Below, one piece after another: positions 1 to 64,000 of a stretch of DNA of 64,000 nucleotides. A program made the position numbers and the translations under genes. Source of the DNA: Owenia fusiformis. Its lineage: Eukaryota; Annelida; Polychaeta; Sabellida; Oweniidae. Location of the stretch: contig CAIIXF020000002.1 in the NCBI GenBank assembly GCA_903813345.2, forward strand, positions 4,504,001 to 4,568,000, given 5' to 3'. Positions within the stretch are counted from its first letter, which is position 1. The number at the start of each line of letters is the position of its first letter. Below the pieces are notes generated by a model. It was not told the DNA's origin, ran no database searches, and was given only the letters and a program-made list of their open reading frames with translations.

Positions 1-910
1 AAGGATTGTACATAGTAGAGGGTAGACACTGAAAATGTAAGAGTTGAGGGGATTCCTCAATCATCAAGGAGGTGAGTCCCAAAAAAGTATTGAGGGAGGA
101 GAGGATTAACATTAGTTCATCAGGGCAAAGGGTGAACGCAGTCCTCCACTTTCAGAAATTATGCACCTGAGTAATCACTGTATATAAACCTTGACGGGGA
201 TCCTCGGCCCACATGGGGTACCCTTTTTGACATTTGGTATGGCAATAGACCCAAATTTTAGGATCTGGTATGAGAATGTCCCCTACATTATGATTTTGAT
301 AGTCAGATTTTTCCACTTTCTGGAATGAGAATGGTCGTGGAAAATGTGACCTCACACTTGTGGTACGGTATTGGTTGTTTTGGATCGTTTTCTTCATAGA
401 TTTGCCTTCTTCTCAAGGAATTCTTCAGTTTGAATATAAGCTTTTTTTCTACTTTGGACATTTGGTATGGCATTGGGCCTATATTAAGACATTTGGTATG
501 GCATTGGTCTTATATCTGGACATTTGGGATGGTATTGGTCCTATATTTGGACATTTGGGAGTTATTTTAGTTGGTATGGGAACATATTGATAACTGAGGG
601 TTCAGCCTATGAGCCCCACCAAAATTTATATATAGTGAACCCCCCAGGATAAAACTGTCATTTTAGAGTAAGCAATCTGTCAAATAAAAAGGAAATTACT
701 TCACTTCATACATGTGTGCATTTTCAAGCTTCCCAAAAATTATAGAAAAGTAAAAACACATCTTTGGAGCAAGTGAATTGTTATGTCACCAATTCTGGTG
801 GTGACATAAGAGAGAATGAGACACTGATGGGTTTATGCTAGCATTCCAAGAATAAAGAGAATAAATTTTCGGGAATAAATCCATAAAATATATCAAAACA
901 AAGCACTTAC
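1..910. other. HERC2 intron sequence with small repeats
   Basis: No coding signal in either strand matches HERC2 or any family I recognise. It contains a diverged tandem repeat of about 32 bp at 453-570 (ACATTTGGTATGGCATTGG core) and, at about 769-812, a fragment of the TATGTCACCA...GGTGGTGACATA interspersed family seen again at 10.6, 21.8 and 49.7 kb. Confidence 0.6.
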
Positions 911-3398
911 TTGTAAAGTATTTGACTTTTCTACAACCATGTCAGCTATAAGACTCAAGGTGCCTGTGATGTGATTATTTATAATAGTGTTCCATGAGTC
1001 CAGAACGTGTATCTTGCGAAGTAATGTCACAAGTTCTTCAGCAAGAGTACTGGAGTATGAAGCAGAGATTGACACAGGTGCTCGACGTCTACTGCTTCTT
1101 TTTGGAGAGTCTGGAAAATGAAATGATTTCTGTAAATTCATGATGCTCTATATTAGAGGTGACAGATTCACAGACTTTTTCAATTTCAAGGGGGTTCACT
1201 TTTGACAACTTTGGCCCTAAAATGGCGAAAACCATTTGAAAAAATGCTCAGAATGGTGAAAAACTGCATGATTTTGAAAGAATATTTGGCTGGCGAGGGA
1301 AGGGGGGGGGGGGTAGGGTCGAACCCCCCTGGCTATGGGCCTGTACATATACAGTGTACTGTGAGAACAACTATATCTAACTTATTTGTTCAAGTCATAT
1401 GATCATTTTTGTTGTTAGGATGCAATTCAAATTAATAAGATACACGATTCGAATTGTGTAACATGCCAGGACGATTTAAATGAACTCATGCATTGAATCT
1501 CTACCAAACTGATCAATCCATATGTCTATGATCCATTTTTTATTTATTTATTATTTTTTTATTTATTTATATATTTATACAAAGAATACATTAAACAAGT
1601 GCACATGTGCTTGTGGCTGGGCATCGGCATTATCAGCCAAGTTATATGATAAAACTCAATTAACAGTATTCAATCAGACATTAAAATAGGGGTTGTATTT
1701 GTGGAGGGTAACAGTGGTGGGGGTGACCTAGACATTTTTACATCGTTCAAAAAAGATGGCTATGATCCATCATTGAATCATATAGAACATAAAGGCTTAA
1801 AGCACTCTATCTGCTTTCCTCAAAATGCCTTTGCCATGTTTTACCAGTCATCAACAACTCACAGTTACAGACTCTTCCTTGAACACATTTTCTTGGACAA
1901 ACACTTACCAATAGGAACCAATGTATGGTCAGCGTTGAACACACTTTCTTGGACAAATACTTACCAATAGGAACCAATGTATGGTCAGCGTTGAACACAC
2001 TTTCTTGGACAAATACTTACCAATAGGAACCAATGTATGGTCAGCGTTGAACACACTTTCTTGGACAAATACTTACCAATAGGAACCAATGTAGGGTCAG
2101 AGTTACACGACAGCAGCACATGGCCGAGGATTTCAAACAGTTTAGTGACAAGTCCATCCATCCTCTCTGAATCTATTGTCACATCCCATGATGGCAAAAT
2201 AGCTTGGAGGAGATGTATAGTCAAGATCTACAAATATAAAGCTACATATTTTAAAATGGGTATATATATTTTTTAAATTTCATATCATACTAGCATAGTA
2301 TACATGTATACTCACACCCATTCTGTACTCTGAAGGAAAGTTTTAAAATGTCCCAAACAATTTCTGGGGCAAAATTCCGAAATGGAGAGTGGTAATTTTG
2401 GACATCAGTCACACATGTCCATATTTGGTCGAGGTCCCCTCCCAATAATATTAAAGAAACCAAACAACATGGAACATACTGTTAATATGAGATGTGAAAA
2501 TAAAAAGTGATATTTTACGAACACACTCCATGAATTTATACGCACCTCTCTTGGGAGATTATGTCCACCAATGTTATTCCCAGTTTGATGACTCAATGTG
2601 TTTAGTAGCAGGTCGATCCACTGGGGGGTACTCAGGGCTCTACATATCCCTGGCCTAGTGGCTATACTCTTAATAAAGCCAAGTGTTGCCCACACATAAT
2701 ACTGCTCCTTGGCTATGCTTCTACTCAAAGTATTGGCCGAATCTAAAGTGGAAAAATTAAAACAGAATTAATCTTTACAGATGCATTCTCTGTTTCTCAC
2801 TGAACTCCAGTTGATGAAATATCAAAAAAAAAAATTTAAAGAAATTAACAACAAGAAAAAATGACACATATATATTGCAGCCATATTTCAGTGACCCCTT
2901 ATACTGTAAACCCGATATTTAATTTGAAAAACATGCAAAATTTATGGTGTAATAGGACTGCTTATTTCTACATAAAATGAAACTACTATATATGGGGTGT
3001 TTGAGACCAAATATGAACATTATTCATGAAGCATTAAGATTTTTAGAGTAAACGGTGCAGAACTTTTGGATCAACTCTTGCATAATATAAGATATAAATA
3101 TCAGACAAACAGTAATTTTCATACTTATTGCTCAGATGGATAGATGGACAGAGGCATTCTAAATATATTTTTGAACTTTTTATGGCATAAGTTAAAATAA
3201 AATACAACTCACTTGATTTGTTTGTCCCTGCATCTACTAGTGTCCTCAAGAGCCCACAGAGGGCACTGATTGCTTCGGGCTGTGTCTGCTCAGCATAGAT
3301 TCCTGTACATACAGATAGAGTGCTCAGAAGTTGTAGGGTGCCCTGTCTTATCATAGCAGTGGGGTGGACCAGCTCTTCTTGATTCGCATTGTTGTTGA
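911..3398 (-). CDS. HERC2: HERC2 exons 36-39, last exons inside the window
   Basis: Exons: 3213-3398, 2546-2742, 2077-2227, 911-1110; residues about 2003-2248. Anchors in human order: [116 protein letters not shown]. Exon 39 ends in phase 0 with a GTAAGT donor at 910. The next human segment (toward the CPH domain) is not present between 1 and 910, so the following exon is outside the window. Exon 36 has one upstream copy of its acceptor plus 81 coding bases; exon 38 has three extra copies of its donor. Confidence 0.93.
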
Positions 3399-6300
3399 CT
3401 GGAATATATAAATATAAAAATAGTATTAAAGATACATATTAATTTCCCTACAGAGAGACAGAGTGCTAAGAAGTTGTAGGGTGCCCTGTCTTATCATAGC
3501 AGTTGGGTGGACCAGATCCTCTTGATTTGCATTGTTGTTAACTGGAATACATAAATATAAATAAAAAAAGTTTTGATGATGTATAGAGTATTGGTTAAAT
3601 GTTTGCTAAATGATTGTATTGGCCAAAATGCATCCAAGATGTGATAAGAATATCTTATTTAAAGATGGGTTATTTGTCATTTTTCACGAAACACAACTGG
3701 GAATATACAATGGAAGGGTTACATATACATGTGGAATGGTGGTTGGTAATGGCTGTTGTTTATATTCAATATAATGTAAACATTTTACTTTTTAAAGTTT
3801 GACACACTGATCTCACGATTCAAGTGATCAATATGCAATTTACAGAGTTACTTCACACCACTTAACCTTTTCTTCATTCTTACACCTATACAGTCATTCT
3901 ACAAAAAGCGAATATTATTAAATTCCGAGGCCATGATACAACTGATTCATTCAATGATTAGCTAAGGGTTGGTACCAAAAGTTTTGAAATAATGAGTTAA
4001 TTTTATTAAGGGGAAGGGGTTAATGACAGTTTTGTAGATATTTAAAACACCAAATCAGCTTTTTCAAATTTCATTATATGGATGGAAAGGGGAGGGCAAA
4101 ACCAAAAGAACTTCAACATTTTGACATCATCCCTACCCAAATGTAATTTTTGTAAACAAATTTTCAAGTATACATGTAATAAATCTAAATCATACAGTCA
4201 CTAGAAATAGACGGAAAAACTGCGCAATTTTTATTGATACAGGACACACAGAAAATCTAATCTAAAAACATAGCACAAAAACTAAAATCTGAATAAAATT
4301 GATTGTACGATGATGAAGCTAAAAAAATACTAGTTTCTGCATCTTTATCTCAAGTACAATAAACAAAATTTGGAAATAAACAAATAAATAAATAAATAAA
4401 AAATAAATAAAGAAATAAATTCATCATGTTGGACATTTTGAAAGATATGTTATATAAAATATATTCTTTATATTATACATTTGTTTCTTTATTCAACCAT
4501 AAACACAAAATCGACAATGATTCAAGTGAAAGTAATACACCTGAAAAAATCACAGATGAGGCCATAGTGACAAATGCAGAATTTGGAAATGTCATGAATG
4601 AAGCCAGACAGTGTGAACCATGTATGGATGGCAACCGAGGAACATGTACTCTTGAACTGGAGGATCAAGTATCTATACTTTTTGGGTTAGTCTCATCATA
4701 TTAAAGTAATATTTTTAATCTAGACAGATATTAAAAATAAGCTTATACACAGCCAATATAATTCAGCGCTGTTTCAGCATCAAAAAAATTCAGCGCTGTT
4801 CCGGCACCATTCTGGCACCAAATCCTTCCGGCACCAAAATTTGGCACTGGACTAGTCAGTCCATTTGGTGCCGAAACGGCACCTAAATTTGGCACCAAAA
4901 CAGTGTCGAAAATCAGATTGCATTGTGGGGGTGTACAGTATACAATTGTTGACCTCTCCAGAGGTCAACCGGGAAAATTGTATATATATATACATGTATA
5001 TCTTTTATTGACTCTTTGGATGTCATGACCTGACAAATTAGTCATTACAAAATGAAATTGTACAAAAACTACACTACACTACACTACACTATCTACTTGA
5101 AACTACTGTTGACCCGACCTTTGGTGTCTGTCAACAGTAGTTTCAAGGTTTACAGTCGAGGTATATGATTTTGACGGTTGACCGAATGGAGAGGTCTACA
5201 ATTGTTTTGTTAGTCCGAAGAAACTAATAATACACATATAGATGACAATCATCAATCGGCATGGCTTCTTTTCTCCGAACCATGCAAGTTATGCGTAATC
5301 ATTAGTAAATAATGTTAATTTTACGTTTCTATTTGTATTTTTGCTATACTTGTCGTCTAGTAAAGTCAAAATATCACTTTCATCAATGTTTACAAAATGT
5401 ACATTTTGTTAACCGCTAATCAACCAATCAGAATGGAGTATTTCAGTTGAGGTACTAACAATGTAAATTGTTACCTTTGCTATCCGCTATAGTAACAAAG
5501 TTTTTATTTTCAACAACAAAGGATTCAGCTTATTTTTACATTTGTTATACTTTTCTAAGATTTCTATATACTGGTAGTTAAAAGGTTTGATCAATGATGT
5601 GTACAGTGTATTTTTCATTTTCAGGAGCAGACTGGTTAACTATCATGGTTTATTTTAATTTATTTAAACTTTTAAGAGTTTTTTAGAAGAAAGGAGGTGC
5701 AAATAAATTATTCAAAAAATGTCTTGTTGGGAGATTTGCTTCTATTTTAAAAATCTCAAAATGAATGGCTCCTATAATATAACTTAAATGGTCTTGTTTT
5801 CCTTTGTTAAAATACTTGATTAACATTTTGTTTTACAATCATTTATCATGGTACATGTAATGTTAAATGGTTTGTACATTGTAAAAATTAAGGCATTTTT
5901 TGTTTTCGACTTTCAATTGCGAGTGATTCATGTTGAGCTCATTCCCCGAAATCGTACTCCATTTCTTTAATTAAAAATGTGAATAAAGTTACCAACATTA
6001 TCAGATCGTGAGAAAAATTCCTGAGATCTTGAGACGAATTATTTGAATCATACATATGAAACTCTCTTTTAAAAAGCAGTCAAACAAATAAATATAACTA
6101 TACTCAGCAGTTAGAAGCATGTATACAAGTGTCAGTTACATGGGAATGTATTTTCCAGAAAATCTAATAAGCAATCAAATAATATTTCTTTTCAGTTTTT
6201 TAAGAAGGTTTTGAAACTGAAACACAAACCATTTGAATTGATCAGATTGTTTTGAATACGCCTGAGTTTTGAAACTCTGCAATTCATTCAAATCATACTG

Positions 6301-9300
6301 TGACTGTAAACTATTCAGAAAAACTAATAAGTAAACTAATATATTTTCAATTTATCAATCTTTTGTAAGGTAAGTACAAAAATCAGAATAATATTATTTA
6401 ATAAAAATATTAATTGCTTATGAGTTCTGTCATGGGCCTTCAACTAGAAGGGTAGGCAACTTCCCATATTTCACACATAAGCATTGCCTTGCTTTTCAAA
6501 ATTGGAGAATGCACACATTCCAAGAAAATCTTGTTTTGTACTTTTTATTGATGATTTAAAGAAATAAGTCAAAAATAAAAACATGATTATCTACATACAT
6601 GTTGTTAATTTAATAAAAAAAATGGAAGTCATCATTATTATGACAATACAGAAAGTGAACATTCTCCCACAAATTATGTTTTTATTGGAATGTGTTCTTG
6701 AATAATTACCCACAATGCAATACTCATAGAGAACTTCTTGATACCTCTTATTCTTATTGGTCTTTTTTGTTTACTTTTACATGATATTGAATATATTTCT
6801 TGCTTAAATCATAATTGAAAATTGATTTTTATTCAAAATAATACTAAAACATATATATTTATTTATCTGATACTTTTTGAAATATGACCATAAAAGGGAA
6901 GCATGGCATTGCTCATTTTGAAGGTCTCATGTTGTTACAGAGTTGCACACCCTTCTAATTGAAAGCCCATGGTTCTGTCAATGAGCTTTCATATGATATA
7001 TACCACGTTGGATTAGTGGTTCATGGGAGACAATCATTATGAAACACCCTATAATATGCATAATTCCCTATACATTTTTTCCAGTTTTGATGGAGTAAAA
7101 CGCGTTGGTCTTAAACCAAATGAAACCAATTTCTCTATCTATTTACATGACAAAGATGATGATTCAACTAAAATGAAAATCAAAGAGAAATATCCTCAGC
7201 ACAAGTTCAATTTTCGGGCTTCACCTAGAACAAAGTCATTTTCATTAGGATGTGCAGTAATGGGAGAGAGAATTGGTGGTACACCAACAATGGGCACCTT
7301 AGGTGGCCACATAAGCTTCAATTCAAACATATATGGACTGACATGTCATCATGTTGTAAAGGGTGTGCCTCATGGAGGGGCGGTTGGAGTATACAAGAAT
7401 GAACAAGCTCGAATAACATGGGATCCAATAGGTACAGTGGAATGTACTATTGCACATGACCATCCTGGCAAACAAGTGGAAACATATGATATCGCACTTA
7501 TTAAGATGGCAAAACCCCAACAAGATGACTGTAGAAGTTGTGAAACAGACACAATTGATGGTTTGACACAGCAAAGAAATGAAAATCAAGGTAAATTATA
7601 GACATATTTGTTTACATGTAATATTGATTCTCCTAATATTTGTTCAATAAACGATGGAACAACAAAAATCATAACACTGACTGAATAACAAAATGTTTCA
7701 ATTTTCAAGCTGTTGGTGAAATCACAGTTCATAAGAAAGGAGCAGTAACTGGGGAAACAGAGAGTATCATATCAGATCTTCGATACGCTGGCAAAATTCC
7801 TTTTGAGATAGATGGAATCACAAAAGATGTTACACTTCTGAGGGCAATTCAGATAAAAAATGATGGCCCAATACCCTTCGCTAAAAAGGGCGATAGTGGA
7901 TCAATTGTCTACCATCGAGATGACAGTAAAAATTTAGTTATTGGGATGTTCTATGCCCTAGAAACAACAGATGAAGGGAACTTTGCTTATGCTTTCCCAC
8001 TGCAGAATGCTTTAGAGAAGTTAAAGGATATGTACCCAGATATTTTGCGAGATGCTACATTTGGACCAAATGGAAATGTTAAGTTTACATGCTATGGTGA
8101 GATATGTCAAGAAGCTATGGAAATATAGACAACATAGACATAGTATGATGAAAACCTTATGCAAATTGTGTGATATAAATAATGAATAAGATATATATAA
8201 ATAAGTATTTATTTGCTCAAACTGTTGAGTGCTTACACAGTATTTACATTTTAGATTGTGACTGCTTGCATATTAAATAAAACATATTTATTAATTCATA
8301 CGAGTATATGATAGATGGCAACTAGTGGAGCAACTTGAATGTCAGTGCTCGCCACTCACCCTTTGAACCTGTCTCAATTGCTCCAGTGCGTTTTTTCAAA
8401 CTCGGGCAGGCAGGCATGTTTTAATTGGTCTCCTAACACTCTTCGAGGGAGTTTTTCAATTTTACAATATTCCCTCATTTTTGCGAGCGACACTCGATCA
8501 CGATCACTGTGGTATTTTTAATATTTTTACTCGAGTGGCATTTTTCTGCCGAGTTGCATCACTAACGGCAACATGGATCGTTTGATTGATGTATGTAGCA
8601 TGTTATTTCTTGTTATTTGTTATTCCGTAACTATAGTTGTTATTCATTACATTGATGATAATAAATCTATGATTGATCAGATATATGTTGCTTTTTAATC
8701 AATTTAAATTAACTTTAAGTTAACAAAGGGGAAGGATTCAGAGAATAATGACATTTCAAATTGTGAAATGCACATTTAATAGTGGCAAAATAGGGATATT
8801 TCCCAGGACAAAATTTCTGAAATTTAAAAGAATTAAAATACAGTACAGCATTGGAATCAAGAGTTGAGAAGTATAGATTATAGAGTATCAATATAATGTC
8901 AATCAATTTTGTTCTTCATAACCAATCTTTAAAGTTATATCGATTGATTGATTTCCAACAGAGCTCAACAAACAATTTGGCAAACAATTGAAATGGAACT
9001 TTGACTCAACCAACAAATATTCCCAATTCAACAAAAAAGTATTTTCCAGGTACCAAGAATTGTTATCGACTATTATAGCTTAGTATTAATCATGGTGATC
9101 AATGATTTTCAATTCCGAGACACAGCCACTTGACTGTCACTCACCGCAGTCCAGCACCATAACAGAGAAACATTCAGTCATGCTCTCCACATCTGTCCAG
9201 AAAACCGACAAATCGAAATACTTGTTTATAGGTTAAAATAGTGTCCATTCAGGTTTGAAAAGATTACTTTGTATCCATCCTTCACATGTTGTCCAGATTT

Positions 9301-12300
9301 AGTTGAATTTTCTCAGTCCCATCAACTACACAATTAGTGACTCAATATGACAGTAAGAAGTTGTTGAACTATTGAGAAAGTATATGATTTCTTGTATGAT
9401 CTGATCTTATAAAAAATGTTTTGACTCCATTCTCCTCCCACTCAAAATGAAACCACCAATGGCATATTCAACCAAAACAATCAAGTTCAAATTAACTACA
9501 AACTATCAAGCAACAATACAAAATGGCGATCCCCTTCAATCAAAAAGTGATCAATATCTTCAAAACCTATTCAATAAAATACAAGTCTTGATTTGGAGAA
9601 AGAAGTTCATTAGTGTACTGCGCTAATCATTTTTTTATGAAAAATATAGAAATAGCACCCAAATTAAATTATGACTATTCAAAAGAAAACATTCAAATCT
9701 ATATTTAATATGTAAAAAATCAAAGTCTGAAGCTGGAGTAATGCTCAATTAGAGTGATAAACTTCGTTCTCCAAACCGAGAATAGTCCTTTCCAAAAAGT
9801 ATACTCACATGAATCTTCTTCATCACTGTCATCCTCATCATGTTCAGCTATAGATGGCGCCTCTGCAAGTCTCAGGTCATATTTGCCCTCTTTGCCCATT
9901 CTATATGAGTTTGTGCTTCCCGTGTCCCATTCAACTCTTATCCAACCATCCTCCCCTAGTTCACCGATGACACGTCCGAGGCTTGGCTGCGTCCCATCCT
10001 GAATTCAAAGAAATGATCAATAAATGAATTTGTTCAATCTTTCAAAGTTTTTTTTATCATCACATCTTCAATATCTCAACCTTCAAAATACAGTGTGGAT
10101 CTCGTACATTATACTTGAATAAAAGGACTTTCTGGCAAGAAAAATGACTTGTTCACTGTTGACTCAGATCTAAAGATCTCAAACTTGCACAATACTTTTA
10201 TTTCTAACTCATTCAAGTACTTATTATTCAAGTTATTGTGCATGTTTAAGATTTTTCAACCATCAGTAACAAGAGTCATTTATTCACAATGAATACAGTG
10301 TACCTGATCGCCCCATTTCCAGTCGACACCTCTCATAACCCTAGTGCCAATCTTCATCATGGCTGCCAATTCTGGCCCAGATATCGGTACAGTTTGTGGC
10401 TCCTTTTTGTGACGTGGTTCTTCTAAGACAGCGTGTACTGTGTGGATGTTCTCTGTCGTGTAACCATTGGGGTCAGGGCCTATAATAAAAGACATGATAA
10501 ATACAAAGAGTCAACATCAAAAATGTCACTACCTGCCATTTGTTACAGATGCTAAATGCCAACCACAAAATGTCAATCGCTAACACCATCCACAAAAAGT
10601 TGGCCACTATAACAATATGTCACCAGTTGTGGTGGTGACATAGTAATAGATAATTCAGCATTAATTTTCCTTCATATTGTTGGGCAATAAAGTTCTTAAA
10701 ACAAGGCCACTTTTGGTGGTGATATAATTAAATATAACATGGTTATGAGAAAAGGATAAAGCCAAAAATTTTTGATCACAAAATCCAATGTTCAAGTTGC
10801 CCCCCCCCCCACAAACACGTACCTGTGAGCCTAAGGATGCTCTGTGTCAATGCCAACAAGCCTGAGTTCAGAATGAGGCTGATGCTGTTGCCATGGTGTT
10901 CAGAGGTCAACATTCCCAGTACACTTAGCATGAATCTGCCAACTGGAAGGGTCCCTATGCTCAAGTCATCCTAAAACAGAGTGTACATAACTATACATAT
11001 AAGGTATGTTTTGATTTTTTTCTACATCTCCGTCTACCTACTTTATGACAATTCCAATTCCCACAGATACATGTACATGTGTATAATTTATTCAACAACA
11101 AATCTGTTGCCATGGTAATCAGTAGTAATAGTAGTCAATAGTAGGGTGATTCTTTTACATACTATTATGTTAAATTTGTTTTCCTGTTAATACACATATG
11201 GCTACATATAAGAATTCTAGTTGTCACAGAACTATTTTACCATGAATACCACGACAGGACAGAATTTGGAATTATTGCGTTTAACACCAAATATGAATAA
11301 CAACAAAGTTAAATAATCAGAATTTCTGAACCATGCAAGCAAGAATAAAACATGTTTGGTAGTTTGCATTTGACAGTATACCTTGCTGTTATCCTGGCCC
11401 TGGGAGCTTGGGTTGATTCCTTTAGACTTGAAGAACATTTCTGCTTCCAGTATACAGCTCCTCAGTGTTGAAATGCACCATTTGCTTAATTCACAGTACA
11501 TCATTTCAATGAGGATCTTATCACATGGAGGTATAAGTCCAATGTTGGTCAGACAATGTGGTAAAGGTTCCCTGGAAGTAATAAATTGTGTATATATATT
11601 GTATAGATGCACTTTTTGCATAATTCACAATACATCATCTCAATGAGGATTTTATCACATGGAGGTATAAGTCCAATGTTGGTCAGACAATGTGGTAAAG
11701 GTTCCCTGGAAGTAATAAATTGTGTATATATATTGTATAGATGCACTTTTTGCATAATTCACAATACATCATCTCAATGAGGATTTTATCACATGGAGGT
11801 ATAAGTCCAATGTTGGTCAGACAATGTGGTAAAGGTTCCCTGGAAGTATTAAATGCTGTATATTTATTGTAGAGTTACACCATTTGCTTAATTCACAGAA
11901 CATCATTTCAATGAGGATCTTATCACATGGGGGTATAAGTCCAATGTTGGTCAAACAATGTGGTAAAGGTTCCCTGGAAGTATTAAATTGTGTATATTTA
12001 GTGTAGAGTTACACCATTTGCTTAATTCACAGAACATCATTTCAATGAGGATCTTATCACAGGGGGGTATAAGTCCAATGTTGGTCAGACAATGTGGTAA
12101 AGGTTCCCTGGAAGTATTAAATTGTGTAAATTTATTGTAGAGATGCACCATTTGCTTAACTCTGTTTTAACTGGCCACTTTTTGAAACAAAAGATAGCAT
12201 AAATAAAATGTAAATGGCCCGGGTGAAAGAATCTAGAAGGAATAAAATGAAGCAAGACCCAATAAGTTAATTATATCATTTTTAACCCATATTTTAGACC

Positions 12301-15300
12301 CATATTTTATGTTTTTTTTAAAATCTGAATATGCCAATTTTCATTCTGACATCATAATTTAAGATGGCAGATTTAGAATATTTACAAAATGGAATATTAT
12401 TTCAGCATTTAATTTTTTACTGAAACTTCAATTTAAAATCTGAATTGACAAAATTACAGATTATACTCTTTCAAGTTGGGTGAATAGGTAACTACTTATT
12501 ATACTTATAAGATAATTCAATGAATTGAATTGCAAGGACAATATTTATCTAAAAATTAGAAATTGAATTTGAGATGGCTGTGCAAAACTTGATCAGCCTT
12601 ATATTTACTTTGCCTAATTGATTATGCCTTAGGGTTAAATTACATAGCTAATCTGCAACAGTACCGTACGGTACCTTTTTGGTTACGGCACTGTACAGTG
12701 CCATGAAATATGGTATCGCACAGTACCGTAGACAAAAACGGTACCATACAGTACCATGAATAGTGAACGGTGCCATACTCAAATGGTACTGTATAGTACC
12801 ATCCTCTTAATGTACCGAATGGTACCATGATTTTATAGTGTGGATTGGGGATGTACTTGAGATTTAGAGTTGGGGACAAAATGTCAGATCATTATGGAAA
12901 GGACAATACTGTACGTATTACATCGAACTGTATATATTACATTGTACTGTACATATTACATCAAACTGTATGTATTACATTGTACTGTACATATTACATT
13001 GTACTGTATGTATTACATCGAACTGTATGTATTACATTGTACTGTACATATTACATCAAACTGTAGGTATTACATTGTACTGTATGTATTGCATTGTACT
13101 GTACATATTACATCAAACTGTAGGTAATACATTGTACATTATGATATCATTTGAGTCCTAGTTCAAGTAAAACAGCATAAATCCCTGAATCACAAATTCA
13201 TGAAAATTATTTAGTTTGTTTATCGCCAAAGTATACTTTTAATAACTTTAATTCAAATGTTGCTCAAAGCTTTTGATGCATATACAAAATAAATATTACT
13301 AACTACTTGCATTTCACAATTTAACTACCTGAAATCTATTTATGTGATGCTCTTTGCCATCAGGTTTTCTTACACCATACAAAAAGTTTTGCACTGCTAG
13401 CTTTTTATTCACAATTTATATGATTTATGTTTTTTTGTTTTGTTTTTTAAATAACATTTATTTTCCTTTAAAACCAGAACAACGGCAACGCCAAAGCGTA
13501 GCGAATCCCATCGAACAGCCATGGATGGCATTTTTACAAACAAAGTATTTAGCAAAAATGGCAGGCATTTTTCAAAATGGCCGCCTTCTACCAAAAGTGT
13601 CATTAGACCATTTGCCATACTTATAGTATTCACATACCAAATATGAACAAAATCGCTCTACTACTTTTCGAGTTATAGTAAAATACGTTAAAATGGTGGC
13701 CATTTTGGAAAATGGCCGCCTTCTACCAAAAGTGTCATTAGACAGTGTGCCATGCTTACAGTGTTCACATACCAAATATGAACAAAATCGCTTCACTATT
13801 TTTCGAATAATTATAAAATATGTTAAAATGGCGGCCATTTTTCAATTTTTTTGAAAAATGGCCGCCTTCTACCAAAAGTGTCATTAGACAGTGTGCCATG
13901 CTTATAGTATTCACATACCAAATATGAACAAAATCGCTTCACTACTTTTCAAGTTATAGTAAAATACTTTAAAATGGCGGCCAGTTTTCAAAATGGCGGC
14001 CATTTTTTAAAATGGCCACCTTCTACCAAAAGTGTCTTTAGACAGTGTGCAATGTTTATAGTATTCACATACCAAATATGAACATAATCGCTCCACTACT
14101 TTTCGAGTTACAGCAAAAATCGTAAAATAACGAGTAAAGGCCGCCATTTTTCAAGATGGCTGCCATGTGCTTCTTTAATATCTACATTTCTAGCTTTATT
14201 AATGTCATATATAATTTTTTTACATCTAAAACATATTGCTATTACAGTTTTACATATTGCACCTAAATTACTGTAAATTCGGCACTAAAATGGCCGCCAT
14301 TTTGTAATGAGCGGCCATTTTGAAAATCGGCTTTCGAGCAGAACTTCTATCCCCATAGGGTATATGTGTACAAAATATGAACAAAATCGGGTGAACGGTA
14401 TTTGAGTTATTGCCCGGACGGACGGACGTACGGACGGACGGACGGACGGACGTACGTACGTACGGACGGACGGACGGACGGACGGACGGACGGACGGACG
14501 GACGGAGGCGTTCCCTATATCCCTCCGAACTTCGTTCGTTGGGATAATTAACTTAAAATTTAACTTAAATACATTAACACCAGTCATACAAAATAAACAT
14601 ATATGTCTACAAATTTAATATCTTTTGTTTATGAAACTCGCTCTTTATATTACCTAAATAGTTGTGGTAGTTGAAAATTTATATGATTTATGTTATCTCA
14701 ACTTTAATTTCATCATATGGAGCATTTACTATGGGAACCAAATAAAAATATAATGTCAACAAGGCACAGGGTGAACAATATCGTACCTAAAGCTTTAGAT
14801 GGCCACCGAAAAGTTAATCAGGTGTAGAACTTCTTAACATATAACATGTGGAAAAATTTAAGTAATTCCGTTAACCCGTTCACGATGATAGGATCCATAT
14901 GGAATATCTTATGTAATACATGTACCTTTCAGGACGATGGGCTCCTTTTGGCACCCTTATTTCTATTTAGATACAGCAATGAAATGACAATATCTCCAGT
15001 TCTATCCAACATTTTACACCAAAGGACCTTATACACCCTCCATTGGGATCTCCCCATGGGAAAAAATAATTCATCTGATTTTTCAAAATGAGTATTCTGC
15101 TTCAATTATTACTTTTATATGCACACTAGTGTCTTGTTGACCTATATTCGGCACTGTATTGATGTATAGGCCACTTATTAGGGTCATAATTCAATCATGA
15201 AGTGTAGAGGCATAGATTCCAAACCAGGAAGTATTTTTGTGTCTGTCAAAATCCATTTACATCCTACGCATCCCTGCATCTTATCCAAATATGTTACTAC

Positions 15301-18300
15301 ATAATGAAATATAATAGTATAATCATTGGTTTTACAAACTTGTATGATATTTGATAAGTGTAAAAGTTGTTTTTGGAGCATTTTTCTAGAGCCATTTTGT
15401 AGGGGAAAAAATGATGAAAAAATGTACAATCTTTTAATTTTAAGTATGGCCTGAATCGATTGCAAACTTCATATTTGCACATTTGATGAGATAAACATTT
15501 TGTGTCGTATTGTGAAATTAATAAGTTTGCAATCGATTCAGGTCCTAGTGTATTTTTGGTATTTCTGTGATAATCAATGGAAACCAATGGCCTCTATTGG
15601 GATCTGCTGATATCCTCATGTTAAGTCAATGGTGCACAGCTCCATGTAAGTCAATACAACCTTACTGAACGAAATGATCCCAGCTTATGTGTGTCCGAGC
15701 ACTTTAATATTTTCCAAAGTATTATATGACATTTTGTTCTTCATGTTACACCTACGAATGATTCATTTTGACCATAGGGATATTTGCCAATAATTGCACA
15801 TTGTCCTTTTAACAAGTTATTTAAATGTGATAATCCTTATCAAAAATTGTATTTCAGTGATATGATTTTAAGTATAGGCTCCAGGGTATTGGTTATTTAC
15901 AGAATGTCCCTAAAAACTGCTCTTGCTTATTCGTCACCAGGCCAACATCTTCCTCTTAAATTCACGTCACGAAAGGGTTAAGTGGTTAATTTTCCTGGAA
16001 ACGTGATGACAAGATTTATCTTATAAAAACTTCCAAAATGGCTACCAGAAAACAAGATGGCCGCCAAAAAGTTAATCAGCTCTAGAACTTTAAGTAATTC
16101 TGCTAAAGGGTTCCTCTGGAATCGCAATAAGATTTGTCTGAAAACTTCCAAAATGGCATCTAGACACCACGATGGCCACTGAAAAGTTAATCCTAAAACA
16201 GCTTGGCTGGAAACCTGTAGACAACAGACAAGCTACAGATAATTTCTAAGATTTTAGGATGGAAAATCCAAAATGGCCGCCTTATCGTTTACCAAAAACT
16301 AATCAGTTCTGAACTTTCATATGTAGAAACAGCCTTGAAAATTTTAGATGAATCCCTGAAACGGTTTGGCTGGAAACCTGTAGACAAGCTTCAAAAGACA
16401 AGATTATGTAAGACGAAAAATCCAATATGGCCACCTTAACATTTACCCAGAATGCCCAAAAAGTAATCAGTTCTAAAATTTCAAACGTAGAAACATCCCT
16501 GAATATTTCAGATGAATCACTGAAAGGGTTTAGCTGGAAACCTGTAGACAAGCTGAAAAGCAAGTCACTACCCGCCCACCGGCCATCAAGCTGATGACAA
16601 TATTGTACCTTTTTTAGGCACGGTAATAAAAAGATGTGATGTGTTATTACCTGCAGTATACAGTAGTAAACCGACTAAATATTTAGTTCAACGAGTACTG
16701 GGATACACTTCAGTATGGAAGATAAAACAAAGCAAGTGAGTATCATTCTGATTCTAAATCATTGCTCCGTATGTATCATTACATACGATCATCAGTTTCA
16801 ACCTCGAGAAACATAATGCAAATATTGATTCTCTAGTCGTGAACCACTTTTTCCTCTCTCCTGAACATATTTCTTTGCTAACCACAAAGCAGGGTGGTTC
16901 AAGATGTGGGAACTCTGTTCGCAAATAGAGAAATATGTTCGTGAGAGAGGAAAAAGTGGTTCCCGACTAAAGAATCGACATTTGTGTTGTGACAGCCTGG
17001 TTCGAGTGGAAGGAACGTAGTCCACGAGGTCGGAACTGATGTTCACCTTAGTTGAAATCTAGGAGGCCTGCAGTTGCTAAGAAGTGGTTAATTGATTTCA
17101 TGCACATATGCAACTTATAAACAATTTAAGGAAAATAAATTGTAAGCGAGGGGTCGTGGGTTTGATCCCCAGAGGGGTGGACTGACTTTTTCATATCAGC
17201 CCTTAGCAAAGGATTTCATTCTGTGTTTTCATTAACTAATATATCAGAAATATCACTGTTTGGTATCATACAGATAATGAAAAAATTGTTAGCTCTTTTG
17301 AATAGAATGATTTTTCTTCTTAAAAGAGAGCTTCATCCAGTATATACAGCTCTGACACTTAGTGAAAATAATTGAGGATAAAATTACAATTGGTGTGATT
17401 TCATAGGTACGACTTAGTGATCTTCCTAGGGTGTGGCTAAGGAAAGCAGTGACCGCAATCTTTGCTTGGGATGCTGGTAAGGATGGCCAAGCTAGTTATG
17501 AAGATAATATGCGTATTGCAGACAATATGGTGAAGATAGGTACAGTGTTTTATGGAATCTTCCTGGATTTTTTCGATTTTTTATTATTGCCATATTAATT
17601 TCATCATCTTTTTAGATAAACATGAGGTGCTCTGACTTATAATAATAATAATGACGGACGGACGGACGGACGGACGGACGGACGGACGGACAGACGCCAG
17701 GTCGAGCCAAAAAATAACTTAATGCTTTAAAATTTTATGGCTAAAATTAAAGTGCCCTATTTGTTAGCAATGATTTAATATTTCAGGTGGTTTAGAGGGG
17801 AAAGCAGCTGAAAAATTATACGATTTCTGGACTGATTCATTGCTTTGGACTGAAAACGAGGTTTCTAATTTCTTCTCAAAATCACTCACGGAACAGGTTT
17901 TGGGAATGTGGGCAATGGCTAATGATCCAGAAAAGAAAAAGCCCTGGGTTACAATTTTTGGAAAGATATTTAAGGTATATTCCCTAAAAAGTAAGCGAAG
18001 GTCCTGAGTGTAATGTAATTTTGAATTCATAGTCTGTCAATTATTTGAGCCATTTCAAACTGGCATTTTACAGGATTAAAGGTTGTATATAACTATTAAA
18101 GTGTTTTTCACATTTTTTCAAAGCCCTGATACAGCAGGTTGCAGTGTATACCAGGTCGTTCAATAAGTTCACGGAAAAATGCTCTCATTTCAAAGATTTT
18201 TGATATTTTCTCATGAAATTTTCACACAATGTATAAAAAATACTTTCTGATTGATTCTTAAAATGTCAGCATCTCTTATTCGATTGGTCAAAAATAAAGG

Positions 18301-21300
18301 TTACTATGGTAACTTGACTTTTGGGTAGGCGGGGCACTTTTTACGTCACACAATTTACCATTGCAGAAAATCTATCAATATGTTCAAATGGAGGATCCCT
18401 ATTTTTTATTTGTTCTTATTCAAATTACAAATGTTGTGAAATTGATGTTCATTGCCTACCCAAAAGTCAAGTTACCATAAAAAACCTTATTTTTGACCAA
18501 TCAAATTAGAGATGCTGATATTTTAAGAATCAATCAGAAAGTATTTTTTATACATTGTGTGAAAATTTCATGAGAAAATATCAAAAATCTTTGAAATGAG
18601 AGCATTTTTCCGTGAACTTATTGAACGACCTGGTATATCAGATTGATCCTTACTTAAAGTGAATACTCATCTTTTATTCCATGCTTTAGGCAATTTTTAG
18701 AATGTTTCGTCCAGTGTAAAATAAGGGACGGTTTAATTCAATTACAATAACATTCTGTTTTTGGGCGTATTTCTTAAAAGCATTATCATATATATTTATT
18801 GTATTAATATGAGAAATCAATTGCAATGTGATAGAATGAGAAATTTTACCAAAGTTAGAATTAATTTGGTATATAGGTGTGAAATAATTTGGGAAATCCA
18901 CTAACAGTTTAGGGATTTCTCCAAATCTATCGTTGTTAAGGAAATGATGTCTATTTACATTGGATTTCAACAAAAGTGGGCTTTGATTTTTACCACATCA
19001 ATATGGGTGGGATGGCATGGAGACATTCATTTTGGCATTTGTTTTGGGGAATCCCCAACAACAACCAAATTCTTTCACTTTCGTTATTAGATTACTTTCA
19101 GATTTGAGTATAAAGGGAAAGTTTATTTTTTTGCATTTAATTAATGAAAATGAATCTAATTGATGATATTCTTTCAAAAACTCATTTTTATTGTTTTCAA
19201 AGCCCTTGATAGTTATATACATCCTTTAATATATTGTGTAATTATAGAGCTTTGTCAGAGGTAACACAGAAATTCCTAATAACATATTATTCCTCATTTT
19301 AAACATTTCATAATATAAATTTCTGGGCAGTACGGACTATTATACAGGAAAAACACTTCCTTTAGACAATACCCATGATATATTACATAAATTAAGTTAG
19401 TATTACTTAAAATAATACTTTTATGGAAGTTTTAAGTAGGCATATATTGTTGGTGCAAACTTAGAGGTAGTGAAGAGACCAAAACTGAACATAACATTAT
19501 AGAGAATATACAGGGTGTCAAATAAGTCCTGTCCTCTGGCAATATTTCTTTGACTTTTCTGATGCCTGATTTTTAAAATCATGCAAATACACAAAAATGC
19601 CATGTTTCTAGGTGTATGGTCACCTCATTGGTAGCAATTAGATATTATGTATTAGATATGTGCCAATCAATATAACTTTGGACGATCTTTCCAATGAGAC
19701 TAGTATATCACACTTGGTACCATACATCTTGGTTTTGGCTCTAGGGGTAAGAAGGGACTTATTTGAACACCATGTATATTTTCATGTATCTTCATTTTGG
19801 CTCTAGGGGTAAGAGGGGACTCCTTTGACACCATGTTTATTTTAATATTGCAGGCCATTGACTTCAACTCTGATGGATACATTAGCTTTGAAGAATACTT
19901 GATCTTCTGGAAGGCCATGAATCTTGATCCAAGCCTAGCAAGAATGCAGTTTGATTACATTGATACAAACCACGATGGGAAAATCACAGAAAAAGAGTTA
20001 GTTCATGCCATGGATGATTTTGCGTTCAATACTGATGTAAATGATAATGGTAATAGATTCTATGGACCCCTACTTGACTTTTAAAATAAGAAACTTCAAT
20101 AGTTGATCCCATAGGCTCACTGTGTGAACCAAAACTATGAAATAAATTCACTCTGGCTTTCAATATACTTTCAGAATAGGTATATTATTTAAAATACTAT
20201 ACTCCCGGTTAATATTGCGAGTTTTAATTTCACGAATTTTGAGAAAACACATTTTCGCAGCTATCAAATTTTGCAGATTTCACAAGAAACTTCAAAAAAC
20301 TATGAAATAAATGCTCTCTAGCTTTCAATACACTATCAGAATGGATGTAATATTTGAAATATCAAATAAAACTTTATTTTAAAGGCAGATTGATTTAATG
20401 TATTGTATTATCTGATAGCTATATCACTGGTCAGTATCAAGTGAAGATAATGGCCGTCACCTTCGCATCAAAGTTGGTGGACATGAAGTGTCGATTTCAA
20501 TATTTTTAGTTTTCATTGAATTAAACTACTTTATAGTTGACGTTATGCTTTGATATTTGAAGCAAATCAGGCTCATATGACATGGGAACTATGGAGTATG
20601 ATAATTTGTTCATATATCATGCTTGGACGCCACAGTTCAACAATATCTTCCACCCATCCACCGCTAAAGGGAAGGTAACTGGAAATGTAAGATACGGTAA
20701 CTGTCATGTTAGTTTTCAATATGTGGTAACTTGACATCTTAGCTCTCCATTATAAACTCTGATAACGTTACCGCATCATTGCATATCAGTTATTTTATAA
20801 TGTCACTCTACAATTCCTAACACCTAGAAATGCATACTTTGTTTGTCTAATTGCATTGTTTAGTATATTTTTGAAAGTGCCTTAGTAACATCTAACATTC
20901 AACCGATAAACCATTAATAAGGAACAGACAAATAAAAACAAATACATAATCATTACTAATAAGCCAAATGGGTTGCTCATGAACACCAAATGCAAGGTAT
21001 AGTAGAGTGAATGTGTAAAACTAAAATCCCATTTACCTTCCCTTAAGCGCAAGACGATGACAATATAATATTCATTCAAAGTGTCATAATTAGTAATAAC
21101 TTACGTCAACTTTGTACCAACAGTAAGGAGGCCCTGCCATCCACACAACATGGCATACTTGACAGATGGGATCAGATGGTCCTTGTGAACTAGAGTTAGA
21201 ATATTCTGAATTCCCTTTAGTCTCAGTTCAGCTCTCTCAACCTGTAGTAGAAAATCATTTTTCAAAATTTTTGATTGAATCATCAAACTTTCATCCATTA

Positions 21301-24300
21301 TTGCATATCTAAGGCTATAGTCCACTATCTGGATACATATTGATGAATAAACTGTAGACCAATAGCCAGTAAGGGGGGGGGGGGGGGGTTCAGGGGGTTC
21401 AAGCGATCCCCCTCCTTGGCCAAAAATTCTTTCTAAATCATGCAGTTTTTCACCATTCTGAGCACTTTTCAAGTGATTTTGGGCCAAAGTTGTCAAATGT
21501 GAATTCCCCCTGAAATTTTTTGAAAAGTGAACTCCCCTTTGGCAAAAGCTGGTTACGGGCCTGAACTACATCTTTACATATTTGGTAGTCCAGTCCCAAT
21601 TCCTAATCCTAGTTTTATGTAAGTGAAGCATTGCATTTATTTCACATAAAAACATTTACAAAGTACCTCTGGGAGTCTGGCACAAGCAAGAAAACAATGG
21701 CAAAATGTGACCACCTGCCATTTCTTACAGACACAGTACGCCAAAGACCAACTGGCGAACACCAATTTCTGACCACCGCCACAAAAATAAATTATTGAGG
21801 TAGTGACATAAAAATCGATATTTACCTTTGTGTACAAATCATATGCTTTTTAGCATACTATAGGATACCATAAATAGCTTACCTGGCAATGAAGAGAACG
21901 TCGTAGTTTCTCAATATCCAATGGTCCCTCGAACATAACAAAGTCTATAATTTTTGTCATCATTGCTGTGTTGGCCGTTGCACCCGTAAGACGTTGCTTC
22001 AACCACTTGAATCCTTTATCATTGCTTACTATGTTAGTCACTTGTGTCCAACTTTCTGATAACTCCTAAAATACAAAATAAGTCAATAATCATTTATTTA
22101 TGTTGTCATGTTAACATTATGATTTTCCAAAAAGTTGCCTGTTATTTTCATTAATTTGTTTGATATCAGAAATGCAAATGAAATCTATGTTCCTTTTTGT
22201 TTTTCTAAATAATACCACATTTTAAAACTTGTCCCTTTTTGCTTCATATTGAAAAATTATTTTTAGAAAATATGTTCTAAATGAATCACAACAAAAAGCG
22301 AAAGCCATAACAATATGAAATTCTTTCTTGGTGGCAACAATCTGAGAAGATAGAATGACAGTGCCAACTCTATGACATCTTAAAAAGATTGAAATTTTGT
22401 ATTCTAATTTTACTAGATAAAGTAACTTACTTGTTCTTCATTACTTTCAGAGAGTCTGTTGATCTGTTTGCCATATACTTTCACTTCATCTTGTTGTCCC
22501 TCATTGTTCCCAGCATCTGCAGTATCCTCCTGGGGAGTTCCCCGCTTAGCTTCATTCTCTTCATCATTATTTATCTCTGGGGCATCATGGGTAATTACCT
22601 CCTCAGAGAATGCACAACCAGATGCTTCACTGGATAGATGGCGCTCTGCTTCAACTACAATTTTTTTTAAACATAAATTATACAACTTTCACAATTCAGA
22701 AACATGAATTTAGGAACAAATATACATTTTAAAATAATTTTATTTAATTCACATTGTGATTTTTGAAATCTATGACCAGTTATTGAATGGAATGGTATCT
22801 CATTAAAATTGATGAGAATCTGCAATAAAATACCCTCTTTTTCTTTCTCTCTCATAACCACCGAGACACATTTTAAACATATCTTACGTTTCGGTCTGAT
22901 CTTCTTCTCAATTAGTCTCCTAGTGACGTCCCTCCATCTTGATGTACTACGTAAGAGTCTTGATCTGGAGATCGCATTCATGTCATTTCCTACGGCAGGT
23001 CTCAGTTCGTTGAATAGGAACATACACCGCTCTATCACAGGAGCACACACTTCTTTGTAGGAACGACTCAGATCTTGGTGCATCTATAAAAGCATTTGTA
23101 CAGGGTGAGCCAAAAAAGGTAACCCAAAAACTATTTCCATGTTACAATTATTATTTCCAAGAATTTTGCTGTAGTTACTGGTTACAATTACAAAATTGTA
23201 ACAATTTGTTATAGATGGGGCCAATGTCTAACACCAAGAACAGAAAATGGTATTATGACATCATGTCACCACTTATAACTTAAAACTCAAAAATTGATTT
23301 CTCTAGCCTTAGCATACCTTTATGAGTGCTCTCTTTGCTTGGTGAACCACCTTGCATATTTCAGCAATAGACCTGGGCACACCATACTTGTTAGCTTCCC
23401 CTACGCCATGTTCAGCTAGACTCAATGCCACATGTCCAAGATCATTGTGCTTCAGTAGTACAGCCAACAGCAGTCTAAAATAATGACAAGTACAGGTACA
23501 GATTTGAATCTTATGCTGGTTTGAGTTACACAGCAGGGTTCAATTGCTTTGTTACAAAGTATATTGACAAAAAGAGATTTGAAACAAAGGATTTCTTGTG
23601 TGTTTGAGGCACAAACTCCTTTGCTAAACCATTTTAGTTAAAATACTAGATAAAAATGTGCTGAAGCAATCAACCCTGATATGAATACCAGGTACCATTG
23701 TGTCACAGGTAACATTATGTAACAGGTACCCAGGCCCGTAGGGGGTTCGCAGGGTTCGGGCGAACCCCCCCTGGCCAAAAATTCTTTCAAAATCATGCAG
23801 TTCTTCACCATTTTGAGCACTTATCAAGTGATTTTAGCCATATTTGGGCCAAAATTGTCAAATGTGAACCCCCCTCTGGAAACTTTTGAAAACTGAACCC
23901 CCTTTTGCAAATCCTGGCTACGGGCCTGGGTACCATTGTATCAGGTACCATTGTGTTAGAGGTACTAAGTACCATTATGTAACAGGTACCATTGAGATCC
24001 ATTTGAAGAATTTTGACAACATATCACATATGAAGTTTATCAATTGACAAGCGGCACAGAGATGAAGTCTTCACTGAAAATGAAATTGTATGATCAACTT
24101 ATCAAACCCGTCGCTTTATACGGTTCGGAAATATGGTGTAATGATATATATACCAAGCGTGACTGCCAAACTAATCGAGATATTGAACATAAATATGAAA
24201 GTGCTTTAATCGAAAACAATCATATTCAGTTCCAAAAATATGTTCTCAGAGTTCATAGAAAAGCCACAAACATGGCAGTAAGAGGAGAATTGGGAAGAAT

Positions 24301-27300
24301 ACCTTTGGTAGTTGATATTATAAAAAGACAAATCAAATACCTCGGTCATTTAGAGTTGAGTTCAAGTGGGAGTTTACTAAACGATTCATTAATTATGAGT
24401 AAAACATTTGGTTTAACAAATAACACATTTACATGGCACAGACAACTCAAAATTATACTGTGCCATATTAAAATAAAAATGTCTGGTGAATTGAATCTTG
24501 AAGATAAGGTAAACATAGAGAAGAGCACAAATAGGCTTGCTATTAAAGTCAAAAAGAAATTAATAGAGATATATCAAGTATATTGGAAGAATCTGATAAG
24601 TGGGAATGGGGGGAAACTTAGATTATTTAAACAACTAAAATCGCACTTTGGATTTGAACACTACCTTTCAGAAACGACACTTTCAAACGCTAAACATTTA
24701 ACTAGATTACGTATAAGCGCCCACAATCTAGAGATAGAGAGAGGCCGATATACAAAACCAATTACTGATCTTAATAGTCGATTTTGTAAAATATGTAAGG
24801 ACTCGGTTATAGAAGATGAAACACACTTTTTATTCAAATGTAAAAAATTGGACTTTATCAGAAAATCCCATATTGAAAAACTTGAAAACCTGTGTAGTAA
24901 TTTTAAAAACATGAATGACCACCAAAAGACAATTTTTCTATTGACAAGTGAGGGGATCATATCAAAAGAATCTGTTGACATGATAAAGTATCTAACTAGA
25001 TAACGGCAACTCCGCGGAGTAGCAAATCCCAACGAACAAAATATCAATTACCGAATTCCAATCAATTATACTCATTACTTTGGTTGAAAATGAAAAAATT
25101 AGATTTTAGAATTGCGAATTCCTGCAAAGCAGCCATTTTGAATTTTCTGAGGTACAAATCTGAAAAATAATACCATAATTGTGATCTACTCCAAAATTCC
25201 TTCAATTTGAGTATAATATAGCCATACTTTGAAGGGATCGAAAAATTATTGCGAAATCGTACATTAGACGGCCATTTTGAATTTTACGAGGCTCGAATCA
25301 GAAAAAAGATACAATATTTGCAATCTACTCTTAATTGCCTTTCATTTGAGTATAATAAAGCTATACTTCAGAAAGATCTAAAAATTAGCGAAAATTTCTG
25401 TTTTCCTGTCCCCCCATACATGGCCCCTGGGGGTCAGGATGAAAAACACGGAATATATGTGAAATAGATAAATGTTGTGAATACACTACCAAACAATAAT
25501 ATTAATTATTTTGGTTTAGAATGAAAAATTTATGATTTTTGCGAAAAAGTCCCGTCATTTTTAAAGCGGCGGCCATCTTGAAAAATTTTTTTTTGCGTAA
25601 AACTATTCACCAATATACATCTTTCCACTAAATATGAAGAAAATCTGTCAACTAGTATTTGAGTTATCTTCCGGACAGACGGACGGACTGACGGACAGAC
25701 GGACGGACGGAGGGCTTCACTATATCCCTAACGAACTTCGTTCGTTGGGATAATGATTGGTAGAGACAGGATTCTTATATCAAAGTAACATTTTATATGT
25801 CATTTGAAGAATGTAATCCTATTTTCTTTACTTTATTGCTATATTTACTGTTTTTGAAAATTGTATATCGGATGTACGTTTGGCCCTAAAAGGGCATCAG
25901 TACTAATAAAATACTATTAATACAGGGTTCAGTAAGTAAAGCTAATTTTGCTCTCAAACTTTTATTTCTTGTCTATCATCCTTCAAATTTTCAGTGGAGA
26001 AGCATCAGACACTTTTCTAACTATCCTGAAAAAAATGATCAAGATATAATGAATAACAGCAAAATGGTGGTTGTCATAGTAACGCGAATACGGGTTCTGC
26101 GGAGCAATTTTATAAGTTCACAGCATAGTAGATTTTGTTATTAACGTTAGTTTCTGTCCTGTCTATATTTCAACCATAGTTCTGTGGCTACTCCACATTT
26201 CTACTTTCAAGTTAGCATTCTATTTCATGTTCAAAGTAGTTCCCCTTAGCTTTCACACACAGCTGATGTCGTTCTATCCACTTCTGATATATCCTGTGGA
26301 AGCCATCTGGAAAGTTATTTGTCAGCGAACGTTGAACGGCATTCTGAAGCTCATGGATATTTGCGTGGATCTTATCATCACTTGTTGTTTTTCTCCCCTT
26401 TTGGAATTTCTGATACCATTTGTAGATTGTGTACTTAGGCACACTGTCCCCATATGCTTTTTGGATATCCCTAATGGTATCCTGCTTGGATTTCCCTAGC
26501 AACACATTGTATCTGATGCTACTTCTCAATTGTTGTTTCATTTCATTGTTCATTTTGCTTCCATTGGCAATCCTGGCAGCCATGATTTTGATGATGTCAT
26601 GGAGCAGTGTCTGATGGATCATTCTGGATCATTCCATCTGTTGTATCATCTGTCTGTGATGTCATAGACTACTGTTGCCATGGTATCATATTTGTATATG
26701 TTGTTGTTATGTTTGTCGTGACTTTCAGCCATAGCAAACAAAGACATATGCAGCGTTAATCTTAATCAATTTCATTGCATTATAAATTATTTATTAAAGT
26801 AAGAAATTGCTCCGCAGAACCCGTATTCACGTTACTATGACAACCATTGTTTTGCTATTATTCATCATATCTTATTTAATTTTTCAGGGAAGTTAGAAAA
26901 ATGTCAAATGCTTCTTCACTGAAAATGTGAAAGATAAATGACAAAAAATAAAAGTTTGAGAGCAAAATTAGCTTTACTTACTGAACGCCCTGTATATGAT
27001 TGATAGATTAATTAATTTAAATTATCTATAGACATCCATCCTTTCCTCAAAACAATTTTTAACAAAACAATAGGCAATTTTAGTTTGTTTCAAAACAGGA
27101 TCAAATTGCTCTTAGCTTTTAGAAAAACTTAATTATGCAAAGGACAACAATCTGTATATAGTACTTATAAACTGATGTCTCTGACATATAGAATATGTGA
27201 GGTAGTCCAATTAGTACTAACCAAGCAAACTGACAAAATATGAAAATGCACAAACATATTTAGTCACCCTGTATACAGAACAACAGACTCACCTTCCCAC

Positions 27301-30300
27301 TTCTTCTACAGGGTGATCCTGAGGGAAATCTATAGGTGTCACCAAATAGTGATTCTTGCAGTAACGCTGTACATAACTAAGAAATGTCCGCACGCTGTGA
27401 TCTGTGAGTTGACTTTCCAGTAGAGCTTGGAGGAAAGGCCTTGAGACGTCACATTGGGACGCTTGGCGGTCAAACAATTTTTCTTTGTCGATGTGTTGAG
27501 GCGGAGTTTTAGTCTCAGATGTTGGAGTGGTACCTGAATGATCAAATATAAAAATCAGTAAAACGTGTGTATCTAAGGACACCACTCAATGTGAACACTT
27601 TTTTCTGTCCCATTTGTTGATCTGCCATAGCTCCATATTAAAAAAACTTCGAAAAATGAACACCTGCCAATCGGAACTTTTGATCAGTCCCAGTGCGTTT
27701 AGACAGGTTTAACCGTACAATTCATGTAAAAAAGTACAAGGGGAAAAATAAACAAATATTTGAAGAAAAGCAGCATGATTATTGAAAAATACAACAAGTA
27801 ATAAGTTAACAATTACTCTACTACATTAAAAGGTGTTCAGAAAAATGGGGTGTTCATATCTGAAAGGTACTCACAATTAAGAAGGTTAAGTGGTGGCTAC
27901 AATTCATAATTGTCTCAAAACTAATATATCAGATGACTAGAGGGGGGTGTCAGTATGGGGGAGGGGGTGTCTTACCTGGGGTAGTAGTGCAGGAGCTGGG
28001 GGTCCTACTTTCCCCCTTCTCTTCCTCATATGGATTCTGAGGCTGTAAGATTTGGAGACCGCCTGAAAAAGATAAAGGGGTATATTACAATATTCTCGTT
28101 AATTCTAAAGAATAATAATTAATTAAGATTATAGTCAATTTGGTAACAAATGAATGCAATTTAGGTTTAAGGCTCATTGAATTCAATAATGCAATATGAA
28201 ATGTATCACAATTCACAAGGTATTTCATTCTGTTCTATTCCAATACAGAGGAAATCAAATAATCTATGCTCACATTAATAGATGGCAATGTAGTTCAGTG
28301 TATAAAATTTGATACATTTATGCTCCCACTGAGGAAGCCATGTTGGATTTGAGTTTCATATCAAAACAAATCCTACATTTTATACAATTTCCCATCTTAT
28401 ATCCATGTTTATAGATGTATAGTCATATCAAGTTACAGGTTAATCAATACTTCTCCACAGGTAGGAACTGGTGTATTTACATATACCAAAATACGCTCTA
28501 ATTACAGGTAATTTCTATTTGATCAAATTCAATATTTTAGCATGTTAGCTACTGAACACAGAGCCAGCTGACGGACCGTTCAAATACACAGTCTTGTGAA
28601 ATGATTTGCTCTAACTTCAAGCAGACGCGCTGGAATAAGTTAACGGTATTTAAGAAGATAATTGAATGTAACTTGCCCTTTTCATGACGTGTGGTGACAA
28701 TAAGTCCTACTTGTTGTGTAATTGCAGTTAAGGTGCCATGGAAGTTAACAGGAAATGACAAAACAGGAAGTGACAAAGCCATGCTGGATTTTTAAAATTT
28801 TTTGAAGCAAGATATCAGAGTTCTGTTTGGACCTCTAGTCAGTTTTACTAGTTCCACATATCATTTACATGACTGGGAACACAATGGAAATGGTCAGAAT
28901 GACTATAAAAATGATGAAATAACCTTTTCAGCCCTCTGAAAATTTGACTGAAAAACAGCTAAAAGTAGGTGCTCAGGAAAGGTCACTGAACAGAATCTTT
29001 CAATTTTTTCAGAAAACGTGTCCAATATATTGCTCTAAATGATACAATCTTTGAAATCTTAAAAAATTGTCTGAAACAATAATGGCTGTAGTAAAAAGGT
29101 AAATCGATCGATTTTCAATTCAGTTTTTTTTATTTTTTTATTTTTCTAAGAATGATATCAAATTTTTTTAAATTGTATCATTTTCACGGACGTCAAGTAC
29201 CTTTCTGGCGAAAGCTGGAGCATTGATTATTTAAGAGGACTGGAAACAAGATGGCAGTCTATTTCAATTCTGCCAATTCATGTTGGCCTATTTATCACTA
29301 TTGACTCAGTTGTTCATCTAGTTTTACTTACCTTAGATGCTTAGTAATCTATTTAGTATAATATTGTTTCCAAAATTATTGTCACTTGCAAAAATTAGTA
29401 CTAAAAGTACTTTGAACAGGTCAGCTGCCATTTGCTTGGCTGATCGTACCAGTCCACAAAAACAGTGAAATCTTATTAAAAATACCAATAAAACTTTAAA
29501 ACTGAGGCAGATGCGATACAAAGAGACTCTATTAATACAGATATACAGGTTACAGTCACCAAGATGAGCTAATTTCAGGTGAGATTCGGGAAATAAAAAG
29601 GTAGGTCATTCTTGTTTCCAGTCCTCTAAATAATCTATGCTCCGGCTTTCGCCAGAAACTTACTTGACGTCCGTGATCATTTTAAGCAATATATTGGGCA
29701 GATTTTCTGAAAAAGTCAAAAGATTCTGTTCAGTGACCTTTCCTGAGCACCTACTCTTAGCTGTTTTTCAGGCACATTTTCAGAGGGCTGAAAAGGTTAT
29801 TTCATCATGTTTATGGTCATTCTGACCATTTCCGTTGTGTTCCCGGTCATGTAAATGATATGTGGAACTAGTTAAACTGACTGGAGGTCCAAACAGAACT
29901 CTGTTATCTTGGTTTAAAAAATTTTCAAAATCCAGCATGGCTTTGTCACTTCCTGTTTTGTCATTTCCTGTTAACTTCCATAGCTCACCATTTTTTAACT
30001 TTTGCGCATGCGCCATGCGTGCACATGCGTATTGTACTTTACATGCTGTATATACAGCTTACTATTACTTTTCCCTTGGCCTATGCACATGCCTTCATAC
30101 TTAATTTTGTACCAGAAAATAACATGGGCAGGTATAGCAATTTTTTACCAAAATGTTACTTTCTAGCTGAGCCTTAAAAAATGAAATATTGAGTCGGAGC
30201 AATCAGTTTGGTTTAGGTTTAGGTTCGTTACACCAAACATCCACAAATTAGGGGCAAGTTCATATTCCATCATTACACTTCTGTAGGGTGTATACTTTTT

Positions 30301-33300
30301 GTTTTTATATCAAACAAAAATATTCCCGCAATATAAGGTGCATTATGGGTAGGGACTGTTGTGAATTAATGAACGTAGTTGACATCTATCTTATAAGTTG
30401 TAAGAACCTAAAAATGGAACCTCGCGCAGATTACCCCTAGTGAAAATTTTATGCATTTTGGGCTACTAGGCTAGATCTATTTGACGAGTCTCCATGCTGT
30501 AGATACACTTAATTTGACGGATTTGCTCAATTTCAAATATTGGTGGCTATTTAATTTGGCGGAGTCAGGACTGAGCTCAACTTTTTCCATTGATCTGGAA
30601 ATAATCATTTCAGATTCATGTGTTCTACTTACTGTATGTCTTGGTGTAGCTCTGACATCCAAATAGAAATACTTACACAGGTGAAAAAATTGCAAATTAC
30701 AAATTCCCTGAGGATTTTCCAAAATAGATCTGAAAATTGATGGATTTCTAGTTTGGCGGATTTCTTCAATCCGCCAATCCGTCAAATTAAAACGGTAGCC
30801 AAATTAAGTGTATCAACAGTATTTCCAAAGGCATATATATGAACCGTTAAATTGATTGAAATGCAGGGCTGTCAACTGACCAACGTGACTCATGTGAATT
30901 TGATCAAAATTTGGTCTATTTGCAGGACACACAAATCCTTGAATGTCCTGCAAAATCCTGTGAAAGGATAGGTATCGATATGGTGAACTGAATTCAACAA
31001 TGTTTTTGTCTTAAACCAATTATTGAAAACATTCTGTAAAAAACACGGTCCTTTATATAATGTTTGACTGATTCAGACAACAAAAAATATTCAAAGAATT
31101 AAAACAAAAAACCCCAAAACAGACAAAAACTAAGATAAACCTTTTATTTCATTAACAAGATGAAAATTTTAAATTCAACTAAAATTTCCTTTGTACAATG
31201 TGTTTATGTCGTTTTGTTCCAATGAGGTTCGGAAAGATGTTTCATTTCATTCTGAACATATGATACCAAGAACAAAAGAAGTGTCTGATCTAATTTTCTA
31301 AAACAATATAGAGAAAAGCATATATGTTTTTCAAATTATATTGTTACCATTCAAAAGATGACCATTAAATTGACGATGTGTAAAATTTTTAGAATTTTTT
31401 GATGACTGATTTGAGAGAAATGTGTAGTTCACCATATCGATACCAATTCTTTAGGTCTACAAATTCCTGCAACATAATAAAGTAATTTAATTTTTTATCA
31501 TGTTGATTATGGTGAAGTTTTCTGTATTTTTAGGAGTAAATTATCTGTTAATATTTTTGGGATAATTTCCCTCTATTCTGATCAAGATATCATATTTCAC
31601 CCATGAAGATATTAATATCCACTTATGGATATAAATGATATTATTTCAAAACCATAGGATATTCCTATAATATCTGTTAACATGTTTTAAATATAGATCT
31701 CTATACAGTCATATCAATATTTTTTCAGGAGGAAACACATGAGACAAGGCTCTATTAGAAGGCCCCTTTAGAAGTTTGACACTTGACTTTCAACATGGAA
31801 GTCCCAGCATTCTCAACATTCATCAACGACGCCATTGTGAATGTTGCATTGACGAACATTACATTCCAAAGAGTTATGAATATTTTTGGACTTGTTACAG
31901 TGTCCCTGCCTGATGAGGAAAAGCTAGAAGTGATCGTAAAAATACAACAGACTCTTTTTAAACCACCGGATTCAACTGCATTGCCGAAATCTCCACTTTT
32001 GCTGAGCAGTGTTTTTCAAAAAAACTTCAGGAAAGTCATTTCAGATATGATAGAGAAAGAAATACTGAATGTGATAATAACGCACTTTGCTCCAAAGTCA
32101 TCAGTGACTGTTGACAGCATAATAACTATCACCCAGGAAAATCTGCCGTATATTGTCGCCAAAATGCATCGTACTATATGCTTTGGGAAACCCTTAGAAG
32201 AAATGCCAAAAGAATCTCAAGATAAATATTATCTTAAGAATTGTACAGCCAACCCTGAAAATCGGGATTTTATTTGCCTCAAACTGAATGACATTTCTAA
32301 AACCAAAAACAAAGTTAACAAAGGAAAGGGAAAATTGCCTGCTGACAAGAGCGAAAAAATACAGGGAAATGTGGGGAAAAAAGCAACTGGAAGGTGGTCA
32401 TGTCTCCAGGATTTACAACGAGAGTCTTTTAATATAATCCCTAAGAAATCAAAACCAAATAAAAAAAGGAAACGAGATGCAAGTAAGTTAAACAAAGAGA
32501 CACACATACTCTATATTTTAGTAATCATTTTATTTTACACATTGTCAACAACTGTGAAAACAGTACTGAACTATTGAGAATCCTGCAGGAGGCTGTTTCT
32601 CGAAACGTTTCGTTAAAGATATCGTGAAATTAACAACTTGATTAATGAAATGTGGAAATCCGTTTCTCAAACAATCTCATTATCGGCCTCGTTCATCTTG
32701 TGCCGAATCGTTATATTTGCCACCAAATTGGTTATGACATGGGATATTTTTTATGTTTCCTTAGTGACCCGTTTTGTTTTATTCTGGTTTTACTCAACGA
32801 CCAGTGCTGCTATTTTGTCACGCAAATTGTTAACTTTCGAGAAACGGAAAAATCTTTAACAACAATTGAATTAACGATTCGTTAATAATGAAAGTTTCGA
32901 AAAAAGGCCTCCAGGATTAATGTTAAATTTTGGTTAAGATGAAAGTTGACGTATTCTCCAATTTGCCAAATTTCCAGATGTTCCAAATAACCCAACTATA
33001 ACTACTGTATAAGCATGCATGCAATTAAAAAAAAAACAATGTCCAGGTTTTCTAATGAGATATGTGTATCTGAATTTCAGTCACAGAACAGCTAGATGAG
33101 ATTTTCAAACTTGATGCACAAGGCCTTCAAGGTAATCTCAGTCATCCAGATCAAGTGAAAACAGAGATTATCGATCATGATTACACTAAAGCTTATGGTG
33201 AAAATGTCCCCGAAGCTGATGATAGAATTGTTATGAAGGGTGATGACTTTAAGGTTGTATGTGAGGGTGACTCAGAGAGTGAAGACATTGGATTAAATAA

Positions 33301-36300
33301 TGAAAGCCAAGAACTGTGCCATTCAAATAGGGATGAAAATATTGATCAAACTGGTCACAATAGCAACAGTTCTGATCTCTCGACATACAATGTTGAATAT
33401 GAAAACCTCTATCAATTGCTTCATTCAAAGACTAGTGCAAGCAGTGAAGGTACTAAAGCAAGAAAAGAAGGTACTAAAGCAAAAAATAAAAGTACTCAAG
33501 CCAGAAGTAAAAGAAATAAAGCAAGAAATAAAGGTACTAGAGTAAGCAATGGGGGTACTACAACAAACAACGATGGAGCTGAGGCAGTCATTTTAGGCAC
33601 AGTAACAAAGGTGAATAAAAAAAATGGTAAAAGCTTGATGAGTTTTAAGGCAAGCAAAATAGGCACTGCTGCTCTGAATGAGTTGACAGATAATGCAGAA
33701 AGGACTGAAAATCAACCTGAGAATAAGGCACCAGAAGAAAATAGCACACAAGTACAACTCATAAAATGTCGCGACTGTCCAGAAATATTCAAAAACAGGA
33801 ATGCTTTTTTACTACACGCACCTGTATGTTACTATAACAACCAGTATCCGAAATTAATAAACAGTAAGAGACACCACATGTTCCATCACCCTATCAACCC
33901 CAAGAGACCATTAATCAGTTGTGATATATGTGGCGAGATATTCACCGACAAACAAGACCTGACCAACCATCAAGAGAAAGAAAAACATACAGGGAAACTA
34001 GAAAAAGTAGTCTGTCGTTATTGCCCAAGGTCATTCTCTTGTAAGAGTTCGTGTTCAGTGCATGAACGACTAAAGCACAAGGTGTATGTAATGGGACAGT
34101 ACAAGTGTAAGTATTGTACCCAGCGATTCCATAGCATAGGTAAGCGCAGAAGACATGAAAAACTTTACTGTGGCAAGTTTTATGAAAAATTCACTGATAT
34201 ACAAAGTGACCCAGACTCGGATGAAACTGAAATGACAGGTACTGCCCATAATAATACAAGTGAAGACGGTACAACATATGAATGTAAATATTGTTTGAAG
34301 GCATTTCACAAGCAAGGGCAGTGTGAAAAGCATGAGGGAATGCATGAAAGGCTTCAGCAAGAGCGAGTTTCACTTAACCCTGAAACAGGGGATGTGACAA
34401 TAAATGAACTTGATTCAAATGATACACAAATGATAGACAGTCCCAGTGCTTTACAAAACAAAACAGACAGTCTCCCAAATGATATTCATGAAATGAACAC
34501 TCTCGATGATGATGCAAAAATGTCAGATGATGATCCTGTAACAGAAGAAGAATTGACAGGCATTTCCTCAAAAAAAGCACAGAGCATGCCTGATAAGAAA
34601 AAGAAATAAATGTCACACGCAGCACAAAAAAAGAGAATCGGTTCAAAAATGACAAGACATCGCCAAAAGATGGAATTCCTCGAACCATAAAAAAGGAGTG
34701 TAAAATGGAATGTCTCATAATATTTGAGAACAAAAAAGAGGTTTTACAACATTGAGTGATTCACCCTCATGTCTTTATGAAAATAGTACAAAATAGAAAA
34801 AGAAATAAAGACACTTCTCATAAAGGACATATGTGAATATAAGGTTCACTTTGAAAGCTGAACTGTCTAATGAATTGACTGTAACTGATCAAAACACCAA
34901 AGCTTGAGGATTATAGTCAGTGTGATAAAAAATTTCTGTGCATAACTTTAAGTATTCAAAAAGTTTTGTTTAATGTTTTGGTTAGTTAAGTTAAAAAGTT
35001 AGATTTCCTGTTATAAGGAACTTGACTTTCCAACTGGTGTAAGGTCCAATATTTTGAGAATTTCAATGTGCAATTGTCTATGTCACCAAGAAGTCACTGT
35101 CACCAAAAATCTATTAAAACAATAACATGATAGCCATGTGCTGAATAACTTGTCTTAAATTTTGTCTTACAGCCAAAGCAACACATGAGTCGTAACTCAA
35201 ATTTATTGTTTCTTTCTGTACATGGCTTAAAAAAGCTTTCCAGAATGTTTTAAACATTTTGATTGCTAAGTTGATGATTAAGATGATAGATGATTAAAAT
35301 AAATATTTTACAACTAAAATATTCGAGTTGACTACTTGTTTGGTTGAGCAGTTATTGAGTCAAATGATTGTTGAGTTGAATATGTTTATTGGGTTGGATA
35401 AAGTTTCTGAAGTTGAATAATGTTTGTTGGGTTGAATATGTATGTAAGGCTGAATAATGTTTGTGAGGTTGAATAATGTTTGTGAGATTGAATATGTTTG
35501 GTGGGTTGAATAATGTTTCTGAGGTTGAATAATGTTTGTTGGGTTGAATAATGTTTGTGAGATTGAATATGTTTGGTGAGTTGAATAATGTTTCTGAGGT
35601 TGAATAATGTTTCTGAGGTTGAATAATGTTTGTTGGGTTGAATATGTTTTTTTGTGTTGAATATGAATGTTGGGTTGACTTGTGTTTGTGAGGTTAAATA
35701 ATGTTTGTTGGGTTGAATATGTTTGTTGGGTTGAATAATGTTTGTTGGGTTGAATATGTATGTTGGGTTGACTTATGTTTGTGAGGTTGAATATGTATGT
35801 TGGGTTGAATAATGTTTCTGAGGTTGAATAATGTTTGTTGGGTTGAATATGTTTGTTGGGTTGAATAATGTTTGTGAGGTTGAATAATGTTTGTTGGGCT
35901 GAATAATGTTTCTGAGGTTGAATAATGTTTGTTGGGTTGAATAATGTTTGTGAGGTTGAATAATGTTTGTTGGGCTGAATAATGTTTCTGAGGTTGAATA
36001 TGTTTGTTGGGTTGAATAATGTTTGTTGGGATGAATATGTTTGTTGGGTTGAATAATGTTTGTGAGGTTGAATAATGTTTGTTGGGCTGAATAATGTTTC
36101 TGAGGTTGAATAATGTTTGTTGGGTTGAATAATGTTTGTGAGGTTGAATAATGTTTGTTGGGCTGAATAATGTTTCTGAGGTTGAATAATGTTTGTTGGG
36201 TTGAATAATGTTTGTGAGGTTGAATAATGTTTGTTGGGCTGAATAATGTTTCTGAGGTTGAATATGTTTGTTGGGTTGAATAATGTTTGTTGGGATGAAT

Positions 36301-39300
36301 ATGTTTGTTGGGTTGAATTATGTTTGTGAGGTTAAATAATGTGTGTTAGGCTGAATGGTGTTTGTTGGGTTAAATGATTGTGATTGGGTAACTAGAGCAA
36401 GTGTATTGTTGAGTTAGTTTCCAAGTGACCATAATACAACTCCATCTCCCTAGCATTAAAGCAAGTGGGCACAGCATCCACCTGAGATTTTGAAAATAGG
36501 GCTTGCAACCGCCTGAAAATCCATTTGCACCCACTTGAAAATGAGAAAAATCGTGAAAAATTGGCATATTTTGACCAATTTTGGTCTGTATAGTGAAAAT
36601 GAAAATTTTGCACCACCTGAGAAATAATCCTGGGGAGATCTCTACAACTTATCCACCCTTGTGTGCATGTGTAAAGCAGTAATCAAAAATAAAACATACC
36701 TTGGCAGAAATCCGACTCTAACCAATGTTTGTATTCCAATTCATCATGGGACAGTGGCGTGCTTCTAGCTTGGTAGCTTGCATGTAGACCTAACAGCAGG
36801 GCTAGCGTACGCTCTGTGTCGATGAGAGGGGAACCGGCTGTGCTGGTATCAGTTGTTTGAACAACATCATGATCCGGCTGGAAGAACATATAGCATGCAT
36901 GCATTTTAACTCAGAGTAGGCTCAACCATTATTTGAAATCTATTGCCAATTTCAGTATACATGTACACAGAATATCAAGCAAGAAAAGTTAAAAAAAAAA
37001 TTATTGTCATCATTATGTGAAATAAATTCCCGGAAATTTCATGACAATTAAAGTTTGCGAATTGGAACTATGGAATTCTTCGGCTAGCATATTTCACGAA
37101 TTTTTCTAAACTCGCGAAAATTATACAAATCAGGTAAAAATGTGAATATCTGAATTATACACTTACATCGAGATAGTTTCCTATGTAGTAGTTATTCATC
37201 ATTGCCCTTGCTTTATCTGTATGAAACACCTGTTCAAAAACTTCAGTTGCGTCCTTGGCAGCGTAATCCAGCAGAACTTCTGCACCACATGGGGCATTTG
37301 ACTTGAAATCCTAGACAACAAACAGAACAAGAAATTTAATTGTGGAAATATCACACTACAGTAAAACCTGTCTAATCCGAACCCCATTGGGACTGGCTTA
37401 AAGCGTTCAGATTAGGAGGTGTTCAGAATTCGAGGTTTTGCATTCGCGAGATTCTGGATTCTGAAGAAATGTGAACACATTCTGGGTACATATTTATAGT
37501 TCATTTGACCAAATAGCTTTACAGCATTCCAGAAATTTGAAAATTCGATGCAAATGAATCTAGTCATGCTGGTAAGCCCCATTATAATCAAGACCATTCA
37601 AGTTTTTTTCCCAAAGTTTTGATATCATAACAACATTTGAGCAATTTTGTATGAATCATGTGAAATTTTATGAAAAGTGTGCAGATTAGACAGGTTAATT
37701 TTTCAAATATGACTGTTCACTGTTCAAATTGAGAGGTGTTTTAGAGTTCCTTTTAAATTCATGAGCTCTAACAATTGACAAACTAGATCATGTGTATAAA
37801 ATATGTAATGTTTGAGAAGACATTATTATGTACTAACCTGTATATCATAAACACGACCGTGAATCACAACCCATAGTCCACCATCTTTGCAATGATTCTC
37901 CAGGTCTGCCTTACGAATCTGCATCACTTCATCTGTGGACTTGTGAGTGTATTTTTCAAGCAAGTTCCCTAGAAAATTGTAGAAATATAAAAACAAAATA
38001 TTAAAGGGAATAACCACTGATAAGGTAAGGTTAGGCAATGGCAGTGGGAGAATAGAGAACCGGGCCCCTCTCCCATTGGTGAGCCTAAATAACTTTGAGG
38101 CCCAAAAAAGGTTTAGAGCCCAAAATCTGCTTCTCCCAAAATTATGTAACAAAGTAGCATAACTTGGCATTAATTTTGGTCCTATTTTTAAGATTTGGGG
38201 CCAAATATTTCAAAATTAGAGCGCAAAACTTTTACATGAACTTTTGATATCAAACAAAGATAATTCAGAAGTAGAACATAGTTCAGTAGTTATATGATTT
38301 TCTTATACATATCGTGTGGGATGCACAAGGGTTATAATAGTTTACTGTTACCTTCTAGGTTAAATAAAAATGATTTTTAAAAATGTATATACCCCAGATT
38401 CCAGGCCAAGCCAGCTCCTCACAATCATCCCTATCCTTCCCTGGGGCAAGTCTGTTAAACTTATCCAGTACATCAAGTAAAACCTCTAATGTGGGAACAG
38501 CATTTGAGTCCTGTAGAACTCTTGGAGTGTTCACTTGTAGAAGCACTAGACTGGTAATCAACTCCGGTAAAAGCAGACCTATAAACCATAACAAAAATGT
38601 TGCTTATTTTACCAAAAATATTCCAAAATAGGCATCTTGTTTGAATTTGATAACACACTTGAATATAAAAATTTTTGAATATAAAAATATTGTGAATGGA
38701 AAAATTAGTGGAATTGACAAGTAATAAACTGATCAGATTTTTTGCTTTTTATTGATTCACTCAGATGAGGTTTGTACATATGGGTGAAGAATTAGAAGCA
38801 ATGATAAACAATGAGACACCAACAAGGAAGGAAATATCTAATACCTGCAACATCCTCTGAGATGGTTTGAGACACCAATGAGAAGTGTTTACTGCTGTAT
38901 GATGCAAGACTGGTTGCTAAGGGGAGAATATCAGTGACGTGTGCACACATTAACATGGTGTACTTCTTTAGGAGGATACCTGCACCCAATAACTCAGAAT
39001 CTGGAAAAAAAATTATAGAGTTTAAAATGTTGGACGCAATATTTTCAAAAAGCTTGCCAATGTTTTTCCCCGGCTACAATTCTTATTTCATTTTCTGAAG
39101 AAAATTGAGATTTCTGATATAATGCATTTAATTATGTAATTTGAAATTCAATACAGTGAAACCTGTTTATCTGAACACCTCTCTAATCTGAACATCTTAT
39201 GAACACTTTTTCTCATCTTTTTTCATTGACTTAGATGTTTATAAAAACTTAAAATGAGAACATCTGCTAATTTGAACACTTTTGGGCAGTCCTAGAGATA

Positions 39301-42300
39301 TTCGGATTAGACAGGTTTTACTGTATGCAGAAATCTCCAAATTCTTTAGAATCAAAAGAGTCCACATACCAGTCTCAACAGTTGGTGTTGTAGCCTCTTG
39401 TGACGATGATTCGGCCTGGAAGATTTTAGCCACCAGGAGGCGCTGGAACCTCAACAACAAATCAACAGATGTCGCTTCACATGATTCAGAGCCCTCTTTC
39501 TTTATATTTAAATCTTTTGAGAGTTCATTAAGTTTTTGGTATGTGTAAGCGGAGCTGTTTCTAAGAAGCTGCTGCACAAGTTGGAGTAGAGGAATCGTGT
39601 GTTGAGCCTCATTTTGGATTTCAACTTCTAAAATGGCATCCTGGGTTTTGATGTCATTGGTCGCTTCCCCCACAAGATCTGATTCACTTGCACATCTCTT
39701 GTTCTGCAATTAAATGGTTCACAAATATAATTTTTATTTAAGGAATAAAGATCAAGAATTTATGTTTCATGGCGCAATAGGCCTATACGACTGAAATCTG
39801 TGAAATTGTGTATCGATGGAGGTCTTTGGCAATGTGAAGGCTTTTGATGGATCCAGTATTATTAGATCAACATGAATGGTTTTTAGTCCATTATAGCCTT
39901 AAGTTTGATATCTGAATACTATACAATACAGTTTCTAGATATCCCCATATCTACCTGTTTTTCTTCAATGCCTTGAGTCTCTAGTCTTATGGTTGTTTCC
40001 AGAGCAGTTTCTAGACCCCCATCAGCCATGAGGCTACTCACTAGAAGGTTTGTCATAAAACGTTGGCCAGCACTTAACCCTGTCACATCTCTTGATACTG
40101 AAAAACAGATTTAGGATAGAATTAAGTTATATCAGTCTTCGGTCCACCCATACCTCAGTGACCATGCTAGGAGAGCATTTTCCTTTGATGCTGTGGCCTT
40201 ATAAATCCAGATTTGTATTGAACTCAATGGAGTCAGATTTTGGTCAATTTTTTCCTGAAATTTCCTGAAATTCCTGAATACTTTAAGCCATGCTATAATG
40301 TGATAGGTATCACAACCACGAATATGTAAAAATGTTATTATGTTTTAATGAAATGAATAAAAAAAAAATTTAAAAAAATTACTCACCAGTAGATGGGAGG
40401 AGTGAAGACAAAGCCTTGGCTCTCTCCTCAGGTGTAGGAAGCAACAGTGACCATCCATGTTTCAGTACATTCTGTGCAGCAAATTGTATCGTACGTAGAA
40501 CTCCAGAATTACTTGCGAGAGTCACTACCCGCTGTCTTAGACTAGTTACAAGAGCGCCACCTGGACTGAGCCCTAAGTGGTCGAGGGACTCATTCTGGTT
40601 AATTGCAGCAAACATCTGAAAAATTTAATTAAGGATTATTTCTCAGTTAGATGGGGGAGTATCATTGTTTAGAATCTGTTTGGAAAATATAATAGGACAA
40701 GACTCCCTTTTCATTCTATATGCAAACCAAAATCTTTCAAAAGAGTATGTGTACAAAAATTGCTCTTTAACCCAAGTCCCTAAAACATCTGATTTAACAG
40801 GTACACGTACACACAGTTTGGAAGTTTGTTTACCACTTTGGAACTCATAAAGCTGCTAAGTAGGTAAACAATTTCATATTTACAGATGAGAAATTTCATA
40901 TCAAATGCTATATGCTAAATGCTATATACATATATGTAATTGCAAATTGCAAAAATTGTAATTGCAAAAAAAATGTAATCGGAAATTGAAATTGTGTTAT
41001 TCTATATACCTGTAGGTTAAGTAAATTTAATGCTGCTACTGTCATACATTCTTTCTCTTGGGGCGGTGGCCAATCTAACCTGCCATCTAAATCCTCTGCG
41101 ACCTCACCAAGTAGTTCATCTAGCTGTTCAAAGGTGGCTCTGCATATATCAACCACAAATGGAACCCTGGGATTGATGTTCCAGCGTCCGTTTGATGTCC
41201 ATACAAAGCTCTGAAATAAGCGAAAAAACATTTTCAAATTTTAGATTTTCAAATGAGATATTCCCTTTCAATTTATTGCACACTATACTGTACACTATAG
41301 GGAGTGACAACAAAATCAATACACTCTCGACAATAAGAAGCCAGCATAAATAAACTTGATTTTCATAGATATCCTTTTTAAAAAATCATGAAATGTATTT
41401 TATCTTTAGTTTTATTGTACAGCTAATAATCTGATACCGGATTTTCTCGCATATAAGCCCTGGGCTTATATGCGAGAAAAAGAAGGGGTAATTTCGTCTG
41501 TTATTTTACCTACTTTACTACTTTCGATTTTTGGCCCAGTAGGCGTAAAGGTGAGAAGACTTAATGTTGAAATAAAGTAACAACAGAACGATCCACCACT
41601 GCCACTTATGGCACAGTGTTGAACTTAATGTTGAAACAAAGTAACGACAGAACGATCTGCCAGTGACAAAATACTCTTGAATTTATTGAAAAAATCAATA
41701 AATAGTCATTTTTATAGGCCTATGGGCGTATAAGCGTACTACATTCGATTTTTGGCCCATAGGCCTAAATTTAGGGGGGCGTATATGCGAGAAATCCGGT
41801 ACCTGGGCAGGTCCACAGGCTGCTCCAATGATCTGCTTCCCCTCCATCTGTACAAGGGGCTGTGGTTCAGGTCTATAGTTCACTGTACTGTCCCCTTGTT
41901 GGCCATGGTCATTCTTGCCCCATGTGAACACCTACAAATATATGAATAGACTCTGTAATAGACTGTGTAATGGGGCTGTGGTTCAGGTCTATAGTTCACT
42001 GTACTGTCCCCTTGTTGGCCATGGTCATTCTTGCCCCATGTGAACACCTACAAATATTTGAAGTAAAAGGCATTTCAATGAACTTGACCTTTTAGTGAAC
42101 AAAGACTGAACTAGGGTAGTTTGACAGGGTTAATGGTACTTTGCGGAATGAAATGTTTTGTGAGAAAAACTTAAAGATTTTGAAATAATCTGCAACTGTA
42201 AGAATGGCATCATGACCAATAAGTGACAATGATTGACTGTATTGGTCTATTCAGCCTACCATCTTTCTTTATCATTACAATTGTACAAAGCAATATTCTT

Positions 42301-45300
42301 TCTGATGCGAACCTTAATCCTTACTCTATCTGTCATAATATTTCATGCTGATAAAGCAAAATAAACCCATTTTACAAATGTGTATGAATTTGTACTCCTT
42401 TAAATCATCACTAACCTCATTGTCCTCTGTAATGATGAATGAATGCATCGTGCCTACAGCTACATTTATAACCTTCTTGCCAAGTAGTGTATCAAGGAGT
42501 TTTGGACGTCTAATGTGGTCCATTGTACCCTGTCCGAGTCTGTGGTTGTCACCCTTGCCCCTGCAAAGTAAATGATTATGGTAGTATTAAGTATTTGAAT
42601 TACTCATTTATCATGTATTATGTGAATAAAGGCAATCTGACTAAACATTAAACATGTGATGTTTTTAAATGATCTAACTAAACATGTGATGCTTCTTACT
42701 TGAAATTACCAGAATGGAAACAATGAATCAGATATGAGCATTGATCAACACAAATGGGATTTTTCAATTGTCCAAAGAATTGTTGATGGACAGATGGATG
42801 GATAGAATGGACCTTCTGTGTTTTCGTAGGTTAATAATAATGTCCCTGTGAGCCAAATAATATTTGAAAAATACCTACCACGAATAAAGTTGTCCTGATT
42901 TTGTTAAGGCCAGACTGAATTGTGCACCGCAGAATACACGCTTGAACTCTGTGCCCTGTAATGAGTCGATCATCTTTGGGATTCTACAGCCGTCACTGCC
43001 TCCACGCCCAAGCTTGCCATAGTCTCCGTCCCCCCAGGAGTAAATGTTACCTGGGAAATATATACATATTTTATTGATGTTATTGTGATAAATTCAGACA
43101 AACTGGCTGAAAATATACAGAGCAATTTGGAGGGGAGGGGGGGTCATGTGCATATCAGGAAAAAACTGACCCAACTACAAATTAAACGCAAAAACATCCT
43201 TTAACATTATAGTTTAGAAACAAAAACTTCGAAAATAAAAAAGAGAACCCACCCCAATACCAAAAGAAACCCTGATATAATAAGTAATGAAAATAAGCTA
43301 TTTCAAACATATATTCATATTCATAACATATGGAAAGAAACCCTGATATAAGTAAGTAATGAAAATAAGATATTTCAAACATATATTCATAACATACCAG
43401 CTTCAGAAACAGCCAGGGTCTGGGCATCTCCACTTCCACAGGATACATCAATGATAGTGTGCCCCTTTAGAGTCTCAACCAGCATTGGGACCTGCAATAG
43501 TAAATCTAATGTTACAGAAAGTTTCTTCTACATTTAAAGATGGCATTATTGTTTAAAGGCTTACAAATTAACCAAGGAGGATTGGCTCCCAGGGACGCCA
43601 ATCGATATTCTGTTCCATATATGGGTATAACGTAGTCATGTTATGAATACAAAATACAATCAAGAATATTGACCATTCTCCTTGCAGCAGTAGAAATATA
43701 CAGGCAGGATTGGAAACTACCACATCGATTGGAGAAAAATATCTCAAAACAAGGAGGTATCGGCTATTCTCCTTGCAGCCGTAGAAATATACAGGCAGGA
43801 TTGGAAACTACCGCATCGATTGGAGATTAAAGAATATCGAGTTGGAACCCTGGCTGCCAAACCTCCTTGCAATTAAGGCTTTGTTGATAATATCAACACT
43901 GCAGTTATGCCCAAATAAGGAAAATAGAGAAAAAATTTAATGATACTTCAAATTGAAAGTTTGTGTTGCTCAAAATCAAGATAACGAATTGATTTTAACC
44001 TAGAAATATAAGAAACATACCATACGATCGTCACTGCATCCTAAACCTAATCTGCCATAGTTGCCCTTTCCCCAGGTGTACAGTTCCCCATCTGATGTCA
44101 GGGCTGCACTGTATGAACTACCAGCTGAGATATGGACCATATGCTTGCCAGAAAGAGCTTTGATTCTTGTGGGTTGCTCGAGGGATCTGAAGTGTAGGAA
44201 GACTCCACATTAGTAAAATGATGGCCCCAAAAAGCTGTATATATTCCAAGCTGCCATATAGCACTTTAATTACCTAATGTACATGTATGTGGTATCTCAA
44301 AATTTTGCGGACGTAATGTGCGTCAGTGTAAAAAACTTGGAATGTATGTAGAAAATAGAAATTTTAGATATACATGTATGCAACAAAATTTCATACAGTA
44401 TTAATCTACTTTGGTTGGAAATGAAACGCTCACAAGTAGATCTAGATATTTTTGAAAAATTCAAGCCATTTTTGAAAAAATATAATATGTACAAAACTAT
44501 GAATGCTTTATAAACTGATGCCAAGTGAGTGACAATTGGATTATAGGCAAATAAACATACAGTGTATCGCCATGTCCGAGGCACCCTCCTTCACCATTTC
44601 CCCATGAATAGATGTCACCCTCTGTTGTCAAGGCGAGGAAATGGCGGCCATCAGCATGTGCTGATATCTTTATGATGTCTTTGTCTGTAAATCCATCCAC
44701 CAGTTGTGGGGTCTGCAAACATGAGAAGAGGTAAAATTTACGATATGATAACTTGCATTTTTACTGAGTGACCAAGGAATGTGAATTATTTTAAAATACA
44801 GAATTTAAAGAGCGACTAAGAATAAGAATTTGTTGAAAATACTGAATTAAAAAATAAATATAACTTTGAGAAGCAGTGTGGGCCCTTATAGGGGATGGGC
44901 CCTTATTACAGAGAATATGGTATTCCAAATGTTCACCACCGCTTGACCAATCAAAACCCAGTTCTTCGACTTAGGTACTAATAATATACTGTACTGTACT
45001 TACAGCTCTCTCTGTACCATATGGCAGCGTAAAAACTTTGTTGGACTTCGTTAGAATCAACATGGATCGTTCAGCACAGCAGATGTCTTGTATCCCTCCA
45101 AGTTCACATAAGCAATCAACTGGACTTGCACTTGTAGTGTTTAGTTTAGACTCAAGCCAATCTATCCAACCCCAGCCATACACTTCTTGTCCATTGTTGA
45201 ATGTCTGCAAAGAACAATAGTGTTTAGTAAAGAACATTGGCCCTACTACACTGGGCCTTGTACTGTTTAGTTTAGACTCAAGCCAATCTATCCAAACCCA

Positions 45301-48300
45301 GCCATACACTTCTTGGCCGTTATTGAATGTCTGCAAAGAACAATAGTGTTTAGTAAAGAACATTGTTCTAATGTTTTAGGCCAAATTTGTCATTTATTTT
45401 AGTTTAGACTTAGGATGAAGAGAATACCAAGCACATGTTTAGTTTTGTTTTGTTTAGTTCATAGGTAAATGGTGAACTTCAATAGGCGAGAAGCAAGTTG
45501 AAATAATTTTAATTTATATCATTAAAAATTCAGTCAAAGTGATATCATATTAAAAATCTACATGTAAAATAACATTTAGAAATGTGATGTTAAAAGTGTT
45601 TATGAAACTTTAATTTTCTTTGAAAATGTGATTTCTAGATTGGGGAGATGAACCCCTATTATTAAAATTACAAAAAGTGAAATATCTTTTCTTGTATTGG
45701 ACATATTCTAATTTGTATAACTATCAGTACATAGTGGTAATATGAAAATTGAACCACTAAAACTGATGAATATTCAAGTTTAATGGAACTTTCTAATACC
45801 CTGCCATGTTATCTGACCCAAATCAGCCACCTGGTGGTGAAACTAGTAACTACCTACTCACATCTGGATTATCATAACTATTCAACTTCAAAATTCATAT
45901 TTTCTGCTTTTTGACATCCCTATATGTGAAAATTGGATTGATAGGATATTCAAATTAATACACATAAGTATCCCTGTAGATTCCTTGCATTCTATAAAAT
46001 AAAGTTTCAATATTCTAATTTAACTATAACTACTGTATCAAGTAGACGGGAAATCTGCTGCACAAGTGAATTTTATGTACTGCATGTGTTTTTAATGTAA
46101 AACAAAAGACTAAACCATGATTAAACAATAGTTCAACATTACTAGTAATTTCAGACATTATTGATTTTGGTCCCTCGCGCATTATTGGATACAATATTAA
46201 TTAAAAGTTGCAAACAAACAGACTCGAGTCAAAGCTTACAGGATGCAAAGCAATGCTCAATTAAGGCTTTTTTGTGTCATGGGTCTACTTTCCATAATAG
46301 GACTTCTAATTATGATTCAGTATAGCAGGAAAATACAAGTAACATTTTCGAAATATCGCATCAATCATACAAAAAATCACATGGATTTTAGTAGGGATCA
46401 TGTGGGGTTCCAAAGAAAAGGATATAGGAATAAAAACCAAGTTACAAGGCTTCAAATACAAAAGATTATTTCTACAACGAATAAGCCATCTACCAAAACT
46501 CAAACAATAAGTAAAGATCAGTTGTCAGGCTTCAATGAAATACTGCAGGCTCGGAAAGTTGAATCTGACAAATATATCGTGTACATGTGTAAAAATTATT
46601 GTGGAGGTTTGGGCGACAGATTAAAGGGTATATATAGTACATTTTGGCTAGCAATGGCTCTCAAACGGAAATTCCGTATTATTTCCACAAATCCATGTGA
46701 TCTATACAATCAACTAGGTGAAAATCACGAGCCTTGGCATGGATCTATTACTCACGATTTGAAAAACAGAACCATACATATGATCGACGAATACGACAAA
46801 TGTGGGGAACCAATATTTGGGAAGGGAAAAAATTTCCCCGAGCCTGTAGTTGTCATAGAAACTAATCAAGGATGGACAACTAAATTCCACGAGGAGCCAT
46901 ACAAATCAATGCTTTGGAATCAAGGATTCAACATCTCACATTTCACCGCAGATGAAATGTTTTCGAGTATGTATAATCACTTATTCAAACTTCAGCTAAA
47001 TTTGTTGAAATTGCTCGATGAATTCATAGCACGAGCGAAGTCAAAGCCAAATGTGAAATTAGTGTGCGCTCAAATCCGAAGTGGGCTTAATCCATCAATA
47101 CCAGAAGAATCAAGGATACGAAACAAGGATGAATGGTTTCCAGTACTTTGGGATTTTTTATCTTTATATAACGACTCGTCAAAATATTCTCTTTTCGTAA
47201 CAACTGATTCTCAACAAATACGAGAAAACTCTCAAAAACTTTTCCCGGATATTATTTTGGACACTGATGGTGATATCACTCATATTGATAGATTTCGCAA
47301 CAAAACCAAAGCTTGTGAAGGAATGGAAAAAACGATTCTCGACTTTAGTATTCTTGCAAATTGTGACATCATCATCGTCAGCAGAAGCAATTTCGGCAAA
47401 TATGCCTCTCAGCTTCGGTCGCCTGGGTCTAAGCTTTATACATTTCATGAAGGGATAATTCACGAAGGGCCAGAAGGAAGTATGGAAGGCAAGGTGTTTA
47501 ATAGAACCACGAAAGCATTTACGGATGACTGTAACAAAGTGATCTGTCCAACAGTGCCAACAAAATGTGAGAACAAATGAACCAAACTACAGTTGGAACA
47601 AATGTAACTTAAGAATATATCTGTCAATCATATTCAGATGTCAAAATACAAATTAAATGTGGTTTTGAGAATATTCCTTCGTTACAGGAAAAACTGTTTC
47701 ACAAAATACACTCAATTTAATTTACCGTATTCTCTGTAATTAGCGCCCAGGGCGTTTAGAAAATTGAAAATACATTATTTAGACCATTCTAATAAGCGCC
47801 CATGTATGAAAGAAATCAGAAATCCCGAGGAATTTCATGTATGGCAATTTTTCTTGACAAGCATGCATTTTCTTCAACATATTTTTATAATAATATGACA
47901 AGTGCTGTTATTGGAGAGAATACGGTAAAGATCGCTTAGACAATATTGACAGTGGTTGAAGACCCGTCTATGTCTAATTTATTTCCGGCACGCCCACTTT
48001 GTCATTATCGCCGATTACCTTCAATATTTCTACTAGAGACTGCTGGATATCGATCTAAAGTTATACATTATTTCTAATTTGATGAGAGATCATCATTATT
48101 CGTGCAAAAGTCGTGTAAAAGTTGAGAAACATTAAAAAGAAACCAGAAAGTTCACGACCTTGACATGCGCAGAACATCTGCGCAGTAGCTTTTGAAATTT
48201 CTGAATGCCGATAAAGAACAATTCCTTCATTCATTATGGACTATTTGGAGACAATATTAGCATGGTATAGTGTGGGAAGCACCCATCGATAGATATGTAT

Positions 48301-51300
48301 CGAGAGGATGCATAGAATTACAAAACGCGTCGTGTTTACAGCAGTTTTAGGGTAAGTACTCTATTATCGCCCGCTCCTGGATTTTGAGAAATATTTTTTT
48401 CCTGATATATTCTTCAATTCTTGTTGATTCCTCGATGTTTCTTGAACTTTGTGAAGCGGGGTGGGCGCTTATTAGAGAGTGGGCGGTAATTACAGAGAAT
48501 ACGGTAAGCTTGCAAAGATCAAATACTCAAGTAATAAAATTAGGTAAAAATGTCTGAACAATTGTTATTCATCTTTTCAACAAAAATCTACTTTCTGTAG
48601 TTTGACCAAATTAAGCAGCTGAGATTTCAACATAAAAACATCAATTGCCCATAGTAGCATATCCTACCAAACAAAACATATTTTATCAAATCATTCATCA
48701 TTTTTAGCATTTCATGATATAAATAACCAAGCAGAGTTGTATTGTCTCATATTTGCAAAATAAACACAAATGACATCATCCCAGAAATTCCTTCTATTTC
48801 TATGCCCTTGAAACACCAGCCTATAAAATTTGGACCTTTGAGTTATTGTTAATTATATTTTCCTCCTATTGAAACACCAGCTGTTAATTGACAAGTGACG
48901 CATACTATCTCAATTCAACTGTCACTAAATGCTGTCAACGTAAGCCTTGCACTAGAGCTACAGTAAGGTCATTACAATTTAATTGTCATCTAAAACCTCC
49001 CTCTAGTTTCTTCTTTATTTTAATATGCCCCTGAATTTATAGAGCTAAAGAAAAGCCTGGTCAAACTAGTCTTTAAAATAAAATCTAAAGAGGCAATTGG
49101 CCCCTATTGGCCTACAGGGATAATCTCAATGTGTGAAAATAAAATTCAGTGACTGCAATTCTAATTGGGTATGTTAGTCTAGACATGCAAATTGTTATGT
49201 TTGATAATGATCTAAGCCACCGACTGTAATGTATTTGTCATCTGCCTGTATTACATGTACATTTGTCAACTGCCTGTATTACATGTACATTTGTCAACTG
49301 CCTGTATTACATGTACATTTGTCAACTGCCTGTAATTATGTAAATATGTCCTAAACTCTGGGGGTGTCTCAATATGTGGTATTAACTTTAGTCATCTTAC
49401 CTTTTGTCGATCACTGGGTGGCATATAAGCTGACGCCAGTCTGTCGAGATGTGACATCACAACAACGGCAGATTGACGCAGATCTACCAATAGATCGTCA
49501 TTCTCTGGTATAGTGAGATAGCGCAGGAAACACTCAGTAGGGCTGATATGTAGTGTTCCATCCTGAATAAAAAACATAGGTTAAATCAATAGAGAACCAC
49601 TTGCCATTTGTTACAGATACCCGAACACCAACAGTCCAACACCAAGCATCGAACACCATCCATGAAAAATTTGGACACCTTAACAATATGTCACCAATTA
49701 CAGTGGTGAGATAAAAAAAATCAAAACAAATTATAGCCATCTCATGAAATTTTGTGATAAAACGAGCACTTTTTGAAAAGTTCTTAACAGGAAAAACTTC
49801 AGATTGGAGGTTATTTATAAAGCAGCTTAGTTACAAGCTCGGTAAAAACCTGATGGTTTTTCAGGCTTGTTTAAGGAACTGAATTTGAAAAAAATGCACA
49901 TAACAACGTACCTCATCATATTTGTTCTGTTCGTATCTTTTTGTCTTCAATCCACTTATTTCCTGAAATCGTCTCAAGAATGGAATCAAAGGAGCTCTAG
50001 TAAGATGTCCACTGAACCTATAAATAAATAAATTGACAACATTTAAAATTCATATGAATATGTAGCATCAAAATAGGATTGGAATGTGGATGACGATTCA
50101 TGATTTAAGCAAAGGTATAAATATATACTCTGAGTACTCTATATAAATACATATCTCTGAGAATTTTTTTGTCTCAGTTGAAAAATTAATTTTATCTCAA
50201 ATGATGGAGCATCTAACTAGGGTTAAAATGGACAAATATGTTAACATATTCTGTTTATTAGCATTCATTGTCACAGACTGTATTACTTTCATATTAGATG
50301 TTTCGAAAGCATACTGAATCCATGATCACTAAATAATTGAAATGGAACAGTTGTAATACATTCAGGTAAATCTACTTATAATGTCATAGAACCTTAACGA
50401 CATGTTGACATGTTACCTGTTATCATAATCTGCTTTGTTGTCGTTCCAAAGATTCAGTAAAAGAAGCACAGCATCCAGGATATAATGCAAAGACCCATGC
50501 TGGACTGCTAATTCCATCAACAGAGCCAGGGCTGTCATTTTATCAGGGGTAGGGACTGTACTTGTGCTCCTTGCAGTACCCCCTGCTTGGACATCCCTGG
50601 AAGTAGAGGTGTCTATTATGAATTTGACATCATTTAGAAGGTTCACATACTAAAACAAGGCATTGACATGCAAAATGTCATCACCTGCCATTTGTTACAT
50701 ATATTAAATACTTGTGCTCCTTGCAGTACCCCCTGCTTGGACATCCTTGGAAGTATAGGTGTCTATTATGAAATTGGCATCATTTAGAGGGTTCACATGG
50801 TAAAACAAGGCATTAACATGCAAAATGTCATCACCTGCCATTTCTTACATATATTAAAGACATTGGAAACTGTAACAGTATGTCACACCATTTCCAGTGA
50901 TATCATAAAAACAGACTTCTCCAAAATGAGTATAAGTAGGTAGATTCTTAAGGATATTTCATGGGCACACAGGCATACAAGATGGTTTCAAATTCGCTCC
51001 AAATACAACCAAATTTCAAAATTTTCCTAGGGGGAGAACCCCTCAGACCCCCCTGACACTTTTTGGCTTCTCTTAACTCTTGCTCCTATGCGGGATCCCG
51101 TGGTGGCGTACTACTTTAAAAAATAACATTTACGCCCATGTATTTGTAGAAAGATGAGAAAACTGACATAATTTAAAAGACATATCTGCATCTAAAACCT
51201 TCAATAACTTTGATATTTGATCAGATTTCTCAATTCTTTTCTCAGATAATAAAATTGAGATTGTAAGGGCAACATTGATCTGCTTTTTGAAAGAATGTTT

Positions 51301-54300
51301 ACAATATGTTACATCCTCTATCACTTCCAGTAATTTAACATGCATGGCCTGTGAAAAATATTGCCATGGTAACTCAGATAACCTGTCAATCACATTAAAA
51401 AATCATTTTTTTGTGAAATGAAACGAAGTATCAGATTCATCACAAAACTGAACTGAAAATGAGCTGAACTCGATATGTATTTGTCATAGAGTAATGACTA
51501 TAATTTAACATACATACCCAGCTACCACTGTGCGTAAAAATGTGGCTGCTCTTTCAACCACCTCCATCCAAACAGCCGAAACTGAATTTTCCTCAAATAG
51601 CGTAGCCTCGGGGAGAGACCTGAGGGCTTCTAGAGATTCCCCTAACAATTCGCTACAGAGATCGGAATCTTCCCCAGATCTCCAGGCACGTCGTAGAAAC
51701 GCGAATGCGAAACTTAGTGCTGCTCTTGAGCCAACTCGTGCTAGTCCAAGCGTAGTCCTCTCAGCTGGTTTGTAGGAACTGGAAAAAACAATAGAAAATT
51801 ATTTATTAAGAGTCCAATTAATTTCATGATTTTATCACTGATTTCATCAATTTCTTAAAGAAATATATTCTGTAAAAAAATCAAGCGAAAACTGCTCAAA
51901 ATTGTGAAATTTTACATAACTTTGAAAGAATTTTTGGCCAGTACCCCTGAACCCCCCTTGGCTACAGGCCTGTACATGTATATTCTTTAATATAAGTTGA
52001 AATAAGTATAGAGAGAGAGAGGAATTAAACAATACCTTTTCTGTTTATTCAAATTAGCCTGTATAGTCTGTTTCTTCCTGATTGGTGATTTCTTCTCAAT
52101 AGGTCGATGGTGCGATATCGCCATGAAGTACCTTTCCATCACCAGGAGGCGCTGTTTCAGCCTCAATGTGGAGAGTGTCGTCCCAGCCGCATCAAATGAA
52201 AGCTGCTGGTTCTCGAATATCAATGATGAAAGATACTCTTGGAGCTTGTCCATGCCTGAATCAGAATAAAATTACACATACTGTACGCATTATATACTTC
52301 AGTGTTCTCCCTTGGATTTTTTTTCAAGTGAGTGCAAAATACTCATTTTCACAATTCAGACCAAAATTGGTCATAATATGCCCATTTTTCAAGATTTTTC
52401 TCATTTTCAAGTGGGTGCTAATGGATTTTCAGGTGCAAGCCTGTTTTTAAAATCTCAGTTGGGTCTGCGCCCACTTGCTTTAATGCTGGGAGACCACTGT
52501 ACATTATGTTTTCTTTTTATCTTACCAATCCAAAAATTCAAAATGAGTATAATTTTATGAGTTAACCACTATTTTGTGTGTTGCAGTTAAATCCCTTGCA
52601 TTCGACTACAAAAGTCATAAAGGGGAGGCGGTGCCATGATTTTTTGACACCCTGTTTATGTATTGTGTCTTAAGTCTTTTTTGCCACCCATGTTATATGT
52701 TTTAGTGAGACCTGTGAGGCTACTCAACTTTATACTGCTATTGCTAAGCATCGTCATGACAAAATCACTGAGTAAGTGTATGGGCAAATCTCAGTATGTT
52801 TAGATTCATTTTACACTTTACAAATGTAATATATCTTAAGCCTTTTTTGTCACCCTGTATATTATACATCTTCAGCCTTTTTGACACCCTGTATATTGTA
52901 ATAAGTCTTAAGCTTACTTGGTTGGGGGCCCCATGTCCAAGAGCTGACCATATTCTTTGATAGATGAGGTGTCTTTAACTGATTCTGCTTCCACGCTTCC
53001 TCTTCACTGTCCAAGGCCTGGCATGGGGGACAGTTACAGCCTGTAGTTGGCCCACATCTCCCATCACAGCATACACAAGAGAGAACCCTAGCCCCACAGT
53101 AGAATCTACCATTGCTTGCTGAAATATAAAGATTGAAATATATAAAGGGATGGGTTGACATGGGGGACAGTTACAGCCTGTAGTTGGCCCACACCTCCCA
53201 TCACAGCATACACAAGAGAGAACCCTAGCCCCACAATAGAATCTACCATTGCTTGCTGAAATATAAAGATTGAAATATATAAAGGGATGGGATGACATGG
53301 GGGACAGTTACAGCCTGTAGTTGGCCCACATTTCCCATCACAGCATACACAAGAGAGAACCCTAGCCCCACAGTAGAATCTACCATTGCTTGCTGAAATA
53401 TAAAGATTGAAATATATAAAGGGATGGGTTGACATGGGGGACAGTTACAGCCTGTAGTTGGCCCACACCTCCCATCACAGCATACACAAGAGAGAACCAT
53501 AGCCCCACAATAGAATCTACCATTGCTTGCTGCAATATAATAATTGAAATATATAAAGGGATGGGTTGGAATGGGGGACAGTTACAGCCTGTAGTTGGCC
53601 CACACCTCCCATCACAGCATACACAAGAGAGAACCATAGCCCCACAATAGAATCTACCATTGCTTGCTGAAATATAAAGATTGAAATATATAAAGGGATG
53701 GGTTGACATGGGGGACAGTTACAGCCTGTAGTTGGCCCACACCTCCCATCACAGCATACACAAGAGAGAACCATAGCCCCACAATAGAATCTACCATTGC
53801 TTGCTGCAATATAATAATTGAAATATATAAAGGGATGGGTTGACATGGGGGACAGTTACAGCCTGTAGTTGGCCCACACCTCCCATCACAGCATACACAA
53901 GAGAGAACCATAGCCCCACAATAGAATCTACCATTGCTTGCTGCAATATAATAATTGAAATATATAAAGGGATGGGTTGGAATGGGGGACAGTTACAGCC
54001 TGTAGTTGGCCCACATCTCCCATCACAGCATACACAAGAGAGAACCCTAGCCCCACAATAGAATCTACCATTGCTTGCTGAAATATAAATATTGAAATAT
54101 GTATACAAAGGTGTAGCCAGGGGAGGTGAAAGGCAATATAAAAATCAAACCACAAGATAGAGGAAGAAAAGAGCTTCGAAATGCTTTTTATTTGAAGTTT
54201 CTAGCTCAATTTTGAAGGAAGTTACATCATGGGATTTCAAGAAACCCCATGGTTACATCAATTTTTTTTGGCTCACTTATGCCATGATCCCACTCCTCCT

Positions 54301-56867
54301 GACTGAATTTTTTTTTTGTCAATTGCATCCCCCTGCCTGCATCTCCCAACAACTGTTAGAGAGAACCCTCATCAAACAATGCTTTCTGGAATATCTAGGC
54401 AGAATGTTATGAAATCATATGCTGGCAAAAAAGGTCTTTGCCCAAATGAAGTCTGTCTTAATTGGAAATCCCTTATAAAAGCTCTCCCTATTCACAATCC
54501 TATTACTAGCTTGGTTAAGCTTCAATAAAACTTCAACAGCATGTTCTTAAAGTTTCCTGAAAAATCAAGGAGTAGGTATGTTACAGAATATACAATATTG
54601 AAAAGAGTCAGACCACATTTTCAACAGTCATATTGTCATATTTTGTGTTACCAGGGGCCCATTTACAGAAACTTTGTAAAGTGAAGAATTCGTAAATTCT
54701 GTTAATGACCCTCCGGTTAACTTATTGCACATAATGTTTCCTTACCAGAATTCCTGTCAGAATCCAAATCATTTTTATCAAAATTCTTCCTACATACTGG
54801 TATCAAATCTATTGTCAAAATCCTCATATTATTTTCCTCATATATGATTTGTTTTTGCAATGATGAGTAATATTATTCTTTCTTACTTATATTTATTGAT
54901 ACCATTACATTAAATTAATTCCAGAAATATATTAAAACACAATAGAAATCTTGAGAATTTAACTATTACATGTACATACTGGTATATAAATGTGATAATA
55001 TGAGAAGTTGGCTTGGTTAATTACTCTAATTAATTAAATTAAAGTAATTATCAATCTGTCAGATTTTACATAAAGGTGTGATATGATTTCCTTTGAAGAT
55101 ATGAAATTTTACAATTTTTAGAAAATAGGCAAGACAAGAAATGAAAATGACTCCAAAGATACCGAAGGAGGAGGGAAAGTATCGCAACAGATTTCAGACA
55201 GTCATATGTTGGATTTTGGCTATTTTCTGAGGATTTTATCAGGTACATATGTTAGACCAATGCAACCTCCAGGAAAAGCACTCCTATAGATGATAAAATA
55301 ATTTCGACTTTGAGACAGGGAAGATGTAAACAACCCAACCACATGTTTTTTCTGAAATGTTTTCCTGATTTTCAACCCCTTCCACCCCTGCCTTTTTGAT
55401 TTTTCTTCCATCAATATATTGCGTTTTGACACACAGTTAACCCCTTTAAAGGAATAAGTGATTCCTTTTAGATAAAGTGGAAAACAATATTTCCCATGTT
55501 ATTTTCCCATAGGGAAAACTCATGCGATCCATTGCTTTCAGCTAATTTTGGTCACCCATAATGGATATCTTTAAAACTCACTTATTCCTATAAAGGGGTT
55601 AACTGTGTGTCAAAACGCAACATATTGATGCAACAAAAATTAAAAAAGAAGGAGTAGAAGGGGTTGAAAATCAGAACAACATTTCAGAAAAAACATCTGG
55701 GTGGGTTGTTTGCATCTTCTCTGTCTCAAAGTCTAAATTATTTTATCATCTCTATGAGTGCTTTTCCTGGAGGTAATGCATTGATCTAACATATGAACCT
55801 GATTAAATCCTCGGAGAATGGCCAAAATCCAACATATGACTGTCTGAAATCTCTTGCTATACTTTCCCTCCTTTGAGACAAATTTCTCAAAAAATTTAGA
55901 CCAAGGTACATAACATGTATGAATATATAGTTATTCTATCTAGGGAGTGGGATATATGTGGTCCCTCAGGGGATAGATATTTTCCTTAGAATAAACCCTA
56001 TATCCAAAACCTCCTAGTACATAACCCTTACATATTTCTCACTTCGAATAAGAATTAAATGTTAGTGTCTAAGTACGTCATGACATACCTTTTTTAGCCA
56101 AGCCTCCTGCAGAATTGACAACAGAGTCACTTGATTTGCTCCATATCTCTCCATCCTTCACAAGTTCATTATAGAACTGGTTTAACTTTTCCTTGTCGAA
56201 AGCATCCTGAAATATGAATATTTAAAATTAGATCATTCAAATAATTTCCTGTGGGTGAAACACAAGAGATAGGTAGCTAGCCAGGCCCATGGTCAACTTT
56301 TTTCTAAAAAAATCCAGGGGGTTCACTTTTGACAATTTTGGTTCAATAATGGCCAAAAGAACATAAAAAGTGCTCAGATTGGTGAAAAACTCCATGATTA
56401 TGAAAGAATTTTTGGGGGTTTTGGGGGGAGGATTGATGGGTTCGAGATCCTATCTGCGGGCCTGCTAGCAATCTAGTGTTATAGTAGAAGAAGCACAAAT
56501 AAGTGAAGACACACATATTTCTGACAATCTGTAACTAACTATATAAATTATATAACACGGGTCTGCAGACTCTGCAAGCAATTAAAGTACATGTATTGAC
56601 TTGTATAACCTCTATCATTTGTGTTTTTTATTACATACAAAGTCTTCAGTATATGGCAAAGTTCAACCAATAATGTAATTAGCCATAATGTCAAGAGTAA
56701 AAATTAGGGCAAAATACTCATTCCGCTTGGAAAAAGCTGGCTACGGGCCTGATACTTCGAACATTCTATTATTAGTTTCCGATATGTCCACTCACCTGGA
56801 GGTTGATCTTTAGCCATTTTGGATCAAGCCTGACCTGTGGCTTCAGGTAGGCACTGCCTAAAGTCAT
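911..56867 (-). CDS. HERC2: HERC2 giant E3 ubiquitin ligase, N-terminal 2248 codons, 39 exons (3' part outside window)
   Basis: HERC2 is a HECT-type ubiquitin ligase of about 4800 residues acting in DNA-damage signalling, centrosome and trafficking pathways. The conceptual protein follows human HERC2 from the N terminus: a VRLDPKWLK start region, the [12 protein letters not shown] block, a [17 protein letters not shown] block, RCC1 repeats, cytochrome-b5-like and MIB/HERC2 domains. I placed 39 exons by GT-AG boundaries on the minus strand. Every phase matches its neighbour, and the lengths sum to 6744 bases, exactly 2248 codons. The start codon at 56867-56865 gives [11 protein letters not shown], aligning with the human N terminus; its exon has an acceptor at 56891, so an untranslated exon lies upstream. 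No HERC2 exon is seen left of 911. Introns hold four plus-strand genes. Seven exons border junction-crossing tandem duplications. The identification is firm; individual boundaries are conceptual, without RNA support. Confidence 0.95.
1170..1350. repeat. Interspersed repeat family A, five main copies in window
   Basis: A family with a CAGGCCCGTAGC-like end, a run of C or G, and internal ATTCTTTC...ATCATGCAGTTTTTCACC and CAAAATTGTCAAATGTGAACC segments. Copies: about 1170-1350, 21371-21562 (reverse), 23729-23932 (reverse), 51872-51985 (reverse, partial) and 56281-56465, with a further piece near 56700-56755. All lie in HERC2 introns, close to exons. Copies differ by a few percent to more than ten percent. 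There is no ORF; it is probably a non-autonomous element. I do not recognise a named family. Confidence 0.7.
1879..2104. repeat. 56-bp x 4 tandem repeat copying the HERC2 exon 38 donor
   Basis: CTTACCAATAGGAACCAATG recurs at 1904 (variant start), 1960, 2016 and 2072, a strict 56-bp period. On the minus strand each unit contains about 28 bases of the 3' end of exon 38, its ATTG/GTAAGT donor and about 28 bases of intron. The genuine exon end is the rightmost copy (exon edge at 2077). Copies are nearly identical, so the expansion is recent. Confidence 0.92.
3318..3560. repeat. 143-bp two-copy duplication over the HERC2 exon 36 acceptor
   Basis: GAGTGCTCAGAAGTTGTAGG at 3318 and GAGTGCTAAGAAGTTGTAGG at 3461 start two copies with a 143-bp period. 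Each carries 81 coding bases of exon 36 plus its acceptor (exon edges 3398 and 3541) and some intron. The outer copy has about eight differences, so it is older than the exon 38 array. Confidence 0.88.
4426..8128 (+). CDS. Trypsin-fold serine peptidase-like protein nested in a HERC2 intron
   Basis: Proposed CDS is join(4426-4685, 7085-7590, 7710-8128), 394 residues. Donors GTTAGT and GTAAAT and acceptors TTTTTTCCAG and TTTTCAAG fit, and phases match (2/1 and 1/2). Exon 1 is the least certain: it joins in frame (SILFG-FDGVKR), but a shorter start at 7023 is possible. The C-terminal 230 residues have the chymotrypsin/trypsin-like triad pattern: TCHHVV (H about 176), TYDIALIKM (D about 222) and [10 protein letters not shown] (S about 318). 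No signal peptide or transmembrane segment is clear, so it may be intracellular. The closest known class is the broad trypsin-like peptidase fold; no specific family is recognised. It lies antisense within the HERC2 intron between exons 35 and 36. An AATAAA at 8276 could serve as poly(A) signal. Confidence 0.75.
4757..4915. repeat. Short palindromic element rich in GGCACC
   Basis: Arms of TTCAGCGCTGTTCCGGCACC / TTTGGTGCCGAAACGGCACC type fold around ACTAGT near 4851. It is probably a small MITE in the first intron of the peptidase-like gene. No ORF. Confidence 0.5.
4938..5205. mobile_element. Nested inverted-repeat element
   Basis: Outer arms ACAATTGTTGACCTCTCC (4939) and GGAGAGGTCTACAATTGT (about 5190-5207), with an inner hairpin GAAACTACTGTTGAC / GTCAACAGTAGTTTC at about 5099-5145 and a small (ACACT)n run near 5071. 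It is non-coding and fits a MITE. Confidence 0.6.
6421..6985. mobile_element. MITE-like element with imperfect terminal inverted repeats
   Basis: GTTCTGTCATGGGCCTTCAA at about 6423 pairs with the reverse of TTGAAAGCCCATGGTTCTGTC at about 6959-6979. The interior is AT-rich and non-coding. It ends just upstream of exon 2 of the peptidase-like gene. Confidence 0.5.
8129..9808. other. Gene-free HERC2 intron stretch
   Basis: AT-rich sequence with no supported coding exon or clear repeat structure. Short open frames lack coding character. Confidence 0.5.
9809..10479 (-). CDS. HERC2: HERC2 exons 34-35, MIB/HERC2 domain
   Basis: Exons: 10304-10479 and 9809-9998; residues about 1882-2003. The translation contains [12 protein letters not shown]-type sequence (here [20 protein letters not shown]), then [10 protein letters not shown], then [20 protein letters not shown] and [20 protein letters not shown]. 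This is the MIB/HERC2 domain, a small beta-barrel shared with Mind bomb, and is nearly identical to human over about 70 residues. It is followed by an acidic tail ([11 protein letters not shown]), matching the acidic stretch at this point in human. It is the most strongly conserved segment of the window and a good anchor for gene identity. Confidence 0.96.
10529..10645. repeat. Interspersed repeat family B, several copies in window
   Basis: Consensus elements are CCTGCCATTTGTTACAGAT, CCAACACC...CACCATCCA and ACAATATGTCACCA followed by GGTGGTGACATA. Copies: 10529-10645, 21704-21815, 49595-49712, about 50675-50910 (duplicated with HERC2 exon 6) and a fragment at 769-812. All lie within HERC2 introns near exon edges. 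It is non-coding and may be a SINE or MITE; no internal promoter is certain. Confidence 0.65.
10823..28062 (-). CDS. HERC2: HERC2 exons 25-33, central region
   Basis: Exons: 27976-28062, 27293-27533, 23318-23474, 22888-23083, 22431-22654, 21883-22065, 21105-21241, 11382-11571, 10823-10970; residues about 1361-1881. Conserved anchors in human order: [41 protein letters not shown] followed by [70 protein letters not shown], and [16 protein letters not shown]. Exon 29 encodes an acidic, poorly conserved spacer (roughly [17 protein letters not shown]). Exon 32 lies at the edge of a five-copy 134-bp array that repeats its acceptor and first half. The 9.5-kb intron between exons 31 and 32 holds the calcium-binding-protein gene; the intron between exons 26 and 27 holds a LINE fragment and a mariner remnant. 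Confidence 0.92.
11471..12158. repeat. 134-bp x 5 tandem array carrying the HERC2 exon 32 acceptor and half exon
   Basis: AATGTTGGTCAGACAATGTG-type blocks start at 11541, 11675, 11809, 11943 and 12077, a strict 134-bp period. On the minus strand each unit contains a TTCCAG acceptor and about 100 bases of exon 32 coding sequence ([20 protein letters not shown]), then jumps back into intron. Only the leftmost copy continues into the rest of exon 32 (11382-11571). Outer copies read into stops and have no evident donor. Confidence 0.92.
12655..12835. repeat. Cluster of GGTACC/GTACCGTAC short palindromes
   Basis: About ten GGTAC- or GTACC-containing motifs in 180 bp (for example CAGTACCGTACGGTACC at 12660, CCATACAGTACCATG at 12745), many self-complementary and partly mirror-arranged. 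A similar GGTACCATT-rich patch flanks the family A copy near 23690-24000. Function unknown; probably simple-sequence or MITE remnants. Confidence 0.6.
12911..13138. repeat. 19-bp x 12 tandem repeat
   Basis: Units of the form GTACATATTACATTGTACT alternate with variants ending CATCAAACT or CATCGAACT, 12 units at a strict 19-bp period. Open frames here (Tyr/Ile/Thr-rich) are artefacts of the repeat. Confidence 0.92.
13485..14548. mobile_element. Non-coding element with CCCAACGAAC-type ends, internal repeats and ACGG run
   Basis: Begins near CAACGGCAACGCCAAAGCGT / AATCCCATCGAAC and ends GAACTTCGTTCGTTGGGATAA, so the ends are inverted. The interior has four diverged copies, about 120-165 bp apart, of a block containing CGCCTTCTACCAAAAGTGTC and CATACCAAATATGAACAAAA, separated by AAAATGGCGGCCATTTT. 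An (ACGG)n run lies at about 14416-14505. The same start and end modules flank the block directly after the LINE ORF at 25004-25753, so this may be a non-autonomous relative of that LINE's 3' region. Confidence 0.7.
14549..16714. repeat. Diverged AAAATGGCCGCC-type repeat region
   Basis: No coding exon is supported. Between about 14790-14840 and 16030-16560, several diverged copies share AAGTTAATCAG(CT)TCTAGAACTTT, GCTGGAAACCTGTAGACAA and AAAATGGCCGCC. A short inverted pair (GAATCGATTGCAAACTT / AAGTTTGCAATCGATTC) sits near 15453 and 15523. Confidence 0.5.
16715..20084 (+). CDS. Sarcoplasmic calcium-binding protein (SCP-type EF-hand)
   Basis: Proposed CDS is join(16715-16735, 17407-17539, 17787-17974, 19854-20084), 190 residues, close to the usual SCP length. 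Donors GTGAGT, GTACAG, GTATAT and acceptors ATAG, TTTCAG, TTGCAG have matching phases (0,1,0). EF-hand loops: [12 protein letters not shown] (29-40, aspartate at position 12), [12 protein letters not shown] (117-128) and [12 protein letters not shown] (151-162); the region between is a degenerate second hand, as is common in SCPs. The C terminus [10 protein letters not shown] resembles the hydrophobic FWGPL-type ending of SCPs. These cytosolic Ca/Mg buffers are abundant in invertebrate muscle and neurons. Exon 1 codes only MEDKTKQ, so the start is the softest point. AATAAA at 20141 is a likely poly(A) signal. It is antisense within the intron between HERC2 exons 31 and 32. Confidence 0.88.
16829..16975. 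mobile_element. Small inverted repeat in SCP intron 1
   Basis: Arms of about 47 bp: ATTCTCTAGTCGTGAACCAC... at 16829 pairs with ...GTGGTTCCCGACTAAAGAAT ending about 16975, spacer about 45 bp. A few mismatches. No ORF. Confidence 0.7.
17654..17693. repeat. (ACGG)n microsatellite
   Basis: About ten ACGG units, followed by CAGACGCCAGGTCGAGCC. The same motif occurs inside the elements at 14.4 and 25.7 kb, so this may be the remnant of a related element. Confidence 0.85.
18151..18633. mobile_element. 483-bp MITE with about 180-bp terminal inverted repeats, mariner-like ends
   Basis: TA-flanked (18149-18150 and 18634-18635). CCAGGTCGTTCAATAAGTTC at the left is matched by GAACTTATTGAACGACCTGG at the right, and the complementarity extends about 180 bp inward on each side with few mismatches, leaving a non-coding centre of roughly 120 bp. 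The end sequence resembles mariner-type termini. It lies in intron 3 of the SCP gene. Confidence 0.9.
18686..19222 (-). pseudogene. Unrecognised 178-codon frame broken by one TGA
   Basis: Two minus-strand open stretches (19222-18998 and, in the same frame, 18995-18686) are separated by a single TGA just after MPSHPY. The joint frame starts [15 protein letters not shown] and ends GRNILKIA. It is rich in Asn, Lys and Phe with no repeat character and no family I recognise. It could be a decayed retrocopy or the terminal exon of a transposon gene. It lies inside intron 3 of the SCP gene on the opposite strand. Whether it was ever a host gene is open. Confidence 0.4.
19511..19774. mobile_element. 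MITE with CAGGGTGTCAAATAAGTCC ends, TA-flanked
   Basis: Left end CAGGGTGTCAAATAAGTCC; the right end is the imperfect reverse of CATGGTGTTCAAATAAGTCC, both flanked by TA. The right 60 bp is repeated (TTGGCTCTAGGGGTAAGA at about 19736 and 19796) immediately before the acceptor of SCP exon 4. Related TTGACACCCTGTATATT ends occur near 52648-52900. Confidence 0.65.
20090..21100. other. Gene-free intron between SCP gene and HERC2 exon 31
   Basis: AT-rich. It has two similar AAACTATGAAATAAAT(T/G)C(A/T)CTCTGGCTTTCAATACACT-like segments (about 20133 and 20298), a diverged local duplication. No exon supported. Confidence 0.5.
24010..25003 (+). mobile_element. 5'-truncated non-LTR retrotransposon, C-terminal part of ORF2
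   Basis: A 320-codon open frame (24044-25003) begins inside the post-RT region: [14 protein letters not shown] is the connection-domain motif that follows the thumb in many LINE ORF2 proteins, and the end contains a CCHC-like finger [20 protein letters not shown]. The RT palm (FADD) and endonuclease are absent, so this is a 5'-truncated copy. The frame is intact to its stop, implying a fairly young insertion. It lies in the HERC2 intron between exons 26 and 27, in antisense orientation to HERC2. It is a different family from the pol at 62-64 kb. Confidence 0.8.
25004..25753 (+). mobile_element. 3' region of the LINE fragment, ending TTCGTTCGTTGGGATAAT
   Basis: It starts right after the LINE stop with CGGCAACTCCGCGGAGTAGC / AAATCCCAACGAAC and ends GAACTTCGTTCGTTGGGATAAT, after an (ACGG)-type run at about 25676-25712. 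There are two diverged internal copies of a GGCCATTTTGAATTTT...GAGTATAAT(A)(A)AGC block. Both ends match the element at 13485-14548. Probable LINE 3' UTR. Confidence 0.7.
25923..26992 (-). mobile_element. Mariner-family element with about 190-bp inverted ends and deleted core
   Basis: TA-flanked (25921-25922, 26993-26994), ends CAGGG...CCCTG. GTTCAGTAAGTAAAGCTAATTTTGC near the left is the reverse complement of the right end, and pairing continues to AACCCGTATTC(A/G)CGTTACTATGACAACCA about 190 bp in. The interior is a shortened transposase ORF on the minus strand. Complete mariners are about 1.3 kb and usually have short (about 30 bp) ends; long ends plus a short gene suggest a deletion derivative. 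Confidence 0.85.
26212..26622 (-). pseudogene. Internally deleted mariner transposase
   Basis: The 136-codon frame has an N-terminal helix-turn-helix part ([20 protein letters not shown] then [13 protein letters not shown]), directly followed by a C-terminal piece ([20 protein letters not shown] ending GNYFEHE). Mariner transposases are about 340 residues with an acidic catalytic triad (DD34D type) between these regions. That whole core is missing, but the reading frame is preserved across the join. It should be catalytically dead but could still encode a DNA-binding domain. Confidence 0.8.
28738..29981. mobile_element. Long foldback element, about 1.24 kb
   Basis: ATGGAAGTTAACAGGAAATG at 28738 is the reverse complement of the right end at about 29981. 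Pairing is recovered over CCAGCATGGC, GTTTGGACCTC(T/C)AGTCAG, CAGCCCTCTGAAAAT and CGGACGTCAAGTA...TTTCTGGCGAAAGC up to CTTGTTTCCAGTCCTCT (29239-29256 versus 29612-29630). The left arm is about 520 bp and the right about 370, so one arm gained or lost about 150 bp (AT-rich TTTTATTTTT part near 29130-29180). Short frames inside ([10 protein letters not shown] on either strand) are shared by both arms. No transposase is recognisable. Confidence 0.8.
30497..30820. mobile_element. MITE with (T)GATACACTTAATTTG ends
   Basis: GCTGTAGATACACTTAATTTG at 30496 pairs with CAAATTAAGTGTATCAACAG near 30800-30820; inside, TTGGCGGA / TCCGCCAA motifs also pair. About 325 bp, non-coding. Confidence 0.65.
31795..34609 (+). 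CDS. C2H2 zinc-finger protein nested in a HERC2 intron
   Basis: Proposed CDS is join(31795-32482, 33081-34609), 738 residues; donor GTAAGT, acceptor AATTTCAG, phase 1 on both sides. The N-terminal 230 residues are unrecognised, ending in a basic nuclear-localisation-like [13 protein letters not shown]. An acidic/Ser-rich stretch follows, then a run of seven-residue repeats ([35 protein letters not shown]) at about 352-400. Five zinc fingers follow: CRDC..C (459-479, C2HC), CDIC..H (510-532), CRYC..H (541-562), CKYC..C (572-593, C2HC) and CKYC..H (631-651). Spacing is irregular and TGEKP linkers are absent, so it is not a KRAB-like tandem array. The tail is acidic, ending in a lysine cluster. 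Likely nuclear and DNA-binding. AATAAA at 34804 and 35298. It is antisense in the intron between HERC2 exons 24 and 25. Confidence 0.85.
32580..32917. mobile_element. Inverted-repeat element inside the zinc-finger gene intron
   Basis: TCCTGCAGGAGGC...TTTCTCGAAACGTTTCGTTAA at the left is mirrored by TTAACGA...GTTTCGAAAAAAGGCCTCCAGGA at the right. It occupies more than half of the 598-bp intron. No transposase. Confidence 0.6.
35376..36383. repeat. 1-kb minisatellite, 19-bp unit with about 76-bp higher-order period
   Basis: Units of GTTGAATAATGTTTGTTGG with variants TTTCTGAG, TTTGTGAG and 18-bp GTTGAATATGTTTGTTGG. The GGGCTGAATAATGTTTCTGA variant recurs near 35896, 35972, 36084, 36161 and 36237, mostly 76 bp apart, showing that blocks of four units were copied together. 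It lies between the zinc-finger gene and HERC2 exon 24. Confidence 0.92.
36410..36660. repeat. Interspersed repeat, second copy inverted at 52318-52500
   Basis: CATTAAAGCAAGTGGGC...CACTTGAAAATGAGAAAAAT...TTTTGACCAATTTTGGTCTG here matches, in reverse complement, 52318-52500. Both copies are non-coding and lie in HERC2 introns. Confidence 0.75.
36700..37968 (-). CDS. HERC2: HERC2 exons 22-24, cytochrome-b5-like domain and downstream segment
   Basis: Exons: 37838-37968, 37167-37310, 36700-36877; residues about 1210-1360. Exon 22 reads [18 protein letters not shown] then [11 protein letters not shown], the hallmark start of the HERC2 cytochrome-b5-like domain. Exon 23 continues [20 protein letters not shown] and ends YYIGNYLD. 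In haem-binding b5 proteins the two axial histidines sit in HPGG and in a later H(S/T)xxA motif. Here the first is replaced (APCG around residue 1260), while a histidine at about 1283 (FHTDKAR) and the DAT motif before it are kept. Human HERC2, from memory, lacks both histidines. Exon 24 contains [20 protein letters not shown], closely matching human. The next intron (28063-36699) hosts the zinc-finger gene and a large minisatellite. Confidence 0.93.
37359..37745. mobile_element. Degraded pogo/Tigger-like MITE
   Basis: It starts TA-CAGTAAAACCTGTCTAATCCGAAC, the typical CAGT(A/G)AAACCT end, and contains GTGCAGATTAGACAGGTTAAT near 37678. The right end is not clean. Related to the intact copy at 39154-39323. 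Confidence 0.5.
38393..41210 (-). CDS. HERC2: HERC2 exons 16-21, helical linker region
   Basis: Exons: 41010-41210, 40387-40615, 39955-40097, 39370-39703, 38845-39000, 38393-38578; residues about 794-1209. Conserved pieces in human order are [20 protein letters not shown], the invariant [78 protein letters not shown], and [20 protein letters not shown], which leads into the cytochrome-b5-like domain. Exon 19, at 334 bp the longest, contains the least conserved, Glu/Ser-rich part. The introns here are short (about 250-770 bp) and hold no other gene, unlike those on either side. A 170-bp TA-flanked inverted-repeat element lies 46 bp downstream of exon 19. Confidence 0.93.
39154..39323. mobile_element. 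170-bp pogo/Tigger-like MITE
   Basis: TA-flanked; left end CAGTGAAACCTGTTTATCTGAAC, right end GTTCGGATTAGACAGG-type reverse, finishing TTTTACTGTA. Non-coding. It sits 46 bp downstream of HERC2 exon 19's donor. Confidence 0.8.
41437..41799. mobile_element. 363-bp MITE inserted at the TA of the HERC2 exon 15 donor
   Basis: TA duplications at 41435-41436 and 41800-41801. Ends CCGGATTTTCTCGCATATA and TATATGCGAGAAATCCGG. On the minus strand the exon reads CCTGCCCAG followed by GTACCGG: G is host, TA is the target site, CCGG is the element. The element therefore starts at intron position +4. Confidence 0.85.
41803..45204 (-). CDS. HERC2: HERC2 exons 9-15, first RCC1-like beta-propeller
   Basis: Exons: 45004-45204, 44561-44712, 44021-44186, 43398-43491, 42879-43050, 42416-42560, 41803-41931; residues about 441-793. 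The translation shows a run of RCC1 blades: [91 protein letters not shown], and [13 protein letters not shown] before IGAACGPAQ. This corresponds to the first of the three RCC1-like domains of HERC2. Blades are split between exons, mostly at the SWG core. Phases are 0,2,0,1,2,0,0. Exon 9 has an upstream in-frame duplicate of its 5' part and exon 15 an 86-bp near-perfect duplicate; the donor of exon 15 abuts a small inverted-repeat element. Confidence 0.94.
41856..42057. repeat. 116-bp two-copy duplication over the HERC2 exon 15 acceptor
   Basis: GGGGCTGTGGTTCAGGTCTA occurs at 41856 and 41972. About 84 bp is identical, covering 76 coding bases of exon 15, its acceptor (exon edges 41931 and 42047) and a few intron bases. 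No donor is visible for the outer copy. Confidence 0.92.
43266..43405. repeat. 71-bp two-copy duplication abutting the HERC2 exon 12 donor
   Basis: GAAACCCTGATATA occurs at 43266 and 43337, with the rest largely conserved. The duplicated block is intronic and stops at the donor (the inner copy ends AACATAC, the outer AACATATGG), so it is adjacent to the junction rather than crossing it. Confidence 0.8.
43672..43850. repeat. About 96-bp two-copy intronic tandem duplication
   Basis: ATTCTCCTTGCAGC(A/C)GTAGAAATATACAGGCAGGATTGG occurs at about 43674 and 43770 within the intron between HERC2 exons 11 and 12. No coding sequence. Confidence 0.8.
45139..45363. repeat. 126-bp in-frame duplication over the HERC2 exon 9 acceptor
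   Basis: TTAGTTTAGACTCAAGCC occurs at 45141 and 45267. Each copy carries about 64 coding bases of exon 9 and its TTCTTTGCAG acceptor. The period is 42 codons, and the minus-strand frame is open through both copies ([16 protein letters not shown] upstream, [16 protein letters not shown] in exon 9). Confidence 0.9.
46243..47580 (+). CDS. Intronless type II membrane fucosyltransferase-like protein
   Basis: A 445-residue single-exon ORF starting [10 protein letters not shown]. One hydrophobic segment (about residues 9-27) after a short basic tail fits a Golgi type II anchor, followed by a Lys/Thr-rich stem to about 105 and a luminal domain. Motifs: [10 protein letters not shown] (121-130), AQIRSG (266-271) and [20 protein letters not shown] near the C terminus. 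Their order and character resemble the donor-binding motifs of alpha-1,2/alpha-1,6 fucosyltransferases (an R-x-G motif after a QIR/HVR beta strand). N-glycosylation sequons include NHT, NRT, NIS and NDS; cysteines are concentrated in the luminal part. Family membership is likely; linkage specificity is unknown. It is antisense in the intron between HERC2 exons 8 and 9, with no introns, and so is possibly an old retrocopy. No clear AATAAA follows. Confidence 0.72.
   Translation: MQSNAQLRLFCVMGLLSIIGLLIMIQYSRKIQVTFSKYRINHTKNHMDFSRDHVGFQRKGYRNKNQVTRLQIQKIISTTNKPSTKTQTISKDQLSGFNEILQARKVESDKYIVYMCKNYCGGLGDRLKGIYSTFWLAMALKRKFRIISTNPCDLYNQLGENHEPWHGSITHDLKNRTIHMIDEYDKCGEPIFGKGKNFPEPVVVIETNQGWTTKFHEEPYKSMLWNQGFNISHFTADEMFSSMYNHLFKLQLNLLKLLDEFIARAKSKPNVKLVCAQIRSGLNPSIPEESRIRNKDEWFPVLWDFLSLYNDSSKYSLFVTTDSQQIRENSQKLFPDIILDTDGDITHIDRFRNKTKACEGMEKTILDFSILANCDIIIVSRSNFGKYASQLRSPGSKLYTFHEGIIHEGPEGSMEGKVFNRTTKAFTDDCNKVICPTVPTKCENK
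47725..47925. mobile_element. 201-bp MITE with CCGTATTCTCTGTAAT ends; partial relative at 48356-48504
   Basis: TA-flanked; left CCGTATTCTCTGTAATTAGCGCCC, right ends GGAGAGAATACGG. A second, partial copy ends GGGCGGTAATTACAGAGAATACGG at 48504, and a fragment (CCCTTATTACAGAGAATATGG) lies at 44902. No ORF. Confidence 0.75.
48510..49232. other. Gene-free HERC2 intron stretch
   Basis: AT-rich; a short direct repeat TTGAAACACCAGC(C/T) near 48810 and 48869. Nothing else is supported. Confidence 0.5.
49233..49334. repeat. 28-bp tandem repeat, about 3.5 copies
   Basis: TGTATTACATGTACATTTGTCAACTGCC repeats with near identity, ending CCTGTAATTATG. Located 67 bp from HERC2 exon 8. Confidence 0.9.
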
Positions 56868-56890
56868 TGTAGTGCTAACTATACTTCAAC
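49401..56890 (-). CDS. HERC2: HERC2 exons 1-8, N-terminal region
   Basis: Exons, right to left: 56796-56890 (coding to 56867), 56089-56206, 52918-53118, 52036-52255, 51518-51778, 50417-50596, 49912-50017, 49401-49562. They encode residues 1-440. Exon 3 carries a cysteine-rich stretch (residues about 64-97; [16 protein letters not shown] core) that I do not recall in human HERC2; it continues into the conserved SWTWGPQP segment that corresponds to human SWVWGKQP. Exon 4 has [12 protein letters not shown], exon 5 the block [20 protein letters not shown], exon 6 [13 protein letters not shown], exon 8 [20 protein letters not shown]. All align with human HERC2 in order. Exon 3 is flanked by seven extra copies of its own 5' part and exon 6 by one. 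What the Cys-rich exon does is unknown; its spacing looks metal-binding, which is inference. Confidence 0.93.
50561..50860. repeat. 150-bp two-copy duplication over the HERC2 exon 6 acceptor
   Basis: CTTGTGCTCCTTGCAGTACC occurs at 50561 and 50711. Each copy includes 36 coding bases of exon 6, the acceptor (exon edge 50596; the outer copy has a CCAAG variant of CCAGG), intron, and part of a family B repeat. About 95 percent identity. Confidence 0.9.
53023..54095. repeat. 137-bp x 8 array carrying the HERC2 exon 3 acceptor and Cys-rich half exon
   Basis: CAGTTACAGCCTGTAGTTGG occurs at 53031, 53168, 53305, 53442, 53579, 53716, 53853 and 53990, a strict 137-bp period. On the minus strand each unit has an intron end (TTTATATTTCAG), an exact acceptor, and about 95 coding bases for [18 protein letters not shown] and [13 protein letters not shown], then jumps back to intron. 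Only the leftmost unit is joined to the rest of exon 3 (52918-53118). Copies are nearly identical (for example ACCTCCC or ATCTCCC variants). 137 is not a multiple of three, and the third frame has a TAG, so read-through is blocked. Confidence 0.95.
55163..55874. mobile_element. Long foldback element, about 0.7 kb
   Basis: GAAGGAGGAGGGAAAGTAT at 55163 pairs with ATACTTTCCCTCCTTTG ending 55874. Pairing continues through CAGACAGTCATATGTTGGAT, CTCCAGGAAAAGCACTC and GTTTTGACACACAGTTAACCC (55424 versus 55600), arms about 290 bp, spacer about 120 bp. No ORF. Located between HERC2 exons 2 and 3. Confidence 0.85.
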
Positions 56891-57940
56891 CTAAAATAAA
56901 TTCAAAATACTGGAATTGAAAATAAAAATTGGATATCATTAGAATCATGGACCCCTATCTCATATAGTGGGGGGAATTTACCCCTATATTAGGCAGAATA
57001 TTTCAGATGGTGATACAAGTATAAACTTTGGCTTTTCTGCTTCTTAAAACCTTTTTCAAAAAATCTGTCCCTGTGATCGACGGAATATTTCACTTCTTCC
57101 CCCCAAAATCCAAGATGGCCGACAGAGCATGACTTAAATAACATGTAGGGTGAGCAAAATTCTTTTTTTTGGAAAGTTATGCTCTCATGGTGAAATGTTG
57201 TTCTTTAAGGTGAAAATAGTCATGTGAATTTTTTTCAAATTTTTAAACTGAATTTTAGACCTCTCCCATGGCCCAAAAGTGTGACGATTTGGCGTAAAAT
57301 GGGAAATAATGTTCATTTTCTAGGTTCAAATAAAGAATGCAATGACAAATAACATTAATTATTATTTAAAAAACATCTAATAACTTTGCCTGATACTACA
57401 ATATGAAGATTTCAATTATTGAAAAATTGAAAGTATTTTTTAAAAAGCGTTGAAAGTGCCCTACCCCATAAAATTGGAAAAAGGAAGTTGTGGTCAATTT
57501 TATCATTCTGTAGGATTAAGTTAGAAACGTGTATCAACAGAAAACAAATAAGTACATTCAGACCATCTTCAAAGGTAACTGGATATTATAATATGATTAT
57601 TATAACTATATAGGACACAACATATTTTATATATGTGTATGCTTATATGTTTATGTCGTACATGTATCACTATGTAATGTAATGTAATCATAAAATAGAG
57701 AGGTTGCTATGATTTCATCAGAGTATGATTAGACATGTTTATCTCTATGTTTAGAGCTGTAGTATACAACATACACACATAACACATAATACTGTTATGA
57801 ACTCAAGTCAAAATAAATAATTACAACTGAACATTGAGTACTGAGTGAGTTTTGCAGATTTATCAATGTATTTACCATGTTTTACAACTACAACACCATT
57901 ACTTTGACACCAGCAAGAAAATAATTGCAGAATTTTGATG
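56891..57940. other. Region upstream of the HERC2 start exon; no gene seen
   Basis: An untranslated HERC2 exon must lie upstream of the acceptor at 56891, but I cannot place it. The sequence is AT-rich without repeats or coding frames I can support. Confidence 0.5.
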
Positions 57941-58880
57941 TGAGTTTAAACAATGGAGTATCATTGCTTGTGGCACTATTGTCCTTCAGGTTTTGTTGTG
58001 ATTAGCAGCTTTAGTCTTTTTTGTCAGTTTAATCTCCATTTTTCTGCTTCTACCCCTACAGCTGCATACAAACTCAGAGAGGTTGGAAAACAGGTTGATC
58101 AAACCTCACTCAGTTATTCAGCCAGCTCTGCACAATGCAGCCATAGTCACCATTTTTCTGTTTGGCCTATTTCTAAGAGAGCCTTGTTCCACTCTGTTGC
58201 TGTAACTCCAGCAGAATTTAACAGCCAGGAAAGGGACTATCATATTGTTCTGATGTGATGACAATCAAGTCATTTGGGCAATAAAGGAGTCTCATTGTAA
58301 TAGTCATTACAATTAGTCACCTTCCAATCTGTTGCCTGAATCACATATGTTGCTTTAGGACTCTTTAGGCAGTTTGAAGTACTTGTGACAATTGATTCAA
58401 AATGTTGGATGTTATATTAGGCCGTCCTGCCTTGCCTAGTTGGTTGGGTAAGTTTTGTGTCATTTAGTGTTCTAACAGGGAGCTTCCATGAGACTGCAAC
58501 ATTTGATATGATTCCCAGGTTACTAGGTTTTTTAGTTCAGTGAAGATACACAGAATGGCTATTTCAGTGTCATTTGCTAGAGTGACCCCATCAATCCATG
58601 AAAATGTGATACTAGTATGTTGAATGTGGGTTACCATTTCTCATTTTAAATTCATTGCACTCCTTGTGGCTCCTTTCAGAAGGATGTTCATAGCTGCCAT
58701 GAATAGTAATATGCAGCCTGCCATGACTAGTAATATGAAGCCTGTCATGATTCCCTTCTCTAAAGGCTGCCAACCAGTGGTGATTGTTTCAGTCAAGAAT
58801 CTTAACTGAATACCTTCAAGGTGCTCTAACACAAGGCCATGCAATCACATGTTGAGGAACATTATAATGCTTCAAAGCTG
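57941..58880 (-). pseudogene. Degenerate coding-like sequence, unidentified
   Basis: The base composition is less AT-rich than its surroundings. Minus-strand frames contain coherent-looking pieces, such as a hydrophobic stretch ILLVMAGCILLFMAAM after GWQPLEKGIM (about 58680-58780) and WNKALLEIGQTEKWWLW (about 58150-58200), but are broken by many stops and shifts. This could be an old retroelement or host pseudogene. I cannot name the family. Confidence 0.25.
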
Positions 58881-59159
58881 TTGAGTTCATTTGTGTTGTA
58901 CACTGCTGCCTTAGTTATATCAAGCCATACAATTGGCAAGTTGGTTTTGTGTTATAGCTGTGTTATAGTTGCAACATCACATGGCCTTTACTGTTGACCT
59001 CACTGTAGACAACTCGACACAGGGCTCTAAACCCAGCAAGTCTCTAGACATGTTTAGTTTGCTTTTGTAAAAAATCTGCACTTAAATGTACAGTATTATG
59101 CAATTCCACATGTAATTCTGTATAATTGATAAGTTCTTGTCTACCTGCCCTTATTTCAT

Positions 59160-60175
59160 CATACTATTAAGAGATTGTGATAATAATGGACTAAGGTAGA
59201 ACCTTGGAAGACTACTTCAATGTTTGCATTGATACTTGTTTGACAATATTCTCATTCAAACTTGAAATATATTCTTGAATTATGTCTTAGATATTTGATG
59301 TATTAGAGAATGTTATAAAGTAATTCAAGTTCTAACATAGAGGGCCAAAATAGAACCTTGAAGAACTCCTATAAAACTCTTTTTGCCAAATTCAAATCAA
59401 AGAAGATCATAGCATTTCTAAATATATTTGCATGTCTTAGTACTGAGTGAACCTATTTTTAACCATATTATCTCTATGTATGAATCTAAGGTGTCATTTT
59501 TACCGAATTATATACATATTTCGACAACCTTAAATTTTTTACTAAAATAGTATTAGGTTTGGCTGATTTGAGGGATGGAATTTTTCTTATTTGCATAAAT
59601 AACTGACTAGCCCATAAATTTGCATGTATCGCAATTTTGAATATTTTTCACCGAATTCCAAGAGATTGTGATAAAAATGGAGTGCAATAGAACCTTGCAG
59701 GACTCCTTCAAAGTCTCCTTGTTACTTTTAAGACAGTGTTTTCATGTAAACTTGAAATATTAGATTGAATTATGTGTGAAATATCAACATTATTCAAGAA
59801 AACAAGTTTAATGACTAAAGTTGTTGCAAAATAAGAGTGCTCCCAAAATAGAACCTTGTAGAATCCCTATATAAAGTCATTTTGCCCAAATTCAGCTCAT
59901 TAATGAATGTAACTGTATTTCTAGATATAATGTACATGCTTTACTACTGAATCAATATAATTTTAAACCATATTTATCTCTATATATGAATCTAGAGTGT
60001 CATTTGTATCGAATTACACATATACGGCAGCCATCTTGAATTTTTTCCTGAAATAGTGTTCAGTTTGATCGATCACAGGGACAGAATTTTTCCAAATAGT
60101 TTAAATAACAGATTGAGCCAATAAATTTGCTTGTATCACCATTTGAAATATTTTCCACTAAATTCCCCCCACTAA
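59160..60175. repeat. About 500-bp diverged tandem duplication
   Basis: Two units (about 59167-59655 and 59658-60175) share AAGAGATTGTGATAA(T/A)AATGGA, AGAACCTTG(G/C)A(A/G)GACT, CCAAAATAGAACCTTG, CTCTATGTATGAATCTA and ATAAATTTGC(A/T)TGTATC(G/A)C in the same order. On the minus strand the AACCTTG blocks read GVLQGSI-like, distantly resembling a reverse-transcriptase motif; this is weak. Confidence 0.6.
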
Positions 60176-61199
60176 TAGTTTAGATAGCGCTCCATGCTAG
60201 AATTAATTGACAATTTACAATATCAAAATTTGATTTGATAGTTGAAATAATTTGTAACAGATCTACTAAGATGCAAAAGCCTTTGAATATACATGTATGT
60301 TGAGTAAAATTAGAGAATGAGACAATGGCCACTAAATACAGGAACCACATAGAGAGGCCCACGAAATAGAACTTAGGTATTTTCTGGGTCAGACGGTTGA
60401 CCAAAACTGCAGAGCTCTAACTGTCATTAGCAGTAGCCTCTGTGGTTTGTTTGGTTTGGAAAAATCGTTCAGTTCGGTTTTTTATGGGACGTTAATTGAG
60501 GGAATATTACCATTTCTTAATGCATGTTTACTAAAATAACATTGATCAAAAAATTATTGACTTAAAAAATGCAAATAAAAGTGCAAATACAGTTATCATA
60601 CAGGCTAATTTTGTTATATATTTTTTATCATAGGAGAATATGATAGTGCGATAAGAACTGAGAATAACCTGACCAAAAACTAACACGGTGATTTCGTAAT
60701 GGGGAGAATTCGTTGGGAGGTCTCAGCTGGGAGATTGGGGATATCACATGCGCAGAAGCCATCAAAAAATGAAACTAAACACTAATTTTGCTCTAGGGGA
60801 ATCCCCTTTTATCTTAGCCTATAGTCGATTTGTAGCCTCAGTTTACTATAAACTCAAGCGAATTGTATGATATTATACTGTAAGTACATTCCTTGGGAAA
60901 GTTATAGTTTTGCCAGATCTTGCCCTAGATCTTGCTCTAGATATCCCCCCCAAATGTTAAGTTGATTTTGAATTTTGAAATGGAGGCTAAGATTAGGGAC
61001 GATTGATTTGTCAAATCTACATGTACCGACTCAGGTCGCTCATCTAGCTTTTTCCATTTAATAACACTGATTCGAACATGACTGTATTCACACCTTCTAT
61101 AAACTATAAACAAAGTCAATGCTTCAGCTGGGTTATATTCGAGATCAATAACCCAGTTAATACGTGTAATGTGTGACGTCATAACGATAAGTCGTAGTA

Positions 61200-61233
61200 A
61201 TGGCGGACCATGATGAATATTCGAAACAATTTG
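61200..61233 (+). CDS. Possible first coding exon of a divergent gene
   Basis: AGTAATGGCGGACCATGATG gives MADHDEYSKQF with a favourable start context, followed after phase 1 by a consensus GTGAGT donor at 61234. It points away from HERC2, about 4.3 kb from its start codon, so a shared promoter region is plausible. The rest of the gene is not visible: the next 800 bp is intron-like with an inverted repeat, then a LINE. Low confidence because one short exon is the only evidence. Confidence 0.3.
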
Positions 61234-61257
61234 GTGAGTTTTCATGTTCGAATCGTA

Positions 61258-61436
61258 ATATAGACCTCAGAGCAGGGGTAATATCGTCGAATACACCCCT
61301 TAGGGCTAGGCACAAAAGCTTTCGAACCCCTTACTCCCTTCGGTCATTCAGGGTACAGAAAACGTTTGTGCCTAGCCCTGCGGGGTGTATTCGACGATAT
61401 AACCCCTGCTTTTCGGTCTATATTTCTTAAATAAAA
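61258..61436. mobile_element. Inverted-repeat element with GCAGGGGT...ATATCGTCG arms
   Basis: TATAGACC...AGCAGGGGTAATATCGTCG and GAATACACCCC / GGGCTAGGCACAAA at the left pair with TTTGTGCCTAGCCC / GGGGTGTATTCGACGATATAACCCCTGC...GGTCTATA at the right (to about 61420), with a spacer of about 50 bp. It is higher in GC than its surroundings and close to the putative divergent promoter. No ORF. Confidence 0.75.
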
Positions 61437-61879
61437 TGTGCGAAAGGGGCGCATCCTGGTCTATACATGTAGTACAGCAATCAATAAATCTATATACTAT
61501 AAGTCTGAATAATCATGATTCAGTCTGGATACAGACTAGAACTGAGCGAGTCATAAACCAAACCGAAAATTTTGAAACCAGTTGACCTCTACTGGACTAG
61601 TTCAGATGACAGCACAACAACAAAAACAACAGCACAGTCTAGTATTTACTAATGTACCTGAGTCTCAAACAAGATTCAATTGAGTAACCTGGATACAAAC
61701 ACACAGAGTTCCCAGGGGCATTCTGGATGCCCAGTCTAAATGTCTTAGCTAATGTGTATCAATGTTTGTCTATGTCTATGTCTATGTCAATAATCTGCAA
61801 AAGGCTAATAAGCCCATATAAAGCAGATATATAATTTAACAGTGATAGAATTTGAATAGAATATGATTTAAAACCTTAA

Positions 61880-64000
61880 CATTTAAAAATAGATCTATGG
61901 TTTACAACTCATTTTACCTGGGGAGACTGTCAGGCTAACCGCGTTGACATCACCCCCTTTTACCAGTAGTGCAGGCTTGTTGCTGTGCACTGGGGACCCT
62001 TTACATTAAAACATAGATCTATATTAAAAACACACCTATTTAATTGCAGTTATTGACATAGGCATAGTATGATGATTTAAAACTACTTAGACTGTCACAG
62101 TCTAAGATGTCACCAGGTAGAGTGTTCCATTTAGCTATTGTCCTAGGGAAATAGCTAAATTTGTATGCATCCGTTCTAGCTGATGGTTGTATGAACTTAG
62201 AAGGATGATACAACCTAGTGTTGGTATTGATCTGTTGGCGGAAGTATGGAGGCACGTCGATGGCTGCTAGGTTCTGCTTTCCTTTGTAGAAAAGGAAAAC
62301 TCTAGCAGCCTCTCGACGCTCCTTCAGTGGCTCCCACTGTAGGTCTTGAAGAGCTTTGGTGACGCAGCCTGGTTCCCTTGAGTGACATTTGGTTACAAAC
62401 CTGGCTGCTCTTCTCTGTACCTGTTCCAACATATCAATATCTTTTTGTCGGTATGGATCCCATGCCGAGCTGGCATACTCTAAATTAGGCCGGACTAGTG
62501 ACTTATACGCCTGAGCCTTCACTTTTTCAGGGCATTGATGGAGGTTGCGCCTGAGAAATCCAAGCACCTTATTGGCTTTGGATACAATAGTTTGAATATG
62601 TGTAGTCCAGCGTAAGTTATTTGTGATGTCAATTCCTAGGTATGGGATGTGTGTTACCGACTTAAGGTTTTCCCCTAGCATGGTGTAATTGTGCATGATA
62701 GGGGATTTACCTTTGTGAATATTTAGCACATAGCATTTTGATGGATGGAATTTCATTTGCCATGTTGATGCCCAGGAGACCAGTTTATCAAGATTCTCCT
62801 GTAGTGTTAATGCATCTTGCTTGCTTTCGACTGTCATGAATAAAAGGCTGTCGTCGGCAAAAAGCTTAAGACTGGCTGAGGATGATAGGTTATTGCCCAT
62901 ATCATTGATATAAACAAGGAAACAGAGTGGTCCAAGAACTGTTCCTTGAGGAACTCCTGATTTTACTGGAGTTTTTGAACTTGATTCACCATCGAGCACT
63001 ACCTGTTGTGATCTTCCCACAAGCCAGGATCTGAACCAGTTCAAGTTATTATTGCGAATTCCATAATAGTCGAGTTTGAGCAAGAGGCGTTCGTGAGCCA
63101 CCGTGTCAAACGCTTTGGAAAAGTCTAATACCAACATGTCTGTTTGTTTATTGTTGTCGAGGGCCCGAGCTATATTCTCTATTGTATTGACAAGTTGTGT
63201 TTCACATGAGTGCTTTGACCTGAATCCATGTTGGAATTTTACTAGAATTTCATAGAGGTCAAAGTGGGCCATAACATGATGGAATATAATATGTTCCATT
63301 ATTTTACATGGAACTGACGTCAGAGATACAGGCCTGTAATTCACAGCCTCATCTCTTCGTCCCTTTTTGTAGATAGCAGTAACATTGGCATGTTTCCAGT
63401 CCAAAGGCACTAAGCCTTCATCGATAGACTGTTGAAAAATTATTTGAAGGAATGGTGATATGCTGTCACTGCATTCCTTCAGGACCCTAGTCGGAATAAG
63501 ATCGGGTCCAGTGGCTTTTGATGGATTTAGGCCAGTTAGCAATTTGTGAATTCCTTTTGTCGAAATTTTGATATTTGGCATTTCAGGAATTTGACTAGGT
63601 ACCATTGTCGGTAGAGTGGCATCCTCATCTGTGAATACAGAATTGTATTGGTCATTGAGGATGTTTGCTTTCTGGGCGGCGTCTGTTATTTCGTCGCCAT
63701 CTTTGTTACGCAGCACGCTGATACCTGATGCATCTTTGCGTTTAGACTTTATATAGCTCCAGAAGCGTTTGGTAATGCCTTTGTGCTGAACATTCTCATT
63801 TATGAGTTCGCTTTCATCAATGTCAAGCAGATCGTTGATGTAGCGCTGATGTTCTTTACGAATTTCACTATGGATTAATTTCCGTAGTGATTTGTATTTA
63901 TGCCAATGATGAGGTTCATTTGAACGTTTGGCAACATTATATCGTCTTTGTTTCTGTCGGATCATTCTCAGTATCCTGGTGGTAATCCAGGGTACTTTGA
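61880..64000 (-). mobile_element. LINE copy, 3' part with UTR
   Basis: It comprises the pol ORF above plus a 3' UTR of roughly 140-160 bp, which includes CTGACAGTCTCCCCAGGTAAAA on the minus strand (about 61918-61940). The exact 3' end and any terminal repeat or target duplication are not clear; AATAGATCTA(T) motifs occur twice nearby (about 61891 and 62012). The 5' part lies outside the window. Confidence 0.75.
62040..63998 (-). CDS. Non-LTR retrotransposon pol (CR1/jockey-like), RT and C-terminal part
   Basis: A minus-strand frame is open from the window edge to its stop at 62040, with 641 codons after the first internal Met (63965) and 11 more before it (KVPWITTRILR). KVPWIT is the usual linker after the endonuclease domain, so the start and endonuclease lie right of the window. 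RT motifs, numbered from that Met: NYRPVSLTSVPCKIMEHII (209-227), FRSKHSCETQL, DFSKAFDTVAH (281-291), SGVPQGTVLGPLCFLVYIND (336-355), FADDSLL (369-375) and YLGIDITNNLRW, then the thumb and PNLEYASSAWDPYRQKD-type connection region. All catalytic aspartates are present and no stop or shift is seen, so the copy may be recent. CR1/jockey-group affiliation is inferred from motif style. Confidence 0.9.
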   Translation of the reverse strand, partial: KVPWITTRILRMIRQKQRRYNVAKRSNEPHHWHKYKSLRKLIHSEIRKEHQRYINDLLDIDESELINENVQHKGITKRFWSYIKSKRKDASGISVLRNKDGDEITDAAQKANILNDQYNSVFTDEDATLPTMVPSQIPEMPNIKISTKGIHKLLTGLNPSKATGPDLIPTRVLKECSDSISPFLQIIFQQSIDEGLVPLDWKHANVTAIYKKGRRDEAVNYRPVSLTSVPCKIMEHIIFHHVMAHFDLYEILVKFQHGFRSKHSCETQLVNTIENIARALDNNKQTDMLVLDFSKAFDTVAHERLLLKLDYYGIRNNNLNWFRSWLVGRSQQVVLDGESSSKTPVKSGVPQGTVLGPLCFLVYINDMGNNLSSSASLKLFADDSLLFMTVESKQDALTLQENLDKLVSWASTWQMKFHPSKCYVLNIHKGKSPIMHNYTMLGENLKSVTHIPYLGIDITNNLRWTTHIQTIVSKANKVLGFLRRNLHQCPEKVKAQAYKSLVRPNLEYASSAWDPYRQKDIDMLEQVQRRAARFVTKCHSREPGCVTKALQDLQWEPLKERREAARVFLFYKGKQNLAAIDVPPYFRQQINTNTRLYHPSKFIQPSARTDAYKFSYFPRTIAKWNTLPGDILDCDSLSSFKSSYYAYVNNCN

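Follow-up and report, generated by a model that had tools for sequence, protein, structure and literature searches.

Tandem duplications across exon edges in HERC2 and other conserved genes of the annelid Owenia fusiformis

Introduction

Why should several exons of one gene border tandem duplications that run across the exon-intron junction, and is this arrangement peculiar to that gene? The question arises from HERC2 of the annelid Owenia fusiformis, as seen in a window of 64,000 nucleotides (the whole stretch of DNA analysed; contig CAIIXF020000002.1, positions 4,504,001 to 4,568,000). Tandem repeats over exon-intron boundaries are known from amphioxus as 'mirages', described in Adh3, globin, TnC, and PGBD5, and the sections of these accounts available to us report that regular splicing is undisturbed (PMC3087553, PMC3902484). 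No mirage outside lancelets was among the matches listed for open-licence PMC articles, as judged by titles and the starts of abstracts.

Materials and methods

The sample comprised 11 regions of eight genes, namely the window, the adjoining 50 kb of HERC2, and stretches of seven other conserved genes, which were chosen before their sequence was viewed. In the case of PRPF8, a family listing consulted ahead of retrieval had already suggested that part of an exon is repeated, and all three genes so listed were taken; for PRPF8 and MTOR, a second stretch was added once the first had given edge arrays. Arrays with a period of at least 40 and an identity of at least 85% were counted inside the annotated exon span, and those beyond the span were left out. 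The arrays of HERC2 exons 15 and 36 are absent from the list produced by TRF alone. Before the null was computed, manual settings were made for the acceptor of XPO1 exon 5, for one exon of the second HERC2 stretch, and for the period of six arrays; the initial automatic model had classed the XPO1 array as whole-exon-spanning. Raw tblastn spans were kept for four exons without an open splice model, one each from the second HERC2 stretch, CLTC, MTOR, and SF3B1. Four arrays with a basic unit of 18-23 bp (two in the window and two in the second HERC2 stretch) were scored as intronic, as was an SF3B1 array lying 36 bp outside the exon by the splice model.

In MTOR, a donor array at 29292-29461 of the gene-oriented 30-kb region was not counted, as its copies aligned over 62 of 108 bp, below the preset 60% rule, and neither was the array continuation at 26-242 of the second stretch, which was classed as whole-exon-spanning and lies outside the span. 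The first exon of that stretch (amino acids 1474-1490) probably represents a decoy repeat of the preceding exon, and thus the 189 modelled exons outside the window would include one false exon; the decoy copy misled the exon model here. Exon models are incomplete in places (e.g. POLR3A, with 10 modelled exons), and therefore observed and expected counts are both lowered.

Results

HERC2 gene model and edge arrays in the window

The HERC2 orthologue lies on the minus strand (911..56867), where coding exons 1-39 were identified by tblastn with human HERC2 as the query; the gene is longer than the window and runs on below position 1. The 39 exons form an in-phase chain with AG/GT borders, specifying 2,248 codons (6,744 nt) with no stops, and a Pfam search of two exons returned RCC1 and MIB_HERC2 domains. 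As originally predicted, seven of the 39 exons have tandem copies over one edge, i.e. six acceptors and one donor (Table 1). The coding portion of each unit, put at 36-100 bases in that prediction, was measured at 28 to about 100. Decoy AGs are intact in all seven extra copies of the exon 3 array and all four of the exon 32 array, and decoy GTs in all three of the exon 38 array; the single decoy AG of the exon 6 duplication has been lost. Within the annotated span of the window, 7 of 13 arrays are edge-crossing, where 1.74 would be expected (P = 5e-4), a value that is post hoc, unlike the test on other genes. Elsewhere in the window, a 62-bp pair at 19726-19846 ends, by eye, 7 bp ahead of an acceptor-like site of a nested plus-strand EF-hand gene.

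Table 1. Tandem arrays at or near HERC2 exon edges, with one intronic array for comparison (window positions)
Feature	Position	Strand	Exon	Unit and copies	Coding bp	Remark
Exon 3 acceptor array	53019..54103	-	53118-52918	137 bp x 7.9	100	
Exon 6 acceptor duplication	50559..50861	-	50596-50417	150 bp x 2	38	
Exon 9 acceptor duplication	45131..45365	-	45204-45004	spacing 126 bp, 109-bp copies, 17-bp spacer	74	
Exon 15 acceptor duplication	41856..42062	-	41931-41803	spacing 116 bp, 91-bp copies, 25-bp spacer	76	
Exon 32 acceptor array	11466..12162	-	11571-11382	134 bp x about 5	about 100	
Exon 36 acceptor duplication	3306..3561	-	3398-3213	spacing 143 bp, 113-bp copies, 30-bp spacer	93	
Exon 38 donor array	1879..2104	-	2227-2077	56 bp x 4	28	
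Intronic duplication	43263..43391	-		about 71 bp		6 bp off exon 12 donor; edge not crossed
Intronic duplication (comparison array)	43667..43826	.		91 bp		nearest exon 175 bp away

Excess of edge-crossing arrays in the sampled genes

Of the 37 arrays outside the window, 17 are edge-crossing, whereas random neutral placement would give 6.8 (P about 1e-4). The seven genes other than HERC2 contributed 14 of 25 against 5.4 (P about 1e-4), and the first six of these, before further stretches were fetched, 12 of 22 against 4.8 (P = 6e-4). In all regions together, 24 of 50 arrays (16 at acceptors and 8 at donors) are edge-crossing against 8.6 expected, a count matched in none of 400,000 draws. The predicted excess at edges, relative to random neutral placement, was borne out both in HERC2 and in the other genes sampled. 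HERC2 itself, by contrast with the original view of it as special, is not exceptional: edge arrays occur in six of the seven other genes, the exception being SF3B1 (0 of 4), which rules out a HERC2-specific process. The second HERC2 stretch gave 3 of 12. Arrays of this kind were found in seven of the eight genes and on five contigs, and the 17 edge arrays per 189 modelled exons outside the window correspond to about one exon in ten.

The excess outside the window holds across the margin and identity cut-offs tried. GC preference was ruled out as the main cause, the GC-weighted expectation (6.0) being well under the 22 observed in the first eight regions. Among young arrays (at least 95% identity), 12 of 19 are edge-crossing when all regions are pooled (3.1 expected); without the window, the figures are 8 of 14 (2.5 expected). 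With arrays restricted to the older part of intron DNA, the expectation for the 37 arrays outside the window rises to 10.3 where that part is taken as 57% (P = 0.011), and at 40% the excess there is not significant (P = 0.10). Arrays that do not cross an edge also lie close to exons, 6 of 25 being within 50 bp against 1.7 expected (P = 0.006), including two at distances of 0 and 6 bp. No array lies wholly within an exon (0 of 50, and none among the dropped classes).

Units, spacers, and decoy splice sites

Edge units measure 56 to 159 bp. A unit of 116-150 bp had been regarded as a mark of edge arrays, which was not upheld: the medians of edge and intronic units, 108.5 and 97.5 bp, do not differ (P = 0.40), and thus the two look like one class. 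Copies within arrays share 85-99% identity, and some arrays contain tens of units. Of the 79 extra copies that are alignable, representing 17 of 22 arrays, 77 have kept the decoy dinucleotide (AG or GT); the other five gave no alignable copy, the large MTOR array gave only one, and two later arrays (POLR3A and the second MTOR stretch) are left out of this count. One added unit would produce a frameshift or stop in 20 of the 22 arrays, and would remain open and in frame in two (HERC2 exon 9 and PRPF8 exon 7); the decoys must therefore mostly be ignored, in agreement with the original prediction. Every edge array duplicates a single modelled splice site, and, as far as modelled sites are concerned, the HERC2 CDS needs one per exon.

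Selection on unit length for the reading frame was rejected, since 7 of 22 arrays have a unit length divisible by three, as by chance. No departure from an even spread was demonstrated for the coding share of the unit (mean 0.55, median 0.64 in 24 arrays). For 10 of 22 arrays, the total length is an integral multiple of the unit, with a deviation of -3 to +7 bp, and four two-copy arrays have spacers of 17-30 bp; both features are compatible with break repair. No clear template for the spacers was found, the longest local matches being 6-10 bp. Three of the 24 edge units, including that of HERC2 exon 3, were searched against the genome, and all three match their own locus only, in a search that skips very common words; for these three, a dispersed repeat or transposon is ruled out.

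Discussion

These arrays are likely to be minisatellites of the mirage type, which would have originated by local tandem duplication, subsequently expanded, and been tolerated through exon definition. A tandem duplication of about 50-160 bp, arising perhaps through slippage or when staggered breaks are filled in and joined, would straddle one exon edge, keep the exon whole, and place an extra partial exon and one splice site in the adjoining intron, so that its cost would be low if the extra site is unused. The arrays would later expand and contract as other minisatellites do. The true site is presumably chosen by exon definition, which would pair the site nearest the intact exon across that exon; choice of a decoy would lengthen the exon. 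Because the coding frame is intact, splicing appears to be correct despite the decoys. An additional bias to exon edges, of about 2.5-fold, would presumably act as well.

The edge arrays appear to match the lancelet mirages, where the pattern is already known. In the portions of the reports available, lancelet units of 10-160 bp likewise carry one splice site and part of the exon, acceptors and donors are both involved, and many units retain splice signals (PMC3087553, PMC3902484). The present arrays differ in their annelid host, in their occurrence in seven of the eight sampled genes, and in an edge preference measured against a null; haplotype or somatic variation in copy number also characterizes mirages, and the present arrays are known from a single genome assembly. 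In line with an annelid host, the haemoglobin-linker family PF16915, an annelid family, gave matches at three places (best E = 5e-7), one of which has a haemoglobin linker as its best PDB hit (E = 0.0025). Ordinary intronic minisatellites are similar in unit size and identity, but nearly half of all arrays here are edge-crossing, where about a sixth would be expected. In the AGGT model of intron gain by tandem genomic duplication, the duplication also carries splice-site sequence; in that model, as set out in the accessible text, an exonic segment is duplicated and gives rise to a new intron (PMC3443670), whereas the present copies are intronic and adjoin exons that remain intact, and the HERC2 reading frame, over the 39 exons of the window, gives no sign of a new intron. 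In mouse stem cells, tandem duplications are generated when cNHEJ repairs breaks with protruding ends, and such cNHEJ or paired-nick duplications resemble the present arrays in being short, tandem, and little dependent on homology; those breaks were induced, and the part of the text examined contains no link to exon edges (PMC5730883).

Rival accounts of the excess at edges were also weighed. Duplications might fall anywhere, those at edges being seen as harmless and easily noticed, with no edge preference at all. The genes are densely packed with exons (the share of neutral placements across an edge is 6-44%, by gene and unit length), the second HERC2 stretch and SF3B1 have few edge arrays or none, and the excess is smaller if much intron DNA is young; nevertheless, tolerance alone is an unlikely account of an excess that is stable to the cut-offs tried, is present among the young arrays, and is accompanied by clustering of non-crossing arrays near exons. 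Duplication might instead favour exon-like DNA through composition or open chromatin, wholly exonic events being purged and edge-crossing ones surviving. The lack of arrays wholly inside exons and a coding share slightly above half agree with this possibility, which we regard as somewhat doubtful: GC content falls short of explaining the excess, the coding share cannot be distinguished from an even spread, and the data do not separate such a preference from a hot spot at the edge itself. A hot spot of this kind may be coupled to splicing or transcription, with R-loops, pausing, or nucleosomes at exon borders leading to paired nicks and then to tandem duplications. This tentative suggestion, close to that of the original prediction, would fit the non-crossing arrays clustered near exons, two of them at or almost at an edge, and the short spacers of the two-copy arrays; acceptors and donors, however, show no strong site-type bias that would mark one step.

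Two further readings concern the copies themselves. Use of the extra sites for new introns or alternative exons has been proposed for amphioxus globins in the section of that report at hand (PMC3087553), and two added units would be open and in frame; yet 20 of 22 would break the protein, and HERC2 reads through in one intact frame using one site per exon, making it most improbable that the arrays capture introns or exons at birth, as had been envisaged. False copies from haplotype merging or read errors are scarcely to be expected either. Unmerged haplotypes could yield two-copy cases, and one amphioxus globin mirage is described in the same available section as misassembled in a draft genome (PMC3087553), so that copy numbers here are uncertain; against this, the copies diverge, some arrays are very long, they recur across genes and contigs, and re-sequencing of lancelet PGBD5 spoke against assembly error, according to the portion of that study available (PMC3902484).

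Published mirages are restricted to a few lancelet genes, as far as the literature examined extends. Were they present in roughly a tenth of the conserved exons of another phylum, mirages would be a common route of splice-site copying. For annotation, such arrays can yield false exons and false splice variants. Each is also a natural experiment in splice-site choice, with near-identical sites in a row, one of which is right. Given the edge preference, it can further be asked if mutation is concentrated at exon borders. It is conceivable, though far from assured, that in this lineage, distant from lancelets, these borders are indeed hot spots of tandem duplication, through a process linked to transcription, splicing, or chromatin that has seeded about a tenth of conserved exons with intact decoys; if so, the decoys would provide standing raw material for new introns and exons.

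HERC2 and its exon-edge arrays

The HERC2 orthologue lies on the minus strand, with its first 39 coding exons in the window. These exons, located under the guidance of human HERC2, join in phase with AG/GT borders into 6,744 coding bases with no stops, and Pfam assigned RCC1 and MIB_HERC2 domains to the two HERC2 exons tested. Repeat detection and self-comparison bore out the original prediction that exons 3, 6, 9, 15, 32, 36, and 38 border tandem duplications with units of 137, 150, 126, 116, 134, 143, and 56 bp, respectively. In all seven arrays, the exon is whole and the extra copies lie within the intron, as expected of a tandem duplication across one edge. The two-copy arrays of exons 9, 15, and 36 consist of copies of 109, 91, and 113 bp, with spacers of 17, 25, and 30 bp, respectively.

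Excess of edge-crossing arrays

Self-comparison supplied the arrays, which had to have a period of 40-400 bp, an identity of 85% or more, and copies that aligned across 60% or more of the period. An array was regarded as edge-crossing when at least 8 bp lay on each side of an exon-intron edge. Under the null model, each array was placed randomly in the gene with its extra copies collapsed, leaving out placements across several edges or wholly within an exon. This random placement predicts 1.74 edge-crossing arrays in the window, where 7 of 13 are observed (P = 5e-4), a value that needs an independent test because the window was chosen for its edge-array pattern.

The test set comprised the next 50 kb of HERC2 (the second stretch) and genes chosen by Pfam accession with their sequence yet unseen, namely PRPF8, CLTC, and MTOR first and SF3B1, POLR2A, and XPO1 next; POLR3A and further MTOR and PRPF8 stretches were later additions. 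Exon models were built by a single splice-chain method with human proteins as guides. In the first six non-HERC2 genes, 12 of 22 arrays are edge-crossing against 4.8 expected (P = 6e-4). Outside the window as a whole, 17 of 37 arrays cross an edge where 6.8 would be expected (P = 7e-5 to 1e-4); leaving out HERC2 gives 14 of 25, with 5.4 expected (P = 1e-4). The 17 arrays, spread over 189 modelled exons (228 in total minus 39, one of the 189 being probably false), were found in the second HERC2 stretch (3), PRPF8 (5, and 0 in its second stretch), CLTC (1), MTOR (1, and 1 in the further stretch), POLR2A (3), XPO1 (2), and POLR3A (1). The outcome in the outside-window and non-HERC2 groupings was similar when the margin was set to 5 or 15 bp or the identity threshold to 90% (P = 1.3e-4 to 6e-4). 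The sampled genes thus show the pattern widely, HERC2 being one instance of it.

Restriction to arrays of at least 95% identity gave 12 of 19 edge-crossing in the full set (3.1 expected); outside the window, the count was 8 of 14 (2.5 expected). When the null model was weighted by the GC content of the places where intronic arrays arise, 22 edge arrays were observed in the first eight regions against 6.0 expected. Part of the intron DNA, i.e. recent transposons, may be too young to contain arrays, which raises the expected count: with only 57% of intron DNA usable, 17 of the 37 outside-window arrays compare with 10.3 expected (P = 0.011), and with only 40% usable, P = 0.10. SF3B1, in which none of 4 arrays is edge-crossing, and the second HERC2 stretch (3 of 12) count against the excess. 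Each MTOR stretch has one edge array with just 12 coding bases, and these two of the 24 are lost at the 15-bp margin.

Nature of the copies and decoy sites

Units are of similar length in edge arrays (median 108.5) and in intronic arrays (median 97.5; P = 0.40), so the two look like one class of minisatellite. No array among the 50 lies wholly within an exon. Edge arrays involve 16 acceptors and 8 donors, and a whole-genome search with three units matched only their own loci. Among 22 edge arrays, 77 of 79 alignable extra copies retain an intact splice dinucleotide, against 71.5 expected from identity; five of the 22 (HERC2 exons 15 and 36, one in the second HERC2 stretch, and two in POLR2A) provided no alignable copy, and the large MTOR array provided just one. 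AG is kept in the extra copies of HERC2 exons 15 and 36 by eye, and the two lost decoys, i.e. extra, apparently unused splice sites, are at HERC2 exon 6 and XPO1 exon 15. In most arrays, the decoy is predicted to be about as strong as the true site; in those of CLTC and MTOR and in one of PRPF8, it is predicted to be stronger. Adding one unit to the exon would cause a frame shift or a stop in 20 of 22 arrays.

Other elements

The remaining elements are listed in the table. One exon of the nested gene (19854-20042, + strand; the one tested) encodes EF-hand domains according to Pfam, and a 62-bp duplication stops 7 bp ahead of it. The second of the two long ORFs (33155-34606, + strand) has a C2H2 zinc finger (Pfam). 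The ATGGCGGCC-like elements contain internal duplications, and two have CGGA repeat tails.

Elements in the window and neighbouring regions
Feature	Position	Strand	Remarks
Look-alike elements, many ATGGCGGCC-like words	window 13555-14506, 16011-16564, 25058-25750		likeness by eye
Nested gene in HERC2 intron	window about 16708-20045	+	extent by eye
Short ORF, Mos1 transposase HTH domain (Pfam)	window 26212-26622	-	mariner-like remnant
Two long ORFs in HERC2 intron	window 31783-34609	+	zinc finger in second ORF
19-bp minisatellite, about 54 copies	window 35336-36389		directly 3' of zinc-finger ORF
Uninterrupted 445-aa ORF in HERC2 intron	window 46243-47580	+	no Pfam match at E <= 0.01
641-aa ORF, reverse transcriptase domain (Pfam)	window 62040-63965	-	mobile element, end of window
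89-bp array, at least 27 copies	second HERC2 stretch, L007:1-2409 (G000:C2:4454001-4456409)		199 bp from HERC2 exon, extends beyond stretch
MTOR donor-spanning array, about 46 x 73 bp, 3.4 kb	MTOR region (L014-L016), 7825-11205, gene orientation		12 coding bases only

Possible origin and relation to lancelet mirages

In 10 of 22 arrays, the length deviates from an integer multiple of the unit by no more than -3 to +7 bp; four others are two-copy arrays with spacers of 17-30 bp, and the remaining eight fit neither pattern. Whole-unit lengths and spacers are compatible with a pair of nicks that arose close together, one on each strand, and were then repaired, a mechanism of tandem duplication that is supported in mouse stem cells according to an extract of one paper (PMC5730883); slippage is also a tenable origin. 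Growth to many copies is what minisatellites ordinarily do. Decoys would do no harm, since use of the site adjoining the intact exon yields the shortest exon and exon definition would favour that choice. Two sources of the additional bias towards edges are conceivable: exon borders may be duplication hot spots, or duplications may favour exon-like DNA and persist only where they straddle an edge. The share of coding bases in the units (mean 0.55, median 0.64) does not separate these two. Among 25 non-crossing arrays, 6 lie within 50 bp of an exon against 1.7 expected (P = 0.006).

In lancelets, tandemly repeated exon-intron boundaries in the genes Adh3, globin, TnC, and PGBD5 have been named 'mirages', and extracts of the two papers (PMC3087553, PMC3902484) give units of 150-160 and 157 bp in globin and 60 and 108 bp in PGBD5, haplotypes that differ in copy number, and regular splicing that is reportedly undisturbed. 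Judging from these extracts, the arrays described here are the same phenomenon, i.e. tandem copies across an exon-intron border, and since mirages are already published, this kind of array is a known one. Neither a genome-wide count of mirages nor mirages beyond lancelets were found among the matches listed in the open-access literature. The host genome is probably that of an annelid close to Owenia: it matches an annelid haemoglobin-linker family at three places, for one of which the best PDB hit, a weak one (E = 0.0025), is a haemoglobin linker. In a lancelet host, the arrays would be less of a novelty. In the same extracts, lancelet mirages are proposed as a source of new introns.
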